Shown here in pieces: positions 1 through 64,000 of a stretch of 64,000 bases of DNA. A program made the position numbers and the translations under genes. Source of the stretch: Lasiosphaeria ovina (Eukaryota; Ascomycota; Sordariomycetes; Sordariales; Lasiosphaeriaceae); NCBI GenBank assembly GCA_033439765.1, contig JAULSN010000011.1, forward strand, positions 496,001 to 560,000, given 5' to 3'. The notes under the pieces were generated by a model, which saw nothing but the letters and a program-made list of their open reading frames with translations, did no database searches and had not been told where the DNA came from. The stretch's first letter is position 1. Each line of letters begins with the position of its first letter.

Positions 1-1173
1 ATGAAGACCTGGTTGGTCGGAGGTCCGTTGAATTTCTTGTCGTCGAGCTTGATCAATGTCCAGCCTCGCAAGAAGCCTCTGCTGGACGCTGAAAGCGGCG
101 CCATGTCGGTGATGTAGCCGGCCACGCGGTTCTCGATGGTCGGCGCGCCCTCTTCATCAAACATCTTTTTAGAAAGAGCATTAAGGACGTTTCGGGCGAA
201 CGGAATATCCCAGTCTAAGCCATCAGTATCTTTCTTGTCCACTGCAGTCCACTTTTCAGATAGGACCTCTAGGTGGATCATGTGGGCATGATAGAGCCTC
301 TTCTTTTCGGAATCCGCATAATCAAGTCCATTGCTGAAATTGTTCTTCAGGCGCAGCATGGAGTCGTGGCAGTTGCACAGGATCCGGTGCTTCTCTGGAG
401 CCGTTGGCACTTGTTCCTCTTCCTGGTAGCGGTATGACTTGTCGTTGTCGAGCCAGAGTCCGGGTTTCGGGAGTCTCCCGATACAATGGCGTGTGCTACA
501 TGCCTGCACGTGAGACCGTAGAACCCCGGCCGTCCTGAAAGTCGAATATGTAGGCCCATAGTTCCACGGTGGGGTTCTGCACCCTTGGGGGAGATTTCGT
601 ACCCAATTTCGGACAGAAAGTGGCTCCTTAGCTTGTAATAGGAGAAATCGTCCAGTCCATGATGGAGTTGATCTACCGGGGCATTGGGGGGGTATTGACG
701 GCGAATAATCTCCTCTACGTTCCGGTTCATGGCAAAGAGCTCCCTCTCCACCGAGCGGATCTCAACCTCAATGTCCGGGATACCTGCCTCTCAGGAGCTC
801 TCGTCAGCCGAGAGCGGCAGCCACGGCGGTGTCCCAATCTTGATCAGGCTGAGGAGCAATGTCGACCATGAGAACGAGCAATTTGCGCGGCTCCTCCTTG
901 TTGATGCCCTGGTTGGATTAGTCGGCCCGTCCGATGCGAATACGATAAAACCGCTCCTCCCCCACGCATGGCAATTCGGATGAGACAAAAATACGTCATT
1001 GTTCATTCTCATTATAACCTTTCTTCAACCAAAAATCTCCTTAACGATCTGCTGATATTCTGCCACAGCTTATTGAACAGCTCCATGATAAACGTGACCA
1101 AATCAAAATCTGGCTTCCAGACAAGGCGCAACTGCACACTCTGCCCAAGCGCAACAGCCTTGAAGTTGACCAT
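1..1173 (-). pseudogene. Decayed, partial chymotrypsin-like (trypsin-fold) fungal gene, runs off the left edge
   Basis: The minus strand carries coding-like protein in pieces. A start at 1173 opens a 53-residue piece (MVNFKAVALG...) ending at a stop near 1012. Next comes a piece containing EERFYRIRIGRAD, a stop, then SNQGINKEEPRKLLVLMVDI, with a further stop near 805. The frame then shifts into DIEVEIRSVERELFAMNRN. The motif GLTCRHVAH (about 500-530) resembles the catalytic-His region of a large family of fungal trypsin-like hypothetical proteins. One more frameshift near 470 leads into about 155 residues (PKPGLWLDNDKSYRYQ... to WTLIKLDDKKFNG) that stay open to position 1. At least two in-frame stops and two frameshifts, with no room for an intron at the 470 shift, point to a broken gene. 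The C-terminal nucleophile region lies outside the window. Some breaks could be introns or sequence errors. Family assignment is moderate. Confidence 0.55.
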
Positions 1174-1199
1174 CAGCGGTACACTGCCTTAACCTCGAA

Positions 1200-3634
1200 C
1201 TAGTAGATGGTAACTACAGCGTGGAACTTGTCCACGTCCAACTTCCTTCCCCCTCCTGCCCCCCGTATCCGTACATATCCAAGCCGCTGGTAGCCGTCAG
1301 CACCATCGCCGCCCACCCTCCCAAGCACCAAGCCCTCGAACCCAGATCCAAAGCTGTAAAACTCCATCGACCGCAGAAGCAGAATGTGCGTTCTAGTAGC
1401 CTTAAACGGAAGATTGTCCCGACACCTCTGGAGAGCCACCTCGCCGCTCGGCAGCGTGGTACGCGAGACTCCGCAGTCAAACCAAGTGCGCCGCCTGCTA
1501 GCAAACCAAGTGCGCCGCCTGCTAGCAACAGAGAACTCAGAACCGCCCACCTCCACCACCTCGGGACAGCTGTGCGGCCCGTAGCGGACGGTGCAGGGGA
1601 CGAGCGGGCCCGAGAGCGTCACGGACGCAGCCGACACCCTGCCAAACTCTTCGTCGGCGGAGAGCAGGGTCCGCTCGGCGGTGACCACGTCGAACAGCCG
1701 CTGCTCGCCCTGGAACCCCAACGGCCCCACAGAGCCCTGGTCGTACACGACGCCTGCGCAGTCGCCCGTCAGAGACGCCCACGAGAAGCTCGGCGCAATG
1801 TATCGACCGAGCGACGGGGCGCGGCCTCGCGGGCTTTCGTGGCGGCAGTGCCAGGACAGCGCGCCGCCGTCCCGCAGCATGTTCGTCCACATGCCGGCCA
1901 CGTAGGCCGAGCCGTCGTCTGCGTGCGGCGACTGCATGTTGGCGGCCACGCGGCCTGCCAGGCCCGAAAGCGCCAGCAGCTTGTCGGTCGGCTGCGTGAA
2001 GCGCCGGCGGCTGAAGTCTTTGACGATCTCCTGCCAGCAGGCCCGGCTGGCGTGGTTGAACGACTGGTCCGCCGGCGAGGAATTTGATGTCGGGCGGCGG
2101 CGGCTGTTACTACCCTGGGAATGTGGAGGGTTGGAAGAAGAGCCGGCGGGCGGTGATGATGCCCACAGATCCTCGTACAGGGCCCGCCGCTCGTGCTTCT
2201 GCACCCCCTGGTGGCACAAGCAGCCCGCGTCCTCGCGGCACTGCCACTGAATGTCGTCCTTTGTGAACTTGATGTATCGGCTGGAGAGGGACTCTTCCTG
2301 GAAAGTCCAACCCCGCGAGTCTATGGCGTCCTGGGGCTCGGCGGGCGTGTCCACGGACGCGGGGTCGAAGTTGGCAAAGTCTGCGACGTTGAAGTGGAAG
2401 CCCGAGGTGCTGGTCCTGCGGGCGACGAGACGCATCGGTGGGAGCTCTGGAGGTAGCGCTAGAAGCTCCCCGCCACGGGATAACCCCTGGAGGAAGCCGC
2501 TGTGGCAGGACGTCGAGGACGCGGCGATGATGGTGACTTTGGCCATGGAATATACGGTGGCCATCTTCCGCGCCTCTGCTTCCCAGTCTCCCGCGTCGTC
2601 TTGGACAATGCACAACGCGTCGATCCAGATGTATTCAATGCCAAGGGAGGAGCAGACGGACAAAGCCTCTTTGATTGTTAACGGCAGATCAGAAAGGGGG
2701 ATTCCAGACTTTAGCTGGCTGTGGGTTGAGGTTGTTGCCTTGAGAGGAGGGTTCTGCTTCAGTTCGTCCTCGCTTCCCCAGCAGTAGCTCAGAGCAGCGT
2801 ACTCTCCAGCCATTCTCTCGTCAAAGTCCAACAGCGTGGCTGTACTGGGCGTGATCTTGAGCATCCGTCGTGGCCACTCGACTTTGAAGCCTGGATCTCG
2901 CCGACAGGCATCGTGGCCATCGTTTATGAGGCAGGCGTCCAGCCTACTCCGCATGAATGAGGCCCAATCTGACTGAATAATAGCCGGTTTCCCTTCATCT
3001 GGGCCAGGGTCTGGTAGGAGTCCAGATGTCAATAACCGGGCTTACACTCTCTTACGCAAAGAAGTCCACTCCAACCACACATACCGTTCTCCAGGGTGAT
3101 GTAAAACTGCTCCACCACTTCTCCGTCGCCATCAGCCGGGTGCAGCGCGCTGACTCTCAAGCAGCGCGGGTTTGGAAACGCATAGCGAAAGTCCCAGTAG
3201 CCGCTCGGCTCGAGGTCTGGGTCGTACTGGGCTCTCTCCAGCCGGCGAAAGCCAAGGTAAAGGAGCATGCAGAACGCACACGCGCCGAAGCCGGCACTCC
3301 TGATTTTGGACAGGGTCGACACGTAAACCCAGTCCCAGCCCAAGTAGTCGACGATCTTCCCTTTGTGTCGGACTGGCGGGGCCATGATGTTGACAGGCGA
3401 TGTTGCCCCGACCCCTTGTTGCCGACATTTTTCACACAGTTTACCCCCGCGGAAGAGGCCCCATGTTTCCCGTGTCTCAAGTCCCCAGCTGAGGCTGCCG
3501 AGCGTGTTGTAGCGGTAGAGACTTGGGATGTGAATATCGGACGCTCCTGGCCCTGTGGTTCCCATTGGGGGTTGGATGACATGCATCAAGTTTTCACTCC
3601 TCGTTAGGGATGAAATTCGTGTCTTTGAGGACAT
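1200..3634 (-). CDS. HET-domain (heterokaryon incompatibility) protein, 786 aa, two exons
   Basis: The coding sequence is exon 1 at 3634..3085 and exon 2 at 3010..1200. The 74-nt intron (3084..3011) has a GTATGT donor and a CCAG acceptor and preserves frame (361 + 74-nt phase check gives 787 codons including stop). The N-terminal 180 residues contain paired Cys motifs (LCEKC, CAFC), common in front of HET domains. The HET domain spans about residues 254-430. Its three hallmark blocks are YAALSYCWG (about 254), IEYIWIDALCIVQDD (about 307) and RGWTFQEE (about 417). HET proteins trigger incompatibility cell death after non-self recognition in fungi. The partner here is unknown. The C-terminal part carries an in-frame tandem duplication (SRRRTWFA twice). 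The domain call is secure. The exact start (MSSKTR) is the first Met of the open frame. Confidence 0.9.
1479..1526 (-). repeat. Perfect 2 x 24-bp tandem duplication inside the HET gene
   Basis: Positions 1479-1502 and 1503-1526 are identical 24-mers. Because 24 is a multiple of three, the copy adds eight residues (SRRRTWFA repeated) without breaking the frame. The perfect identity implies a recent slippage event. Confidence 0.95.
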
Positions 3635-4695
3635 TTAGAGGGGAGATGAGGGGAAATTGCGGTGTCGGCAAGGCAGCTCAACTACTGCGCTAGGCGGCCA
3701 GACGCCACGATTTCTTCCATCAAGCATGCCCGTCACTCATTTCAGCACAAAGCTGCATATAGCTCAAAATTAACGCGATACCCCCTCACCATATACGGTT
3801 CCGTCAAACAAATTTCGAGACCTGTACTCTGTAAATAATTATGCTTGACACATCTGATTAGGAGAGTGAATGAGTCTCATTCTGACCTTCAACCACATAT
3901 GAGATGCCATGCCGACTGAGGCAATGTCTGCCACATCCATGTTCTCGTCCCAGGTCGAAGTACCTACATCATCACCGCCGGCATCGGCTGTCTTGTCGTT
4001 GGGAAAGTCATACGTAAATGGTCTGCAGGGGTTTTTCGTCTTGTCGGGAAGGACAGTATCAAGTGGGTAAGACAGCGGCATTGGCACTGTTAGGGGGTCT
4101 TGAGACATCATCGTATCTCGGGTGGTTTGTTGTTGGCGGAGGCAAAAAAAATCTTTTTCTCTTTATCCTTTGCTAAAGTCTGGAACTGGGCCTACAATAG
4201 GAGCTGCATGTTAGGCTAAATTCGAAGTCATGACAAGCTTGGAGCAGCTAACGTGTTGGCGCTGAAGGCGCGCTAATAAATCTTCCTCAGGCACCTTTCA
4301 CGGTAAACAATGCCGCGCAGTATGCTGACAGCCCAGGCCTGCCCTGTATTTTGCTTAACCTAGTATTCCGTAGCGTGCTTCTCTCCAAAATGTTGGCCTA
4401 GGAAACAGCCCACGCCTCGGAGCTACAAACGTGCCTATTTTCTCGTAGATACCTAATTAGATGGATGCACGTGCATCGCAGTGCTCGGTTGCACATCCCG
4501 TCCCGCCCCATCGGCCCCATCTTGCCCCTCGATCAGCTCCACAGCAAAGTCTTTAGAGGCAAACCGATCCGATGACTCCCGATCGCGCAATGGGAAAATT
4601 ACCCCTCCCCCGCACTGAAATTCCTTCCTCAAGCCGACCATATTTTCGCGGCATTTCTTTTGCGCGTGCGCGACTATTGACCCATCTTCTCCGCC
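3635..4695. other. Intergenic region between the HET gene and adenylosuccinate synthetase (divergent promoters)
   Basis: About 1.06 kb between two divergently transcribed genes, so it should hold both promoters. A 90-codon open frame lies on the minus strand (3839..4111). Nothing else is recognised. The segment 3720-3850 is relatively AT-rich. Confidence 0.6.
3839..4111 (-). CDS. Possible small hypothetical ORF, 90 aa
   Basis: This open frame starts MMSQDPLTVPMPLSYP and ends NQMCQA. It has no recognisable domain, signal peptide or membrane segment. Its amino-acid composition is not obviously biased, unlike most antisense shadow frames here, and it overlaps no other gene. It lies in the divergent promoter region between the HET gene and adenylosuccinate synthetase, so it could equally be chance. 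I do not recognise it. Confidence 0.2.
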   Translation of the reverse strand: MMSQDPLTVPMPLSYPLDTVLPDKTKNPCRPFTYDFPNDKTADAGGDDVGTSTWDENMDVADIASVGMASHMWLKVRMRLIHSPNQMCQA

Positions 4696-6837
4696 ATGGC
4701 TACCATCATTCTCGGGTCCCAATGGGGGTGAGTTTTTGCCAATTGGTTTCCAATCCAGCGACACGAAGCAGCCACGGCTGATGCTGACGTTTTTTTGCCC
4801 GATTTTTAGCGACGAAGGCAAAGGTACCGAGGCCCCAAAAACCCCGGGTCTCGAATCGCCATGTCCCGAAATGACCCCTCCAGGCACGCGCGAACCGCAT
4901 AGTGGGCTGTCGATGCTAACCTCTTCGCAGGCAAGCTCACCGACATCCTGTGCCCGCAGACCCAGATCTGCGCGAGAGCTGCCGGTGGCCATAACGCCGG
5001 GCATTCCATCGGTACGAAGCTGCCCGTTTTCTGCCCGTCTCTCTCCCTCTCACGCTCCGCGGGGCGCGCGCACAGCCCGTTTACTAACAGACGATGCGCT
5101 ATGCTGAACAGTTGCGAATGGCGTCTCGTACAGCTTCCACCTCCTCCCTTCCGGCCTCATCAACCCCAACTGCATGAACCTGATCGGCTCTGGAGTCGTT
5201 TTCCACGTCCCCAGCTTCTTCAAGGAGCTTGCCGAGTTGGAGGCCAAGGGCCTGACAGACGTGCACAACCGCATCCTCGTCTCGGACCGGTGCCAGGTCA
5301 ACTTTGACCTCCATGCCGCCGTGGACGGGCTAGAGGAGGTCGAGCTGGGCTCGCGCAAGATTGGCACCACGGGAAGGTTGGTGTTTGTCTAGCTACACGG
5401 GATGGGAAGCAGAAAACTAATACGCGCGTGTAGAGGTATTGGCCCGAGCTACAGCACCAAGGCAGCGGTACGAAGCCCCCGTCCCCCCTACAGCGCGCAT
5501 TCCCCGGCTTTAAACTGACTCGGGATGTTGAAGAGAAGCGGTGTCAGGGTCCATGAAATCTTCGACGAGGAGGTCTTCGAGCGCAAGCTGCGCCAGCTTG
5601 CATCTGGGTACAAGAAGAGATTCGGCGACCTGCTCAAGTACGACGTCGAGGAGGAGATTGCCCGCTTCAAGGAGTACCGCCCCAAGCTCGCGGCCTACTG
5701 CACCGACGCCGTGCAGTACATGAAGCAGGCCCAGGACCGCAACTACAAGATCCTCATCGAGGGCGCCAATGCCCTGATGCTGGATATCGACTACGGTGCG
5801 CCGTTCTCGAGTGCCGCCGTGAGCGTTGCGGTTGGCTAACATCCGTTTGCAGGCACCTACCCCTATGTTACGAGCAGTAACACTGGACTGGGCGGCATCT
5901 TCACCGGCCTTGCCATCAACCCTAGAAAGCTTGAGTAGGTTACCCCAAGGCTGCAGGCAAGACAAGGTTGCTGACTCGGGATTTTAGGCAAGTCATTGGA
6001 GTGGTGAAGGCCTATGTCAGTATACTCCAAATGTACACCCTGTTTTGTGCCCTTTACTCACAGTGTGTAACAGACCACCAGAGTGGGTGAGGGAATCTTC
6101 AAGACCGAGGACACGGAAGAGGCCGGCACGAAGCTACAAGAAATCGGTAGGCTTGTCTCATTCTTGCACATAGTGCTGTTCATCATGGCAGACTGCTAAC
6201 ATGGGATGACCACAGGCCGCGAATGGGGCGTCAGCACCGGCAGGAAGCGGAGATGCGGCTGGCTCGACCTCGTGGTTTTGAAATACTCCACGGCCATCAA
6301 CCACTACACGGCGCTCAACCTGACCAAGCTCGACGTGCTCGACACCTTCCCCACCCTGAAGGTGCGTGTTGCTTCCTTTCATCTTAGCTTTACAGAGGAA
6401 ACAAGTGGATGACTAACCAGTGTCGCGGTTTCAAAGGTCGCCGTTGCGTACAAGGACCCGGCAACAGGAGAGGAGGTCGAGTACTTCCCCGCCGATGTCG
6501 GCCAGCTGGAGAAGCTGGAGGTTGTGTACAAGGAGTTTGAGGGCTGGCAGAAGCCCACCACGGCCGCAAAGAGCTACGTAAGTTCTTACTCGCTGTTTTG
6601 CCGATATCCCTGCGCTATCCGAGTCCAAGCTGGAGATTGTTGCTTCCCCTACTGCTCGCCAGAGGATGTTTCCGCTCATGCTAACAACTTTGGAAATAGT
6701 ATGACCTGCCCAAGCAAGCGCGCGCCTATGTCGAGTTCATTGAGACGTTTGTGGGCGTGCCCATTGCGTGGATTGGGACGGGCCCGAGCCGCGAGGATAT
6801 GGTCGTCCGCACCAAAGCCGCCGGGCTCGAGAAGTGA
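4696..6837 (+). CDS. ade12: Adenylosuccinate synthetase, 431 aa, 12 exons
   Basis: This cytosolic enzyme joins IMP and aspartate using GTP to give adenylosuccinate, the first committed step to AMP. Exons: 4696..4727, 4810..4823, 4931..5011, 5112..5376, 5434..5467, 5534..5795, 5853..5934, 5988..6015, 6074..6146, 6216..6361, 6437..6577 and 6700..6837. All junctions are GT-AG and the sum is 1296 nt, exactly 432 codons. Signature motifs are SQWGDEGKGK (about 8-17), GGHNAGHS (34-41), the [12 protein letters not shown] block, [10 protein letters not shown] and [12 protein letters not shown]. The length matches the family (about 430). The start MATIILG has CGCCATGG context and is preceded by no in-frame alternative that fits. 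Exon 2 is only 14 nt and encodes part of the nucleotide-binding loop, so automated gene callers may miss it. Identity is essentially certain. Confidence 0.97.
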
Positions 6838-7329
6838 GTTGCGCGCAGATTGCGCAGTAGCTGTACCTAAGTAACCCTGTATCCTGACAAAACATGGGGT
6901 ATTGTGAACTTGTTGGTATGTGGTCTGTGGAGTGAGTGCGTGAATGCGTTTTTTTGGACTTGAGATTTCAAAAATCTCTTCCATTTGCCGGGTTATAGAG
7001 GGCTTTTTGGTTACCTGGTGCCGTGAGCAAAGGGGGTGTTTGTACTGAAGTCGGTGAGAAAATCATCTGATATCCGTGCTTTACCGTAGTTTCAACCGCC
7101 AGTGAGAAAATGTGGCGCGACCAACAGCAATGCAGGAGGGTCTGGATTCCTAGAGATGAAACTATTACGCTTGATTATTTAACTTGAAGAAAGCAGAAAA
7201 CCCGACGCATATCCGGTTTAAACGTGAGGATAAAATGCCAACCTTCTATGCCAACATGGCAGGTAGCTTATATCGCCCGTTTGTGAACAACCCACGCCGT
7301 CTCGCACAGTCCCGACCCCATGACCATGA
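6838..7329. other. Intergenic region between convergent 3' ends
   Basis: About 490 bp between the ends of adenylosuccinate synthetase (plus) and the ceramidase-like gene (minus). No gene, repeat or RNA was recognised. It presumably holds both 3' untranslated regions. Confidence 0.6.
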
Positions 7330-9135
7330 TCAACCATCACGCTCGCTGCCGCTATTATCGCTTCCCAGCTCGCCCAGATCATACGCCCGCCGCCACAGCA
7401 CGCGGCCCGTCAGCGGATCCATGATAACGGAGTAGTGCGTCTGGTCGTGCGTGATGTACTCGTGGCCCAGCATCTTCAGCACGTCGTCGAGCAGCACGCC
7501 GTCGGCGGGCGGCGGGACTCGTCTTTCTTTTTCTTCTTCCTGCTTCTCAACCTCATGCTGCTGGTCTTGTTCCATCTGGTCTTGCCGTGCACGGAGTTGC
7601 GAACTCGTCTTACTACCATCGGGCAGAAACGAGCGGGCATGCCGCCGCAGCACCGCCGATCGCCTCGCCTGCTGCTTCCGCTGCCGCAGCACCGCCCCCC
7701 ACCACACCCGGCGCACCATGTGCTTGCGGTCCATCGAGTCTTCGACCAGGCTCATCATGCCCGTCTCGGCGACCGCAGCCGCGGCCGCGGCTACCCGCTC
7801 AGGCGCGGACTCGTCATCCACGTCGTGGTTGCACGTCGTCAGCAGCGTGCCGTCGCTCCGCACAACTGCGGCGAGATGGTCTTTTTCCACTGCGTATGTC
7901 CGCTGCGCTGTGCTGAAGATCAGGTACGCTGCTGTTGATGGCGAGAGTGTCAGTTCGGCTAGTAGGCTGTCGATGTTGAGGTCGTGCGGATCCTGCTGCT
8001 CGTGCAAGTTTTCAAGTTCGGCATTTGGAGTGTCTAGTTTCTCTCCCCCCAGAGCTAGCGGCGAAACTGAAGCAACAGCAGCAACAGTCGGGTCCTCGGC
8101 GCGCCCGTCCCTCCGCCGCAGCAGCGGCTCGGTCCCCGGCGCCGCGGGGCTCAGCAGGTAGTGGCGCAGGGTGCTCGAGATGGAGGGGCGGCGGCCGAGC
8201 AGCACCATGGCCTGGTGCCAGCGGTAGGCGGCGCGCTTGCGCCAGGTGCTGCGGTCGTGCGTCGGCCGGAAGTTGAGGCTCAGGCTCAGCCCGCGGCGCA
8301 CGCCCGTCAGCGCGCCCACGTACCCAAAGTACCCGACCGTCGTCGCCACCACGGGCCCGCCCGCCGCTCGCACAAAGTCCAGCTCCACGATCAGGTGCCG
8401 CAGCTCGTCCATGTCCCAGTCCAGCGTGCGGAAGTGCACGATGCGCGACTTGCTTGGGATTGCCGCCGCCGCCACCGGCTTTCTCGCCGCTCTAGCCCCC
8501 CGGGCCGCACCGGCGCTGTTGCCTGCATCGCCCTCAGCGTCCCCATCACAGTACGCCATGCGCACGCCGCCACTCGTACACCCGAGCAGCAGATCCAGCA
8601 GCACATTGAACGCGACCAGCAAGTACAGCGGCAGGCCCGTGGCGGAGGCAATGCCGCGCAGCTCAGCCGTCTCGTCGTCGGCGTACACGCGCCGCAGCGT
8701 CAAGCGCGCCAGCGCCAGCAGCCCGCGCTGCCCCGCCCGCCACCCCCCCGGCACGGCCGTCGCGACCAGGTCGCCGAACAGGCCCTCGAGGTCCGTCGCG
8801 CGGATCGCGGGCATCAGTTGCGCGGCGATGTGGTCGTACCGGTGCTCCGGCGCGACGGAGAGGTCGACGGTGAAACGCGGCGGCGTGCGGCCGGCTGTCT
8901 CCCAGATGGGCTGCGCTTTTGGGGGCGCGGTGGTGCTGGTGGTCTTTTTTTGTTTGGCCGGGGCCGGGGTCGGGGCGGCGTCGCGAGCGTTGGCATCGCA
9001 GTTATTATTGTTGTTGTTGTTTAGTTGGTTTGGTAAAGAGGTGTTTGTTGCTGTATTTGGTTCGCGCGTCTCGGGAGCTGGTTTGACAGGTTTCTCCGGC
9101 TCCTGCGACGAGTGTCGGAGGCCGGCCGACTCCAT
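7330..9135 (-). CDS. Acid ceramidase / N-acylethanolamine acid amidase-like protein, 601 aa, single exon
   Basis: Family enzymes are N-terminal-nucleophile amidases that cleave fatty-acid amides such as ceramide. The NAAA-beta-like block (PPRFTVDLSVAPEHRYDHIA) lies at about residues 85-105. The predicted nucleophile is the Cys in LLGCTSGG (about 186). The conserved Arg/Asp block FRTLDWDM is at about 235, followed by GYFGYVGALTG. These features match acid ceramidase. The start at 9135 (MESAGLRHS) was chosen because it has GCCATGG context. An upstream in-frame Met at 9186 would add 17 residues. No clear signal peptide is seen, which is unusual for a lysosomal/vacuolar family. Differences from typical members are a Pro/Asn-rich N-terminus, an Ala/Gly-rich insert between nucleophile and Arg/Asp block, and a long charged C-terminal insert (about 490-540) before the conserved end. 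Substrate is unknown. Confidence 0.75.
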   Translation of the reverse strand: MESAGLRHSSQEPEKPVKPAPETREPNTATNTSLPNQLNNNNNNNCDANARDAAPTPAPAKQKKTTSTTAPPKAQPIWETAGRTPPRFTVDLSVAPEHRYDHIAAQLMPAIRATDLEGLFGDLVATAVPGGWRAGQRGLLALARLTLRRVYADDETAELRGIASATGLPLYLLVAFNVLLDLLLGCTSGGVRMAYCDGDAEGDAGNSAGAARGARAARKPVAAAAIPSKSRIVHFRTLDWDMDELRHLIVELDFVRAAGGPVVATTVGYFGYVGALTGVRRGLSLSLNFRPTHDRSTWRKRAAYRWHQAMVLLGRRPSISSTLRHYLLSPAAPGTEPLLRRRDGRAEDPTVAAVASVSPLALGGEKLDTPNAELENLHEQQDPHDLNIDSLLAELTLSPSTAAYLIFSTAQRTYAVEKDHLAAVVRSDGTLLTTCNHDVDDESAPERVAAAAAAVAETGMMSLVEDSMDRKHMVRRVWWGAVLRQRKQQARRSAVLRRHARSFLPDGSKTSSQLRARQDQMEQDQQHEVEKQEEEKERRVPPPADGVLLDDVLKMLGHEYITHDQTHYSVIMDPLTGRVLWRRAYDLGELGSDNSGSERDG

Positions 9136-9638
9136 GGCGTAGAATACCCAGTGAAAGGTGAGAGATTCGTGCTCATCCAAGTGCAAAGACGAAGAAGGTG
9201 CGACTCGTTATACTGAGTTGGCTGCTGTCTCGGGAAATCTAAGTTCTGCGCGCTAGCGTGACTTTGGGTGGAGTCCTCAGATGAAAAGAAGCAAGACTCG
9301 GCACCCACACGACACGACAGAAAATGCGCCTCTGTTGAACTAGCCAAGGCAGCCTTGGGGCTTAGCCCGGACTGTCGTACGCCGGTATGTATGTGATACG
9401 TGTACTGTGCATTTTGTGTTCGTCCAAAATGACAGATCGGCCAGGCAGCAGCCACAGCGGGGTGAACAGTCAGACTGAAGGCTGCTACCGACGCCTGCAG
9501 TTGCTGCTCATTTGGAAAGCAACGATTTCCGTCCGAAAACACTTGCAAAAAAAAAAATGGATCGCAGATTGAAAGTAGAAAGCTCATAATAGAACTTCTC
9601 TCATTTAGGCTCGAGTGGGCAAAAAGACAAAAAGATTA
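9136..9638. other. Intergenic region, promoter side of the ceramidase-like gene
   Basis: About 500 bp upstream of the minus-strand ceramidase-like gene and downstream of the tRNA. Only a short A-run (about 9546-9557) stands out. Open frames here look like chance. Confidence 0.5.
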
Positions 9639-9721
9639 GGTCCTACCCGGAATCGAACCGGGGTCGCCGGAATGGATGTTTGAATCAGAATCCGAAGTGC
9701 TGACCGCTACACCATAGAACC
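9639..9721 (-). tRNA. tRNA-Gln (anticodon CTG) with a short intron
   Basis: On the minus strand the 83-nt sequence begins GGTTCTA and ends TAGGACC, forming a 7-bp acceptor stem with one G-T pair. The T arm CCCGG-TTCGATT-CCGGG is perfect. The anticodon stem is TCGGA/TCCGG and the loop starts TTCTGA, giving anticodon CTG. About 11-12 extra bases directly after position 37 fit a canonical nuclear tRNA intron. The D arm follows TGGTGTAGCGGTCAGCA. Confidence 0.93.
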
Positions 9722-10239
9722 GAGTGCTTTGATTGGTTGAGGGTGATACTTGTGACGCTCAACTATATCCCCCCACCACAGTCTTTCGGGATTTTACACG
9801 CTTTGTTCTGTAACTCGTTTCTAATTAAGTCGAATTTAGGGAAATGTCACTAGTGAAACGAATGTCTTGTTCGATAATATTTACATTCACTTATTTAAAT
9901 AAGTTCTTATTAGTAAGTTAGTGGCAATACGAGCACTTGGCACCTATAAGTGAGCCATATCAGGCAACCCCGGCGGTGACAAACTAGTTAGTTCGAATTA
10001 GGGCTGTTCAAATTCGATAACATATCGGCTTTGCCTTGAAGAAATCTAGTAATTTATTTCCGCTTTCTTTGGCGTTCCGTTTTCAGACAAACACCGACGA
10101 GCGCCAAGCCATACTCAGCTGTACTTAAGTCGTCTGTGGGGATCGTGCAAGCTCAAAATTTCCACGAAACAACAACGACCGCAACGAGTGAGTCATTTAT
10201 CGCCACAACTTCGCAAGTTCAGCGTCTGGCCCATCCACC
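9722..10239. other. AT-rich intergenic region between tRNA-Gln and the N-acetyltransferase
   Basis: Noticeably AT-rich between about 9780 and 10080, against GC-rich flanking genes. No element ends or genes were recognised. It holds the promoter of the acetyltransferase. Confidence 0.5.
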
Positions 10240-11238
10240 ATGGCCACCTACTCGGACGAGCAGCTCGCGCGCTATTTCGCCCACATTGGATACCAAGGCA
10301 GAAGCGCCAGGCAGGCCGCGGGCGAGGACGCGCTGGAGGTGCTCACGACGCTGCAGCGGCTTCACCTCGCGCGCGTCCCGTTTGAGAGCCTGACGCTGCA
10401 CTACTCGCGCCATCGCCTGCTGTCGCTCGACCCGGCCGCCCTGTTTGACAAGATTGTCGGCAACAGCCGCGGCGGCTACTGCATGGAGGTCAACACCTTT
10501 TTCGCCACCGTCCTGCGCAGTCTCGGCTTCACTCTGATCAGCGTCGGCGGGAGGGTGAGAGTGGCGGACCAGTACACGGGATGGTATGTAATTACCCAGC
10601 ATATAGTTCCGGGAGATGCATGACTGCAGATAATTAGGCACTAAACTATACGCTGCTCCGTGGTCAGGAGCCACATGGCCAACCTCGTCACCATCAACAA
10701 CACGCGATATCTGGTCGACGTCGGCTTCGGGTCCAACGGCCCGCCGCACCCCGTCCCCCTGGTCGACGGCCACGAGTTCGTCGGTATCGCCCCCGTCCGC
10801 GGGCGGCTGCAGCACCGGGCGCTGGAAGAGCACACAGACCCAAACCAGCGCGTGTGGGTGTACTCGACGCGGGACGACGCTGAGGGCGAGCCGTGGCGGG
10901 ACCAGTACGCCTTTGTCGAGCTGGAGTTCCTGCCGGCCGACTTCGAGGTCATGAACCTGCACACCATGACCGCGCCGCAGAGCTACTTTGTGCAGACGGT
11001 GCTGTGCATGCGCACGCTGCTCGACGAGCGCGCGCAGACGGCCCACGGCGTCGTGATCCTGCACAAGGACTACGTCAAGACGCGCGTCGGCGCCGTCGAG
11101 ACCATTGAGACCCTCGAGACCGAGGAGCAGCGCGTCAGGGCGCTCGACCAGTATTTTAAAGTTGTTATCACGCCGGATGAACAAAAGGCTATCTGCGGCC
11201 TAGCCAGCGAGCTGAGGCCCAAGGGGCCTAGTCCTTGA
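10240..11238 (+). CDS. Arylamine N-acetyltransferase, 304 aa, two exons
   Basis: Exons 10240..10583 and 10668..11238 flank an 84-nt GTATGT...CAG intron. The join regenerates Trp in TGWSHMANL and the total is 305 codons. NATs transfer acetyl (or malonyl in some fungi) from CoA to aromatic amines, hydrazines or hydroxylamines, often detoxifying plant or microbial compounds. The catalytic triad is complete: Cys81 in RGGYCMEVN, His117 in SHMANLV and Asp132 in YLVDVGFG. The length fits fungal NATs (about 300). The start ATG lies in CACCATGG context. Which NAT paralogue this is, and its donor CoA, cannot be told from sequence alone. Confidence 0.93.
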
Positions 11239-11617
11239 GATGACCCCAGTTACTATGCAACCACGACAGCAGTAGCTTGCAGTGGCGGAACAGCTGATCC
11301 CAAGCTCACCTTCTCGACCAATAATTACACTTCATTATTTTGTTTTATATTTCTTGCGTTTCGTTTCTGATATCAAACACGTTCCTGTGATGATAAATCA
11401 ATTCGGTCCTGTAGTTACTCGAGCCTCTTATTGCTACAGCGGCCAAAGTCTACTGCAGCCGACATGCATGTGCCCATGGCTCGTCCGAACTCGGGGGCTG
11501 CGTGGGGTTGCGAAAGACTCAGCCTCAATCAACTGGCGAATCTACCCCGCAAGTCTTCACCGACAAGTCTTCCAAAGATCTCATTGGGGATAGCATAGTA
11601 AAAGGCAGAGGTCCGAG
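11239..11617. other. Intergenic region before the second HET gene
   Basis: About 380 bp. It includes a T/A-rich patch at 11320-11370 and presumably the terminator of the acetyltransferase and the promoter of the HET gene. No further feature is seen. Confidence 0.5.
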
Positions 11618-13969
11618 ATGGCACACAACAACCTGAGCAATATTTCCTTCTCTCCGGGGAGGCAGTTTCTGCACAACCTCGCCAGAGAACAAGACGACAG
11701 GGAGAGGGAGGAGGAAGAAAGACTAGTCAGAGAGACCGAACAGCTCGCGCGAGAGAAAAAGATCGAATCGGCCGTGCTTTCTACATTCTACAGCTACCAG
11801 CAGATCCACGACTCGTACGGGACGGGCACGCGCGTACTGGTACTAAAGCCCGGCGGAGGCGACGACAAGCTGGCCGGCCGCCTCGAACCGCTCTGGATCG
11901 GCAACAGCGGCGACTACAAGGCGCTGTCATACGTGTGGGGCGAGCCCCGGCTCACGGACGCCATACTCATCGACGGCAAGAAGCTGGCCATCACCGAGAG
12001 CCTGGGCGCGGCGCTGAGGCGGCTGCGCCCGCCGACGGGCCGGCCGGCGCTGCGCATCTGGATCGACCAGATCTGCATCAACCAGCGGGACACGGTCGAG
12101 CGCAACAAGCAGGTCCGCCTGATGCACGCCATCTTCCGCGCCGCCAGCCAGATCCTCGTGTGGCTCGGCCCCGACGCCGACGGCCACGCATCGCGGGCCT
12201 TCCAGCTCGTCGGAGCTCTGCGCTCCATCTTCGATGACAAGCTCTTGGCCAGCCTGTGCAAGTCAAAAGGGGCCGGCCTCGATTGGATCCCTACCGAGTA
12301 CTGGAAGTCTCTGCGCGAGCTCAGCAGGCTCCCGTGGTTCCGCAGAGCATGGATTCCCCAAGAGATAGGCACCGATGCAGAGGCTGTCGTGCACTGGGGC
12401 TCTGAGAACATTGGGTGGGAGGCGCTGCACGGCTCGATGAAGAAGCTCGAGGCCCAGGGCTGGGAGCTCAAGAAGAAGTACAAGATCGACACTAGCTCGG
12501 CCACGCTGCTGTTCCACCGCTTCGTCGACAAGCCGCGGCCCAAGGCGGAGAACCGGGCGCATCGAAGCTTCGTGTACCAGCTGTGCCTGAGCGCGCGGAC
12601 GCTGGCGACGGACCCGCGAGACTACGTCTACTCGCAGCTGGGCCACCACTCGGCGTGGGTCGAGGCGGAGCAGGCCATCATCATCCAGCCCGACTACGAC
12701 AACGCCATCTCGACCATCTACCACGAGATCGCCATCCGCGCCCTCAGCAACGACAGCACGCTGATGCTGCTCAACGCCGTCTCGGACAGCGGCGACGCGC
12801 GGCCGCCGCTGCCCGGGCCCGACCCGCTGCTGCCGACGTGGGTGCCGCGGTGGGACGCCGGCCGCTTCCACAGCCTCGTCGGCCACCCGGGCCGCTACCG
12901 GGCGGCGGGCTCGTCGCGGTCCGGCATCACGAGCGGCTCGTTCGAGGACGGGTACAAGACGCTGGTGGTCAAGGGCATCGTCGTCGACACCATCGCCAAG
13001 GTCACGCCCAAGTTCACCTCGCACTGTTTTGTGTCAGACTCGTCAAAGAAGGACCTCGTCCAGGCCGCCTGGCGCCTCGCCCGGCTGAGCACGGCCGCTC
13101 CCCCCTCGGGCCAGCCGTCGTCCTCCAGAGCTGAAACCGCGAGGGGAAGCCAGGCGTCGCTGTCGTCGTCGTCGTCGTCGTCCAAGAGCGACGCGGCCAA
13201 GTTCACCACGCAGGGCGCGTACCGCGGCGACGCCTCGGTGCCGCTTCTGCGGGCCTTTCTCGACACGCTCGCGCCCGCAGCGCTCGTCGCCGAGCTGTCC
13301 TCGCCGGCTGCTCCCCCGCCGGCGGCCACCCCGCGACTGATGCCCAAAATCCCGAAACCGCCTCCTGCGGACTCAACCACCAACAACAACAATACGGCAG
13401 CATACCACTCGGGCCTCGCCGCGCTGCACAAGCTGTTCCCCAGCTCGTCGAGCTACAGCAGCAAGCACGATCCGCGCAAGCTGTTAACCCTGGCCGCATC
13501 TACAGCAACCCCTGACAGCACCAGTAACAACAATTCCAGCAGTAACGCCAATAATAACAACAGATCGAAACCACCGCCCCCGAACCCCACGGCCTGGCTG
13601 CAAGCTGCCGAAGACCACGCCGTGCACCGCTGCTTCGCCGTGACACAGTCCAAAAACGACAACACCAGCAGCACCGCCACCACCAACGACAGAGCAGAAG
13701 GAAAACCCGGCGGCTGCTACTTCGCCATGGCACCGCCGACCGCCCGGCCCGGCGACGCGCTGGTGCTGCTGGCCGGCGGCGAGACGCCTTACGTGCTGCG
13801 TCCTGTTACTGCCGAAGCTAAGAAGGACCGCTGGGTGTTTGTAGGCGAGGCGTATGTTCCGGGCCTGATGGGGGCTGTGGAGGGCGAGGATGGTGGCGCC
13901 AAGGGGGATGGTGGTGGTAGTAAGTGGCCCGGGGACGGGGCTGGGGTGGTGACGTTTTGGATTGGGTGA
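11618..13969 (+). CDS. HET-domain protein, 783 aa, single exon
   Basis: An acidic/basic coiled-coil-like segment (residues about 18-48, rich in E, R and Q) precedes the HET domain. The domain has YKALSYVWGEPRL (about 100), RIWIDQICINQRD (about 147) followed by NKQVRLMHAIF, an ILVWLGPDADG block (about 180) and a WFRRAWIPQEIGT block (about 240). These are the canonical HET blocks. A conserved HET-family C-terminal region with ILVVKGIVVDT-like sequence (TLVVKGIVVDTI, about 448) follows. After that comes a long low-complexity tract (about 505-690: runs of Ser, Pro and Asn) that interrupts the C-terminal half. The final block (PGDALVLLAGGETPYVLRPV...FVGEAYVPGLMGA) is typical of HET proteins. The likely role is programmed cell death in non-self recognition. 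The partner is unknown. Asn/Ser runs suggest rapid length variation. Confidence 0.92.
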   Translation: MAHNNLSNISFSPGRQFLHNLAREQDDREREEEERLVRETEQLAREKKIESAVLSTFYSYQQIHDSYGTGTRVLVLKPGGGDDKLAGRLEPLWIGNSGDYKALSYVWGEPRLTDAILIDGKKLAITESLGAALRRLRPPTGRPALRIWIDQICINQRDTVERNKQVRLMHAIFRAASQILVWLGPDADGHASRAFQLVGALRSIFDDKLLASLCKSKGAGLDWIPTEYWKSLRELSRLPWFRRAWIPQEIGTDAEAVVHWGSENIGWEALHGSMKKLEAQGWELKKKYKIDTSSATLLFHRFVDKPRPKAENRAHRSFVYQLCLSARTLATDPRDYVYSQLGHHSAWVEAEQAIIIQPDYDNAISTIYHEIAIRALSNDSTLMLLNAVSDSGDARPPLPGPDPLLPTWVPRWDAGRFHSLVGHPGRYRAAGSSRSGITSGSFEDGYKTLVVKGIVVDTIAKVTPKFTSHCFVSDSSKKDLVQAAWRLARLSTAAPPSGQPSSSRAETARGSQASLSSSSSSSKSDAAKFTTQGAYRGDASVPLLRAFLDTLAPAALVAELSSPAAPPPAATPRLMPKIPKPPPADSTTNNNNTAAYHSGLAALHKLFPSSSSYSSKHDPRKLLTLAASTATPDSTSNNNSSSNANNNNRSKPPPPNPTAWLQAAEDHAVHRCFAVTQSKNDNTSSTATTNDRAEGKPGGCYFAMAPPTARPGDALVLLAGGETPYVLRPVTAEAKKDRWVFVGEAYVPGLMGAVEGEDGGAKGDGGGSKWPGDGAGVVTFWIG

Positions 13970-14330
13970 GGTTCTCCTATCAAGTGTAGACGCCTTGCTT
14001 GGAGGTCCGCGCAACAGCGCTTACTTGTATCGGGTGTCCGTGGCTATCCCAGCACAGGGATTAAGGAGGGGATGTCCGGGTGGACATGGTGGGCTTGGAG
14101 ACGAGAGTTTAGAGAGAAACCTTGTTCGTTGTATAGCCGGCGTAGCGCCGGGTTCACGACTCTACTCTAGTCCTAGAAGCTGCGCTGCATGTGAACAAGG
14201 CAGACTCCTTTTTCTTTTTCTCCGCACGGACCGGAGCCGGAGACAACACATAACCGCAACGAGTCTCGCGGCCGAGGTCACTTAGGCCAAGCAGACAGTC
14301 CAGCCGATTTACGAGTCGAGCCACGATACG
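13970..14330. other. Intergenic region between HET gene and Gag-like gene
   Basis: About 360 bp with no LTR-like ends, polypurine tract or direct repeat found next to the Gag-like gene. Confidence 0.5.
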
Positions 14331-15170
14331 ATGCTCATCTCACCACGCCCTGAGCGGGCCCGGCCCGGCGCCGTCGAGGGCATCCCTCAGCTCCCCGTGG
14401 CCGAGCGCGACAAGCCCCCCCCGCGCCCCATCGCCTGGATCGAGTTCAAGCTGCCCAAGGCGTCCTTCCTGGTCGGCCGCGCGAACTACGGGCCGTGGGC
14501 GCGAATCGTGCGCCTCTTCATGCGCGCGTCGGGCTGGACGCCAGACGCGGTCCTCTCCGAGATGCAGGAGATGCACCTCGCCATCAACCTGTTCAGCATC
14601 ATCGGCGGCAGCGAGCCGCTGGGCGTGATACGGACGCACGACCGCGGCACGGCGGTGCTCGCGGAGCTCAAGGGCATGTACCAGCCGTCGGACCAGCTCG
14701 CGTACAACACGGCGGTGCGCGAGATGGGCCGGCTGCGGCTCACCAAGCGCGCCGACGTGTTCGCCTACACGCTGCGCTTCAACGAGCTGCACGCGCAGAT
14801 GGCCGCCACCGCCCCCGGCGCCTACGACTCCGACCGCCTCACCCACCTCTACATCCGCGGCGCCGCCGACGCCTTGCCCATGCTCGCCGAGGCCCACGAC
14901 AACCGCCTGGCCCTGCTCGCGGCTAATCCTGATGCTGTCAAGGACGGCACGCTCCAGCCCCTGCATATCCCGGACATACAGAGCCTCCTCCTCCGCGCCA
15001 GCACCTGGCTAGAGGACGACGACGAGGACGACAGCAATAGGGACAGTGTCAGGAGGCGCAAGGACGGGTCCGTCATCCGCCGGGGAAAGTGCGGACGGTG
15101 CAAGAAGCGCGGCCACTGGGCGCAGGAGTGCCGCAGCGACGCCGCCAAGCCCCAGGGACGGCGAGTGTAG
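14331..15170 (+). CDS. Stand-alone Gag-like protein with CCHC zinc knuckle, 279 aa
   Basis: The protein has a capsid-like helical region about residues 45-185. It contains blocks such as WARIVRLFMRASGW, LAELKGMYQPSDQLAYNTAVREMGRL and FAYTLRFNELHAQM, reminiscent of retrotransposon Gag. A C-terminal CCHC knuckle follows, CGRCKKRGHWAQEC (C-x2-C-x4-H-x4-C), with basic flanks. An acidic Asp/Glu stretch precedes the knuckle. There is no protease, reverse transcriptase or integrase frame near it and no LTR pair. The reading frame is intact and GC-rich like host genes, unlike the RIP-damaged elements at 38-62 kb. This fits either a domesticated gag gene or a RIP-escaped fragment. The start ATG at 14331 is the first Met of the frame. 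Function unknown. Confidence 0.65.
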   Translation: MLISPRPERARPGAVEGIPQLPVAERDKPPPRPIAWIEFKLPKASFLVGRANYGPWARIVRLFMRASGWTPDAVLSEMQEMHLAINLFSIIGGSEPLGVIRTHDRGTAVLAELKGMYQPSDQLAYNTAVREMGRLRLTKRADVFAYTLRFNELHAQMAATAPGAYDSDRLTHLYIRGAADALPMLAEAHDNRLALLAANPDAVKDGTLQPLHIPDIQSLLLRASTWLEDDDEDDSNRDSVRRRKDGSVIRRGKCGRCKKRGHWAQECRSDAAKPQGRRV

Positions 15171-16729
15171 TCTTTGGAGCTTGTCATTGCTTTGTCACTG
15201 ATAGCTTGGCCCAGCTGGCGTGTGGGGGGGCTGGCTCGCCCACCACCACCGCAGAACTGCCAAGCATAAGGTAGCTAGCTGCTGTATGTACAGTTAGTTT
15301 CTCTTCGAAGACCGGCAGACGACTTGTGAGAAAATGCGGGGAAACGGGGACGGGGGAGGAAGGGTCATGATCCAGGTAGCTAGCTAGCTAGCCAGTCAAC
15401 CAAACAGCAAAGAAGACCCAACGTTGCACAGCATCGTCCCTTGGCGCGCAGCGCACTATTGGCTTTGGGCTGTGTGCCGCGCAAAGCACCTTCCAGAATG
15501 ATTCCCAGTGTCCCTGCAACGTAATGGTCTGCCTTGTACATACGTGCTGCCAAGGGAAGAGTGGCAAAACTCCCACCCCCCTGGACTAATAACAACATGA
15601 CATACACGGCCGGCATCCAGCAACCGACCCACCGCCGGGCTGTAATAATCCGGAGCGAACGTAGGTGGACCTGCCTGGTTTGGCTGCATAGGTATCTGCC
15701 CGCCCGGAGACAGCCGTGAGGTGTTTCGAGTTTGGCAGTGAGTAAGAGTATATTACGGACAGACACACAGGCCAGGCAACAAAGAAACAATCGAGCGCAA
15801 GACTGGAGAAAGGGGGGGAAGCAATAAGGATCACACACACACACATGAAATGCGCCATTCGTCACCATCCCAGTACCCAGCCTGAGAAGAGGGAAGCAGC
15901 AGGGCGAAAAAGAAGAAGAAAAAAGAAAAAAGAAACGAAAAAGAAACGAAGAAAAAGCAAAGAAAGCGCAACAACGAAACCAACCAGTTAGTTCCGGTCT
16001 CGGCGCACGTCTCTGCCAATCCAGCCAAGTCCAAGTTACCCACCCACCCAAGTCCCACCAAACTCCCGCATGGGGGCGGCGCGGGAGAAAAGACGCCGGG
16101 GAAAAGAAGGGAAAGGAAACATGGGGTGAGGGGAACATGACAGGCAGGATCAGGTAGTTTGCGGGGTGCTCTTCCGCTAGCCAGTAGCTTCAATCACATA
16201 CAGTATGCACGCTGGATGTTTGCGTTCCGTCGCCTTGGTCAATGGTCAATGCTACCCCATCCCATCCCATCCCTTCCATTGTGGAGGAAGCAGCAGCAGG
16301 CTGGTTTGGTTCACTCCTACCTGGGCTCAGTTGTCAGTGCCGTCGAGCACGCCTTCAAGCTGGTGGGTACACAGACAAAGTTACCGTAAAGGTCCAAGTT
16401 CTGTATAGATGGAATATCTTCCCCAATTCCCATTCCAAAATCAGGCGGGATGGTGTTGTCGTCTTGGTAGGCAATCCGGTACGGAATGTAGACAAGATAA
16501 ATTCCATGGCAGGGGACTGTGTTCAAACGGGGCCTATAAATAGGCAGTAGAAAGTAACAAGGAATATCACAAACACGATCCAAGTTGCGCCCGCCATGTT
16601 GCTTGCTAATTATATACACATGTGCATCCTTCGCTAAAACAAAAGTGCCGCCTCAAGACGATCCCGCACCATCCCTTTACCCTGCGCGTAAACGGCAGAT
16701 ACCAATCCGCCAACACGAACCGACACCGC
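15171..16729. other. Gene-free region with simple-sequence tracts
   Basis: About 1.56 kb between two convergent genes. It holds a TAGC repeat (about 15377-15392), a short AC repeat (15832-15845), a purine-rich tract (about 15905-15965, mostly A/G) and a CCCAT repeat (about 16254-16275). A 252-codon minus-strand open frame here mirrors the purine tract (Phe/Ser-rich) and was not accepted as a gene. Confidence 0.6.
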
Positions 16730-18284
16730 TCAGAGCACCGCCAGCCACGCGGCGAGCGCACCGACTACGCCGTAGCCAAGCAGCTTGGTGTCGGGGTTCC
16801 ACAGCGCGGCCGCGGCGTTCGGCTTGCTGGTGGCCGTGACAAAGGTGCCGCCGGTCGTGGCTGTGGGCGACGACGACGTCTTCTGCAGCACGTAGATCTC
16901 GCCGGTGGAGTCGGCCGTCATCCACAGGCGGCCGGCGGCGTCAAAGGCGAGGCCGACGGGGCGGAAGCACTTGTCGGGGCAGTCTGTCTGGTTGGCGTTG
17001 GTCAGGATGTCGGTCAGCGCGTCGTTGCTGTCGGGCGACGCCACGGGCTCGCCCGTGTCGGCGTTGAACGCCACCGAGGCCAGGCGGTAGCCGGCGGGCT
17101 GCGTCTTGTCGACTGCAGTCAAATATTAGCTACCGGACCAAGAATAATGTCAATGGCGAGGAGGCACTCACAGCTGCCGCGAAACGTGACGTAGGCAGTC
17201 TTGCCGTCAGCGGCAAACTTGATGTCGATGGGGGCGTAGTGGGCCGGGAAGGTCAGGCGGGGCGCGACGTAGTCGGACGCGCACGTCTCGTCGGTGAGCG
17301 TGCTGTTCTCCTGGATGGCGAACTGCTTGCCGACGCCGAGCCCGTCGCTCTCGGGGATCTCAGTCACGTCCCACACGGCGAAGCACTTGGGGTACCCGTA
17401 GTTGCCGCCCTGGTTCGCCTTGGTGGCGTTGAGGTAGCCGAAGAAGTTGAGCTCCTCGCCCGGGTTGTTCTCGTGGATGTCCTTGCCGTCGCGCGTCACG
17501 CCGTCGATGCTGTTCTCGACCGCGTAGATGCCCCCGGTGATGGGGTGCTCGCCGACGCCGACAGAGTTGCGCAGACCCCACCCGAGCACCGTGCCGTCCG
17601 TGTCGTAGTCGTACACCCTGGATTTGCTGGCCGAAAGGTCAAAGGCCCGGATCTGAGACAGACCGCTCGACAGCACCGTCGCCTTGGCCTCGTTCCCGTC
17701 GGAGCTGCCGCGCGAGACCAGCAGCGTGTTGGTCTGCTTCTTGGACATCAGGAGCGTCCGCGTGACGAGGTCATTGTTGCCCATGTTGTTCACAACGACA
17801 ACTGGCCTGCCGCCAACGGAGCCGGCGTTCGGGTCGTAGTCCCAGGCGAAGACGGAGTCGACCGAGGATGCGTAGAGCGTCTTTCCGTCGGCCGACAGCG
17901 CAAGGCCATGGTTGAGCTATAAGTCCCGGGAGTCAGCTCGAGGACAACTAGCCAAGACAGAGAAACACCGGAAGCTCAACATACCGCCGCCTGGTCGATG
18001 AGCACAGTGGACTTGGTCAGAGTAACGCATGTACCGCCATTGTCGGTGAAGCTGTGACGAGTGACGCCTTTGCCGCTCTCGACGACGAGCAACGCGCCAG
18101 TGCTGTCGAACTGGATGCTGCGGGGCTTTACCAGGCCGGCGACGACCAGCTGTGCTTGCCAACCGCTGGCGACAACTGGGAGAGCATGACTTGGGACAAT
18201 GACGTTGGAGCAGCTCTGGGCGGTTACTATCGAGACAGACAGCCCAGCCGCGAGGGCCGCCTTGGCAGCTCGGGTCGTCTTCAT
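16730..18284 (-). CDS. Secreted L-sorbosone dehydrogenase-like (soluble quinoprotein-fold) protein, probably GPI-anchored, 475 aa
   Basis: Exons 18284..17985, 17916..17172 and 17112..16730 total 1428 nt, exactly 476 codons. Introns of 68 nt (GTATGT donor) and 59 nt (GTGAGT donor) both end in AG. The N-terminus (MKTTRAAKAALAAGLSVSIVTAQ) is a signal peptide. The body shows six-bladed propeller-type repeats of the glucose/sorbosone dehydrogenase family: SIQFDSTGALLVVES, NHGLALSADGKTLYAS, GWGLRNSVGVGEHP, EELNFFGYL, GNYGYPKCF, and PVGLAFDAAGRLWMTADSTGEIYVL near the end. Even-numbered Cys residues suit an extracellular protein. The C-terminus is a Ser/Thr-rich linker followed by a short hydrophobic tail (LLGYGVVGALAAWLAVL), fitting a GPI-anchor signal. 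Substrate and use of PQQ are not shown by sequence. Some fungal relatives are fused to CBM or heme domains; this one is not. Confidence 0.8.
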
Positions 18285-19798
18285 TCTGCAAACTGAATCT
18301 CTGCGGTGCGGGCTAGATAAGCTGGTAATGCTTGTCTGATATCAGGGACCCGGTGCGCCGGGAGGAACAGGGCGGCAGGACGGACTGAAGCGGGAGAATG
18401 CCAGCCAGCTCAGAGCACCACAAAAACAAAACAGTCTGGCTTGTGGGCCGGCGGTTCCTAATGAGGTCGGCCGAGCCACGAGCGCGGTAACGGCCAGATG
18501 GGTAGCCTCGAAAGCAAGTGATAAGGGCGTACGAGCGAGGAGCTGGCCCACAGCAGCTATCCCGGGGGCCACGGCATGCAAGCAGCGCCAACAGTGGCCA
18601 TTTTCCACTTGTACGTAAAATCCCGAACAAGAAATGACGGATTGGCGTTCTTGGCCTCGGGACAGAGCGAATCCACAGCGAGAGCGGCCCAGCCCAGCTG
18701 CGGTCCCTCCTCTCTAGATGGAGGTGTAACTAGCAGCCGTCGATAGCGTAGCGAATAATCCCACGCGGTGGACGAGGTCAACTTCGGGCGAAAGCGGTGC
18801 AGGTGAGCTGCGGGGTCGAACTTGGCCCTCCATGCTGTTCCGTCCGTTGCAGGCAAGCGAGGAAGGACGACAGGCCATGGCCGTGCCGAAGCCCCGCATA
18901 AACAGCGCAGGCTCGAAACGGTTGGCCAATCAGGCGGCGCCGAGATGATGGAATGGTGGTCGTCGGCTGGAAGGGGGGTCTGGATCCCATCTCAAGTGGC
19001 CGGCCAGCAGGGTCAGTAGGTGGGCAGCCCCGCCATCCTCTTTGCCGGCATGCTTCTTGTAGCTCCCTCCGCCGGGTGCGTTTCTCCCGATCGAGGAAGC
19101 GGACTGCACATGTGGTGTGCCAGCAGTGGTGGGGGATTGGAGGGCCGCATGGCTGGAGTGGCTGGAATGGCACGCTGATGGAGGGGTAACTTGGGGCGGC
19201 ATGGTCTTTGGCCAGCCTCCCACGACAGAAAGCGATCCACAGATCGCGACCTTGTGTGGTGGTCCCACGAGGGCCAGCAGAGAGAGCACTGCAGCAGTCT
19301 TGTTGAGAGATCAAGCGTGCGTGTGTGTGTGTGTGTGTGTGCATATGCTGTGCCCGTCCTGGCTCACCTCACCACCTCCAGGCACTGCTTCTTGTTCCTG
19401 TCCTGTCCCGTGGACAGCGCCGTTCTGTTGGATTACCTTTTGCGGATCGATCTCTGCCGACGATAAGAACGCCTCTCGGAGTGTGTGTGGTTGCGAGAGA
19501 GATAAACAACCGCTCCCGATTTTTAACCCTGCAGCCTGATCTCTCCGTGGCTGCCTTCCTCGCCGCCCGCATTTTGCATATTCATGCGGTCTGGAGGTGC
19601 AGATAATCGCTAGCTGACACCCCTGGGAACAATAAGATATCGCACACGCACCCAGCCCGACTTGAGCGTAGTGTGTCACAAACAGCACCTGTTCCTTTTG
19701 CACTTGCACGGGAACACTGGGAAACCTCGCACGCTGCCACTCAACACCAGACGAGGACCCCAGAGTGCGATTGAGAAGAATTACAAACGACAAAAGAA
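18285..19798. other. Intergenic region between divergent secreted-protein genes
   Basis: About 1.5 kb between the sorbosone-dehydrogenase-like gene (minus) and the membrane protein gene (plus), so it carries both promoters. The (GT)n microsatellite at 19317-19341 lies within it. Open frames here are of low quality. Confidence 0.6.
19317..19341. repeat. (GT)n microsatellite
   Basis: An almost pure GT dinucleotide run of about 12 units in the divergent promoter region. A length polymorphism is likely. Confidence 0.9.
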
Positions 19799-21024
19799 AT
19801 GGGACGAAAACAGAGCTTACGGCAGCTTGCCGCCGCCGTTGCCGCGGGCCTTGCGCTGCAAAGCCAGCCAGCACTCGCGCTCCCGCAAGCGGGCGGCGTC
19901 GCCCCGGCGCCGCCGGTGCCGTGGGTGACGGTTAACGCGGCGGGCGTCGGCCAGACCATCATGCCGAGCGTGGTGACGATGGACGGGGCGCGGTCGACCA
20001 TCTCGCAGGCGCCCGACTACCTGCTCGCGACGGGCACGTACACGCTGACGTCGAGCGGGCGCGTGTCGACATACACGGGACTGCCGCCCGTGGCGACGGC
20101 GACGGGCTACAGCAACGACGTGGGCGCCTTCCTCGCCTGCACACTGAACCAAGGCTACGACGAGCCCTTCTGCCAGCCCAAGTCTGGCTCCACGCTGTAT
20201 CCAGGACAGACCTACTACGGTAAGCCTTCGCTGTTGTCTTTTCCCTCTTTCTCTCTGCAATGGCGGTTGTGCCTCTTCCTGCATTGTGCCATGTGTGTTC
20301 CCTTCCGACCGGCATCGCGACGGCCGTACTGACTAGAGACGAAACAGTGACGTGGGCGCCGACCTTCTTCGGCGAGAACCCCGACGGGGCGGTGGCGCTC
20401 AACATTGAGGTGCAGGGGACGGCGAACGGCATCCTGATCCACAGCGTGCCGGCCAGCCAGGGCTTCTACGCGTGGAAGATCGAGTCAGACTTTTTGGCGC
20501 CGTACAAGGCGGCGGCGCTCAACATCACCTTCATGCTGCAGCAGGACGACATATCGACCCCCGACGAGAACGACTTCACGGTGCAGATCGGGCCGACAGT
20601 GACGGTCGCGACGGCGGGCATGGGGGCGTCGGGGGGCAGTTCGGGGACGAGCGCCGTGGTGATCGCGGTGCCAATTGTGGTGGGGCTCGCGGTGCTGCTG
20701 GTGGCAGGGCTGTGCGTGTGGTCGTTCCGGCGCCACGGCACGCTGCCGCTGGTCGGCGCGCTCGGCGGCGGCATCAAGCGGCGGTCGAGCGGGTACGGGG
20801 TGCGGCAGAGCCGGTCGGAGCGCGTCGGCGCGGGCGATGCGGCGGCTGGTGTCGGAGGCATACGCAGCGACAAGCCCGGCGTCCGTGTCGGCGGTATCCA
20901 GCTCACCGACCGCGACAGCTGGTCACCCACCGCCCCGAGCCACCCCAAGCTGGGCGATGCCTCCATCGGCCAGGGCCGCAACGTCTTCCGCGAAGAACTG
21001 CAGAGGCAGGAGAGGCAAGGCTGA
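19799..21024 (+). CDS. Secreted, single-pass membrane protein of a fungal-specific family, 365 aa, two exons
   Basis: Exons 19799..20219 and 20348..21024 flank a 128-nt GTAAGC...ACAG intron and sum to 366 codons. The splice gives PGQTYYVTWAPTFF, a block I recognise from uncharacterised fungal surface proteins. Residues 1-28 form a signal peptide (MGRKQSLRQLAAAVAAGLALQSQPALAL). A luminal or extracellular domain follows to about residue 220 with Cys, N-glycosylation-type NIT and beta-rich sequence. A Gly/Ser linker, a transmembrane helix (SAVVIAVPIVVGLAVLLVAG, about 232-251) and a basic-then-polar cytoplasmic tail (WSFRRHG..., about 110 residues) complete it. The architecture resembles cell-wall sensor-like proteins, but no known sensor domain was identified, so the role is open. 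Confidence 0.8.
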
Positions 21025-22103
21025 ATGAACCTACAGCCAGAAGTGGGATAAGAGGACGCGTCACCGTTTTTCTGACTTGGACTTTGGAGCTGCAAAGACT
21101 CTTGTTCTTTGCATGACAGGAGTTGGAATTGACATTGATTGGGATTGCATCGTGTTCGTACCTTGCCTATACAGGGCGTTGTTTGGCCGTAGCGTTGTTC
21201 GGGTTCTGAATTGCAAGATGTTTAATGGAAATTGTTGCTCCAGCTCCCTTCGAGTCTGAGGCTTGGTTCGGGGCCTGGGAAATGACATCAGGTGCGCTGG
21301 TGGTCGGTCTGTGCCCAAGCCAAGCCCGTTTTGGTGGGGGCACCTACAACAAAACCACCAATTTCCGAGTTTACAGCGCGTCGATAGGGGATACACCCCG
21401 TATCCGTATCACGTCAAAGCATCAAAACACCAAAGACAATATTAACCCAGTAACTTCACTGCCACGATCGCTGCTCCCCAAACCAGCTATGAGCATTTAG
21501 AAAATTAGCGATTTATATTCCGCCATCCGCAGCGGTGTTTAATAGTAGTAAGTAAGTAGTGGTATGTTCGTGTCGTCAGCCGCCGCGTAATTACAATCGG
21601 TTCTATAGAACCAGGTATCTGAGTGCGCCCAGTGACAGCAGAGACGAGCAGCTGCTAACTACTGCCGCCCAAGCGTCCTGGGTCAAAATCTGCTGTCCAG
21701 AGCAGTACAGTGTGACTAGAATGAGAGGCGAGTGCAAGCTGAAACCATGCACATCATTCACGTCGTTGGCTCCATAACCTCCTCCTCGGCCACCTTCCGG
21801 AACCTAGATGATATCCCATCCTCCCACCAGCTTCCACTGCTCCATATTACATCTGTCCGCTCATACAAAGGAGATTGGGCTCGGCAATGGCCAAGTGTTT
21901 AGAAAACGAGCGACGATCCGGCGCTCGCTGTGTCGGTGTCGCCACGTCAACGATATTTGTGTGTACCCGTTCAGGTATTGGTAAGAAAAGGGGGGCCCAG
22001 TGAGGAGTCGCGAAAAGCGAGGGGGAAAACCCTTCCAAGACCGCCAGTGCTCCATGTTCATGCTGACCCGCTGCTGGCCATCTTCATCATTTCGTTCTCG
22101 CCC
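21025..22103. other. Intergenic region between convergent genes
   Basis: About 1.08 kb between the 3' ends of the membrane-protein gene and the 952-residue gene. No RNA gene, repeat or convincing ORF was seen. Confidence 0.5.
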
Positions 22104-24962
22104 TTAGCCAGAGTCATCCCACCACCCGGCCTCAACATTGGGCTTGTAATTGCCAACGGCGCTCAGTCGAACTTGCTTCTTCCTGGCAATCGGATTGGGC
22201 ATGGGGAAGGCATCGGGAGAGATGGGCGAGTCTGGGCGTGGAAAGCCGTTTTGGGTGTCTTCCTCCTTCGCAACGTTCTCGGGTATTCGAGCGTGCGCAT
22301 CTCTATCGTCCCTTCGGCGTGTGCCCGTTTTTGTATCGGCATTGTCGTCGCTCTGTCTCAACAGACTGTCGCCCCTCCCGCGTGGCTTGGCCCGCGTAGA
22401 AGTGGAAGCCGGTGCCGCGTTTCTGTCCTGGGTCGATGCCCCTGACACAGACTCTGCACTCGCCCCTGGGCTCGACTTCCTGCTCTGCGCCCCTTGACCA
22501 GCGGAGGAAGAAGAGTAGTGCATCGGGAACCCGTCTCTGCTGTCGTCAAATTCCAAAAAGTCGCTAAGGTCTGGGCTCGGTTCCGCCGTGTCCAGTGCTG
22601 ACGCGCTCTTCATTGGCCGGTCCATCATCAACAGAATCTGTCCACGGCCTGATCCCTTTTCCATTCTGTGCTCGCTCGACCCGCTGCTGAGTCGAATTTG
22701 AGGTTGCTGGTGCGGCCGGGCGGTCAGGGATCCTGCTCCCGTCTCCGCGTTGCGCATGGTGCTCATTGAAGACTGCCTCGACATGCCACTGCTGTAGACG
22801 CTACTCTCATTAGTAGTTTCACGCTCCAACAGGTGGTCCTCGTTATCCAGATCCTCTTCGAACTCGGCGATTATGTCCTCGCGCATCCGAGCCCGCTTCA
22901 ATCTAAGAGCTGCCAATAGCATCTCTTCTTGCCGCGTGACGGCCATGAAGCGACCGCTGCTGGTATCCTGCAAACTGCTGGCGGTGCTGCTCCGACGGGT
23001 TCCCTTTACCGCGCCTCCGCCGAGGCTTTTGCCGCTGCTGGTTGATCTGGCGTCGAAGGTTGCCATGGAAGTGTGGTGGCTTTGCAGGTAAAAGTCGACG
23101 CTGGTCGGCGATAGCGGCGGCGTAGGTTGGTCAGACGCCTGGGATGCTATGGACGGCCGGTTGGCTCGATGTTTGGGGGGAGTCGGAAAGTTGTCGAGGC
23201 GTTTATCGGCGGAACCGAGCCAGTTGGAGAGCTGTGACGGGTTGCTCTTGGGCACCATGCTGATCGCCTTGGCCTCGCGGCTGCTGGGGCTTTGCATAGT
23301 TTCGTACGAGACAGTTCGAGAAGTCGATGTCGTGTTGATGGAGAGCCGCGACATCTGGTGTGACAGCGGCGGTGATACTTTCTTGGTCGAAAAGTTTGGC
23401 AATATGGAGCTCGACCGGGCACCAATCTTTGGGGGGCCTGCTGCCGCTGCGCCTTCGGGGATCGGCAGGAACTGGGGGTTCGTCGCGAAGCTTGTGCGCT
23501 TGGGCATCTTTGGACGGCTTGTATCCTGGGGAGTGACAGGTATGGAACGTTGGGATATGGCAGAGCGCGGGCTCGTGGGACTTGTCTGCCCATCGCTCAA
23601 CGCCGGGACCGCCAGAGAGCTTTTTGACGAAGGCTCATAACTGTCATCCTCGGAGTCGGACGAAAGCGCGAGCACGCTGTTTTGCTGCAGATCGATGTCC
23701 GTGAGGCTGCGGTCCGTCCGTTTCGAGGCCTTGGACGTCCTCGTATGCCGGCTCGAGATGCTGGCGCTATCGGCATGTGGTGAGATGAGGCCCAAAGGGC
23801 TCACAACCCCGGCCAATTGCATGTCGGAAGCGCTACCTAAGGGGGATGCCTGCTTGGCTGAATAGGGAGAGCGGATTCCATTGGGCGGGAAAGGCGACAA
23901 AAACGCCCTCTCGGAACCGTTGCCGAGCGGCGGTTGGTAAACAGGGATATGGCGATCGGATGACAGGTCAAAGCCGGCATTGGGCCCCGAGTTTATCTCC
24001 TTTTCCAAAACATCGGCGAACGACAGCTGTTCGTAGTGGTCGTATAGGTTGAAGAGATTGACTGTGGACTTGCTGGGATTGTGCCGCCCACCAGCCAGCG
24101 CACCCGCAGCTGCCAAATCACGCCTGGTTGGAGGGAGTTGCTGGGTCTGGGGCATTGGCTGTGCTTCAACAACCGGAGGCAGTTCCCGCAGCGACTCTTT
24201 CGTTGCCTTCTTCTTGGGCTTCCTCACTAGTCTGTTTGGAGTCGGCGGCTGGGGTGTATCCGGCGACATGGACATCATAGAGGGCGATGTAGTCATAGAT
24301 TCCGGGCTGAGCACCGGGCCCTTCTGTGAATCTGGCTTTGGGTGTCTCGAGAACTTTGACCGGGGCAACAAAGACGAGAGATCTAGCCTCGTGGGCTTCT
24401 TTTTCGGCTTCGTCTCGGCCAAGCCATCCATGTCGAGGAGGGCGTGCGCCTTGGGCGGGAGTCCTTTCGCCATGGCCGAATTGGAAGTCTGCTGGGATAT
24501 CGAGAGTGGAAGCTTCGACTTGTCGTAGTATGACGTGATGGTGGAACTCGATTGGCGTCGACGAAGGCTCGACGCGTCGGTTGTGTCTCCCATTGCCGTG
24601 TGGTTATGGTTGTTCAGGTTCCTAGGTATTATCTCGGATTCTTCCTCCCACCGGCGCTCGGGCCTGGCCCTAAAGACGGCCGGCGCATCTTCGTGCGCGA
24701 TTCCCAGGCCGGTCCCGCCTCCATCGGTCTGGCTCGGCGTCGCCTCGGATACGGAAATGCTGATGCCCGAGGCTGACCGTGACTCCCAAGTCCACTTTGA
24801 GTCGACGGAAAGGGATGGCGAGGAGTCGATATTGATCTCGCCCGTGCCGAGTATTTTCTGCGCCTTGGTGAGGGGCCCAGTTTTGGCCGTCGGAGGCTGC
24901 TGTTGCACGGGCTTGTGCTTCCGGCCCGGCAGCGGAAACAAGAATTTGGATCCGTGGCCCAT
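22104..24962 (-). CDS. Large intrinsically disordered fungal protein of unknown function, 952 aa
   Basis: A single open exon, rich in Ser, Pro, Thr and Arg with little predicted order. Islands of likely conservation are the N-terminus (MGHGSKFLFPLPGRK), a block near residue 300 (NLYDHYEQLSFADVLEKE), a helical basic/acidic block about 671-700 (VTRQEEMLLAALRLKRARMR...EDIIAEFEED) and the C-terminus (RKKQVRLSAVGNYKPNVEAGWWDDSG). Many SP/TP sites suggest kinase regulation, which is inference. I know no biochemical function for this type of protein. No signal peptide or membrane segment. It is flanked by a 7-kb gene-free upstream region that may hold an extended promoter or 5' leader. The long intact frame and absence of low-quality composition support a real gene. 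Confidence 0.8.
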   Translation of the reverse strand: MGHGSKFLFPLPGRKHKPVQQQPPTAKTGPLTKAQKILGTGEINIDSSPSLSVDSKWTWESRSASGISISVSEATPSQTDGGGTGLGIAHEDAPAVFRARPERRWEEESEIIPRNLNNHNHTAMGDTTDASSLRRRQSSSTITSYYDKSKLPLSISQQTSNSAMAKGLPPKAHALLDMDGLAETKPKKKPTRLDLSSLLPRSKFSRHPKPDSQKGPVLSPESMTTSPSMMSMSPDTPQPPTPNRLVRKPKKKATKESLRELPPVVEAQPMPQTQQLPPTRRDLAAAGALAGGRHNPSKSTVNLFNLYDHYEQLSFADVLEKEINSGPNAGFDLSSDRHIPVYQPPLGNGSERAFLSPFPPNGIRSPYSAKQASPLGSASDMQLAGVVSPLGLISPHADSASISSRHTRTSKASKRTDRSLTDIDLQQNSVLALSSDSEDDSYEPSSKSSLAVPALSDGQTSPTSPRSAISQRSIPVTPQDTSRPKMPKRTSFATNPQFLPIPEGAAAAGPPKIGARSSSILPNFSTKKVSPPLSHQMSRLSINTTSTSRTVSYETMQSPSSREAKAISMVPKSNPSQLSNWLGSADKRLDNFPTPPKHRANRPSIASQASDQPTPPLSPTSVDFYLQSHHTSMATFDARSTSSGKSLGGGAVKGTRRSSTASSLQDTSSGRFMAVTRQEEMLLAALRLKRARMREDIIAEFEEDLDNEDHLLERETTNESSVYSSGMSRQSSMSTMRNAETGAGSLTARPHQQPQIRLSSGSSEHRMEKGSGRGQILLMMDRPMKSASALDTAEPSPDLSDFLEFDDSRDGFPMHYSSSSAGQGAQSRKSSPGASAESVSGASTQDRNAAPASTSTRAKPRGRGDSLLRQSDDNADTKTGTRRRDDRDAHARIPENVAKEEDTQNGFPRPDSPISPDAFPMPNPIARKKQVRLSAVGNYKPNVEAGWWDDSG

Positions 24963-25179
24963 CGCGGGCGCGGGTGCACGACGACAGCGGCGCGCTCAAC
25001 TCCCGCCCGGATGCAAGCCGCCGGGACTATCCAAACCTTGTCGAGGGCTGTTGTCACCGTGACCAGTTCATGGGTGCCAATTGCGTGTCCACCTAGGCGC
25101 AAAGTAAACTTGAGGCGTCGAGCGGGCGAGGAGGCGGTGGAGAAGAGGCGGTTGTTATGTTATGGCGTGGTGCAAATAG

Positions 25180-25213
25180 TGGTGTTGGTGGTGGTGGTGG
25201 TGGTGGTGGTGGT
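25180..25213. repeat. (TGG)n microsatellite
   Basis: About eleven consecutive TGG/GGT triplets upstream of the 952-residue gene. Confidence 0.9.
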
Positions 25214-28200
25214 GCGGGAACGGGAACCGTCTTATTGTTATTAGCTCTCATTAGCCAGCCATGCAGATGCAGGATGGCAGGTCAAGAAAGGCGGTGGGAA
25301 TTTTGGATCGTCGCATTCAGCAAGCTGCCAATTTCGGGCTCCAAACAAGCACCAGCAGCAAGCTGGCAGGCGGCGGGCTACAGATACAGCTCCAGGGCAG
25401 CTGCGTTCCCGGTAATCCCGACCCGACCTAGCTGTGCGTTTAGTTCATCTCTCGCATGCAAGGGAATGCTGGATTGCCTGCAAGCCAAAGACAAGCCAAA
25501 GTCAAGCCAAAAACTCAGCAAAAAATACGATCGTGCAGTTTGCTCCAATTGCGTGCAGTCGAGTCGGGACGGCGGCCAAATTTTGACAAATCGTGCCTTC
25601 CACCCTTTCCCTGCTCCCGCTTCCCAGCTCACACGTGCTCTTTGTCGATGCCAATCAGCAACATCCCTGCACCTGGAGATAGTGAGCCCCACCCCCAAGA
25701 AAGACGTGAGCATGGGTAGGGTACTTGTACCTCGTACTGTAAGTCCTGCTGAGTGTGCAACTGACAGTGCCCGGGCAATTTGCGCGGCTTTTTTCTCATG
25801 GAAGGAATGACCCGGGCCGGGGACCTTTTTTTCAAGTCGCCCGCCCACAAAACGACCTCAACTCGACACCCAAAACATGTTCGGGGGGCCGACCACAAAA
25901 TCCCGTCTGCAATGGCACGAACTCCTTCATGCGGATCTGGACCTCCCAGGTATGGTATTATCCTGGTTAGTGACAAGGGCCTGAGGTGGGGGGAAAGTTA
26001 CGCGTCTCTGCCTGGTTTCCACCCTTCGCTCGTCTTCGGACTCAGTGATGGATTTGGTTCCAACGCCCGGAGCTGGAGTCGTTCGTTCTCCAGCCACTAC
26101 GGGCACCTCAGGTTTCCCGTTCACGCACTGTGGTTTGGATCCCACTGCTGACCGAATCCCCTGTGCGCTGGCCGCAGGGGTGCTGCACATCCCTGCTCGA
26201 CCCCTGTAGCTGTTCTGTTCTGAGCATGACTGACAGGTTTGCGGCAAGGGAGCAGCACTCGCCATGTCCGTCATCTTGAGGTTGTGTTATCTCCGTGAGG
26301 TGCTTGAAGAATTCGCGTCTTCACACAACCTGCGCAACCAATACCTATCTCTTCCCGAGAACTGGGACCTGCATGCACCAGGAGACGGGCGGGGAAAGTG
26401 GGCCTAGCTGAGCCCCGACGTTGATGCTCTGATTGCCAGCTCGCAGCCTGAAACCTCGAAATCTCTTTGGAGCCACCCTCTGGCGCTCGAGATCCGCATT
26501 CCAGCTTCCATGTTCACGTGGACCCATCCAGGACTTTTTGGCGCTTGTTGCCCTAAAACATCAGATCTGCTAAAACGCCCACAGTGGGCGCAATCATGAA
26601 TGATGTAAGAAACTAGCTAGGCATCCCTGCCTTATTTCGCCATGCAATCGGTACACGTAGAGCAGCGAGGCTTGCAACGATCGCCAGGCCCCAGCCCAGC
26701 CCCATCATTCGATCGGCCAAAACAAAAGAAAAAAAAAGCAAAGAAAAGAGAGAAATAAGACACCAACGGAGTATTCCGCAAAGCGAGGAAAATGACAGAT
26801 CTCGCCGCCATTGGCCAACATCCTCAATCCGACCACCGACTGGACGATCGGGTTCCCTTGAACTAGCCTCAAATGAAGCCATTTCCAGGCCACCCAGGTT
26901 TAATCACTGTGATGCAAAATCGTCGAGCAAGCAAGCGGACAAGCAAGTCCCGGTAGCACAAAGAGCAACCTGCTCAGGAGTTAGGGGGGCGGGCAGCAAT
27001 ATTGATGTGGGCACCTCACAGTCACAGCTTGCATGACTTCACAAGCTCGCGTTCAGCCATCCTGCTCGGGAAGGATTTCTCCCACAAAGGCTCAGCCAGG
27101 TTGAACTTTTGTGGTGCCAAACAAGGAACTACAAGCTGTCGATGCCTGCGACCGAAGCCCAAAGACAGCTAGCCCGGCCATTCGAGCTTCTCCAGATCCA
27201 GGGAAGGTGAGCCAGATTCCCCCGCCTCATGGAGCAGCCCGTCCGGAATCGACCAAACCAGCTCCGCAGCACGATGCCTCGCGCCCGCCATTGGGCAACC
27301 GCATCCCACAGTCTAAAAGTTCCAGGCGAACAAGGGGCACTGGAACTGGATCACCGACCAAGGAGAAGCACCAGTGGTCAGAGGACTGCAACCTCGGCAG
27401 AACTGGGCCGCATGCAACCCGTTCGCCGCTGATGTATCCTTGCGGGTCTCCCGTGTTTTGACGAGACTTACTAGTTGCGATCGAGTCCGGGGCAGACCTC
27501 GCTTGCGCATCGTCACTTGAGCAAAGGATGGGGAAATGGAGAAACGCGGCGAGACACATGCCCCCCAAGGCAAGAAGTGATCGACCCCCCAAGAGCGCCC
27601 CCAAATTGCAATTTGCATCGACCCGTCGATACGGTTCTTACATTATTGAGCATACGCACGGCGCGGCGCAGCCATGTTGTGCGACTACGGCTCGCCGCAA
27701 TGCGGATGTTGAATGCTCGAAGAGGTTTCTGAAGTTGTGAAGCTCTGAACGAAAGCAGCACAGCACGCCCAGTCGCACAGACCCGTTCAACGGCAACACC
27801 AGAGGTCAACTAAAAGCGGCCAAGCTGGGTGCACGGATCAGCAAAAAGTCTTGGAACATCCGCGATTTGCAGAAGAGGGGAAAGGTTTCGCGAGCAAAGC
27901 GCCGCCCTAGAGTTGCGAGTTGCGATGGCAAACCCTCTTTTTGTCCGTGCGCCTTCGTCCAGGAACACGACGGCCACGATTCATTGGACGGACGCGAGTA
28001 CTTTTCCTACTTCTCGAATCCCTCGCGAGGTCTCGAGCCGCTCTGTGCCGTTGCGCATTATCTCTGGCCTTTCTCACGGCCTGGTCGCTGTGACGCCACT
28101 TGACGAGGCCTGAGGTTGAGGAAGCGTAGGTTGACTGGTCCCAATCAGATCGAAACTATCGAGCTGTATCGTCGTCGGCCCTTCTCTGCCAAGGCTGTCT

Positions 28201-29859
28201 TGCTCGGTAGTGCAGGACCCCATTGACTGCGTTTATTGGCTTCCAAGACTCCGAGATACGCGAGCTGAGACATGGGGAAATAAAGCTGCAAACATCAGCG
28301 GCGCGGTTCCTAAGCTCCCGGCCCAGCCCTTCGTGTTTTTCGGGTCTGTCACGCGCAAACGCCTGGGGCCGAGGACAGCAAATCCGGCATTCCTCGCCCT
28401 TCCTTGAGTGGTCAAGGACTTGTGTAATGCGTTTATTGTGTGTGGGCAAAGGCGGCCGCCGGTGCAGCCCCCATTCCCTAGTTGGGGGCGGGATCGGGTC
28501 CCGGCAGCCACCTTTTCCCCCGCACGGAGTTTAGACCATCCGGACCACCTTCCACAGGACCATGGCAGCACAAGAGCTTGGTATCACGACATCAACACGA
28601 AGATGCACATTGATGCAAGAGCCAAACATTCTGGCCCTATGGTACGCCGCGCTGTGTTTGTCGCTGCATCTTCCAGCAGCCTCAGCCTCTTAATCTCCGG
28701 AATAATGGTGGACAAGCAAAGGTCGGGAACGAACCTTGAGTGACCAAAGTTTGGTCGCCAGCTTCCCCGCTCTCGGAATCGGGATTTACCTAGGCGGGCC
28801 GACCTGAAGTTGAAACCCCTTCTCCATGCTCTCAGCGCTATATCTTTTACCGCCAATATAGCCCTGGTCAACAATTGCCTGACGTCCAGCATTGAACGGC
28901 ATGTTCCATGTTTCTTTCCCTGCGAGGACCTGCCCTCTCTGTCCGCTTGAAACTGAACTTTGTTTTTTCGCTTGTTTTACAAGCCACACCTCCTCCTCCT
29001 TCCCCGCCTCTCAAGCCCAATGTCCGCACCCCTTTGGCTGTGTCTCTCCACCCCCGAACCGCGCGTCCCGGCATAGCTATAGCCAACCTCACACACACGG
29101 GCCTCCACAAAGCAAGGCTTACACGAATACGGCAGGTCTTGTGTGTCCGCCGTGCATGCCAGACCGTGCACCAGAGGCTCTCGTCCCTCTTTGCGGCTTT
29201 TGTTTTTCTTTTCTTTGCGTGCTTCTGGTTTCCACCTTTACACCACCCCCACCCCTTCTCCCTTCTCCCTTCTCCTTCCTTGTCGTTACATTCCGTTCCC
29301 GCACTGTTGGGCTGGACCTGCCTGCCCTGCCAGCCATCAACTGTCACGCAGGGCCCCGGCGTCGATGGCACAGCGCAGCGGTTACTGCATACGTGAGTCA
29401 TCAGTGGCGGCGTGCCACGGAGTGATGCAGGTTGAGGGAAAGTTGGCGAGACTTTGACACAACCCCCACTACTGCCATGTCGTCTGTTGGCGGCGGGACG
29501 AAAACTTTGCTTTGCTTTTGTGACTACTGTTCCCCGGCTGGCAGTCGAGTTTGTTGACAGACCAGCCGTGGCAAAGTTCCCAGTATTATTCGAGCAGTAT
29601 GGGAACGTGCTCCTAGCTCGAGGCCTTGTTAACAGTGACCTTTTGATGGTATCAGGCGTCCAAGCTGAAGCGTCTAGTTGCGAGTTGCAGGAATTAGTGA
29701 GCGTATTGATGAGTTTCTGCGGGTTGTGATCGAGTGTCTGGAGTGTCTGAGAGGCTTTGAATGTCTCCGATATGTCTCTCACGACCTAGCCAGGGGTGCT
29801 ATCTATCGCGGAATTGTAGGAACCAAGAGGGCGAAAAGGGAGAAAACGTAGCTTCCCGC

Positions 29860-31170
29860 CTCAGGAATGTTATACATCTTTCCCGGTAGAACCGGTGGCT
29901 GCCTGCTTATATATGATCCGTTCCGGTACTCCATGCCTGTTGTTGGTCCGGCACGACACCTTGCTTGTCAGAAAATATGTTCTCTTTAGGATGACAAAGA
30001 TAACGAGACCTGCACGAATGTTCTCCACATGTCTCCATCAAGAAAGTGTATCACTTAAGTCCCCCAAAAATAGGCATTATTGTTTGTATTTCTTTGTTTA
30101 CTTGCAATGACCAAACTTGTTTTATCTCGTCTACTCTAAGAGGGACTTCGATAGTTGATTAGATCTAATCTCACCAAAGTGAAGTGGCTCATACCCATTA
30201 CTATGCACACACTAGAATTAACACAATTAAGCACTTATCGCGGCACAGCAGAAAGTCAAACAAGTTGAACGGCATCGATAGAGTTATACCAGTTAACTTA
30301 ATTAAGAACCAACCGCCATACAAGACCAAAGTTTTCGCTCTGGGCACATAAAGCGCATGGCTCAACTATTGGTTTCCTTCTTCCAATCCCATTATTCTGA
30401 AATCAGAATATCCCGAACTATCATAAATGGCATAACTGGACAAACATGTCCAATTCGCTCTAATGAATACCTACACGACCCCCATAGATTTCAGTGCGTT
30501 TCCACTCGAGTCGAGCGCAACTAGAAACATTGCTCAGAACAATAAAATGTCAACTGCAGAGAGTTCTCGTAAACTCTTTGTATATTTTCAGTGGCCTCTT
30601 ACCTTGTCTCCTTCACTAGTCTCGTAGTCTTTCGGCCATGGCTCACCTAGTTGCTAGTCGTTCCCCTTGTTCCAAAGTACAAAATACCGGCCCCAGTGTT
30701 CCAAAGTCAAGTCCACAATTGTTTTAGCTCAAATTAACATGCCCGAGAGCCTTTCTCTTCCTCACTAACTCATACAGCACTGAAGACTCTGGATGCTTTC
30801 CAATTTGTTGAGCTTGAAAGCAGTGATGGATCGCAAATTGCGTACGGTTTCTCACGGATTCAGTCATAGGAAACTGCCCCGAGCCTTATGGTGGACTTAA
30901 AATGCATGTGCCCCTGCTATTCGAGACATTGCTATGGCTCATTCACGACGTGGAAATAATCGCTCCCGAGGGCACTGATCAAAATTCGATGAAGGAGGGA
31001 TTTGATTTCGGGATAATTTATTTTGCTTGTTTAGATGTCCATTGGATAGCAGCGAGAAACAAGAGTATTCATTTCATGTTAAGATACTTGTTTATTGTAG
31101 AATGTGTTAAGCAGTTCAGATCCTCTAATCCCGTCGGCGTGGTCTGTTCCGTTCCGGCTTGATACGTCAT
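29860..31170. other. AT-rich block in the gene-free region
   Basis: Base composition drops from GC-rich to AT-rich across about 1.3 kb with no open frame over 90 codons. CpA and TpG are still common here, unlike in the transposons at 42-53 kb, so it is not an exhaustively RIP-mutated repeat. Its nature is unknown. Confidence 0.45.
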
Positions 31171-31202
31171 ATTTCTCCCAACCTGTTATTGAGATAGATC
31201 AA

Positions 31203-31260
31203 TTAGCCGTAATGACCCCACGGGTTGAACCCATGACCTCATGACTGTGACTTTCACCGT
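31203..31260 (-). other. tRNA-like / B-box-containing sequence
   Basis: On the minus strand GTCATGGGTTCAACCCGTGG resembles a T arm with a Pol III B box (GGTTCAACCC). No matching acceptor and anticodon stems could be built, so it is at most a tRNA relic or SINE-like fragment. Confidence 0.2.
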
Positions 31261-31965
31261 ACTTTTTGCCCCTTCTCTTCTTGATTTCTTGTTTGAACAC
31301 GTCCTTGCCATTTCTCGCAGCCAGTGAGCACTGGGATTCGCCAACCAACAGGGACGTAACAGCGGAAGGGGCCGTGTTAGCCGCATTACCAGCCGCGTCG
31401 GTGGTGAAGAGGGCAGGTCTTTTGTGAGTGCAAGGGCTCCCCTATTAGCCTTAGCCGGAGCGAATTTCGGGTTGATCAGGGCGAGTTCGCCACTCAGGGA
31501 CAGATAAGCAGCCAGTGGCAGGGCCGGTGGGCTGCACGACATCAGGGCGCGGCGCTCAATGGGGGAGCTGGGTCGGTGGGGTTGGGCGGGGCGTGGCCGG
31601 GGACCCTGGGCACCCGTTAACGACCTGTCGGTTCAGGCAGGTGGGCCGCCCCAACGGCCACCAGCCAGGCCAATTGCGCGCTAGGAGAGCCCCCTAGCTC
31701 CCTGGCTGGCGAGATTGGCGATCGGGACAAGAGATTCGACGACCAGGCATTGGCCAGCAACGGCCGCCTACCTACGACCTACGACCGACTGCGACTCTGG
31801 TATCGTTACCTGACTGGAGATTCGGCCCACGTGCTTTCGTGAGATGCCGAACCGGATTCTGGGCGGGCCATGGGGAGGACGGCGGTTGCTTAAAATGGAC
31901 GGCGGCGCGACTTCAGCCAGGGGCGAATACTACCAAGGTCCAAGTCAGCATCAGCCAAAATCAAC

Positions 31966-33937
31966 ATGAGGCCGGCAACAGTATTGGCGAGCCTGCAGTC
32001 TCTGGCTCTGGCTCTGGCCGCGGCCGTGACCATTGCCGAGATCAACGGCAACAAGTTCCTGTCGCCCTACTCGGGACAGACCATCACCAACCTGACTGGT
32101 TTGGTGCTTGCCAAGTCGTCCAGCGGCTTCTACATCCGGTCGACAACCCCCGACGACGACCCGGCCACCTCCGAGGCCATCTACGTCTTCAGCAGCACCG
32201 CCGGCGCCGCCCTCAAGGTTGGTGATATCGTCTCACTCGACGGCAAGGTGGCCGAGTACCGGTCCTCGGCCGCCTACCTGTATCTCACCGAGATCTCGTC
32301 GCCCAAGAACGTCGCCGTCCTGTCGTCGGGAAACCCCGTCGTGCCCCTCGTCATCGGCAAGGACACGCTGCCACCGCCAACGGTGCAGTACAGCAGCCTG
32401 GACAATGGCGACGTGTACGGCCTGCCCGGCGGCTCCTCCAACGTCTCCGCCGTCAATCCCGTCCTGCAGCCCGCCAAGTATGGGCTGGACTTTTGGGAGA
32501 GTCTCAGCGGCGAGCTGGTCACGGTGAGGAAGCCTACTGTCGTCACGCGGCCCAACAGCTACCGCGAGACTTGGGTCGTCGGCGACTGGCCCGCGACGGG
32601 CAGGAACGAGCACGGCGGCATCACCATGACCGACAAGGGTAAGGCGCAGTCCCCCCAGTCTTATTTTTGTCCCAGCCAAATGCTTACCCCTGGGCAGACT
32701 CCAACCCCGAGACCATCTTCATTGGCGCGCCGCTCGACGGCACCAAGAACCCGACCACGTCCAAGATGGGCGACCAGCTGCGGGACATCACGGGCATCGT
32801 GCAGAACACGTTCGGCTACTACTACCTGCTGCCGCTGACGGCGCTCACGACGGCCGCCAACGCCTCGGCCACGCCGCCCGCGACGTCGCTGGTCAGCGGC
32901 GGCAGCTGCAAGGCGCTCACGGTCGGCGACTACAACGTCGAGAACCTGGCGCCGACGTCGGCGCACCTGACCAAGGTGGCCGCCCACATCGTCGACTTCC
33001 TCAAGACGCCCGACCTGGTGTTCCTGCAGGAGATCCAGGACAACAGCGGCGCGACCGACGACGGCGTGGTCGACGCCAACACGACGCTCTCGACGCTCGC
33101 GGCCGCCATCAAGACGCTCAGCGGCGTGGCCTACGACTTCGCCGACGTCGACCCCGTCTCGGACCAGGACGGCGGCGAGCCCGGCGGCAACATTCGCCAG
33201 GCCTACCTGTACCGCCCCGAGGTTTTGGGCTTGTACAAGCTCAACCCGGGGTCCGGCACCGAGGCCACGGCGGTCGTGCCCGGCCCGGCGCTGTCGCTCA
33301 ACCCGGGGCGCATCGACCCGGCCAGCGCGGCCTGGACGGCCAGCCGCAAGCCGCTCGCCGCCGCCTGGCTCGCCAGGGGCGCCAAGAAGCCCTTCTTCAC
33401 CGTCAACGTGCACTGGTCGTCCAAGGGCGGCAGCACGTCGCTGCAGGGCGACGCCCGGCCGCCCGTCAACGGCGTCGTCGACCGCCGCCTGCTGCAGGCC
33501 AACGTCACGGGCTCCTTCATCGCCCAGATCCTCGCCCTCGACCCCGCCGCCCGCGTGATTGCGGCTGGCGACTTCAACGAGTTCGCCTTTGTGCAGCCCA
33601 TGAAGGACTTTGCCTCCGTCTCGGGGCTCGTCGACCTCGACGTCGCCGCCAAGATCCCGCTCACTGAGCGGTATACCTAGTATGTGTCTTTTTCCCTTTC
33701 CCTGAATTGTTTGAAATTGAAGTAGAAAAGAATAATTGGAGAATTGGAGCTGACTCGAGGCACAGCATCTTCGACATGAACGCCCAGGAGCTCGATCACA
33801 TGTACGTCAGCCCCGCGCTCGCCGGCAGCAGGGCCACAAAGTACGAGCACATCCACGTCAACACGTGGGCGACGGCATCGGGCGCCGTGTCCGACCACGA
33901 CCCGAGCGTCGCGCTGTTCAATGTGTGCGGCTGTTGA
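31966..33937 (+). CDS. Secreted endonuclease/exonuclease/phosphatase-family protein, 608 aa, three exons
   Basis: Exons 31966..32638, 32698..33679 and 33766..33937 total 1827 nt (609 codons). Introns of 59 and 86 nt have GTAAGG/GTATGT donors and CAG acceptors. The last acceptor was chosen because it gives the family-typical junction ERYTYIFDMNAQELDHMYVS. Residues 1-24 are a signal peptide. About 25-210 form a beta-rich region with GKVAEY and YLTEI blocks, like the OB-fold region in front of extracellular nucleases. The EEP catalytic domain (about 295-605) shows GDYNVENL, the metal-binding Glu in VFLQEIQDNSG (about 326), FFTVNVHWSSKGG, AAGDFNEF (about 515) and the final SDHDPSV with its catalytic His. 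The active-site set is complete, so activity on extracellular nucleic acid is plausible. A role as a phosphodiesterase on other substrates remains possible. Confidence 0.87.
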
Positions 33938-34578
33938 TTCTGTGTGTCGGGAGAAGCGTAGCTGATGGGCCAAAAGACGGATGGTTAATGGAAAACTGAC
34001 GGAAAATGAAGAGAGCGATATTGCCGTATACCTAGATCTTTCACATAATGTCTTAAGATAATAGTACAGCTTCTTGTGTACCATCAATTGTCTGAATCAT
34101 AAATCACTTCCCGTGAATCTTTTCGTTAACCGACTTCAACCCTAAGTCCCGATAATTAAGCAATAATTAAGGGGTGAAAAAGGGGCCTCGTGTAAGGCAG
34201 GCGTTGCGGCACAGAATGCAACGCTCTCGGCCGCCCGTGGCACCTGACAAGGGTAGGTGGATTCACACGAGGCAGTGAGCAACTGCACGAGCCGTTGGGG
34301 ATATAAAGCAGCGGTCCTTCCCCCGCATGGTCCCTCTGTCCGTCCCATCCTGTTTTCCTCCAAGCACCTTACCACCCACCCCCTGCCTTTCCATCCCAAC
34401 TCTTCCGCCCCAAGACAGACTTGCTGCAGAGGTCAAAGACAGACACACAACTCATTTCCCCGCTATCAATACCGGCTTGCATGGGTGGGCTTTTGAGGAG
34501 CATTAGAATAGAACCGTATTTAGTGCCAGAGAGTAGTAAATAAAAATCCAAAAGGCTGCCTCCATTACAAGATATAAA
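33938..34578. other. Intergenic region before the NACHT-type gene
   Basis: About 640 bp with no ORF of note. It contains the terminator of the nuclease gene and the promoter of the NTPase gene. Confidence 0.5.
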
Positions 34579-37500
34579 ATGGAAGCAGCCGCAGCCACAG
34601 CCATCGACGTGGACGTGCAACCCGCCGCAGCCGCCGCCGTCGTCGCGCGTTTCTTCGCCGTCGCTGGACGCGTCTTCGAGGCTGCGCGCGCGATCCACTA
34701 CCACCACGACTATCAACACCGTACTGCTGCTGCTGCTGCTACTGCTAGGCACAGTGCTGGTGGTGGCGATGGCGATGGCGATGGCGACGGCTCTGGTAGT
34801 GTCGGTGACGACGCGCCCCAGCTCCCGCCAGTAGGTTTCGACCGTGATCAAGCCGAGCAGTTCACCGCCTCGCTCCGTGCACTCGTCCAGCAGATCGACA
34901 CCGCCCCCACCAGTATTGCCGTTGCGTCTGGCGAGCAAGACAACAGAAACAACAGCGACAGCGACAGCGACAGTGACAGTGACGCGGTCCTCGCGGCGTG
35001 CCGCAAGGTCACCCGCGACTTGCTCGTCCATCTCGCCCGCTTCCATGGCTCTCAACAACACCAGAAGGAAGGGGTCTCGGATGCCGATGGCGAGGATGTG
35101 GCGGAGCTGGCGCGACGCTTGTGGCCTGCGCTGGACGTGCACGCGCTCGGGTGCGTGCTGCGCGACTTGGCGCGCCGGTGGGAGGAAGATGGCCGCCGGT
35201 CGGGTTCTGGACTTGGGTGAGTCCTGTGCCTTGGGGTCTGCGCGCTGGCTTGCGTGTTGGGGATGGTTGGCTGACGCTGTGTGCAAATAGGCTTGACGAT
35301 GCTTTGGTGGAGAGTTTTTCTCGTCTGCGGGTTGATGGTGGACTGGCGAGTGGTGTGGCAGCAGGAGGAGAAGACGGGTTGTCTGTTCCTGAGGAAGTTC
35401 CCGGGACAGGCTCTGCTGAGCCGGTGGCTGGAGTCGATGCAGTCGGCCGAGGCGTGTCGAAGAGGTCGAGAGTCCCCCTCAGCATCCTCGAGGACTTCAT
35501 CCTGGACGGGCTGGCGTACAAGTCGATGCGGGACCGCGAGGAAGAGGTTACCGAAGCACACAACAAGACGTTTGAGTGGATCTTTGGCGCCGACGGAGAC
35601 TCGACAGACACGGGCAAACAACACAGCGGCGGCCACACCTTCCGGACCTGGCTGGAGGCCGACGGCCTGGGGCCTCTGTTCTGGATCAGCGGCAAGCCGG
35701 GGTCAGGCAAGTCGACGCTGACGCGGTTCCTGTTCGAGCACGGCGCGACAACGCAGTGTCTCGCCGCCTGGGCCAAGGGCCGCCCCGTGGCCAAGGCCGG
35801 CTTCTTCTTCTGGACCAGCGGATCGCGCGAGCAGCGGTCGCAGACGGGCCTGCTGCGCTATCTGCTGCACCAGCTGCTATCGGCCGACCGTGCGCTCATC
35901 CCGACGGCCTTCCCGGGGCTGTGGCAGCGGATATCCTCCATGACGACCAAGGAGCGGATCCAGGTGTCGCTCGAGTGGACGGCGCCGGACCTCATGGCCG
36001 CGTTCGGCGCTCTGCTGGACGCCATGCTGCCACGCGCGAACGTGTGCCTGTTCGTCGACGGGCTCGACGAGTTCGACGGCGACCACGGCGCCATGATCGA
36101 CTTCTTCAAAGACCTCGGCGCCGGGCGCCACGGCCGCCGCGTCAAGATCTGTCTCTCGTCGCGGCCCTGGGATGTCTTTGAAAAGGCGTTCAAGCACCAC
36201 GCGATCCCGAGCCTGAAGCTGCAGGACCTCACGTTTGTCGACATGCGCACATATGCCGACGACAGCCTCCGACAGAACGTGCACGTCAGGAGGCTGGCGA
36301 AGAAGAGCCCGCCCCAGTACGACCGGCTCGTTGACGAGACCGTCCAGCGCGCCGACGGCGTGTTTCTGTGGGTTCGCCTCGCCGTCAGCCGGCTAATCCA
36401 GAATTTCGAGCCCGGCCAGGGCATGGCCAGCCTCGAGGCCGCGCTCGACTCGCTGCCGCGGGAGCTGGACGAGCTGTTCGAGAAGCTGCTGTTCCAGGAC
36501 CAGACCGCGGCCGAGCTGGCGGACACGGCGGCGCTGTTCCAGCTGGTGCGCGCGCGGGAGGCCGTCGCCGACTTCATCCGCGACGAGTCGGCCAACTCGC
36601 TGACCGTGTGGGAGCTGGCGTTCGCCCTGGCCGGCAGCGACGACGACGACACAGCCCTCCTCGGCCCGGCAGTAGAGCAGATCGGCGCCGCCGAGTGCCG
36701 GGACCGCTACCGCCGCACGACGGCCTATATCCGCGCGCGGTCTGCCGGCCTGCTCGACATGTACGCCAGCCACGCGCACGGCGGCTCGGCGCGGCGCGGG
36801 GGGCAGCCGGCGCGGTTCGCCGCCCTGGACGTGGGCGCGGAGCACCCCGAAGCGCGCCTGCTCGACGCCAAAGTCACGTACATCCACCGCACCGTCCGCG
36901 ACTGGCTTGTCGGCCACTCGGGCGCGGTACAGGCACGCCTGCAAGCCGGAACCGCGGACTCGTTCGACCCGCACGTCCGGCTGCTGCGGTCATACGTGCT
37001 GCGGCTGAAGCAGCCGCTCGCCGAGCCGGAGCGGCACCGCCGGCTGGACGAGTGGTGGCCCGACATTGCGCTGGCCATGACGCACGCCGCGTTTAGTTCC
37101 AGCACGGCCCGCGGCAGCCCTGGCCGCGCGCAGCTGCGCGCGCTCGTCAACGCGCTAGATGCAACCATCTCGTGGCTCTGGCTGTCGTCGGACGCCGACG
37201 ACCACTGGGCGCGCCGCGCGTTCGGCTCGTACGAGGTGCGCATGAAGGCGCCGCCCATCCGCGCGCCGTTCCTTTGTCTCACTGTCCGGTTCGGACTGCG
37301 CGCGTATGTTGAGGACGAGCTCGAGGCGAGGCGGGAGGAGGAAATCCTCAGAGGCAGCAATGCTGTTGTTGTTGCTGGTGCTGGTGCTGGTGCTGGTGCT
37401 GGTGCTAGTGCTGGTTCTGACGCTAACACTGATGACTATGACGACAACAACGGCACCCCCCTCCTCGCCTACGCGACCGAATTCCTCTGCTCGCGCCAGA

Positions 37501-37907
37501 AAACCCTCTACCCGCTCTCCTCGCGGCCGCTAGTCGCCTACCTACTCTCACACCCCTCACCATCCCGATCAAACCTAAACCCCGGCCCGAACCACCGATA
37601 CACAGACTTCCACACGCACAAACCAACGACCGCGTGGCTCGCCGTGGCGCGGCACCTTCGCGACGCGCGCCGGCGCGGCTGGCTGGCGCACTACGACACG
37701 GCAGAAAGCGGCGCGCGGCGCTGGGCCGGGGTCGTGCGGGATTTTGTCGAGCTCGGCGGAGCGGATGTGCACGCTGTGGTGTTGGCGGACCATTGGGATC
37801 CCGAGGTTACGGTGCGTGGCGTGCTGGATTTGCTGTGTGAGACGTACGGCGATGCGGATGTGGCCGAGGTTAGGGACGTGGTTGTGCGCCGGGCGGGGGG
37901 GTGTTGA
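34579..37907 (+). CDS. NACHT-type P-loop NTPase (fungal NLR-like, STAND), 1084 aa, two exons
   Basis: Exons 34579..35216 and 35291..37907 flank a 74-nt GTGAGT...ATAG intron. The join reads SGSGLGLDDALVESF and the total is 1085 codons. The N-terminal 300 residues are partly low-complexity (Ala, Gly-Asp, Ser-Asp runs) with helical stretches and match no effector domain I recognise. The NTPase core has the linker NKTFEWIFG, Walker A GKPGSGKST (about 346-354), an FFFWTSGSREQRS block, Walker B CLFVDGLDEFDG (about 463-474) and sensor LSSRPW (about 500). This layout is typical of fungal STAND/NLR proteins that oligomerise on ligand binding and trigger cell death or defence. The C-terminal half shows no WD, ankyrin or TPR repeats. 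A (GGTGCT)n run near 37370-37412 encodes Gly-Ala repeats. It ends 225 bp from the large transposon. Confidence 0.88.
37369..37412. repeat. (GCTGGT)n hexanucleotide repeat inside the NACHT-type gene
   Basis: About seven copies of a hexamer encode an Ala-Gly dipeptide run. In-frame units allow length change without frameshift. Confidence 0.85.
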
Positions 37908-38132
37908 GTGTTGAGTGTTGCATGTTGGGTTTATTTCTCTTCTTTTCTTTTATTTTCTTTTCTTTTCTTTTCTTGAACACTAATCATTACTGAGTCGACT
38001 TCCTTCTGCCAGGGTCCGAGGTAGTTGGCCATCGTGGCATGCATGCGGTTGACGGGCGTGGACGATGGACATATATCGGGACGGTGAGGGGTGGTTGCTC
38101 TTTGGTAAATTCTGTTCGTTTGCCAAGATATA

Positions 38133-38140
38133 GTTTGTCC
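38133..38140. repeat. 8-bp target-site duplication, left copy (GTTTGTCC)
   Basis: GTTTGTCC sits directly outside the left terminal inverted repeat. The same octamer in the same orientation sits directly outside the right one at 62043-62050. Confidence 0.85.
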
Positions 38141-38330
38141 TTATCTCAGCAAGCTCAGACCAGTACAGTGGCTCAAAGAGGGGCTGCGCCCCGATTTTTT
38201 AGATTTTTAGGGGACATTGACCCACATAGACCCACAAATACACATTTGAACCAATCAGAACACCCGGAAAAAAGAGCCACTATACTGGTCTGAGTGCATA
38301 ATGCGCATCGAACCGTACGCGCATCTTCAA
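38141..38330 (+). repeat. Left terminal inverted repeat with internal hairpin
   Basis: The outer 21 bp match the right end (one mismatch). An inner inverted repeat (38154-38174 with 38274-38294) brackets about 100 bp. Similarity to the right end continues to a shared GTACGCG near 38317-38323. Confidence 0.75.
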
Positions 38331-38456
38331 ACCTACAACCTACGATCAATTACGCAGGCACAACAACAGCAAAAGCGATCGTAAAAACATCCGGTTAGTA
38401 CCGTTAGAATGCGCGTATTTTTCTGATCATTTTGGTACTAATATTATTAGCAGAAT

Positions 38457-40090
38457 ATGTCTAGCGCGGGAGACAACGATGAATCAGGTCTTTCTGGTGG
38501 CAGCCAGGCATTGCCCCTGCGTATATATGACTCGAGCTCATAGCTTTCTCGCCTGGGCAGCACCCCTGAACTCTCCAGTTCTCAGGCACCTGCATAAGCC
38601 TCACAATAAGAAGAAGACTATGAAGATGACGATAACGACCAGTTAGATAAGTCTCTATATCCAGCGGAAAATATTATGCAGGAAACTATACGTTTCTAAG
38701 GTCAATAACGCAGAAACAGCTTTCAGCGATCACGCCAGTAGGGAGAGGAGCTTCAGAAATACAACCTTCATGCCTTTCTATTTCGATAGACCAAGCAAGG
38801 CTCCCAGTTTGCTAGATCGAGGACTTAACAACTAGCCCAGGCCCTAATGAGTCCTGATATTCGTAATGCCCTCAAGTCATAGGGAATTACTATTATTAGT
38901 GACGATCATGTCGACGATGCGGCTTCTTTCAGCAACACTATACGTAAGGAAATGAAGGCTCTTATTAAAGAGCCGGCGTTTGGCGTGTTTGAGCCCTTCA
39001 AAGGCCAGGTCGAAGCCCTACTTCTATTGCTCAAGTCTGTAATACTACTTGGCTGGAAAAAACACTCGAAGGAGCCTGGCCGCTATTAAAGAGAGAGGCC
39101 CCAACTTTGGTCACCTTTTTATCACAGGTCCTCCAGAATCAGGTATATCTCCCATTCCTATAACTCTTTATCCCATTCCCATAACTCTTTATCCCATTCC
39201 TATGGACGTTACTCCCATTATGGGTTCATAGCTAATAATAAGGTAGCGCATAACCCAGAAAGAGCTGGCCAATATGGACTTTGACGATAAGAAGAGCTCC
39301 CAAATCTTCCTACTCGCCTCCCTATTTACAGGCGGTTATATACGCAACAATAGTTCTTTTTTGAGGGATATTCTTGGCCTCTATATACTCGCAAACGGCA
39401 CACCAAGGCGTGCAATAGAAACCCTCGCTCATATCGGCTTGATTCCTTCATATTAGACCTTGAATAGAATGCTTAACGAAATATCAGATAGAGCGAAGGA
39501 GAACATCAAGAAAGTCGCCAGGGACCCGAATAGTATTGTGGTCTACGATAACTTCAACTTCATAAGCCGAACAAGAGAGCTGGTTAGCGGGAAGAAAGAC
39601 GAGATGATTAATCTTATAACGGCCTGCATTATGTCGTGCCCAGAGCTCGGGGGAGCTATTCAGAAAGCCAATTTCCGGCCTCGAACGAAGATTACGAAGA
39701 GGATGATTATCGATTATATCTTACCGCGCCGAGAGACCGTTAATAATACCTTAAAGTGGCTCGTGAAGTAGGCTCTTATGAAGATCTTCATAAAGAACGT
39801 CCCTGATATGCCTGTCGTTAAGAGAGTCAAATATAAGACCTCTCTATACCTGTAGCTCGGTGCTATATTTGAGGACGAAGGAACTATCGACGGCGTGTAT
39901 AAATTATACGAAGAGCTCTTTAAACGCAGGCTTAGACTTGATTAATAGTCTGATATCGATGAACGCCTTACTCTTGTTTACGGCGATATAAAAACAACCT
40001 CCTTTATTCGCCGTATCAAGCTCTCTTAACTAGAGGCTAGCGAGAAGTGGGAGTAAAAGAAGTGGCTTGTCCCTATGATACGGGAATGGC
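38457..40090 (+). pseudogene. RIP-damaged DUF6589-like transposon gene
   Basis: From ATG 38457 one long frame can be followed with stops only at TAG/TAA, the expected products of CAG/CAA after C-to-T change. The frame changes near 39040 and again near 39230, where a 20-bp tandem repeat (about 39149-39205) sits. Recognisable blocks are FEPFKGQVEALLLLLK, NTTWLEKTLEGAWPLLKREAP, NSIVVYDNFNF (about 39530), a TKRMIIDYILPRRETVNNTLKWL region and LVYGDIKTTSFIRRIK followed by KKWLVP (about 39970-40075). This order, with a VYDN block and a later VYGD-x-T block, resembles fungal DUF6589 proteins, which occur in many copies in fungal genomes. The expected following block (LFHxKMN-type) is missing, replaced by repeat sequence from about 40090. 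Possibly the transposase-side protein, but that is inference. Confidence 0.6.
39149..39205. repeat. 20-bp tandem repeat (about 2.7 copies)
   Basis: Consecutive copies of CCCATTCCYATAACTCTTTAT lie inside the DUF6589-like pseudogene and coincide with a reading-frame change. Confidence 0.8.
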
Positions 40091-40158
40091 CTCAATTGCA
40101 CATGTTCTCAGATACCAAAGTGCACGCAGAAGCAGTAGAACTGAGAGCATTCGCAGTG

Positions 40159-40524
40159 TGTTGTATATTGATTGATGTAAGGAAGAAGAAGAGGCCTTCG
40201 CCGGCAGGTCGGGGACCTGTGTTGACCCTGTGGAAAAGGCGGTCTAATTACGCGGCCTGTGCGGACCCTGCCCGGGCCCCGGCCCCGGACTCCCTAGTCC
40301 AGGCCAAAAGTAGTATGGCCTTTCTGACACATGTCAACAATTGACATGGCCCTCTACCCGCACATGGCGCGTGCACCCCCTGTACATTATATAAGCAGCA
40401 CCCTAGACTAGCGGAAGGCGGGCAAGTAGGCGGTGTGCACCGGCAGTTAATACTGCCACCTGCGCGGGGCATATCCCCGCTGCAGGGCACACCACCTTCC
40501 TTTTCCACCTTCCAACCTTCAACA
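40159..40524 (+). repeat. Possible LTR (TGTTG...CAACA), not RIP-damaged
   Basis: This 366-bp stretch begins TGTTGTATATTG and ends TTCAACA, so its ends are short inverted repeats as in LTRs. A TATATAA box followed by GCAGC (40388-40394) resembles the one in the LTRs of element B. CpA/TpG are plentiful. No 5-bp duplication was found around it (CAGTG against CACAT), so the borders are tentative. It may be a truncated element whose LTR alone survives. It interrupts the DUF6589-like gene. Confidence 0.4.
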
Positions 40525-40865
40525 CACATAATTCTACCACTATATTGGTGATATATGCTGCTTTTCTCTATCAAATAATACTAGTGACTATACGTATTAA
40601 GTAACCAGTCACTAGCATCGTGAGTTAAAGAGTTCAACTCTCTTAGTACGATAATTCAATTGAAGACATATCAAAAACCTGTACGCGATATTCCGACCGG
40701 AGGCGCGCCTATAGTTAGAAAAATTTTTTTACCCCCCCGCTTAGGTAAAAAGTTCGTAAGGACTCGAGCCAACCGCCTTAGCTATTAACCGAATAACCTT
40801 CGGGGATTAATTGAATAGCGCTAGGCGGGTAAGATCGCGATATTATTAAGTATCGCGTCTCGGCG
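40525..40865. other. Unassigned repeat-like sequence between LTR-like segments
   Basis: No open frame. It contains a small inverted repeat around ACTAGTGACT / AGTCACTAG (about 40570-40615) and TA-rich sequence typical of RIP. Probably transposon debris. Confidence 0.4.
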
Positions 40866-40964
40866 TATTATAAACCGCTCGACTATATAGGTCAAGGTTC
40901 GTATCGTGCACAGGCACTATGGGTCTGAAGGGTAGGTAGTTATGAAGAATGAATAAAGGGCAAG
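40866..40964 (-). repeat. Truncated LTR of older element A0 (first 99 bp)
   Basis: It repeats the first 99 bp of the adjacent element-A LTR (ACAAACCGCTCGAC-type start, ending GGGCAAG). It breaks exactly where the complete LTR at 40965 begins. The rest of this LTR probably continues at about 55368-55474. Confidence 0.6.
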
Positions 40965-41375
40965 TATTACAAACCGCTCGACTGTGTGGGTCAAGGTTGT
41001 ATCGTGCACAGGCACTGGGGGTCTGAGAAGTAGATATGAAGAATGAACAAAGGGCAAGCTCCTATTGCACGGGTAATACAGTCAAACTGGGTTTGCCACT
41101 CAAAGTATATGAGTATAGAGAATATGTATTGCTTGCTTGAGGAACCAAGCAAGCTCTATCTAAGACCGTGGCTACGGTCATCGTATATATCTATCTGAGG
41201 GAACCAATCAATAATGTCCCTTACTTACGAGGGGCCGTACTTCGGGACCCCGGGACCACGTACAGAGCTCCGTTGTCCCGGGCCTCCAGAGGTCGGGACC
41301 CTGGGACACTCCTGATTGGTCAATACCAAAAAGTGACTACCCCACCCTTGTGCATTTCTTTAGGGATTCGTAATA
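40965..41375 (-). repeat. Element A LTR (3' LTR of the minus-strand element)
   Basis: 411 bp, same length as 54952..55362. The right 280 bp of the two copies are nearly identical and CpA-rich. The left 130 bp differ by many CA-to-TA and TG-to-TA changes. Confidence 0.85.
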
Positions 41376-41718
41376 CGATGCCCCTCCTCCGAGGTTGGCG
41401 CCCCGACAACTAACGCCTCCCGTTAGTCTCGACGTTTTCTCCTAGTAGGCGATTCTTCCCCTCTTCATCACGCTACTTAGGATGTCTAACCGTATAGGAA
41501 AAACTCGCCGCTCTTAGCGCAAACTTGATACCGACTTAGTGCTTTCGGCCTTTGTGTACTCGTACGGCGCTTCTTCCCTAATGCCGTATGCCAACTACTA
41601 CCGTTATGGTCGCGAGTATATTATCGCTAAACGCTCGAAGCGCTACCGCGAATATATCGACCGTAAGGTATAGTATAGCGGGAACGATTTTGCTTCTGCC
41701 CGTACGTCCCTTCCTTTT

Positions 41719-41982
41719 TGTAAGGAAAGAGCACCCCAAGCACGTGCGCACACCTTTGTGTGCGCCCACCACCTGTCACCAACTGGCCAGACCACTGCCA
41801 GTTGGCACAGCTACTGCCGTCACAAGGAACGGAGCCCCTGAGCATGTATATAAGCAGCGGCCCTCGCCCACCTTCCTTTGCGAGGGCCAGGTTGAAGTCT
41901 TACACTAATGCCACTCATTGCTCGCCCTTCTTCTTGCCTACATTGTGACCACCTTGATCAGGCGTACCTGCCCTCTCTTATA
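41719..41982 (+). repeat. Element B 5' LTR
   Basis: 264 bp with a TATATAA box at 41847-41853. CpA/TpG-rich, so largely spared by RIP. It ends TTATA where the 3' copy has TTACA. Confidence 0.9.
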
Positions 41983-42026
41983 ATTCTTCAACCTCCCTAC
42001 CACCGGTAACGATCGAGCCGGTCACC

Positions 42027-45000
42027 ATGGCAGGCAACACTCGTGGAAAGGGGAGAGCCACTCCTTAGGCCAGTTCAACCCAACAAGCGACCCTCGAGGA
42101 TTTGAACGACCCCGTACAGGACTCTCCTACGCCCTCTACTAGTATGGATCCCTAGCAGTTCCAAGCCTTGATGTTACAGGCGATGACTAACTTTTCTGCC
42201 GGCCTAGGCAACCTTGGAACTACTCTGGCTAACCTAGGACCTTAAGGAGGCCTATCCCGGCCGAAAGACGACCGCCCCCCTACCTACGCGGTTAGTAAGC
42301 TGAGGGTCAATACCTCGTTCCAGGATAGGGAAGACTAGCTATAAGCCGTAGAACAAGGAAACGCTATACGCCAAGACCGACCTCAATAGCTCCAAGTCCA
42401 ATAGGCCAATACCTGGATGGAGCCGGAAACGTAGCAACAATAGCGGGCTTACTAGAAGCAGCTCCACGACGGGGACTTCGAACGAATCGTATAGTAGGAA
42501 TTCAAGGACTACGTTACTTCGGACTACCTTAGTAGCAAGACCGGAGAAGTCCAGGCATATAAAGACTGGCTGGTTTATACCCAACGCGGGAGATTACCCT
42601 AGGAGTTCTATAGAGAGTAGGCCGCCCTAGTTAGACGACTCCCCGGAATAGATACCGAAAGCCCCTTTATAGTACGGGACTATTAGATCAAACTAGACCG
42701 TTTTTACCATAGCCGATACGCCGAGGCCATCCCTAACGTCACCTTAATAAAGGACTATGCCGAATAGTACGAACGTATCTAGTTAACCCGGTCCTACCTA
42801 CGGAACGGTAACGATAAAGAAACCTACCGAAAGCGGATAGGCTCCCCTACTAGCCTCGATAAAGCCCGGAAACTACTACGCACTACGGAGGAAGCTTACT
42901 CCGGGCCCCGCTACGATAAAGCCCGGATCTAACGAAGGGAACTCCGGGATCTACTAATAAAGGATATACCTCCCACCCTAGTATAACTAGTTACCGGGTC
43001 TAACGCGCAGGCCCTTCTCTATACTAGAGAGCCGATTACGTACTACAACTATAGTAAGCTAGGATACGTATAACGCTAATATACCCTCCTACGTACTACG
43101 GCCCTACCGGGCTCGGATACTAGGATCCAGAATATCGGTATAGAGAATGGTGAGGACCCCGGTGACCTATATCCGGAACCCTCCGACTTAGAAGACGACT
43201 CGGAAAACGAGAGGCGGTAGACGACGACCCCGATCGATCTACCTAGGCTATCTTTAAGGGGGTAAAGCCGGGCCCTACCTTCACCATCCAAGGTAGTACT
43301 CGCTCCTAGCGCCGTGGCCAGAAGGCCGCACTACTAACGGTAGTTATTAATACCGATACGGGGGCCTAAGTTAATTACGTAGATCACCGGTTCTACCGGG
43401 TATATTATATCCCTATACTCCCGGAGGCCGAAGGCCTCGACCTACCGTAGCTTATTAACCCTAACGGTAGCCGGATTAAGAACTACGGCATTTTCTACCT
43501 TACTCTCCAACTTACTAATATATACGGGAACCCCCGTACCGTATCTTAATTCTTCTACGGGGTTAAGCGGCCAAAGGGGGCCCTACCAATACTATAGGGG
43601 AACCCGGGTATGGGATTAGAGGGCGTGGTTCTTCATACCGCCCTTAACGCCTTCGAATAGGGCCGTTACTCGGAGATCCTACCGGGGGAATTCGCCCGAG
43701 ACGTCCTTAACGGCGTACCCGCCTTTACGGCCATAGTCTCTAACGTGGTTATCGGGCCCGAGGAGGACCATATCGATACCCTCGACGGCCCGATATAGGA
43801 GCCAAACCCAGAACCTTTACCCCCGGAGCTCGTATACCGCTTAGCCGTCTTCTCGGAATAAGCATCTCGGGAGCCTAATACCCTCGAAGGAGCCGAGCAC
43901 TATATCGATCTTATAGAGGGGTCTATACCGCCGTAGGGCTATATTTATCCCCTTAGTCAAGCCTAATTGGACGAACTAGCTCTCTATATCTAGGAGAACC
44001 TCGCTAACGGCCGTATCGTAGAAAGTAGCAGCCCTACCGGAGCCCTAGTTATTTTCGTCCCTAAGAAGGATGGAACTATACGCTTATACGTCGACTACCG
44101 GGGCCTAAATAAGATTATTATTAAGAACCGGTACCCTCTACTACTTATCAACGACCTTATGGACCGCCTTATAGGTACCCGGTTCTTCACTAAGCTCGAC
44201 CTTAAGGATACCTACTACCGGATCCGGATCCGTAAGACCGATTAATAGAAGATAGCCTTTAAGACCCGCTATAGCTAATTCGAATATACTATTATACCGT
44301 TCGGCTTGACTAATACGCCGGCCACCTTCTAAGCCTATATTAATAGGGCCTTAGCCGGCCTAATAGATATGTTTTATATCGTCTACCTCGATAATATCCT
44401 TATCTACTCCACCACCCGTAAGGAGTATACCCGCTATATCCTAGAGGTGCTCGACCGTCTTGAATAAGCCCAGCTCTTCGCTAAACGGTCAAAATACTCC
44501 TTCTACTAGGACCAAGTCGAGTTCCTAGGCTTTATTATTAACTACTAAGGTATCTCAATAGACCTCGAACGGGTTAAGGCAATCTAAGAATAGCCCGTAC
44601 CCTAGTTAATACGAGAGATATAAGTCTTCCTCGGATTCGCCAACTTCTACCGCCGGTTTATCTAGGGGTATTCTAGGATTACAGCCCCCATTACCGTACT
44701 ACTAAAAGGAGAGGCCACTAACCCTTTCCGATAGTTACTAGAGGCCGATACCGCCTTCAACCACCTCAAAGTAGCGTTTAGTTAAGTAGGTTTCCTTACC
44801 TACTAGGATCCAACCCGCCAGACTAGAGTCGAGACCGATACTAGTAATAAGGCGATCTCCGGGATCCTCTTATAGCTAGTCGACTCTTAATAGCGCCCTA
44901 TAGCCTACTAGTTAAGGAAGCTCACTAATACCGAGCTCCGGTAGGCCACCGGGTAGAAGGAACTTATCGCTATTATCGAGTCCCTCGAGTACTAGGGCCA

Positions 45001-47320
45001 CTACCTAGGCGGCACCGACTAGAGGTTCGTAGTTCTCACCGATTACGAGGCCTTAAAAGGGGTAATTATAGCCCTAGCCCGAGACCTTAAGGGCCACTTA
45101 GCTAGATAGGTATACCGCCTATCTCCTTTCGATTTCGACCTCGAATATCGACCTAGGGCTACTAACCCCGCCGACCCCCTTTTAAGAAGACCGGACTATA
45201 TAATAGGAGAGATTACCTACGACGATATATTACCCACCTTAACGAAGAAGCTATAGTTAGCTAGGGAGTTACTAGTAGTAGTAAGGGCAATCGTAGCCTA
45301 GATTAAGGCCGGGGTATAGAAGAAGTCGTACTCCCGGAAGTACCGTAGAGCGGTGAGACGAGTTAAATAGACCCTTTAATATCCTCGAGTTAAAGGTATA
45401 GCTAGGGTTTCGGCTATAACGCGCTTTGCCCTCGGGGCCACCGGACGCGTAGCGTTTAATAAAGCGGAGCCCCGGGAAAGGAGCTACTAGCGGGACGGAA
45501 GCACCCCGACGGAGGGGCTAGGACGCCGTACTAGGAGAACTACTACGGACTCGCCAGAGTAGACGATCTCGCCGGGGCGGTTAGATTAGAGGGTCGAGGG
45601 GTAACTAAAGCCAGACGCTTAGGGTACCGACCTATTAATTCCTTACGCGGTTACGGTAGAGGTTTACGCCGGTAAGGCAACTAAGGAATAGGATCCTAGG
45701 CATAGATTCTATAGGTCGATTATCGCCCTATAGAAAGGGGATCTCGAATATAGAAGCCGTATTAAGGAGGTGCTCGAGGATTAAAGAAACACGGGTACTA
45801 GGCCCATAGGGAAACCAGGGAATAACAATACGCGTATAGGTACTGGATTCCAGGGCAGACCAGGAAATAATAGCGTTAATAACGCGGGTACTAGGCCCAT
45901 AGGGAAACCAGGGAATAATAATATAAGGCGTATAGGTACTAGGTTCCAGGGCAGGCTAGGAAATAATAGCGTTAATAATAAGGGGGCCCTCTAATATAAA
46001 GGTAGGCTAGTAATCCTAATAGCGCTAGTAGTACGAAGAGAGCTAATACGCTTATACTACGATAACCCTAGAGCCGGGCATTTTAGGAGCTATAAGATAG
46101 TGGACCTATTAAAGCGAAGATTCTACTAGGAAAATCTAGATATAGAAGTACAAGCTTATATAAAATAGTACTAGGTATACCTCGGTAACCGATAACTAAG
46201 GTATAAGCCATACGGGAAGCTCAGCTCCCTACCGCTACCTACCCAACCTTTCGAAGAAATTAGCCTAGATTTCATTACGAAGCTACCCCCTTACTAGTAT
46301 AAGGACCGTATTATAGATACCATCCTGGTAGTTATAGACCGGTTTACGAAAACCGCGCTCTTTATCCCAACTACTACTACGGTTACGGTAGCCGAGTTAA
46401 CCTAGCTACTCTACGAGTATGTAGAATGCCGATTTAGTATACTAATAGGTATGGTCTCCGACCGAGATTCCCTATTAACTAGTAATTTCTGGGTGGAGCT
46501 CTCTAAAGCTCGCCAAGTTAAGTAGAGGCTCTTAATAGCCTACCACCCGCAGACCGATAGCCAGTCGGAACGAACATACCAAAGCCTATAGTACTATTTA
46601 AGGTACTTTACCGACGAAGAGGCCTAGTAAGCACCACTACTCTACGAAGCGGAGTTTACGTACAATAACAGCGTATACATAACCATCGGAGCGAGCCTAT
46701 TCGAGGCTCTATACGGCTATAATCCTCGGATGGCGCATTACGTACCCTCTATACAGCTAAAGGTATAAGGGGTTTACGAGCGGCTGAGCAAGCTAGCACA
46801 CCTGAGGGAGAGGTTATACTACTATTGGCAGAAGGTAGTGGACTCCTAGAAGAAATACTACGACGCACGACACCAGTGGATCGAATTCAAAGTAGGAGAG
46901 ACAGTTGGACTCTCTATATAGAATTTCCGATTCAAGGTAGGAAGGAAGCTAGCACCAAGGTTCATCCCAGTCAAGACTACGGAAAGGATCGGCATGTAGG
47001 CATACCGGGTCGAACTACTAGCTAAGTACGCCCGGCTCCATAATGTCTTCCTAGTCTCCCTATTAGAAAAGTAGTCGGTAGCCGAAGGCCAGAAGGTACT
47101 ACCACTACCAGAGCTAATAGAAGGAGAGGAGGAGTAGGAAGTAGAAGACATCGTAGAATACAAGGATGAAGGAGAACGAAAAAGGTTCCTAGTCAAATGG
47201 GCAGGCTGGCCAGCAGAATATAACACCTGGGAACCTAGGGAACACTTGGCCAACGCACAGAAGGTGCTACAACGATACGAGAAAAAAGCAAAACAAAGGC
47301 ACAGGAAGTGGAATAACTAA
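42027..47320 (+). pseudogene. Element B Gag-Pol polyprotein, destroyed by RIP stops, chromodomain still readable
   Basis: The frame opens at MAGNTRGKGRA (42027) with stops at TAG/TAA from the start. In the reverse transcriptase (about 43980-44580) one reads VPKKDGTIRLYVDYRGLNKI, FTKLDLKDTYYRIRI and IVYLDNILIYS. The catalytic YLDD is now YLDN, matching a G-to-A change. RNase H, integrase (zinc-binding region near 46070-46190 and a catalytic core to about 46700) and a C-terminal chromodomain follow. The chromodomain (about 47137-47250) reads [20 protein letters not shown] and NTWEPREHL and has no stop. RIP density falls towards both ends (42.0-42.2 and 46.6-47.3 kb). Confidence 0.85.
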
Positions 47321-47372
47321 AAAGTCATTAATCCACGAGCACGACCCGCAGGCAGTGCCCATGAACCAAGAT

Positions 47373-47443
47373 GCCCCGAGGAGGATTCGAACCCCCGACC
47401 TCTAGCAAAGATACTAGGGTATTAACCACTACACTACCGCGGC
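47373..47443 (-). other. tRNA-like sequence in element B, antisense to pol
   Basis: On the minus strand the 71-nt stretch begins GCCGCGG and ends TCGGGGC (6 of 7 acceptor pairs). It has a D-arm-like GTGTAGTGGTTAATAC and a T arm around GGTTCGAATCC. The anticodon stem is CTAG/CTAG with an 8-base loop, so it is not a clean functional tRNA. The possible anticodon is CTT, which is uncertain. It lies between the chromodomain stop and the 3' LTR. Confidence 0.6.
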
Positions 47444-47523
47444 GCTTTTGCTCTTATTAGAGGGAGGACAACAGATAAGGTTCAAGATCGACGAGGACGT
47501 CGATCTACGGGGGGGGGGATAGT

Positions 47524-47787
47524 TATAAGGAAAGAGCACCCTAAGTACGTACGCACACCTTTGTGTGCGCCCACCACCTGTCACCAACTGGCCAGACCAC
47601 TGCTAGTTGGCATAGCTACTGCCGTCACAAGGAACGGAGCCCCTGAGCATGTATATAAGCAGCGGCCCTCGCCCACCTTCCTTTGCGAGGGCCAGGTTGA
47701 AGTCTTACACCAATGCCACTCATTGCTCGCCCTTCTTCTTGCCTACATTGTGACCACCTTGATCAGGCGTACCTGCCCTCTCTTACA
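47524..47787 (+). repeat. Element B 3' LTR
   Basis: 264 bp, nearly identical to 41719..41982, with TATATAA at 47652-47658. Preceded by a G-run (about 47510-47518) that can serve as the polypurine tract. Confidence 0.9.
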
Positions 47788-48242
47788 CTTTTCTCCTTCC
47801 TTCCTACCCTCTACTTATTTCTCTAGTTGCCCGTAATATGGAAGAGGAATAAGGTCTTGGTACGGAGGAAGAAGACCTCACCGACGAGTAGCTCTAGATT
47901 ACGGGCAAACTCTCTAAGCTTCAGACTCGTATTCTTACGGTTCGTCGCCGCCGTAAGAATCTAAGGGAGAGAGGGAAAGAGCTTTTCGGGCGCGGCATAG
48001 TCGAATTCGAAAAAAACAACCCGGTGCCCGTCCCTTCAGCCCTAGCTCCTTCCGCTTCGGCTCCTGCGGCTTTTTCCTCCCTCGACCCTACCCTACTAGG
48101 CTTCTCTTCGCCTACGCCTTCCTTCCTTAATTAGACCGGCGATATGCCCTAATTAACTAAGTCCCTATAGGCACCTACTACGAGTCCCTCGACTAGGCCT
48201 TAATATAGCGCGTTATACGGAGTGGTTCTTAATAATTAAGTA

Positions 48243-48360
48243 AGGTCGCTAGTTTAGTAGTATGACGTATTACCGCGTATCTCGCTAGCCGGAAATGGCC
48301 TTGGCTATTCCGGTTAGTAGGAGCCAGTACGAGGTCGTAGGTTCGAATCCTACGCGATCT
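48243..48360 (+). other. tRNA-like sequence with a long intron-like insert, in element A
   Basis: AGGTCGC at 48243-48249 pairs over 7 bp (one G-T) with GCGATCT at 48354-48360. The T arm GTAGG-TTCGAAT-CCTAC is perfect, and a T-rich run follows. A D-arm-like TAGTTTAGTAGTATGACG is present. The middle is about 45 nt longer than a normal tRNA and RIP-altered, so the anticodon cannot be read safely. It starts four bases after the antisense ORF ends and is antisense to pol. A diverged copy lies in A0 (56786-56908). Confidence 0.6.
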
Positions 48361-48399
48361 ATTATTTTTATATTTTTCTAGATCGTCCCCGGCGCCTTG

Positions 48400-51300
48400 G
48401 AGCTACTTGCGTAGGCTCCCTAGGCCGGTCTAGATTTCGTTAGTGGAATTCTTGGATCTTCTTTAGGTAGCTTAGAAATGAAACTAGTTCCTACGAGTTC
48501 TCCTTATTCCTATAATCGAGCTATTTGATTAGGTATTAGAGCTCTCCTTTTACGATTCGAGAGTCCAAAACCTGCTTAATATCGTACTCTTCCTCGAAGT
48601 CCTCGACTTCGATGTCCTGAGCTAGCCGCGCGTTCTTCGGCGCTAGTTCCAAAAGTGAAATATGAAAAACATTTATCCTTAGCTTTATCGTACTGGGTAG
48701 GGATAGTACGTAGTTGGATATCGCGATCTTCTTTTTAATCTTGAACGGTCCAATCCTCTTAAAGTCCAGCTTCTTACTTAGCCGTTTTATCGTTAAAAAT
48801 TTGGTCGAAAGAAAAACCTTATCCCCCTCCTCTAGGCGAGGTCCCTCGAGCCTATATTTGTCGTAGTACGTCTTTATATACTAGCGTACTTATTCTAATC
48901 TACCTTATAGGTAGGCGTATAGTTCCTTAATCCGATCTATAACTACTCGAGTACGGGGTATACTTAGTACTTCCGTAGGTGGTCCCTACTTAAGATCCGT
49001 ATCGTACTTAAAGAGGTTAAAGAAAGGGGTAGTTCCGGTAGCTTCTAGAACCGCTATATTATAGTTGAACTACGCGTTTAGTAAGAGGTCGACCTAGTTA
49101 TCTTATTTAAAGTTAACGTAGATCCTGAGGTACGTTTTTAGGATCTGATTGAGCCGTTCCGTCTGACCGTCTATTTATAGATAGTATAATATAGAGGGCT
49201 TACCTCTCGTTATTATTTCTTCTATAAGACTCTTCTAGAACTTTAATATAAAAAGCTTATCTTAGTCCGAGATAATCTCTTTTAGCTATCCGTAATATAA
49301 GCCGATATACTTCTAAAAGACCTTAGCGAACTTCGTAGCGTCCTAAGTCTCTTTAAATAGGATAAAGTACGAGTACTTCGTGAATCGGTCTACTACTACC
49401 TATACCGCGTCGTAGACTACGTCCGTAACCGGGTCTATTAATAGTAGTAGCTTCGTAATAAAGTCTATTATAATTAAAGCGAATAGATCTTCTACGACTA
49501 GAAGTAGTTCTAAGAGTCCGTATAGTATATGCTATTTTGCCTTACTCTTATAGTACTCCTCGTATTCTACTAGTACCTCCTTCACCTTAGCTCTAATACT
49601 AGGGAAGTCGTACTATTATTAGATTCTCGCGAGTATCTTGGCTTATCCGAGATATCCGTTAAGTTTAGCGTTATATTACTCTTAGATTAACTCTAATTAA
49701 TCGTTAGGATATATATATATCTTATTACTATACCAAACTTTACCTAGGCCGTCGATAGTAATACCGAACGGTAGGTCTTACTCTTCCTCTAAGGTACGAG
49801 CCCTAAACTAGTATTCTTTATCGTTCTCCTATTCTATATAATAAGTTATATAAACGTCGTACTAGTCTTCGATAGGGTGCTTAAGTACTTCCCTATCTTC
49901 TTATAAAAGAGGTAGTAATTCCGTCTCTTCTCCCTAGACCCGATAGTCCGGTCTTCTACTAAGAGCGTCCGCCCGAACGTTCTCCGTTCCTTTAACGTAA
50001 TAAACCTCGAAGTTAAAGGGTACGAGGAATTCTACTTAGCGTACTTATCTACCGCTAAGTTTCTACTTCCTAGTCTATTACTAAAGGTTATAATAATCCG
50101 TATATACCTTAACGGGTTACTCCGTTCCGCTAAGGTAAGGTTACTAGTCTTTAAAAGCGTAGATAATCGACCTTAGTTCTTTATCGTACGTCTACTAGTT
50201 TTCTTCTACCCCTTTAAATACTTTAGAGATATAGGTAACTAGATAGTTTTGGCCGTCGTACTTCTACTTAAGGACTACTCCTATAGCGTAGTCTAAGGCA
50301 TCCGTCTCGACTTTAAAAGGTTTACTAAAGTCTAATAGCTTTAGTACTAGGTCTTTAATTATCCTCTACCTAAGGGTCTTAAAGGCTACTTAATATTCTT
50401 CCTTCTACTCCTATAGTATATCCTTAGTAGTAAGCTTATAAAGGAGTCGCGTAATTACTACGAATCCCTTAATAAATATCCTATAGAAGCTAATAAATCT
50501 AATAAAAGACTTAATATCTATTAGGTTCTACGGTACTAGCTAGTCTCTAACTACCTCGATCTTCTTCGGGTCGATTCGTACTTCTCCTAGCGAGATCTCG
50601 AAACCTAAGAAGGTCGTCTTTTGAACGTAGAACTTACTCTTTATATAGTTAACTGAGAGTTTCTACTTATTAAGAGCTTATAGTACTACGTATATATACT
50701 TCTTATACTCCTTTAACGTTTTACTATAGATTAGGATATTATCGATATAGACTATAGCGAATTTATCGATATAGTCGTATAGAGTATAGTTAATTATCTC
50801 TTAGAATAATACTAGAGCGTTAGTTAAGCCTATCGGTATTACTAGGTACTTAAAGTACTTATACCGAGTTCTAAAGGCTATCTTCTACTTATCTCCTTCC
50901 CTAATTCTAATATAGCCGAATCCGAAAGGGAGGTTAAGCTTAGTAAACTACTTCGCCCCGGATAACCGATTACGTATTTCGGTGATTAACGGGAGGGGAT
51001 ACCGGTTTTTAATAGTCTCCTCGTTTAGAGTACGGTAGTCTATAACTATACGTAGCTTTCCTTACTTTCGTAGTACGAATAGTACGGGGTAGGCTACCTC
51101 TAATCTTAAGTATCTAATAAAACCGCGTAGTAGGTTCTTACTTAAATACTCCTTTATCGCCTTATTTTACTATAGTATAAGGTAATAGATACTATATCTC
51201 CTAAGCTTTACTCCTAGCTTTAGGTTAATCTTATAATCGAACGGTCTATACTCTAGTAGCTAGTCCCTTATTCGGATTCTAAAGATATCGTATTTTAGAT

Positions 51301-54300
51301 ATTCGCGGGGTACGTTCTTAAACTTATCCGGTATCTTACCTAAGTCGTCCTCGTCCGGCTCGATAGCCTTAATAAGTATAATAAATCGTCCTTCGCCGAT
51401 ATCTACTCCCTTCTTTAGCTTAATCGACCTACTATAATCCCTACGTTGGCCTATATAGCGATCTTGGCTCCTACTTTCTGCTTTAAGCGGCCCTTCCTCG
51501 TTATCTTGAGGGTTTTCTTCCCGAGGTTAGCGTCCTAATCTACGGTCTTTCTTCTTTCTACTAGCGAGAAATTTATTACCTTTCTCCTACTAAATATCGG
51601 GGTTATAAGCTTCTAGCTACGGGTCCCCTAATAGTATATCGAACTACTTTACTAACGGTAGTATATTAAATATAACTTCGTAGGATTCTCTATCTACCGT
51701 GATTAGTAGCGGTTGGGTCTCCTATATATAATACCCGTTATTAAATCCTATAGGAGCTCTATCGAAGGTCTTTAGCTTTAAGGGGGCCTCCTTTTCCTTC
51801 TAAGGGATTCGGAGTCGCTTTACGAGATCGGCGGAGATAATATTTCTATTACTTCCTCCGTCGATTTTCGCGACTAGGGATAACGATCCCTTCTCTTTCC
51901 TAGATCCCTATTCGTACTAGGCCTATATCTATAGCCCTCGTAAGAATCCTAGTTCCGCCTCTACTCTACTAACGATTACTTCGTCCGAGCGAGATAGTGA
52001 TTGAGGTCTTTGGGTAGACCTAACCGTAGGATGCCTCTAATCCTCAGTATCGGTCCGTTCGAACGTAGGTTTTACTCGCGGTCGCCGGGCCTACTAGAGG
52101 CCCGCGAGCCGTTTCCCAAACGTTCTCTTACCTACTATAATTACTAATATAGTATTCATTCTCTTCGGGTCTTCTACTAGGGTACCTTAGGTTTATACTC
52201 GATACTTACGAGTTATCGTATTTCGTTCTTAAGGGCTAAGCGCGCGTCTCGCTCCTATTACTACCGTACGGTCCTCTAGCGAGACCTTCTAAGATATTAG
52301 CGCTAACTAGTAGTCCAAGCTATAACCTTCTAGCGCTAGTATATAGTATAGTCGATATTTTCGTACTCTCTCTAGTCGGTCTTCCTCTTCTAATAGTCCT
52401 TCTAGGAGAATAGCTTTACTACGATCTCTGAGCTACCTTCGGCTTATAGATCGGTATCCACCTCGATCTCCTCTATAAGTACGTACCGAAATACCCTAGG
52501 CATCGCCTGGTCTCTAATTCTAGCCGGAAAGTAGTCGAAATTCCACTTATATACGAGGTATATCTAATAGGTATCGTAGATATAACTTATCTAATCCACT
52601 CCCTCGTATTCAGGATATTTAGGGTCAAGTTAGAGCGCGTCTCCTACTTCGATATCCGCTTCCTCTATTATATCCTTTATAACCTTCCCTATCTTAGTAT
52701 CTTCGGCGGGGCGTAAGGGTCGCCTAATCTCCTCGTAGTCCCCTTCGTCGATTTAGCTTTCCTAAGGGGCTAATCGCTAGTCCCTATATTCCTCCAGGAC
52801 TACGTATTCCTCGTTTAGCTACCCTAATAAATCTATTTTCTACTAAGTTAAGTAGGCTAGAATAAGGATATCGTCCTAATACTCTTTAGGTAATTGGTTT
52901 CCTTTATCGATCCTCCTAATTAGCTCTTCCTACTCTATACGGTATCTCTCTAATCCTTTACGAAGGTCTAGGATTTCTCTAACCATAGCTTTATAGCCTT
53001 ATATCTAGTCCTCTTCTTCTTCATCCGTAAACGGAGAGGGGACCTCCAATCCCTAGGCTTCTACTAGCCCGCGGGCAAGTCCCTATATACCGTAGTCGGG
53101 GAGACTTCCTATCTCGTCCTATCCTTACTCTACTCGCGAGGGTAGCCGATCGCTAGTAGGCTTAAAGGCTACTATAATATCGTCCTCTTCCTCGTCTTAT
53201 AAGACTATACCCACGACCTAAGTATCGCTAAAGCGTAGCTTCTTATCTTCCGAGGGCCTCTAGTTACCCTATTTTCGTAATTAGCGGTATTTGTAAGGGG
53301 AAGGCAGGTACGCCCGATCAAGGTGGTCACAATAGAAGCAGTAGGTAGGCAGAGCAAGAAGTGGTATTGGCTAAAGACTTCAACCTGGCCCTCGCAAAGG
53401 AAGGTGGGCGAGGGCCGCATCTATATGTAGGCTCAGGGCCTTTGTTGAGGCTCCGCGGGCGTGGCGCCACGGTGTGGCGCTTGTGGCGCGGCCAGTTGTG
53501 CGTGCCTTCGAGGGCTGCGCAGCGAGGGCTGCGCAGGGCCCTTTGAGGGCCTTTGTTGCGCAGGGCCTTTGAGGCTCTGCGAGTGTGGCGCTGCCGTGTG
53601 GCGTTGGTGGCGCAGATGACACAGCGCGCATCGGCTTTGGGCCCGGGCTTCGCACAGGAAGGTGGGCGAGGGCCGGGGCCGCATGCTCGGGGGTCCTTTT
53701 CCTTACAGTATTCTCTAGCCTAGTGGCCTTTCTTACTATAGTTATTATAGGTATCGTTCTTCTTATCGCGAGGTAGGCGTAACTACTATACTAGGTTCTA
53801 AAGAAGTACTCTAACGCTTTCGTCTATTAGTCCTAGGTATATACCTAAGGTAATTAAAGATATAGCCCTCTTCTTCTTATCGTTAGGCTTATTACCCTAG
53901 CGGCTATAGTAGCCTCCTACTAGTCGTCCGTCCTTCTTTTCTCGTCGCTTCTTACTTTCGCGCTAGAACTATCGGTCATCGATATTAATTACCGCTTCGA
54001 TATATTCCCGTAGTATCTCCGGGCGAGGCGTCTTATAGAGTTCGTCCTTAACGTAGTCCTTTAGGCTATCGTAGAACGTAAGTAGCTATCCCTAGACTAA
54101 CTAGTTAAGGCGTAGTATATAGGTCTAGAACTCAACTATATACTCGGCCACTAAGCGAGTCTATCTCAGCCTCTTAATCTACTCTTCGGCCTTCCTCTAG
54201 ATATAGCGTTCCGTAAAGAATTCGCCCATTAGCTTAAGGACTCCCTCCGCTCCCTCGTTAATATTAGCGTAGATAACGGGGTTCTTATCCTTTACTACTT

Positions 54301-54940
54301 ACGCTAGCGCCTTCTAGTATGGTTCGAACTAAACGGCCGCTTTCCCGACGAGTCGCGTTCCGACGTACGTTACTCCATCCTTCTAGAGCGGGATTTCGTC
54401 AATGTTATACTTAATAAAGGAGAGTACTATATCCTTCCAATTTTCGAATTTATCTTTATCTCCGTCGTAAAGCTCAGGGTACGGGATCTTTAGCTTCTTC
54501 TTAGGAGGAGCCGGCGGAGGTAGAGGTAGTACCGCCCTTACTACCTCCAGTCCTATAATTCTTTCTACGGCCACTCTCATATTATGGTCGTATCTCCCTA
54601 CCTACTCTCTTAGCTGGGCTAGCTCATTCTGGAGCTGCTCGTTCGTGGCTATATTATTACTTATCGAAAGGGGTTCTAGTTATTATATAAGGCTAGTGAT
54701 CTCCCCGTTATTAGTTGGCTCTTCCGGTACTGGAGCGTCTGCATCCCGGACTTCCGTATCCTTAGGCTGGATTGATCCGGCTTTACTACTACTACTATTA
54801 GACTCGTCGTCGCTAGACGATCTAACCTCTTCTTCTGGCTCGGTATCTGGAAGGACCGTATCCTCTCTAGGTATAGCCAGGTTATCGTATATATAAAAGT
54901 ACTCTATTTAATTAATATCAAGGGTCTTAGAGAAAGTAAA
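48400..54940 (-). pseudogene. Element A Gag-Pol, minus strand, destroyed by RIP
   Basis: The minus strand gives a Retrotrans_gag-like protein from about 54900: YPELYDGDKDKFENWKDIVLS, then LKLMGEFFTERY, LTFYDSLKDYVKDELYKTPRPE. All stops are TAG/TAA. The gag is interrupted by a solo LTR at 53292-53707. Pol follows. Near 50740 the reverse-transcriptase active site reads IVYIDNILIYS (YIDD to YIDN by a G-to-A change). RNase H and integrase regions follow to about 48.9 kb. The last part (48.4-48.9 kb) is the pol C-terminus. For kilobases there is almost no CpA or TpG while CpG persists. Confidence 0.8.
53292..53707 (-). repeat. Solo LTR related to element B, GC-rich and not RIP-damaged
   Basis: It begins TGTAAGG and ends CTTACA with the exact 5-bp duplication GTATT on both sides (53287-53291, 53708-53712). 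In reverse orientation its outer parts match the B LTR (GGCAGGTACGCC, CTTCAACCTGGCCC, GGAAGGTGGGCGAGGGCC). A GC-rich, tandem-repeat-like insert of about 230 bp (GGGCCTTTG and GTGGCGC units) sits in its middle. CpA/TpG are intact, in sharp contrast with the surrounding element-A DNA, so it arrived after RIP acted there. Confidence 0.85.
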
Positions 54941-54951
54941 AGCAAGCAACG

Positions 54952-55362
54952 TATTACAAACCGCTCGACTATATAGGTCAAGGTTATATCGTATATAGGT
55001 ACTAGGGGTCTAAGAAGTAGATGTAAAGAATGAATAAAGGGCAAGCTCCTATTATACGGGTAATATAGTCAAACTGGGTTTGCTACTTAAAGTATATGAG
55101 TATAGAGAATATATATTGCTTGCTTGAGGAACTAAGCAAGCTCTATCTAAGACCGTGGCTACGGTCATCGTATATATCTATCTGAGGGAACCAATCAATA
55201 ATGTCCCTTACTTACGAGGGGCCGTACTTCGGGACCCCGGGACCACGTACAGAGCTCCGTTGTCCCGGGCCTCCAGAGGTCGGGACCCTGGGACACTCCT
55301 GATTGGTCAATACCAAAAAGTGACTGCCCCACCCTTGTGCATTTCTTCAGGGATTCGTAACA
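54952..55362 (-). repeat. Element A LTR (5' LTR of the minus-strand element)
   Basis: 411 bp. The left 130 bp, next to the gag, are RIP-altered while the remaining 280 bp match 41097..41375 almost exactly. Confidence 0.85.
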
Positions 55363-55800
55363 TTCTTATCCCGGTATCCCGAAAGAAATACTCGGGGTGC
55401 TGGGATACTCCTAATTAGTCAATACCAAATAGAGGGTGCCCTATTACTATATATTTCTCTAGGGATTCGTAATATAATGCCCCTCCTCCGAGGTTAGCGC
55501 CCCGATAACTAACGCCTCCCGTTAGTTTCGTCGTTTCTCCTCTTATAGGCATTTTTCCTCCTTTTATTACGCTAATCATAATGGCTAACCGCGTAGGAAA
55601 GACTCGTTGCGCCTAACGTAAGCTCGATTCTAATTCCTCCTTATCCGCCTTTATATATGCGTACGGCTTTCCGTCCCTAATACCCTATACTAACTGCTAT
55701 CGCTACGACCGTAAGTGCGTTATCGCGGAGCGCTCGAAGCGTTATTACGAGTATATTAATCGTAAGGTATAATATAGCGGAAACGATTTTGCTTTAGCCC

Positions 55801-56554
55801 TATAGAACTGCGTTCCTGTATAGGCCTGAACTCAGCACCTATACAGGGTGCGCAGGGCAGCAGGCGCAGCGGAAGCAAGGCGTGTAGCGTATATCGGGAA
55901 CCAAGTGCAGGGTAGGTCGATCAAGTGCAGGGTAGACTGTAGGGAACTGTGCCCTACGGTCCGATACAACAGTGCTTCTGCAAGGCACTGAGGGAAGCAG
56001 GCTGACTGACTACAGGTCTGTAGAACTCTGCTACAGGCCTGCCACTCAGACTGTGAAGACTCTGCTCAGCAGTCTACCTCGTAGGCTGTAGGGGACTCTG
56101 CCCTACAGTCAGGGTCTTCGGGACTAACTGTGGGTGCTGAAGAAGACGGAGAGGAGTTATATTATAGAAGAAGTATAGTACAAAGAGTGGTGAGTATAAT
56201 ACTTGCTTATTGCTTTCTTTTATACTCATAATAAGAGGCTTGCTTGCTTTTTGAAGGAAATCTATCTAAGGGAAAGGACAGGTCTATATAGACCTAAAGT
56301 GGGCTCTCTAGAAGGTTCTAGAGACCCACAGGCTCCGTAGACAGCTCTGTATTCTACAGTCTTCTAGTGGGCTTGTCTTACGTATGCCAAGACGTATAGG
56401 GGTTTCGAGAGGGTGCTGTAGGGCAAAGTAAACAATCTAGGTATAGCGCCCTCAGCACCACACAATAGCCACAACACTCACAACTCCAACACAGCTACTG
56501 TAGTGCCCTATACTTCAGGACCCTACAACCCTAGTAACTAGCCGTACTTTAATA
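55801..56554 (-). repeat. D1: 754-bp LTR-like repeat, inverted copy of D2
   Basis: Its reverse complement matches D2. The ends are TTTAA(C/T)A-like on the right and TATAGAACTGCG on the left, where D2 has CGCAGTTTAACA. It contains perfect small palindromes such as GTCTATATAGAC and CTCTAGAAGGTTCTAGAG. CpA/TpG intact. No 5-bp duplication around it (AGCCC against ATAGT). Confidence 0.7.
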
Positions 56555-56785
56555 ATAGTTAAGTTCGAAAAGAATAACCCGCTACCCGCTCCTTCCGAGT
56601 CGGCTTCCGCGACTCTCCCTTCCTTCGATCGTACCCTACTAGGCATTTCTTCGCCTATACCTTCCTTCCTTAACTAGACCGGCGATATACCCTAATTAAT
56701 TAAGTCCCCGTAGGTACCTACCGCGAGCTCTACGACTAGGCCTCAATATAGCGCGTTATACGGAGTAGTTCTTAATAATTGAGTA

Positions 56786-56908
56786 GGGTTGCTAATCTAG
56801 CGGTATAACGCGTCGTTTCTTTCGATAATTATTTCTCTATATAGGCCAAGCTCCCGAGAGATAGTTAGATCCTAGCGTGAGGTCGTAGGTTCGAATCCTA
56901 CGCGATTT
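56786..56908 (+). other. Diverged tRNA-like copy in A0
   Basis: The T arm GTAGG-TTCGAAT-CCTAC is identical to the copy at 48243-48360. The acceptor (GGGTTGC with GCGATTT) keeps pairing mainly through G-T pairs, and the middle has diverged strongly. Same place in the element, after the antisense ORF. Confidence 0.5.
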
Positions 56909-57551
56909 ATTATTTTTGTATTTTTTCTAGAACGTTCTTAACGCCCCGGAGCTACCTATATAAGCTCCCTAGGCCGGTCTGGATTTTATTAGTAGAATTC
57001 TTAGATCTTGTCCGGGTAGCTTAAAAATAAAACTAGTTCTTATAAGTTCTCCTTATTCTTATAATTAAGCTATTTAATTAGGTATTAGAGCTCTCCTTTT
57101 ATAATACGAGAGTCCAGAACCTACTTAACGTCGTATTCTTCCTTAAAGTCCTCGACTTCGATATCTTAAGCTAGCCGCGCGTTTCTCGGCGTTAGTTTAA
57201 AAAGTAAAATATAAAAGATATTCGTCCTTAGCTTTATCGTACTAGGTAAGGATAATATATAGTTAAATATTACGATCTTCTTCTTAACCTTAAACGGTCT
57301 AATCCTCTTAAAGCCTAGCTTCTTACTTAGCTATTTTATCGTTAAAAATTTCATTAAAAGAAAAACCTTATCCCCCTCCTCTAAGCGAGGTCCCTCGAGC
57401 CTATATTTATTATAATACGTCTTTATATACTAGCGTACTTGTTAAAGTATGGCTAGTTACTAGGGTTATAGGGTCCTAAAGTACAGGGCACTACAGTAGC
57501 TATATTAGAGTTATGAGTATTATGGCTGTTGTATGGTGCTGAGGGCGCCAT

Positions 57552-57777
57552 TATCACGGTACAGTAGACCTGAAGGAGGCAGGGCTGCGGTATTGATCGC
57601 TGTATTCGTAGAATCTAAGTTGTAGAAGGAAGAGAGCTATCTAGGACCCCGCGGGGCAAGGAAGTAAGGTGTGGTGCGGGCCACGTGCTTGCCAAGCCAT
57701 GGTCCCCACTTATAATCAGGATGCGCCCAATCAGGGTGCATCAGCCATTTGCCACCTTGTCAGGCCATGCCGTGACA
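57552..57777 (-). repeat. Element E 3' LTR
   Basis: 226 bp, identical by eye to 59251..59476. Confidence 0.93.
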
Positions 57778-57972
57778 CTACCCCCGGGCGGAAAAAGCTT
57801 CGTCCCGAAGCTTACCTCAGCATCAGAAAAAATCGATTCTTCGGAGTTGACGAACACGTCGGAAATGAACGATTCAGCGCGATTGACGCAGTCTTCGCTC
57901 AGCGACAGGGCTGCGGTAAGACTGTCCGGGAAAACGGTCGGGCCGACCGGATCAATTGGCGGACCGGTCCGA

Positions 57973-58863
57973 TTACTCAGACAGGTCGTTGATGAACTCG
58001 CGATCGATATCGCGCTTCCAAGCCTTCAACTCAGCCAAGGTCAGGTACTCGCGACCTCCAGGGGCTATGTTGTTATTATTATTGTTATCATTAACAGGCT
58101 CGAAGGGCTTGACTGCCAAGTCAAGGCCGGAAAGCTCATTCAGCTCCATCGGGGTTGAATGGTTGTTTGTGTGGTTGTTGGATTGACCACCGTTGTAACT
58201 GCCGGGGCTTCCAAGCTTCTGAAGCAAAGTGACGAAGCCGTTGTAGTCAGTCGGTACGATGATTTGGTGATCGAGGCGGGCACGCGTACGCGCATTGAGT
58301 CCCTTGCGCAACAAAGCGATCTTGGCTGAATCAGACCACAAGTTGGCTTTCGCTTTGTACAACAAGCGCTCGAACTTGGCCAGGTAGGTTGTGAGGCTGT
58401 CATCACCCTGCTTGGTGTACTGGAGCTTGTCTTCAGCGATCTGGACTTTGTTCGGGTCGTCATGCAGGCGTTGCAATTGATCAATGAGGGCAGCCGGGTC
58501 GTAGAAGGCATCGTCTTCGGCCTGGCTGAGTTGAGGCATCACCAGGGCTTGGATCTTTGGCTCCAAGCGATCGTAGATGTAGAAGAATTGGGCCTCGCCG
58601 TCACCGATTGATTCGCCGTCAATACGAAGCTTAGCACGAATAGCGGGATGCCACTGCTCCCAGGCCATTTCAGTGCCGTTGAACTTGACAGGGTCAGGAA
58701 GACTGGGCTTCGGTCGCGATCGATGGGAGCGGGCAGTGACGAGCTCAGTCATGGTGTTGAGGCTACCATTCGCGGTCGCTAGGGCGAGTTCCAGGCCAGC
58801 GATGCGGGTGTTGTGCTCTTCAATGATGTTTTGCATCTGAGCGATCTGGTTGTCGTGATTCAT
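57973..58863 (-). CDS. Element E Gag protein, 296 aa, intact
   Basis: The N-terminal coiled coil (IAQMQNIIEEHNTRIAGLELALA) is followed by a capsid-type region: PVKFNGTEMAWEQWHPAIRAKL, then a TTYLAKFERLLYKA block and ALLRKGLNARTRARL. This is the typical order of Gypsy-type Retrotrans_gag. An Asn run and a charged C-terminal tail follow. No zinc knuckle is present. The start at 58863 overlaps (ATGA) the stop of an upstream 98-codon frame (59156..58860) in the 5' leader, which might affect translation. The product would package RNA but needs reverse transcriptase and integrase from another element. Confidence 0.85.
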   Translation of the reverse strand: MNHDNQIAQMQNIIEEHNTRIAGLELALATANGSLNTMTELVTARSHRSRPKPSLPDPVKFNGTEMAWEQWHPAIRAKLRIDGESIGDGEAQFFYIYDRLEPKIQALVMPQLSQAEDDAFYDPAALIDQLQRLHDDPNKVQIAEDKLQYTKQGDDSLTTYLAKFERLLYKAKANLWSDSAKIALLRKGLNARTRARLDHQIIVPTDYNGFVTLLQKLGSPGSYNGGQSNNHTNNHSTPMELNELSGLDLAVKPFEPVNDNNNNNNIAPGGREYLTLAELKAWKRDIDREFINDLSE

Positions 58864-59250
58864 CTTGACTGGTCCGATTGATCAGAGCGATAGGGAAAAG
58901 GAAAAGGAAGGTCGGAGAAGGAAGGTCGGAAAAGGTCGACGGTCGGGCTTCCTGGCTGGGCGATTACTTTCGGAGCGCCTGCTTTAATAACACACGGAGC
59001 GACAAGCTCAACGCCTTCGTAAATGAAGCTCGATACCTTCGTCGCGAAGCGCACGATGACTTCGTAATGAAGGGTGTAGCAGGACCCTACTTTCATACAC
59101 TCCCGAACAAAATCAGGTCCTAGGTCGATGGTCGGATCGGAGCGGCGAATACGCACAACACAGTCGCAACTGTCATGCGTATGCGGGTCCTTTCCAAAGA
59201 GAAGAAGAATAGGATCCCCGGCTGGTTAGGCCGTAGAAACGAACTTAGAT

Positions 59251-59476
59251 TATCACGGTACAGTAGACCTGAAGGAGGCAGGGCTGCGGTATTGATCGCT
59301 GTATTCGTAGAATCTAAGTTGTAGAAGGAAGAGAGCTATCTAGGACCCCGCGGGGCAAGGAAGTAAGGTGTGGTGCGGGCCACGTGCTTGCCAAGCCATG
59401 GTCCCCACTTATAATCAGGATGCGCCCAATCAGGGTGCATCAGCCATTTGCCACCTTGTCAGGCCATGCCGTGACA
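59251..59476 (-). repeat. Element E 5' LTR
   Basis: 226 bp, identical by eye to 57552..57777. The adjacent bases (ATCTAAGTTCG on the minus strand) do not begin TGG, so a conventional tRNA-CCA primer site is not evident. Confidence 0.93.
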
Positions 59477-60179
59477 GCCATACCTAGATTGTTTACTTTG
59501 CCCCACAGCACCCTCTCGAAACCCCTATACGTCTTGGCATACGTAAGACAAGCCCACTAGAAGACTGTAGAATACAGAGCTGTCTACGGAGCCTGTGGGT
59601 CTCTAGAACCTTCTAGAGAGCCCACCTTAGGTCTATATAGACCTGTCCTTTCCCTTAGATAGATTTCTTTCTCAAGTAAGCAAGCCTCTTGTTATGAGTA
59701 TAAAAGAAAGCAACAAGCAAGCACTACACTCACCACTCTTTGTACTATACTTCTTCCATAATACAACTCCTCTCCGTCTTCTTTAGTACCCACAGTTGGT
59801 CCCGAAGACCCTGACTGTAGGGCAGAGTCCCCTACAGCCTACGAGGTAGACTGCTGAGCAGAGTCCTCACAGTCTGAGTGGCAGGCCTGTAGCAGAGTTC
59901 TACAGACCTGTCGTCAGTCAGCCTACTTCCCTCAGTGCCTTGCAGAAGCACTGTTGTATCGGACCGTAGGGCACAGTTCCCTACAGTCTACCCTGCACTT
60001 GATCGACCTACCCTGCACTTGGTTCCCGATATACGCTACACGCCTTGCTTCCGCTGCACCTGTCACAACACTGTGCACCCTGTATAGGTGCTGAGTTCAG
60101 GCCTATACAGGAACGCAGTTTAACAATCGTCATCCTGCTTAATAAGCTATAGTTAGTTCTAAAGACGACTAGGTATGGC

Positions 60180-61423
60180 TAGTATATGAGGCTGGCGGCG
60201 GGCTCTTCTTATAGGCGGCCCTCTCGGCTTTGGTGGTTATTTATCATAACTCCCTAGGTGATCAAATAGATAGTAGGGGGCAAATAAAAAAGCCTCCCCC
60301 TAACCTTCACACTTTCGTATTACTCTTCTAAAACGCTACTAAATATCTGAAAGACTTTGACCCGGGGGTATGCCGAACTAAACAACACGCTATACATCGG
60401 GGATGTCCATCCCTATATCGAGGGATATAGAGGCGAGGATAATACGGCAGTCGGTATCTCTATTCGCGAAGTCCTTGAAGATGATCTCTTGGTCGGTTAG
60501 GCGCACATCTGTATCGTACCGGCGTATGACTTTGGCTGCAAACTGGCTTGTAAAGCCACAGGACTTTTAAAGGTATTTAAGAAGGATATACCGGGCCAGG
60601 ATCAGCTTGGGCTTACTATCAATATATATGATTATTTTTTTTATCAGCCGGGCTTCGTTGGGCTTGGATCCTTCCACGAGGAAATGCAGGCGCCTAAAAT
60701 CCGTAATAACCTTCCTCATCAACGGTAGTAGGATGACCGTAATCTCGGGCCTGTCGATCGATATGCGGATTATTTGGAGATTTCTCTAATCAAAGCCGGC
60801 ATACTTGAGTATATACGCCTGGTTGTCCCTGTCCAGCGTTGCCGTACAGCCAAAGAATGGAATTCTCCGCGGCATCAATGCCCTCAACGTATATAGATAT
60901 GTAAATTCTTCTCGGAACTCACGCCATTCGCTAATCATATGAAGTTCATCTATAGCGAAGAGTCCAAGCTTACTATAGAAATCGGGATCACGAAGGACCG
61001 CTTTGAACTTCGGGTTGACAGCTTGTTCAGGGCTTAGAAGTACATAACTATATTGGCCAGCTTTGACTTCTTTCCAAACGTTCGGGTTCTAGATAAATTA
61101 GTTAGCCTCATTTTATTCAGGGGTCAGGGGTCAGGGGTAAAAAAGGGGCTGGCCTTGAGGTGGGTGTTACTATCAATCCAGATAGGCTTCGAAGAAGGCA
61201 CAGCCCTAACGATGTCATCCCTCTGGTTCTCGCCTAGCTTCGTGAGAGGGACGATTTGTACTATGGTCAGCTTCGTGATCGCCGAGAAGGCGTATAGTAC
61301 AGCGCTTTTTCCGTAGCCTGTAGCTGCCACCAGTACTATATCCTTTTTCTGATGAACAAGCCGATATACTACGTCGATCTGACCCTTACGGGCTTCCCGG
61401 GCGCCTGTGATCTTACAGATCAC
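60180..61423 (-). pseudogene. RIP-damaged RecQ-like superfamily 2 helicase
   Basis: From about 61423 the minus strand reads GQIDVVYRLVHQKKDIVLVAATGYGKS (Q-motif-like and Walker A), IVQIVPLTKLGENQ, a break near 61125 (CAGGGGT repeated three times), then YVLLSPEQA, LFAIDELHMISEW (motif II, DELH in place of DEVH/DEAH), FFGCTATLDRDNQAYILKYAGF (motif III), IIYIDSKPK, ILASISLDIGMDIPDV (motif V) and a worn motif VI (RFRRVIR). Stops are TAG/TAA. The order is that of RecQ-type helicases, as in telomere-linked or transposon-borne fungal copies. It lies inside the right end of the 23.9-kb element and reads inward, as does the DUF6589-like gene at the left end. The end near 60180 is approximate. Confidence 0.72.
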
Positions 61424-61839
61424 ATCTTTGATGCGGTTTCTATGCTCGTTTTCTTCTATTTCGAGGGCGCAGGAGGTCTCACGGTAGGTTGGAAGGAAAA
61501 GGTGGTTGTAAAGGGAAGAAAATTACATGCTGAGGATGCCCCGCGCGAGGGCATTCTATGTGCAAATTTTCAGATTTTTTGGCCCTGTTGTGGCTGCATA
61601 CTTGGGACGAATCTGACGGGCAAAAGACGGAACCCCGCGTCGATTTTTTCGTTTGATGTTACCATCGACACTTCTACATAATATATAGACATGAAAAGTA
61701 CACCAGTAGATGCGCCTGCGTCTCAGCATCTTCAGAAGCATATTTTCATTCTATCACGATATGTTGTTATGGTGTTGTTAAGGCGCAACTAATCTACATT
61801 TTTTTTATTTGTATGGGGGACGGAACCTCGCGTACGACT

Positions 61840-62042
61840 ACCGCAACATTACGCTCTCAGACCTTTTTTTCAGGCGTTCTGAGCAATGTGGGTCCAAGTG
61901 GGTCTATCTGAGCCACACCAAAAATTTGCGGGTCACAGGATGCGAATGCGGCCTAGGGTCCCTTTTTTTATGGGGGGGGGGTGCCGTAGGCACCTTCCTT
62001 CTATTCTACGCCTGAAAAAAAGGTCTGAGCCTGCTGAGATAA
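61840..62042 (-). repeat. Right terminal inverted repeat with internal hairpin
   Basis: The last 21 bases mirror the left end with one mismatch. Inner arms 61856-61876 and 62009-62029 are perfect inverted copies. A G-run (61972-61981) lies inside the loop. Confidence 0.75.
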
Positions 62043-62050
62043 GTTTGTCC
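62043..62050. repeat. 8-bp target-site duplication, right copy (GTTTGTCC)
   Basis: Identical and in the same orientation as 38133-38140. Confidence 0.85.
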
Positions 62051-62307
62051 TAGGTAAGTAGATAGTCTCTTTTGACTTTTAGTCCGAACCTTCGACCGTG
62101 TTGAGTAAGGTACGAACAAGCAAACGCACTGGTTATTTGCCACCACCACCTGATGGCGTCCCAAGGGGTGCGGGGGTGGTTGCAAAGTAAAATGACGTCT
62201 CCTCCCCCGATCTGTTCCTGACCAACTACCACGCGCTCCAAAGCTCACCCGCTCGGCGAAATCTCCTTCTTCTTCGTCAAGACACCACCCCTCCGCCAGA
62301 CATCCTC

Positions 62308-63945
62308 TTGCTACCAAAGTTATCCCGCCATAGCAAGCCCGAAGGCAAGAAGGTTTTGAGGATGTCGTCCCCCATCGGCCTCGCTGTCACTCCCTTCAGA
62401 TCGGGCAGCCTCGCCAACTCCACGCCGGAAAGCAAGCGCAAGATCTCGCCGGCAGCCGAGACGTCCTCGTCAAAACGCGTCTTAGTCTTGACTACCCCGA
62501 GCACGCAGCCATCCAACGTCTCTCCGGGTGCAACATTCTCCACCAAACCCCTCTTTGCCCCCAAGCAGCTCTTTCCAGGTGGAGAGGCAAAGATAGCCCA
62601 GCAATACACTCATTCTCATCCGCCACCGGTACCATGGAGGCAAGATAAAGACAAGGATGCCATTTGGCACAACAAGCATGTCTTGCTCCCATATAACTTG
62701 CGGGACCCCAAAGTCAATATCCATTCAAAAGAAATGCAGACACTACTTTGCGGCATCTTCCCCGGGACTTTCAACGTCGCACAAGGCCGGTTCCATCTCA
62801 TCTTTCAAGTCAATACGCTGCCCAGCCCCCCCTGGCCGCTCACAGTTGGTGGCATGCCCTTCACACTTGTGGCTGAGAACGGCCCATCTGGCCGCGCCCT
62901 CATATTTCCGAGGCTAATGTATGGGAACCGCGCCATCTCAATCTGCTCCGAGGACCATTACACCAACGCCGTCGTGTTCTCCGACGCCCTTCTCCGCCGG
63001 CTGGCGGCCGATGTAAACGCCTACTTCCTTAAGGACGCACCTCCAGGTGTCCGCCTATTGGAATTGATGTACACATGCGAGTGCACTTTCTATATCGTCC
63101 TGGACGATCATGTGGACATCCCAGCCACGCGGGTTAAATTGCCGGGCAGGATTGCCAACTGGGTTGTCGGGTACATCCACAACCACGATCTCGGCCGGCC
63201 GTCCTGGGCTGATATACCAGCCAAGCGTGAAGTTCAGCCGCTGCCCTTGGCAGGCGTTATTGATAATACGGCATACGATATCCTGAGGCCCGGTGTCTTG
63301 ATCCGGAGCAAAATGCTTCGGGACCATGCGCATCCGGGTGTCTTCTCCACCACCTCTGGCGTGCTGGTGCAGAACGCTAAAGGCGATAGGTTTATGACAG
63401 CCGCTTCGCACGGTATCGGAGAGGGCGAGACAGTCTGGCAGGCCGACCGCCCTGACCGCGCAATTGGCGAGGCTGTGGTTGAGATCTCCTTCACTGACGT
63501 TAGCCTACTCAAGCTCAAGGATGACGTTGAATTTGTCAATGAGACCTTTGAGACGGACGCTGGCGTGGTGCCCGAGTTTGTTCGCCTAAAGACGTCAACC
63601 GAGCAGCTTCCCTTGATTTCCGATTACTACCTCAATAGCCCATATACCGGTAACTTGTACGCAACCCTTGTGGCACGGTCAGCACGGCTTTTCGAGACCT
63701 CCCCATATCTCACCGAGAGACAGTTAGAATACATTGTCTACGATTGGTGTTATTCGGGCCAGGAAGAGGGCAACGAAGGCAAGTTTCAACCACCAGACGG
63801 CACGTGCGGCTCGGTTATTTGGAATGATGAGGGCGTCATCACCGGCTTCTATCACTATTGTATCCAGGATGGGGCCTGGGCTGGGTTTTCGGCCTCCGTG
63901 AGCGCTAGTGCTGTCGTAGATGCGGGATACAGTCTGGCCAAGTGA
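62308..63945 (+). CDS. Chymotrypsin-fold fungal protein with G-x-C-G nucleophile motif, 545 aa
   Basis: The N-terminal 100 residues are basic, Ser/Pro/Thr-rich and probably disordered. A middle region (about 115-330) has no domain I recognise. The C-terminal third reads like a trypsin-like double barrel: GVLVQNAKGDRFMTAASHGIG (candidate catalytic His, about 371), TDVSLLKLKDD (candidate Asp, about 404) and DGTCGSVIWNDEGVITGFYHY (candidate nucleophile in G-T-C-G-S, about 511). A Cys at the serine position with G-x-C-G spacing is as in 3C-like cysteine proteases and in part of this fungal family. Whether it cleaves anything is unknown. The start could also be the Met at 62362 (MSSPIGLAV). It lies 258 bp from the end of the large transposon, so its promoter may have been replaced. 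No signal peptide. Confidence 0.75.
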   Translation: MLPKLSRHSKPEGKKVLRMSSPIGLAVTPFRSGSLANSTPESKRKISPAAETSSSKRVLVLTTPSTQPSNVSPGATFSTKPLFAPKQLFPGGEAKIAQQYTHSHPPPVPWRQDKDKDAIWHNKHVLLPYNLRDPKVNIHSKEMQTLLCGIFPGTFNVAQGRFHLIFQVNTLPSPPWPLTVGGMPFTLVAENGPSGRALIFPRLMYGNRAISICSEDHYTNAVVFSDALLRRLAADVNAYFLKDAPPGVRLLELMYTCECTFYIVLDDHVDIPATRVKLPGRIANWVVGYIHNHDLGRPSWADIPAKREVQPLPLAGVIDNTAYDILRPGVLIRSKMLRDHAHPGVFSTTSGVLVQNAKGDRFMTAASHGIGEGETVWQADRPDRAIGEAVVEISFTDVSLLKLKDDVEFVNETFETDAGVVPEFVRLKTSTEQLPLISDYYLNSPYTGNLYATLVARSARLFETSPYLTERQLEYIVYDWCYSGQEEGNEGKFQPPDGTCGSVIWNDEGVITGFYHYCIQDGAWAGFSASVSASAVVDAGYSLAK

Positions 63946-64000
63946 TGACAACTCGGGATCTCACTGTCCCCCTGAACCCCTTGAGCTCCAGCGTTTTGGT
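63946..64000. other. Right window edge, 3' flank
   Basis: Only 55 bp after the stop codon. Nothing is recognised. Confidence 0.5.

Follow-up and report, generated by a model that had tools for sequence, protein, structure and literature searches.

A probable ~6.2-kb cut-and-paste transposon family with DUF6589 and RecQ-like helicase genes, seen through a dead, insertion-filled copy in Lasiosphaeria ovina

The analyzed window, a 64,000-nucleotide stretch of the Lasiosphaeria ovina genome, contains what we interpret, with a probability of roughly 0.87, as a dead copy from a family of ~6.2-kb cut-and-paste DNA transposons that carry a DUF6589 DDE transposase together with a RecQ-like helicase; this copy has lost its middle and has retroelements inside. 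Its borders agree with those proposed in the initial annotation, which had described one DNA transposon with terminal inverted repeats (TIRs) and an 8-bp target-site duplication (TSD). The 21-bp TIRs, found at the DUF6589 end (38141-38161, plus strand, TTATCTCAGCAAGCTCAGACC) and at the helicase end (62022-62042, minus strand), begin with TTATCTCAG and are identical to each other at 20 of 21 positions. The duplication GTTTGTCC is exact on both sides (38133-38140 and 62043-62050), and when lengths from 2 to 12 bp were scanned, the match was exact only at 8 bp.

Duplications of this length recur in other copies. Among 13 copies compared at both ends, 8 show an exact 8-bp TSD, the 8-mers being varied; two more of these copies have transition differences only, and three have no TSD. 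This count leaves aside weaker matches as well as C23a, C6c, C6d, C12b and C5, copies represented by one end or none. None of 132 mismatched pairings, each joining the left flank of one copy to the right flank of another, gave a match over 8 bp. No exact TSD of 9 or 10 bp was detected in the 12 copies scanned over lengths of 2-12 bp, and the flanks of the 13th show no match beyond 8 bp.

A search of the Lasiosphaeria ovina genome with the ends of the window copy, as had been suggested initially, did find these ends again elsewhere and thus brought up further copies. Five of them span 6,191-6,218 bp, and we therefore consider the unit to be ~6.2 kb long; one divergent copy measures 5,141 bp, and internally deleted copies of ~2 kb, one of them 1,985 bp long, retain both ends. 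In the C5 copy the DUF6589 frame is open over 640 aa. The TTATCTCAG end located at L057:6889 has an orientation that does not fit the DUF6589 gene of C5, so the limits of this copy are not set.

These sizes do not bear out the original description of a large element, in which 23.9 kb was taken as the element's own length. The window copy instead owes its length to nested insertions combined with an internal deletion. The terminal 1.9 kb at either side is collinear with the ~6.2-kb copies: the left remnant (38141-40076, plus strand), which includes the start of the broken DUF6589 gene, is collinear with L049-L054, and the right remnant (60126-62042, minus strand) includes a portion of the RecQ-like helicase gene, which is likewise broken. 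Between them, a nested-insertion block of ~20 kb (40077-60125) stands in place of the ~2.3 kb of missing element middle. A search for this missing middle in the rest of the window, using the interiors of C6a and C28, yielded no match longer than 30 bp.

The block itself is composed of several elements. An LTR retrotransposon encoding reverse transcriptase (RT), RNase H and an integrase zinc-binding domain (41719-47787, plus strand) has direct LTRs and the 5-bp duplication CTTTT on both sides. It appears to be nested within a probable second LTR-type retroelement with RT and RNase H, whose inferred, approximate limits (40960-55800, minus strand) are suggested by direct repeats at 40960-41701 and 54946-55800. 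Adjoining the right remnant is an insertion with long inverted arms (55801-60125; 645 bp at 95.5% identity, followed by 113 bp more), and the right arm of this insertion contains a short LTR element (57552-59476, minus strand) with 100% identical end repeats, the duplication GCCAT and a 302-aa stop-to-stop gag frame (57973-58881, minus strand).

A truly large helicase transposon with the middle 20 kb as its cargo could be argued from the single TIR pair and exact TSD that surround the 23.9 kb, and from an end pair lying 34.8 kb apart on contig C27; we regard this as very improbable. The C27 pair is without an exact TSD. Collinear 6.2-kb copies exist, and the supposed cargo consists of nested retroelements (RT, RNase H, gag), two with duplications of their own, plus the insertion with inverted arms. 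In other copies, pieces of the block sit at different places. The large-element reading was rejected on the grounds of the collinear copies and of the nested retroelements in the middle.

Both genes in the remnants are damaged. The DUF6589 (PF20231) pseudogene fragment (39790-40083, plus strand) covers profile positions 49-144 of 410, reaches 46 bits (cut-off 27) and is interrupted by two TAG and three TAA codons. The match overruns the border at 40076 by 7 bp, which we take as an edge effect. Facing it is a Helicase_C (PF00271) fragment (60312-60638, minus strand; 30.9 bits, cut-off 23.5) with four TAG codons and one TAA. The N-terminal helicase frame (61124-61522, minus strand) has the P-loop GYGKS, although its DEAD match stays below threshold (23.4 bits, cut-off 26). 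Judged by sequence similarity, the helicase is RecQ-like. The two inward-facing pseudogenes of the initial annotation are thus confirmed by profiles above cut-off, the DEAD part excepted. The pairing holds in most places, with a helicase convergent with DUF6589 at 11 of the 17 DUF6589 places.

What DUF6589 might do is suggested by its predicted structure. Of the 50 structural matches listed, the best 28 all belong to ISCth4, Hermes, P element or RAG1-type proteins, which points to a DDE transposase with an RNase H fold, and the conserved acidic columns D220, D364 and E622 are candidates for its catalytic triad. Foldseek with the first DUF6589 model gave no useful match; the top Foldseek matches that were obtained for the DUF6589 model correspond to Hermes, a hAT transposase. 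None of 13 homologues matched a hAT or KDZ family in Pfam. A search of a viral library returned nothing at an E-value of 0.001 or better, the best hit (E 8.5e-3) being a protein of a pandoravirus in which a hAT dimerization region is recognized. DUF6589 is still listed in Pfam without a function; our literature searches found nothing under its name and nothing relevant under PF20231/IPR046496 (unrelated optics only).

The ends of the family have a second common feature, a subterminal inverted repeat that is specific to each end and was present in all 28 ends examined, its second, inner site lying ~110-190 bp inward of the terminus. In the window, the DUF6589 end has its outer arm at 38154-38174 (plus strand) and its inner arm, 95% complementary, at 38274-38294 (minus strand), with 99 bp between them. 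At the helicase end, the inner arm (61856-61877, plus strand) and the outer arm (62008-62029, minus strand) are 100% complementary and separated by 130 bp. For the left end of the window copy, a 150-bp slice including most of both arms folded more favorably than every one of 200 shuffled versions (z -4.7). Four other 150-bp slices (z -2.9 for the window right end, -1.2 and +0.6 for C6a, -1.6 for C23b) were cut with the inner arm outside, so their energies are no hairpin test at those ends. Support for the subterminal structure therefore comes from the inverted repeat itself rather than from folding energy.

Taken together, these features suggest how the family might move. The DUF6589 transposase would bind the TTATCTCAG ends, aided by the inverted second site inside each of them, excise the element and insert it at a staggered cut, which would generate the 8-bp duplications. 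The RecQ-like helicase would most likely open or clear DNA at the ends, or else assist in the repair or replication of the joints that strand transfer leaves. Deleted copies of ~2 kb may have been mobilized in trans by enzymes from full copies. The window copy has stops in both genes, for which repeat-induced point mutation (RIP) is the likely source; it has lost its middle, and retroelements have accumulated inside.

Among known systems, several invite comparison. The P element has an 8-bp TSD, and the target of Kolobok is TTAA, which differs from the varied 8-mers seen here. The family resembles hAT (Hermes) and the P element in predicted transposase fold and TSD length, but differs in having a helicase partner and TIRs starting with TTATCTCAG; its homologues gave no Pfam hAT match. 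An 8-bp TSD is described for hAT and Zisupton in PMC12730594; Zisupton/KDZ elements share this length and fungal occurrence, but the helicase is a difference, and the homologues gave no Pfam KDZ match. KolobokH, a DDE transposon of fungi that also encodes a RecQ helicase (PMC9587614), combines the same predicted components, but its helicase is described as lying downstream of the transposase domain, whereas ours is on the opposite strand. Helitrons, having neither TIR nor TSD (PMC4522978), are different in both respects.

The initial annotation could not assign the pairing of DUF6589 with a helicase to a named transposon superfamily, but three papers (PMC10799480, PMC10045372, PMC6416283) point to a named relative: AcademH, a helicase-encoding lineage within Academ DNA transposons that, according to papers citing it, goes back to Kojima 2020. 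Both AcademH, as described there, and our family are DNA transposons with a helicase gene in Ascomycota (PMC10799480). That our family is a true AcademH lineage of the Academ superfamily making 8-bp duplications is a fairly probable placement. It is favored by a TIR transposon of a fungus combining a predicted DDE fold with a RecQ-like helicase, by the inclusion of Academ among DDD/E superfamilies (PMC9587614) and by the DEAD and recQ_fam domains reported for fungal Academ copies (PMC6416283), but only 8-bp TSDs occur here, whereas those reported for AcademH are 9 or 10 bp (PMC10045372). Given this reported length, we call the family an AcademH-like variant, which would work in the same way as AcademH and may be part of that lineage. 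Rather unlikely is a separate lineage beside hAT/P-like transposases whose RecQ helicase was gained in an event unconnected with AcademH or KolobokH. The TSD length and the Hermes matches suit this placement, but fold likeness cannot tell superfamilies apart, since ISCth4, Hermes, P element and RAG1 all fall within ~2 Z units, and the 13 homologues gave no hAT or KDZ match in Pfam. Also rather unlikely, in our opinion, is a helicase-bearing lineage distinct from AcademH and KolobokH in which DUF6589 is a previously unrecognized DDE family with an 8-bp TSD and the RecQ helicase opens the end-specific inverted site pairs to distinguish and pair the ends.

Our preferred reading, a transposon family comparable to AcademH, offers a proposed function for DUF6589, namely that of a DDE transposase traveling with a RecQ-like helicase. 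Fungal Academ copies are reported to be frequently annotated as host genes (PMC6416283); if our proposal is true, annotators could remove DUF6589 genes from host gene sets. Since its ends are precisely defined, one transposase frame is open and short derivatives have moved recently, the family could be used for asking why some DDE transposons bear a helicase.

The borders proposed in the initial annotation proved correct: GTTTGTCC stands at 38133-38140 and again at 62043-62050, directly outside terminal inverted repeats (TIRs) of 21 bp each with a single mismatch between the two ends, and this target-site duplication (TSD) is exact at 8 bp only when lengths from 2 to 12 are scanned. The proposed size of 23.9 kb did not survive, as related copies measure about 6.2 kb and the 20 kb inside are other insertions. 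That the ends might recur was borne out: a search of the 51.7-Mb genome (32 contigs) returned 26 match rows for the left 268 bp and 20 for the right 242 bp, self counted and some rows being pieces of a single copy. Copies, designated by contig number, span 6,204 bp (C6a), 6,199 bp (C28), 6,218 bp (C32a), 6,191 bp (C7), 6,205 bp (C29), 6,662 bp (C32b) and, in the divergent C23b, 5,141 bp.

The 6.2-kb copies align collinearly, in their outer parts, with window positions 38141-40076 and 60126-62042, while their 2.3-kb middle has no window match longer than 30 bp; 20 kb occupies its place. This nested block holds an LTR element at 41719-47787 (RT, RNase H and an integrase zinc-binding domain; duplication CTTTT), a second RT/RNase H on the minus strand between direct repeats, and an inverted-repeat insertion with long arms whose right limit is 60125. 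Inside the latter lies a short LTR element (57552-59476; 302-aa gag frame; duplication GCCAT) that has 100% identical end repeats and is probably a recent insertion. In 2-kb bins, GC content is 38-52% across 38 to 62 kb versus 49-67% before 38 kb.

Both ends were compared for 13 copies, drawn from the stronger match rows and so not a genome total; an exact 8-bp TSD flanks 8 of them (window, C28, C32a, C32b, C1, C30, C12a and the divergent C23b). In C7 (6/8) and C29 (7/8) the mismatches are all transitions, and in three the TSD is absent (C6a, 2/8; C12c, 4/8; C27, 5/8). When, as a control, left and right flanks of different copies were compared for 12 of these copies, 0/132 pairs matched. The ends of the C27 pair (G000:C27:4725304-4760136, in the genome that contains the window) lie 34.8 kb from each other and have no exact TSD; nested repeats inside this pair are also present in the window block. 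C30 and C12a, at 1,985 bp each, have lost the middle. Since they differ by one base and each lies in its own, different exact duplication, they seem to have moved recently while carrying no genes themselves.

Beside the TIR, each end carries a sequence specific to that end, CTCAGACCAGTAC... for the DUF6589 side and CTCAGACCT(C)TTTTTCAGGCGT for the helicase side, and a second, inverted copy of it begins 111-191 bp from the tip. This subterminal repeat was found in 14/14 DUF6589-side and 14/14 helicase-side ends examined (16-22 of 24 positions), although the 28 ends are not independent, many copies being closely related. At each end, 0/200 shuffles reached the observed arm agreement. In the divergent C23b, C12b and C5 fragment the letters have changed, yet the arms still agree at 18-20 of 24, which suggests that pairing has been maintained. 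Folding of the window left end, the sole end where both arms were covered, gave z -4.7.

The DUF6589 profile (PF20231, a predicted DDE transposase family) gave 21 match rows in the genome, grouped into 17 places, and Helicase_C gave 100, many presumably host helicases. An opposite-strand Helicase_C match faces DUF6589 at 11 of the 17 (window, C6a, C28, C32a, C32b, C29, C1, C5, C12b, C23b and C32 at 411-413 kb); among the Helicase_C matches listed, none does so at the other six (C7, a second C6 copy at 300 kb, C6 at 354-357 and 366-368 kb, C32 at 52 and 877 kb). Open pieces of the helicase match recQ_fam at 2.9e-21, under that model's cut-off, as well as WRN and RecQ chains (PDB) and Helicase_C. 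Only at C5 is the DUF6589 frame open across nearly the whole domain. At L057:6889, on a stretch of that contig, a TTATCTCAG transposon end is directed away from the adjacent open gene; this end may mark the border of a further copy or result from a rearrangement.

Outside L. ovina, 22 DUF6589 homologues lie on 21 contigs of distinct size. Five have an equal-sized counterpart among the helicase homologues (Achaetomium macrosporum, 14,770; Diatrype stigma, 406,399; Annulohypoxylon truncatum, 7,473; jgi, 6,123; lgn, 4,000 bp), a putative linkage judged from equal size alone, and the species name agrees in both homologue lists wherever given. The other 16, several of them shorter than 4 kb, have no counterpart among the helicase homologues.

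In all 6 pairwise comparisons among C6a, C29, C30 and C12a, differences are transitions only (in one pair, 587 transitions with 0 transversions in 6,204 columns), and TAG and TAA make up most of the stops in the DUF6589 and helicase remnants; the combination is the characteristic pattern of repeat-induced point mutation (RIP). The window copy differs from C6a by 217 transversions and 416 transitions over 3,828 columns and, judged from this alignment, belongs to a different subfamily. RIP is the likely, if unproven, cause of its decay, because its TA/AT ratio is elevated (1.03 and 0.99 versus 0.72 in the left flank) whereas (CA+TG)/(AC+GT) shows no shift (1.08 and 1.06 versus 1.09).

The transposon is located between two stop-to-stop frames on the plus strand. 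Immediately to its left, a 974-aa frame (34983-37907) contains the domains NPHP3_N and DUF7791, along with weaker matches to NACHT/AAA_16, and is, as predicted from these domains, an NLR-like fungal protein. The 584-aa frame immediately to its right (62191-63945) has no Pfam match.

Fungal DNA transposons carrying a helicase are an already known kind, since published passages describe AcademH as helicase-encoding and present in Ascomycota (PMC10799480), fungal Academ copies as having DEAD and recQ_fam domains and as frequently annotated as host genes (PMC6416283), and KolobokH as likewise having a RecQ helicase (PMC9587614), comparable to the RecQ-like helicase of the window family. The latter shares a helicase gene with AcademH, but its TSD is 8 bp, in contrast to the 9 or 10 bp described for AcademH (PMC10045372). 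Because of this difference, and because AcademH was compared by its published description, we file the window family as an AcademH-like variant and do not assign it as a member.
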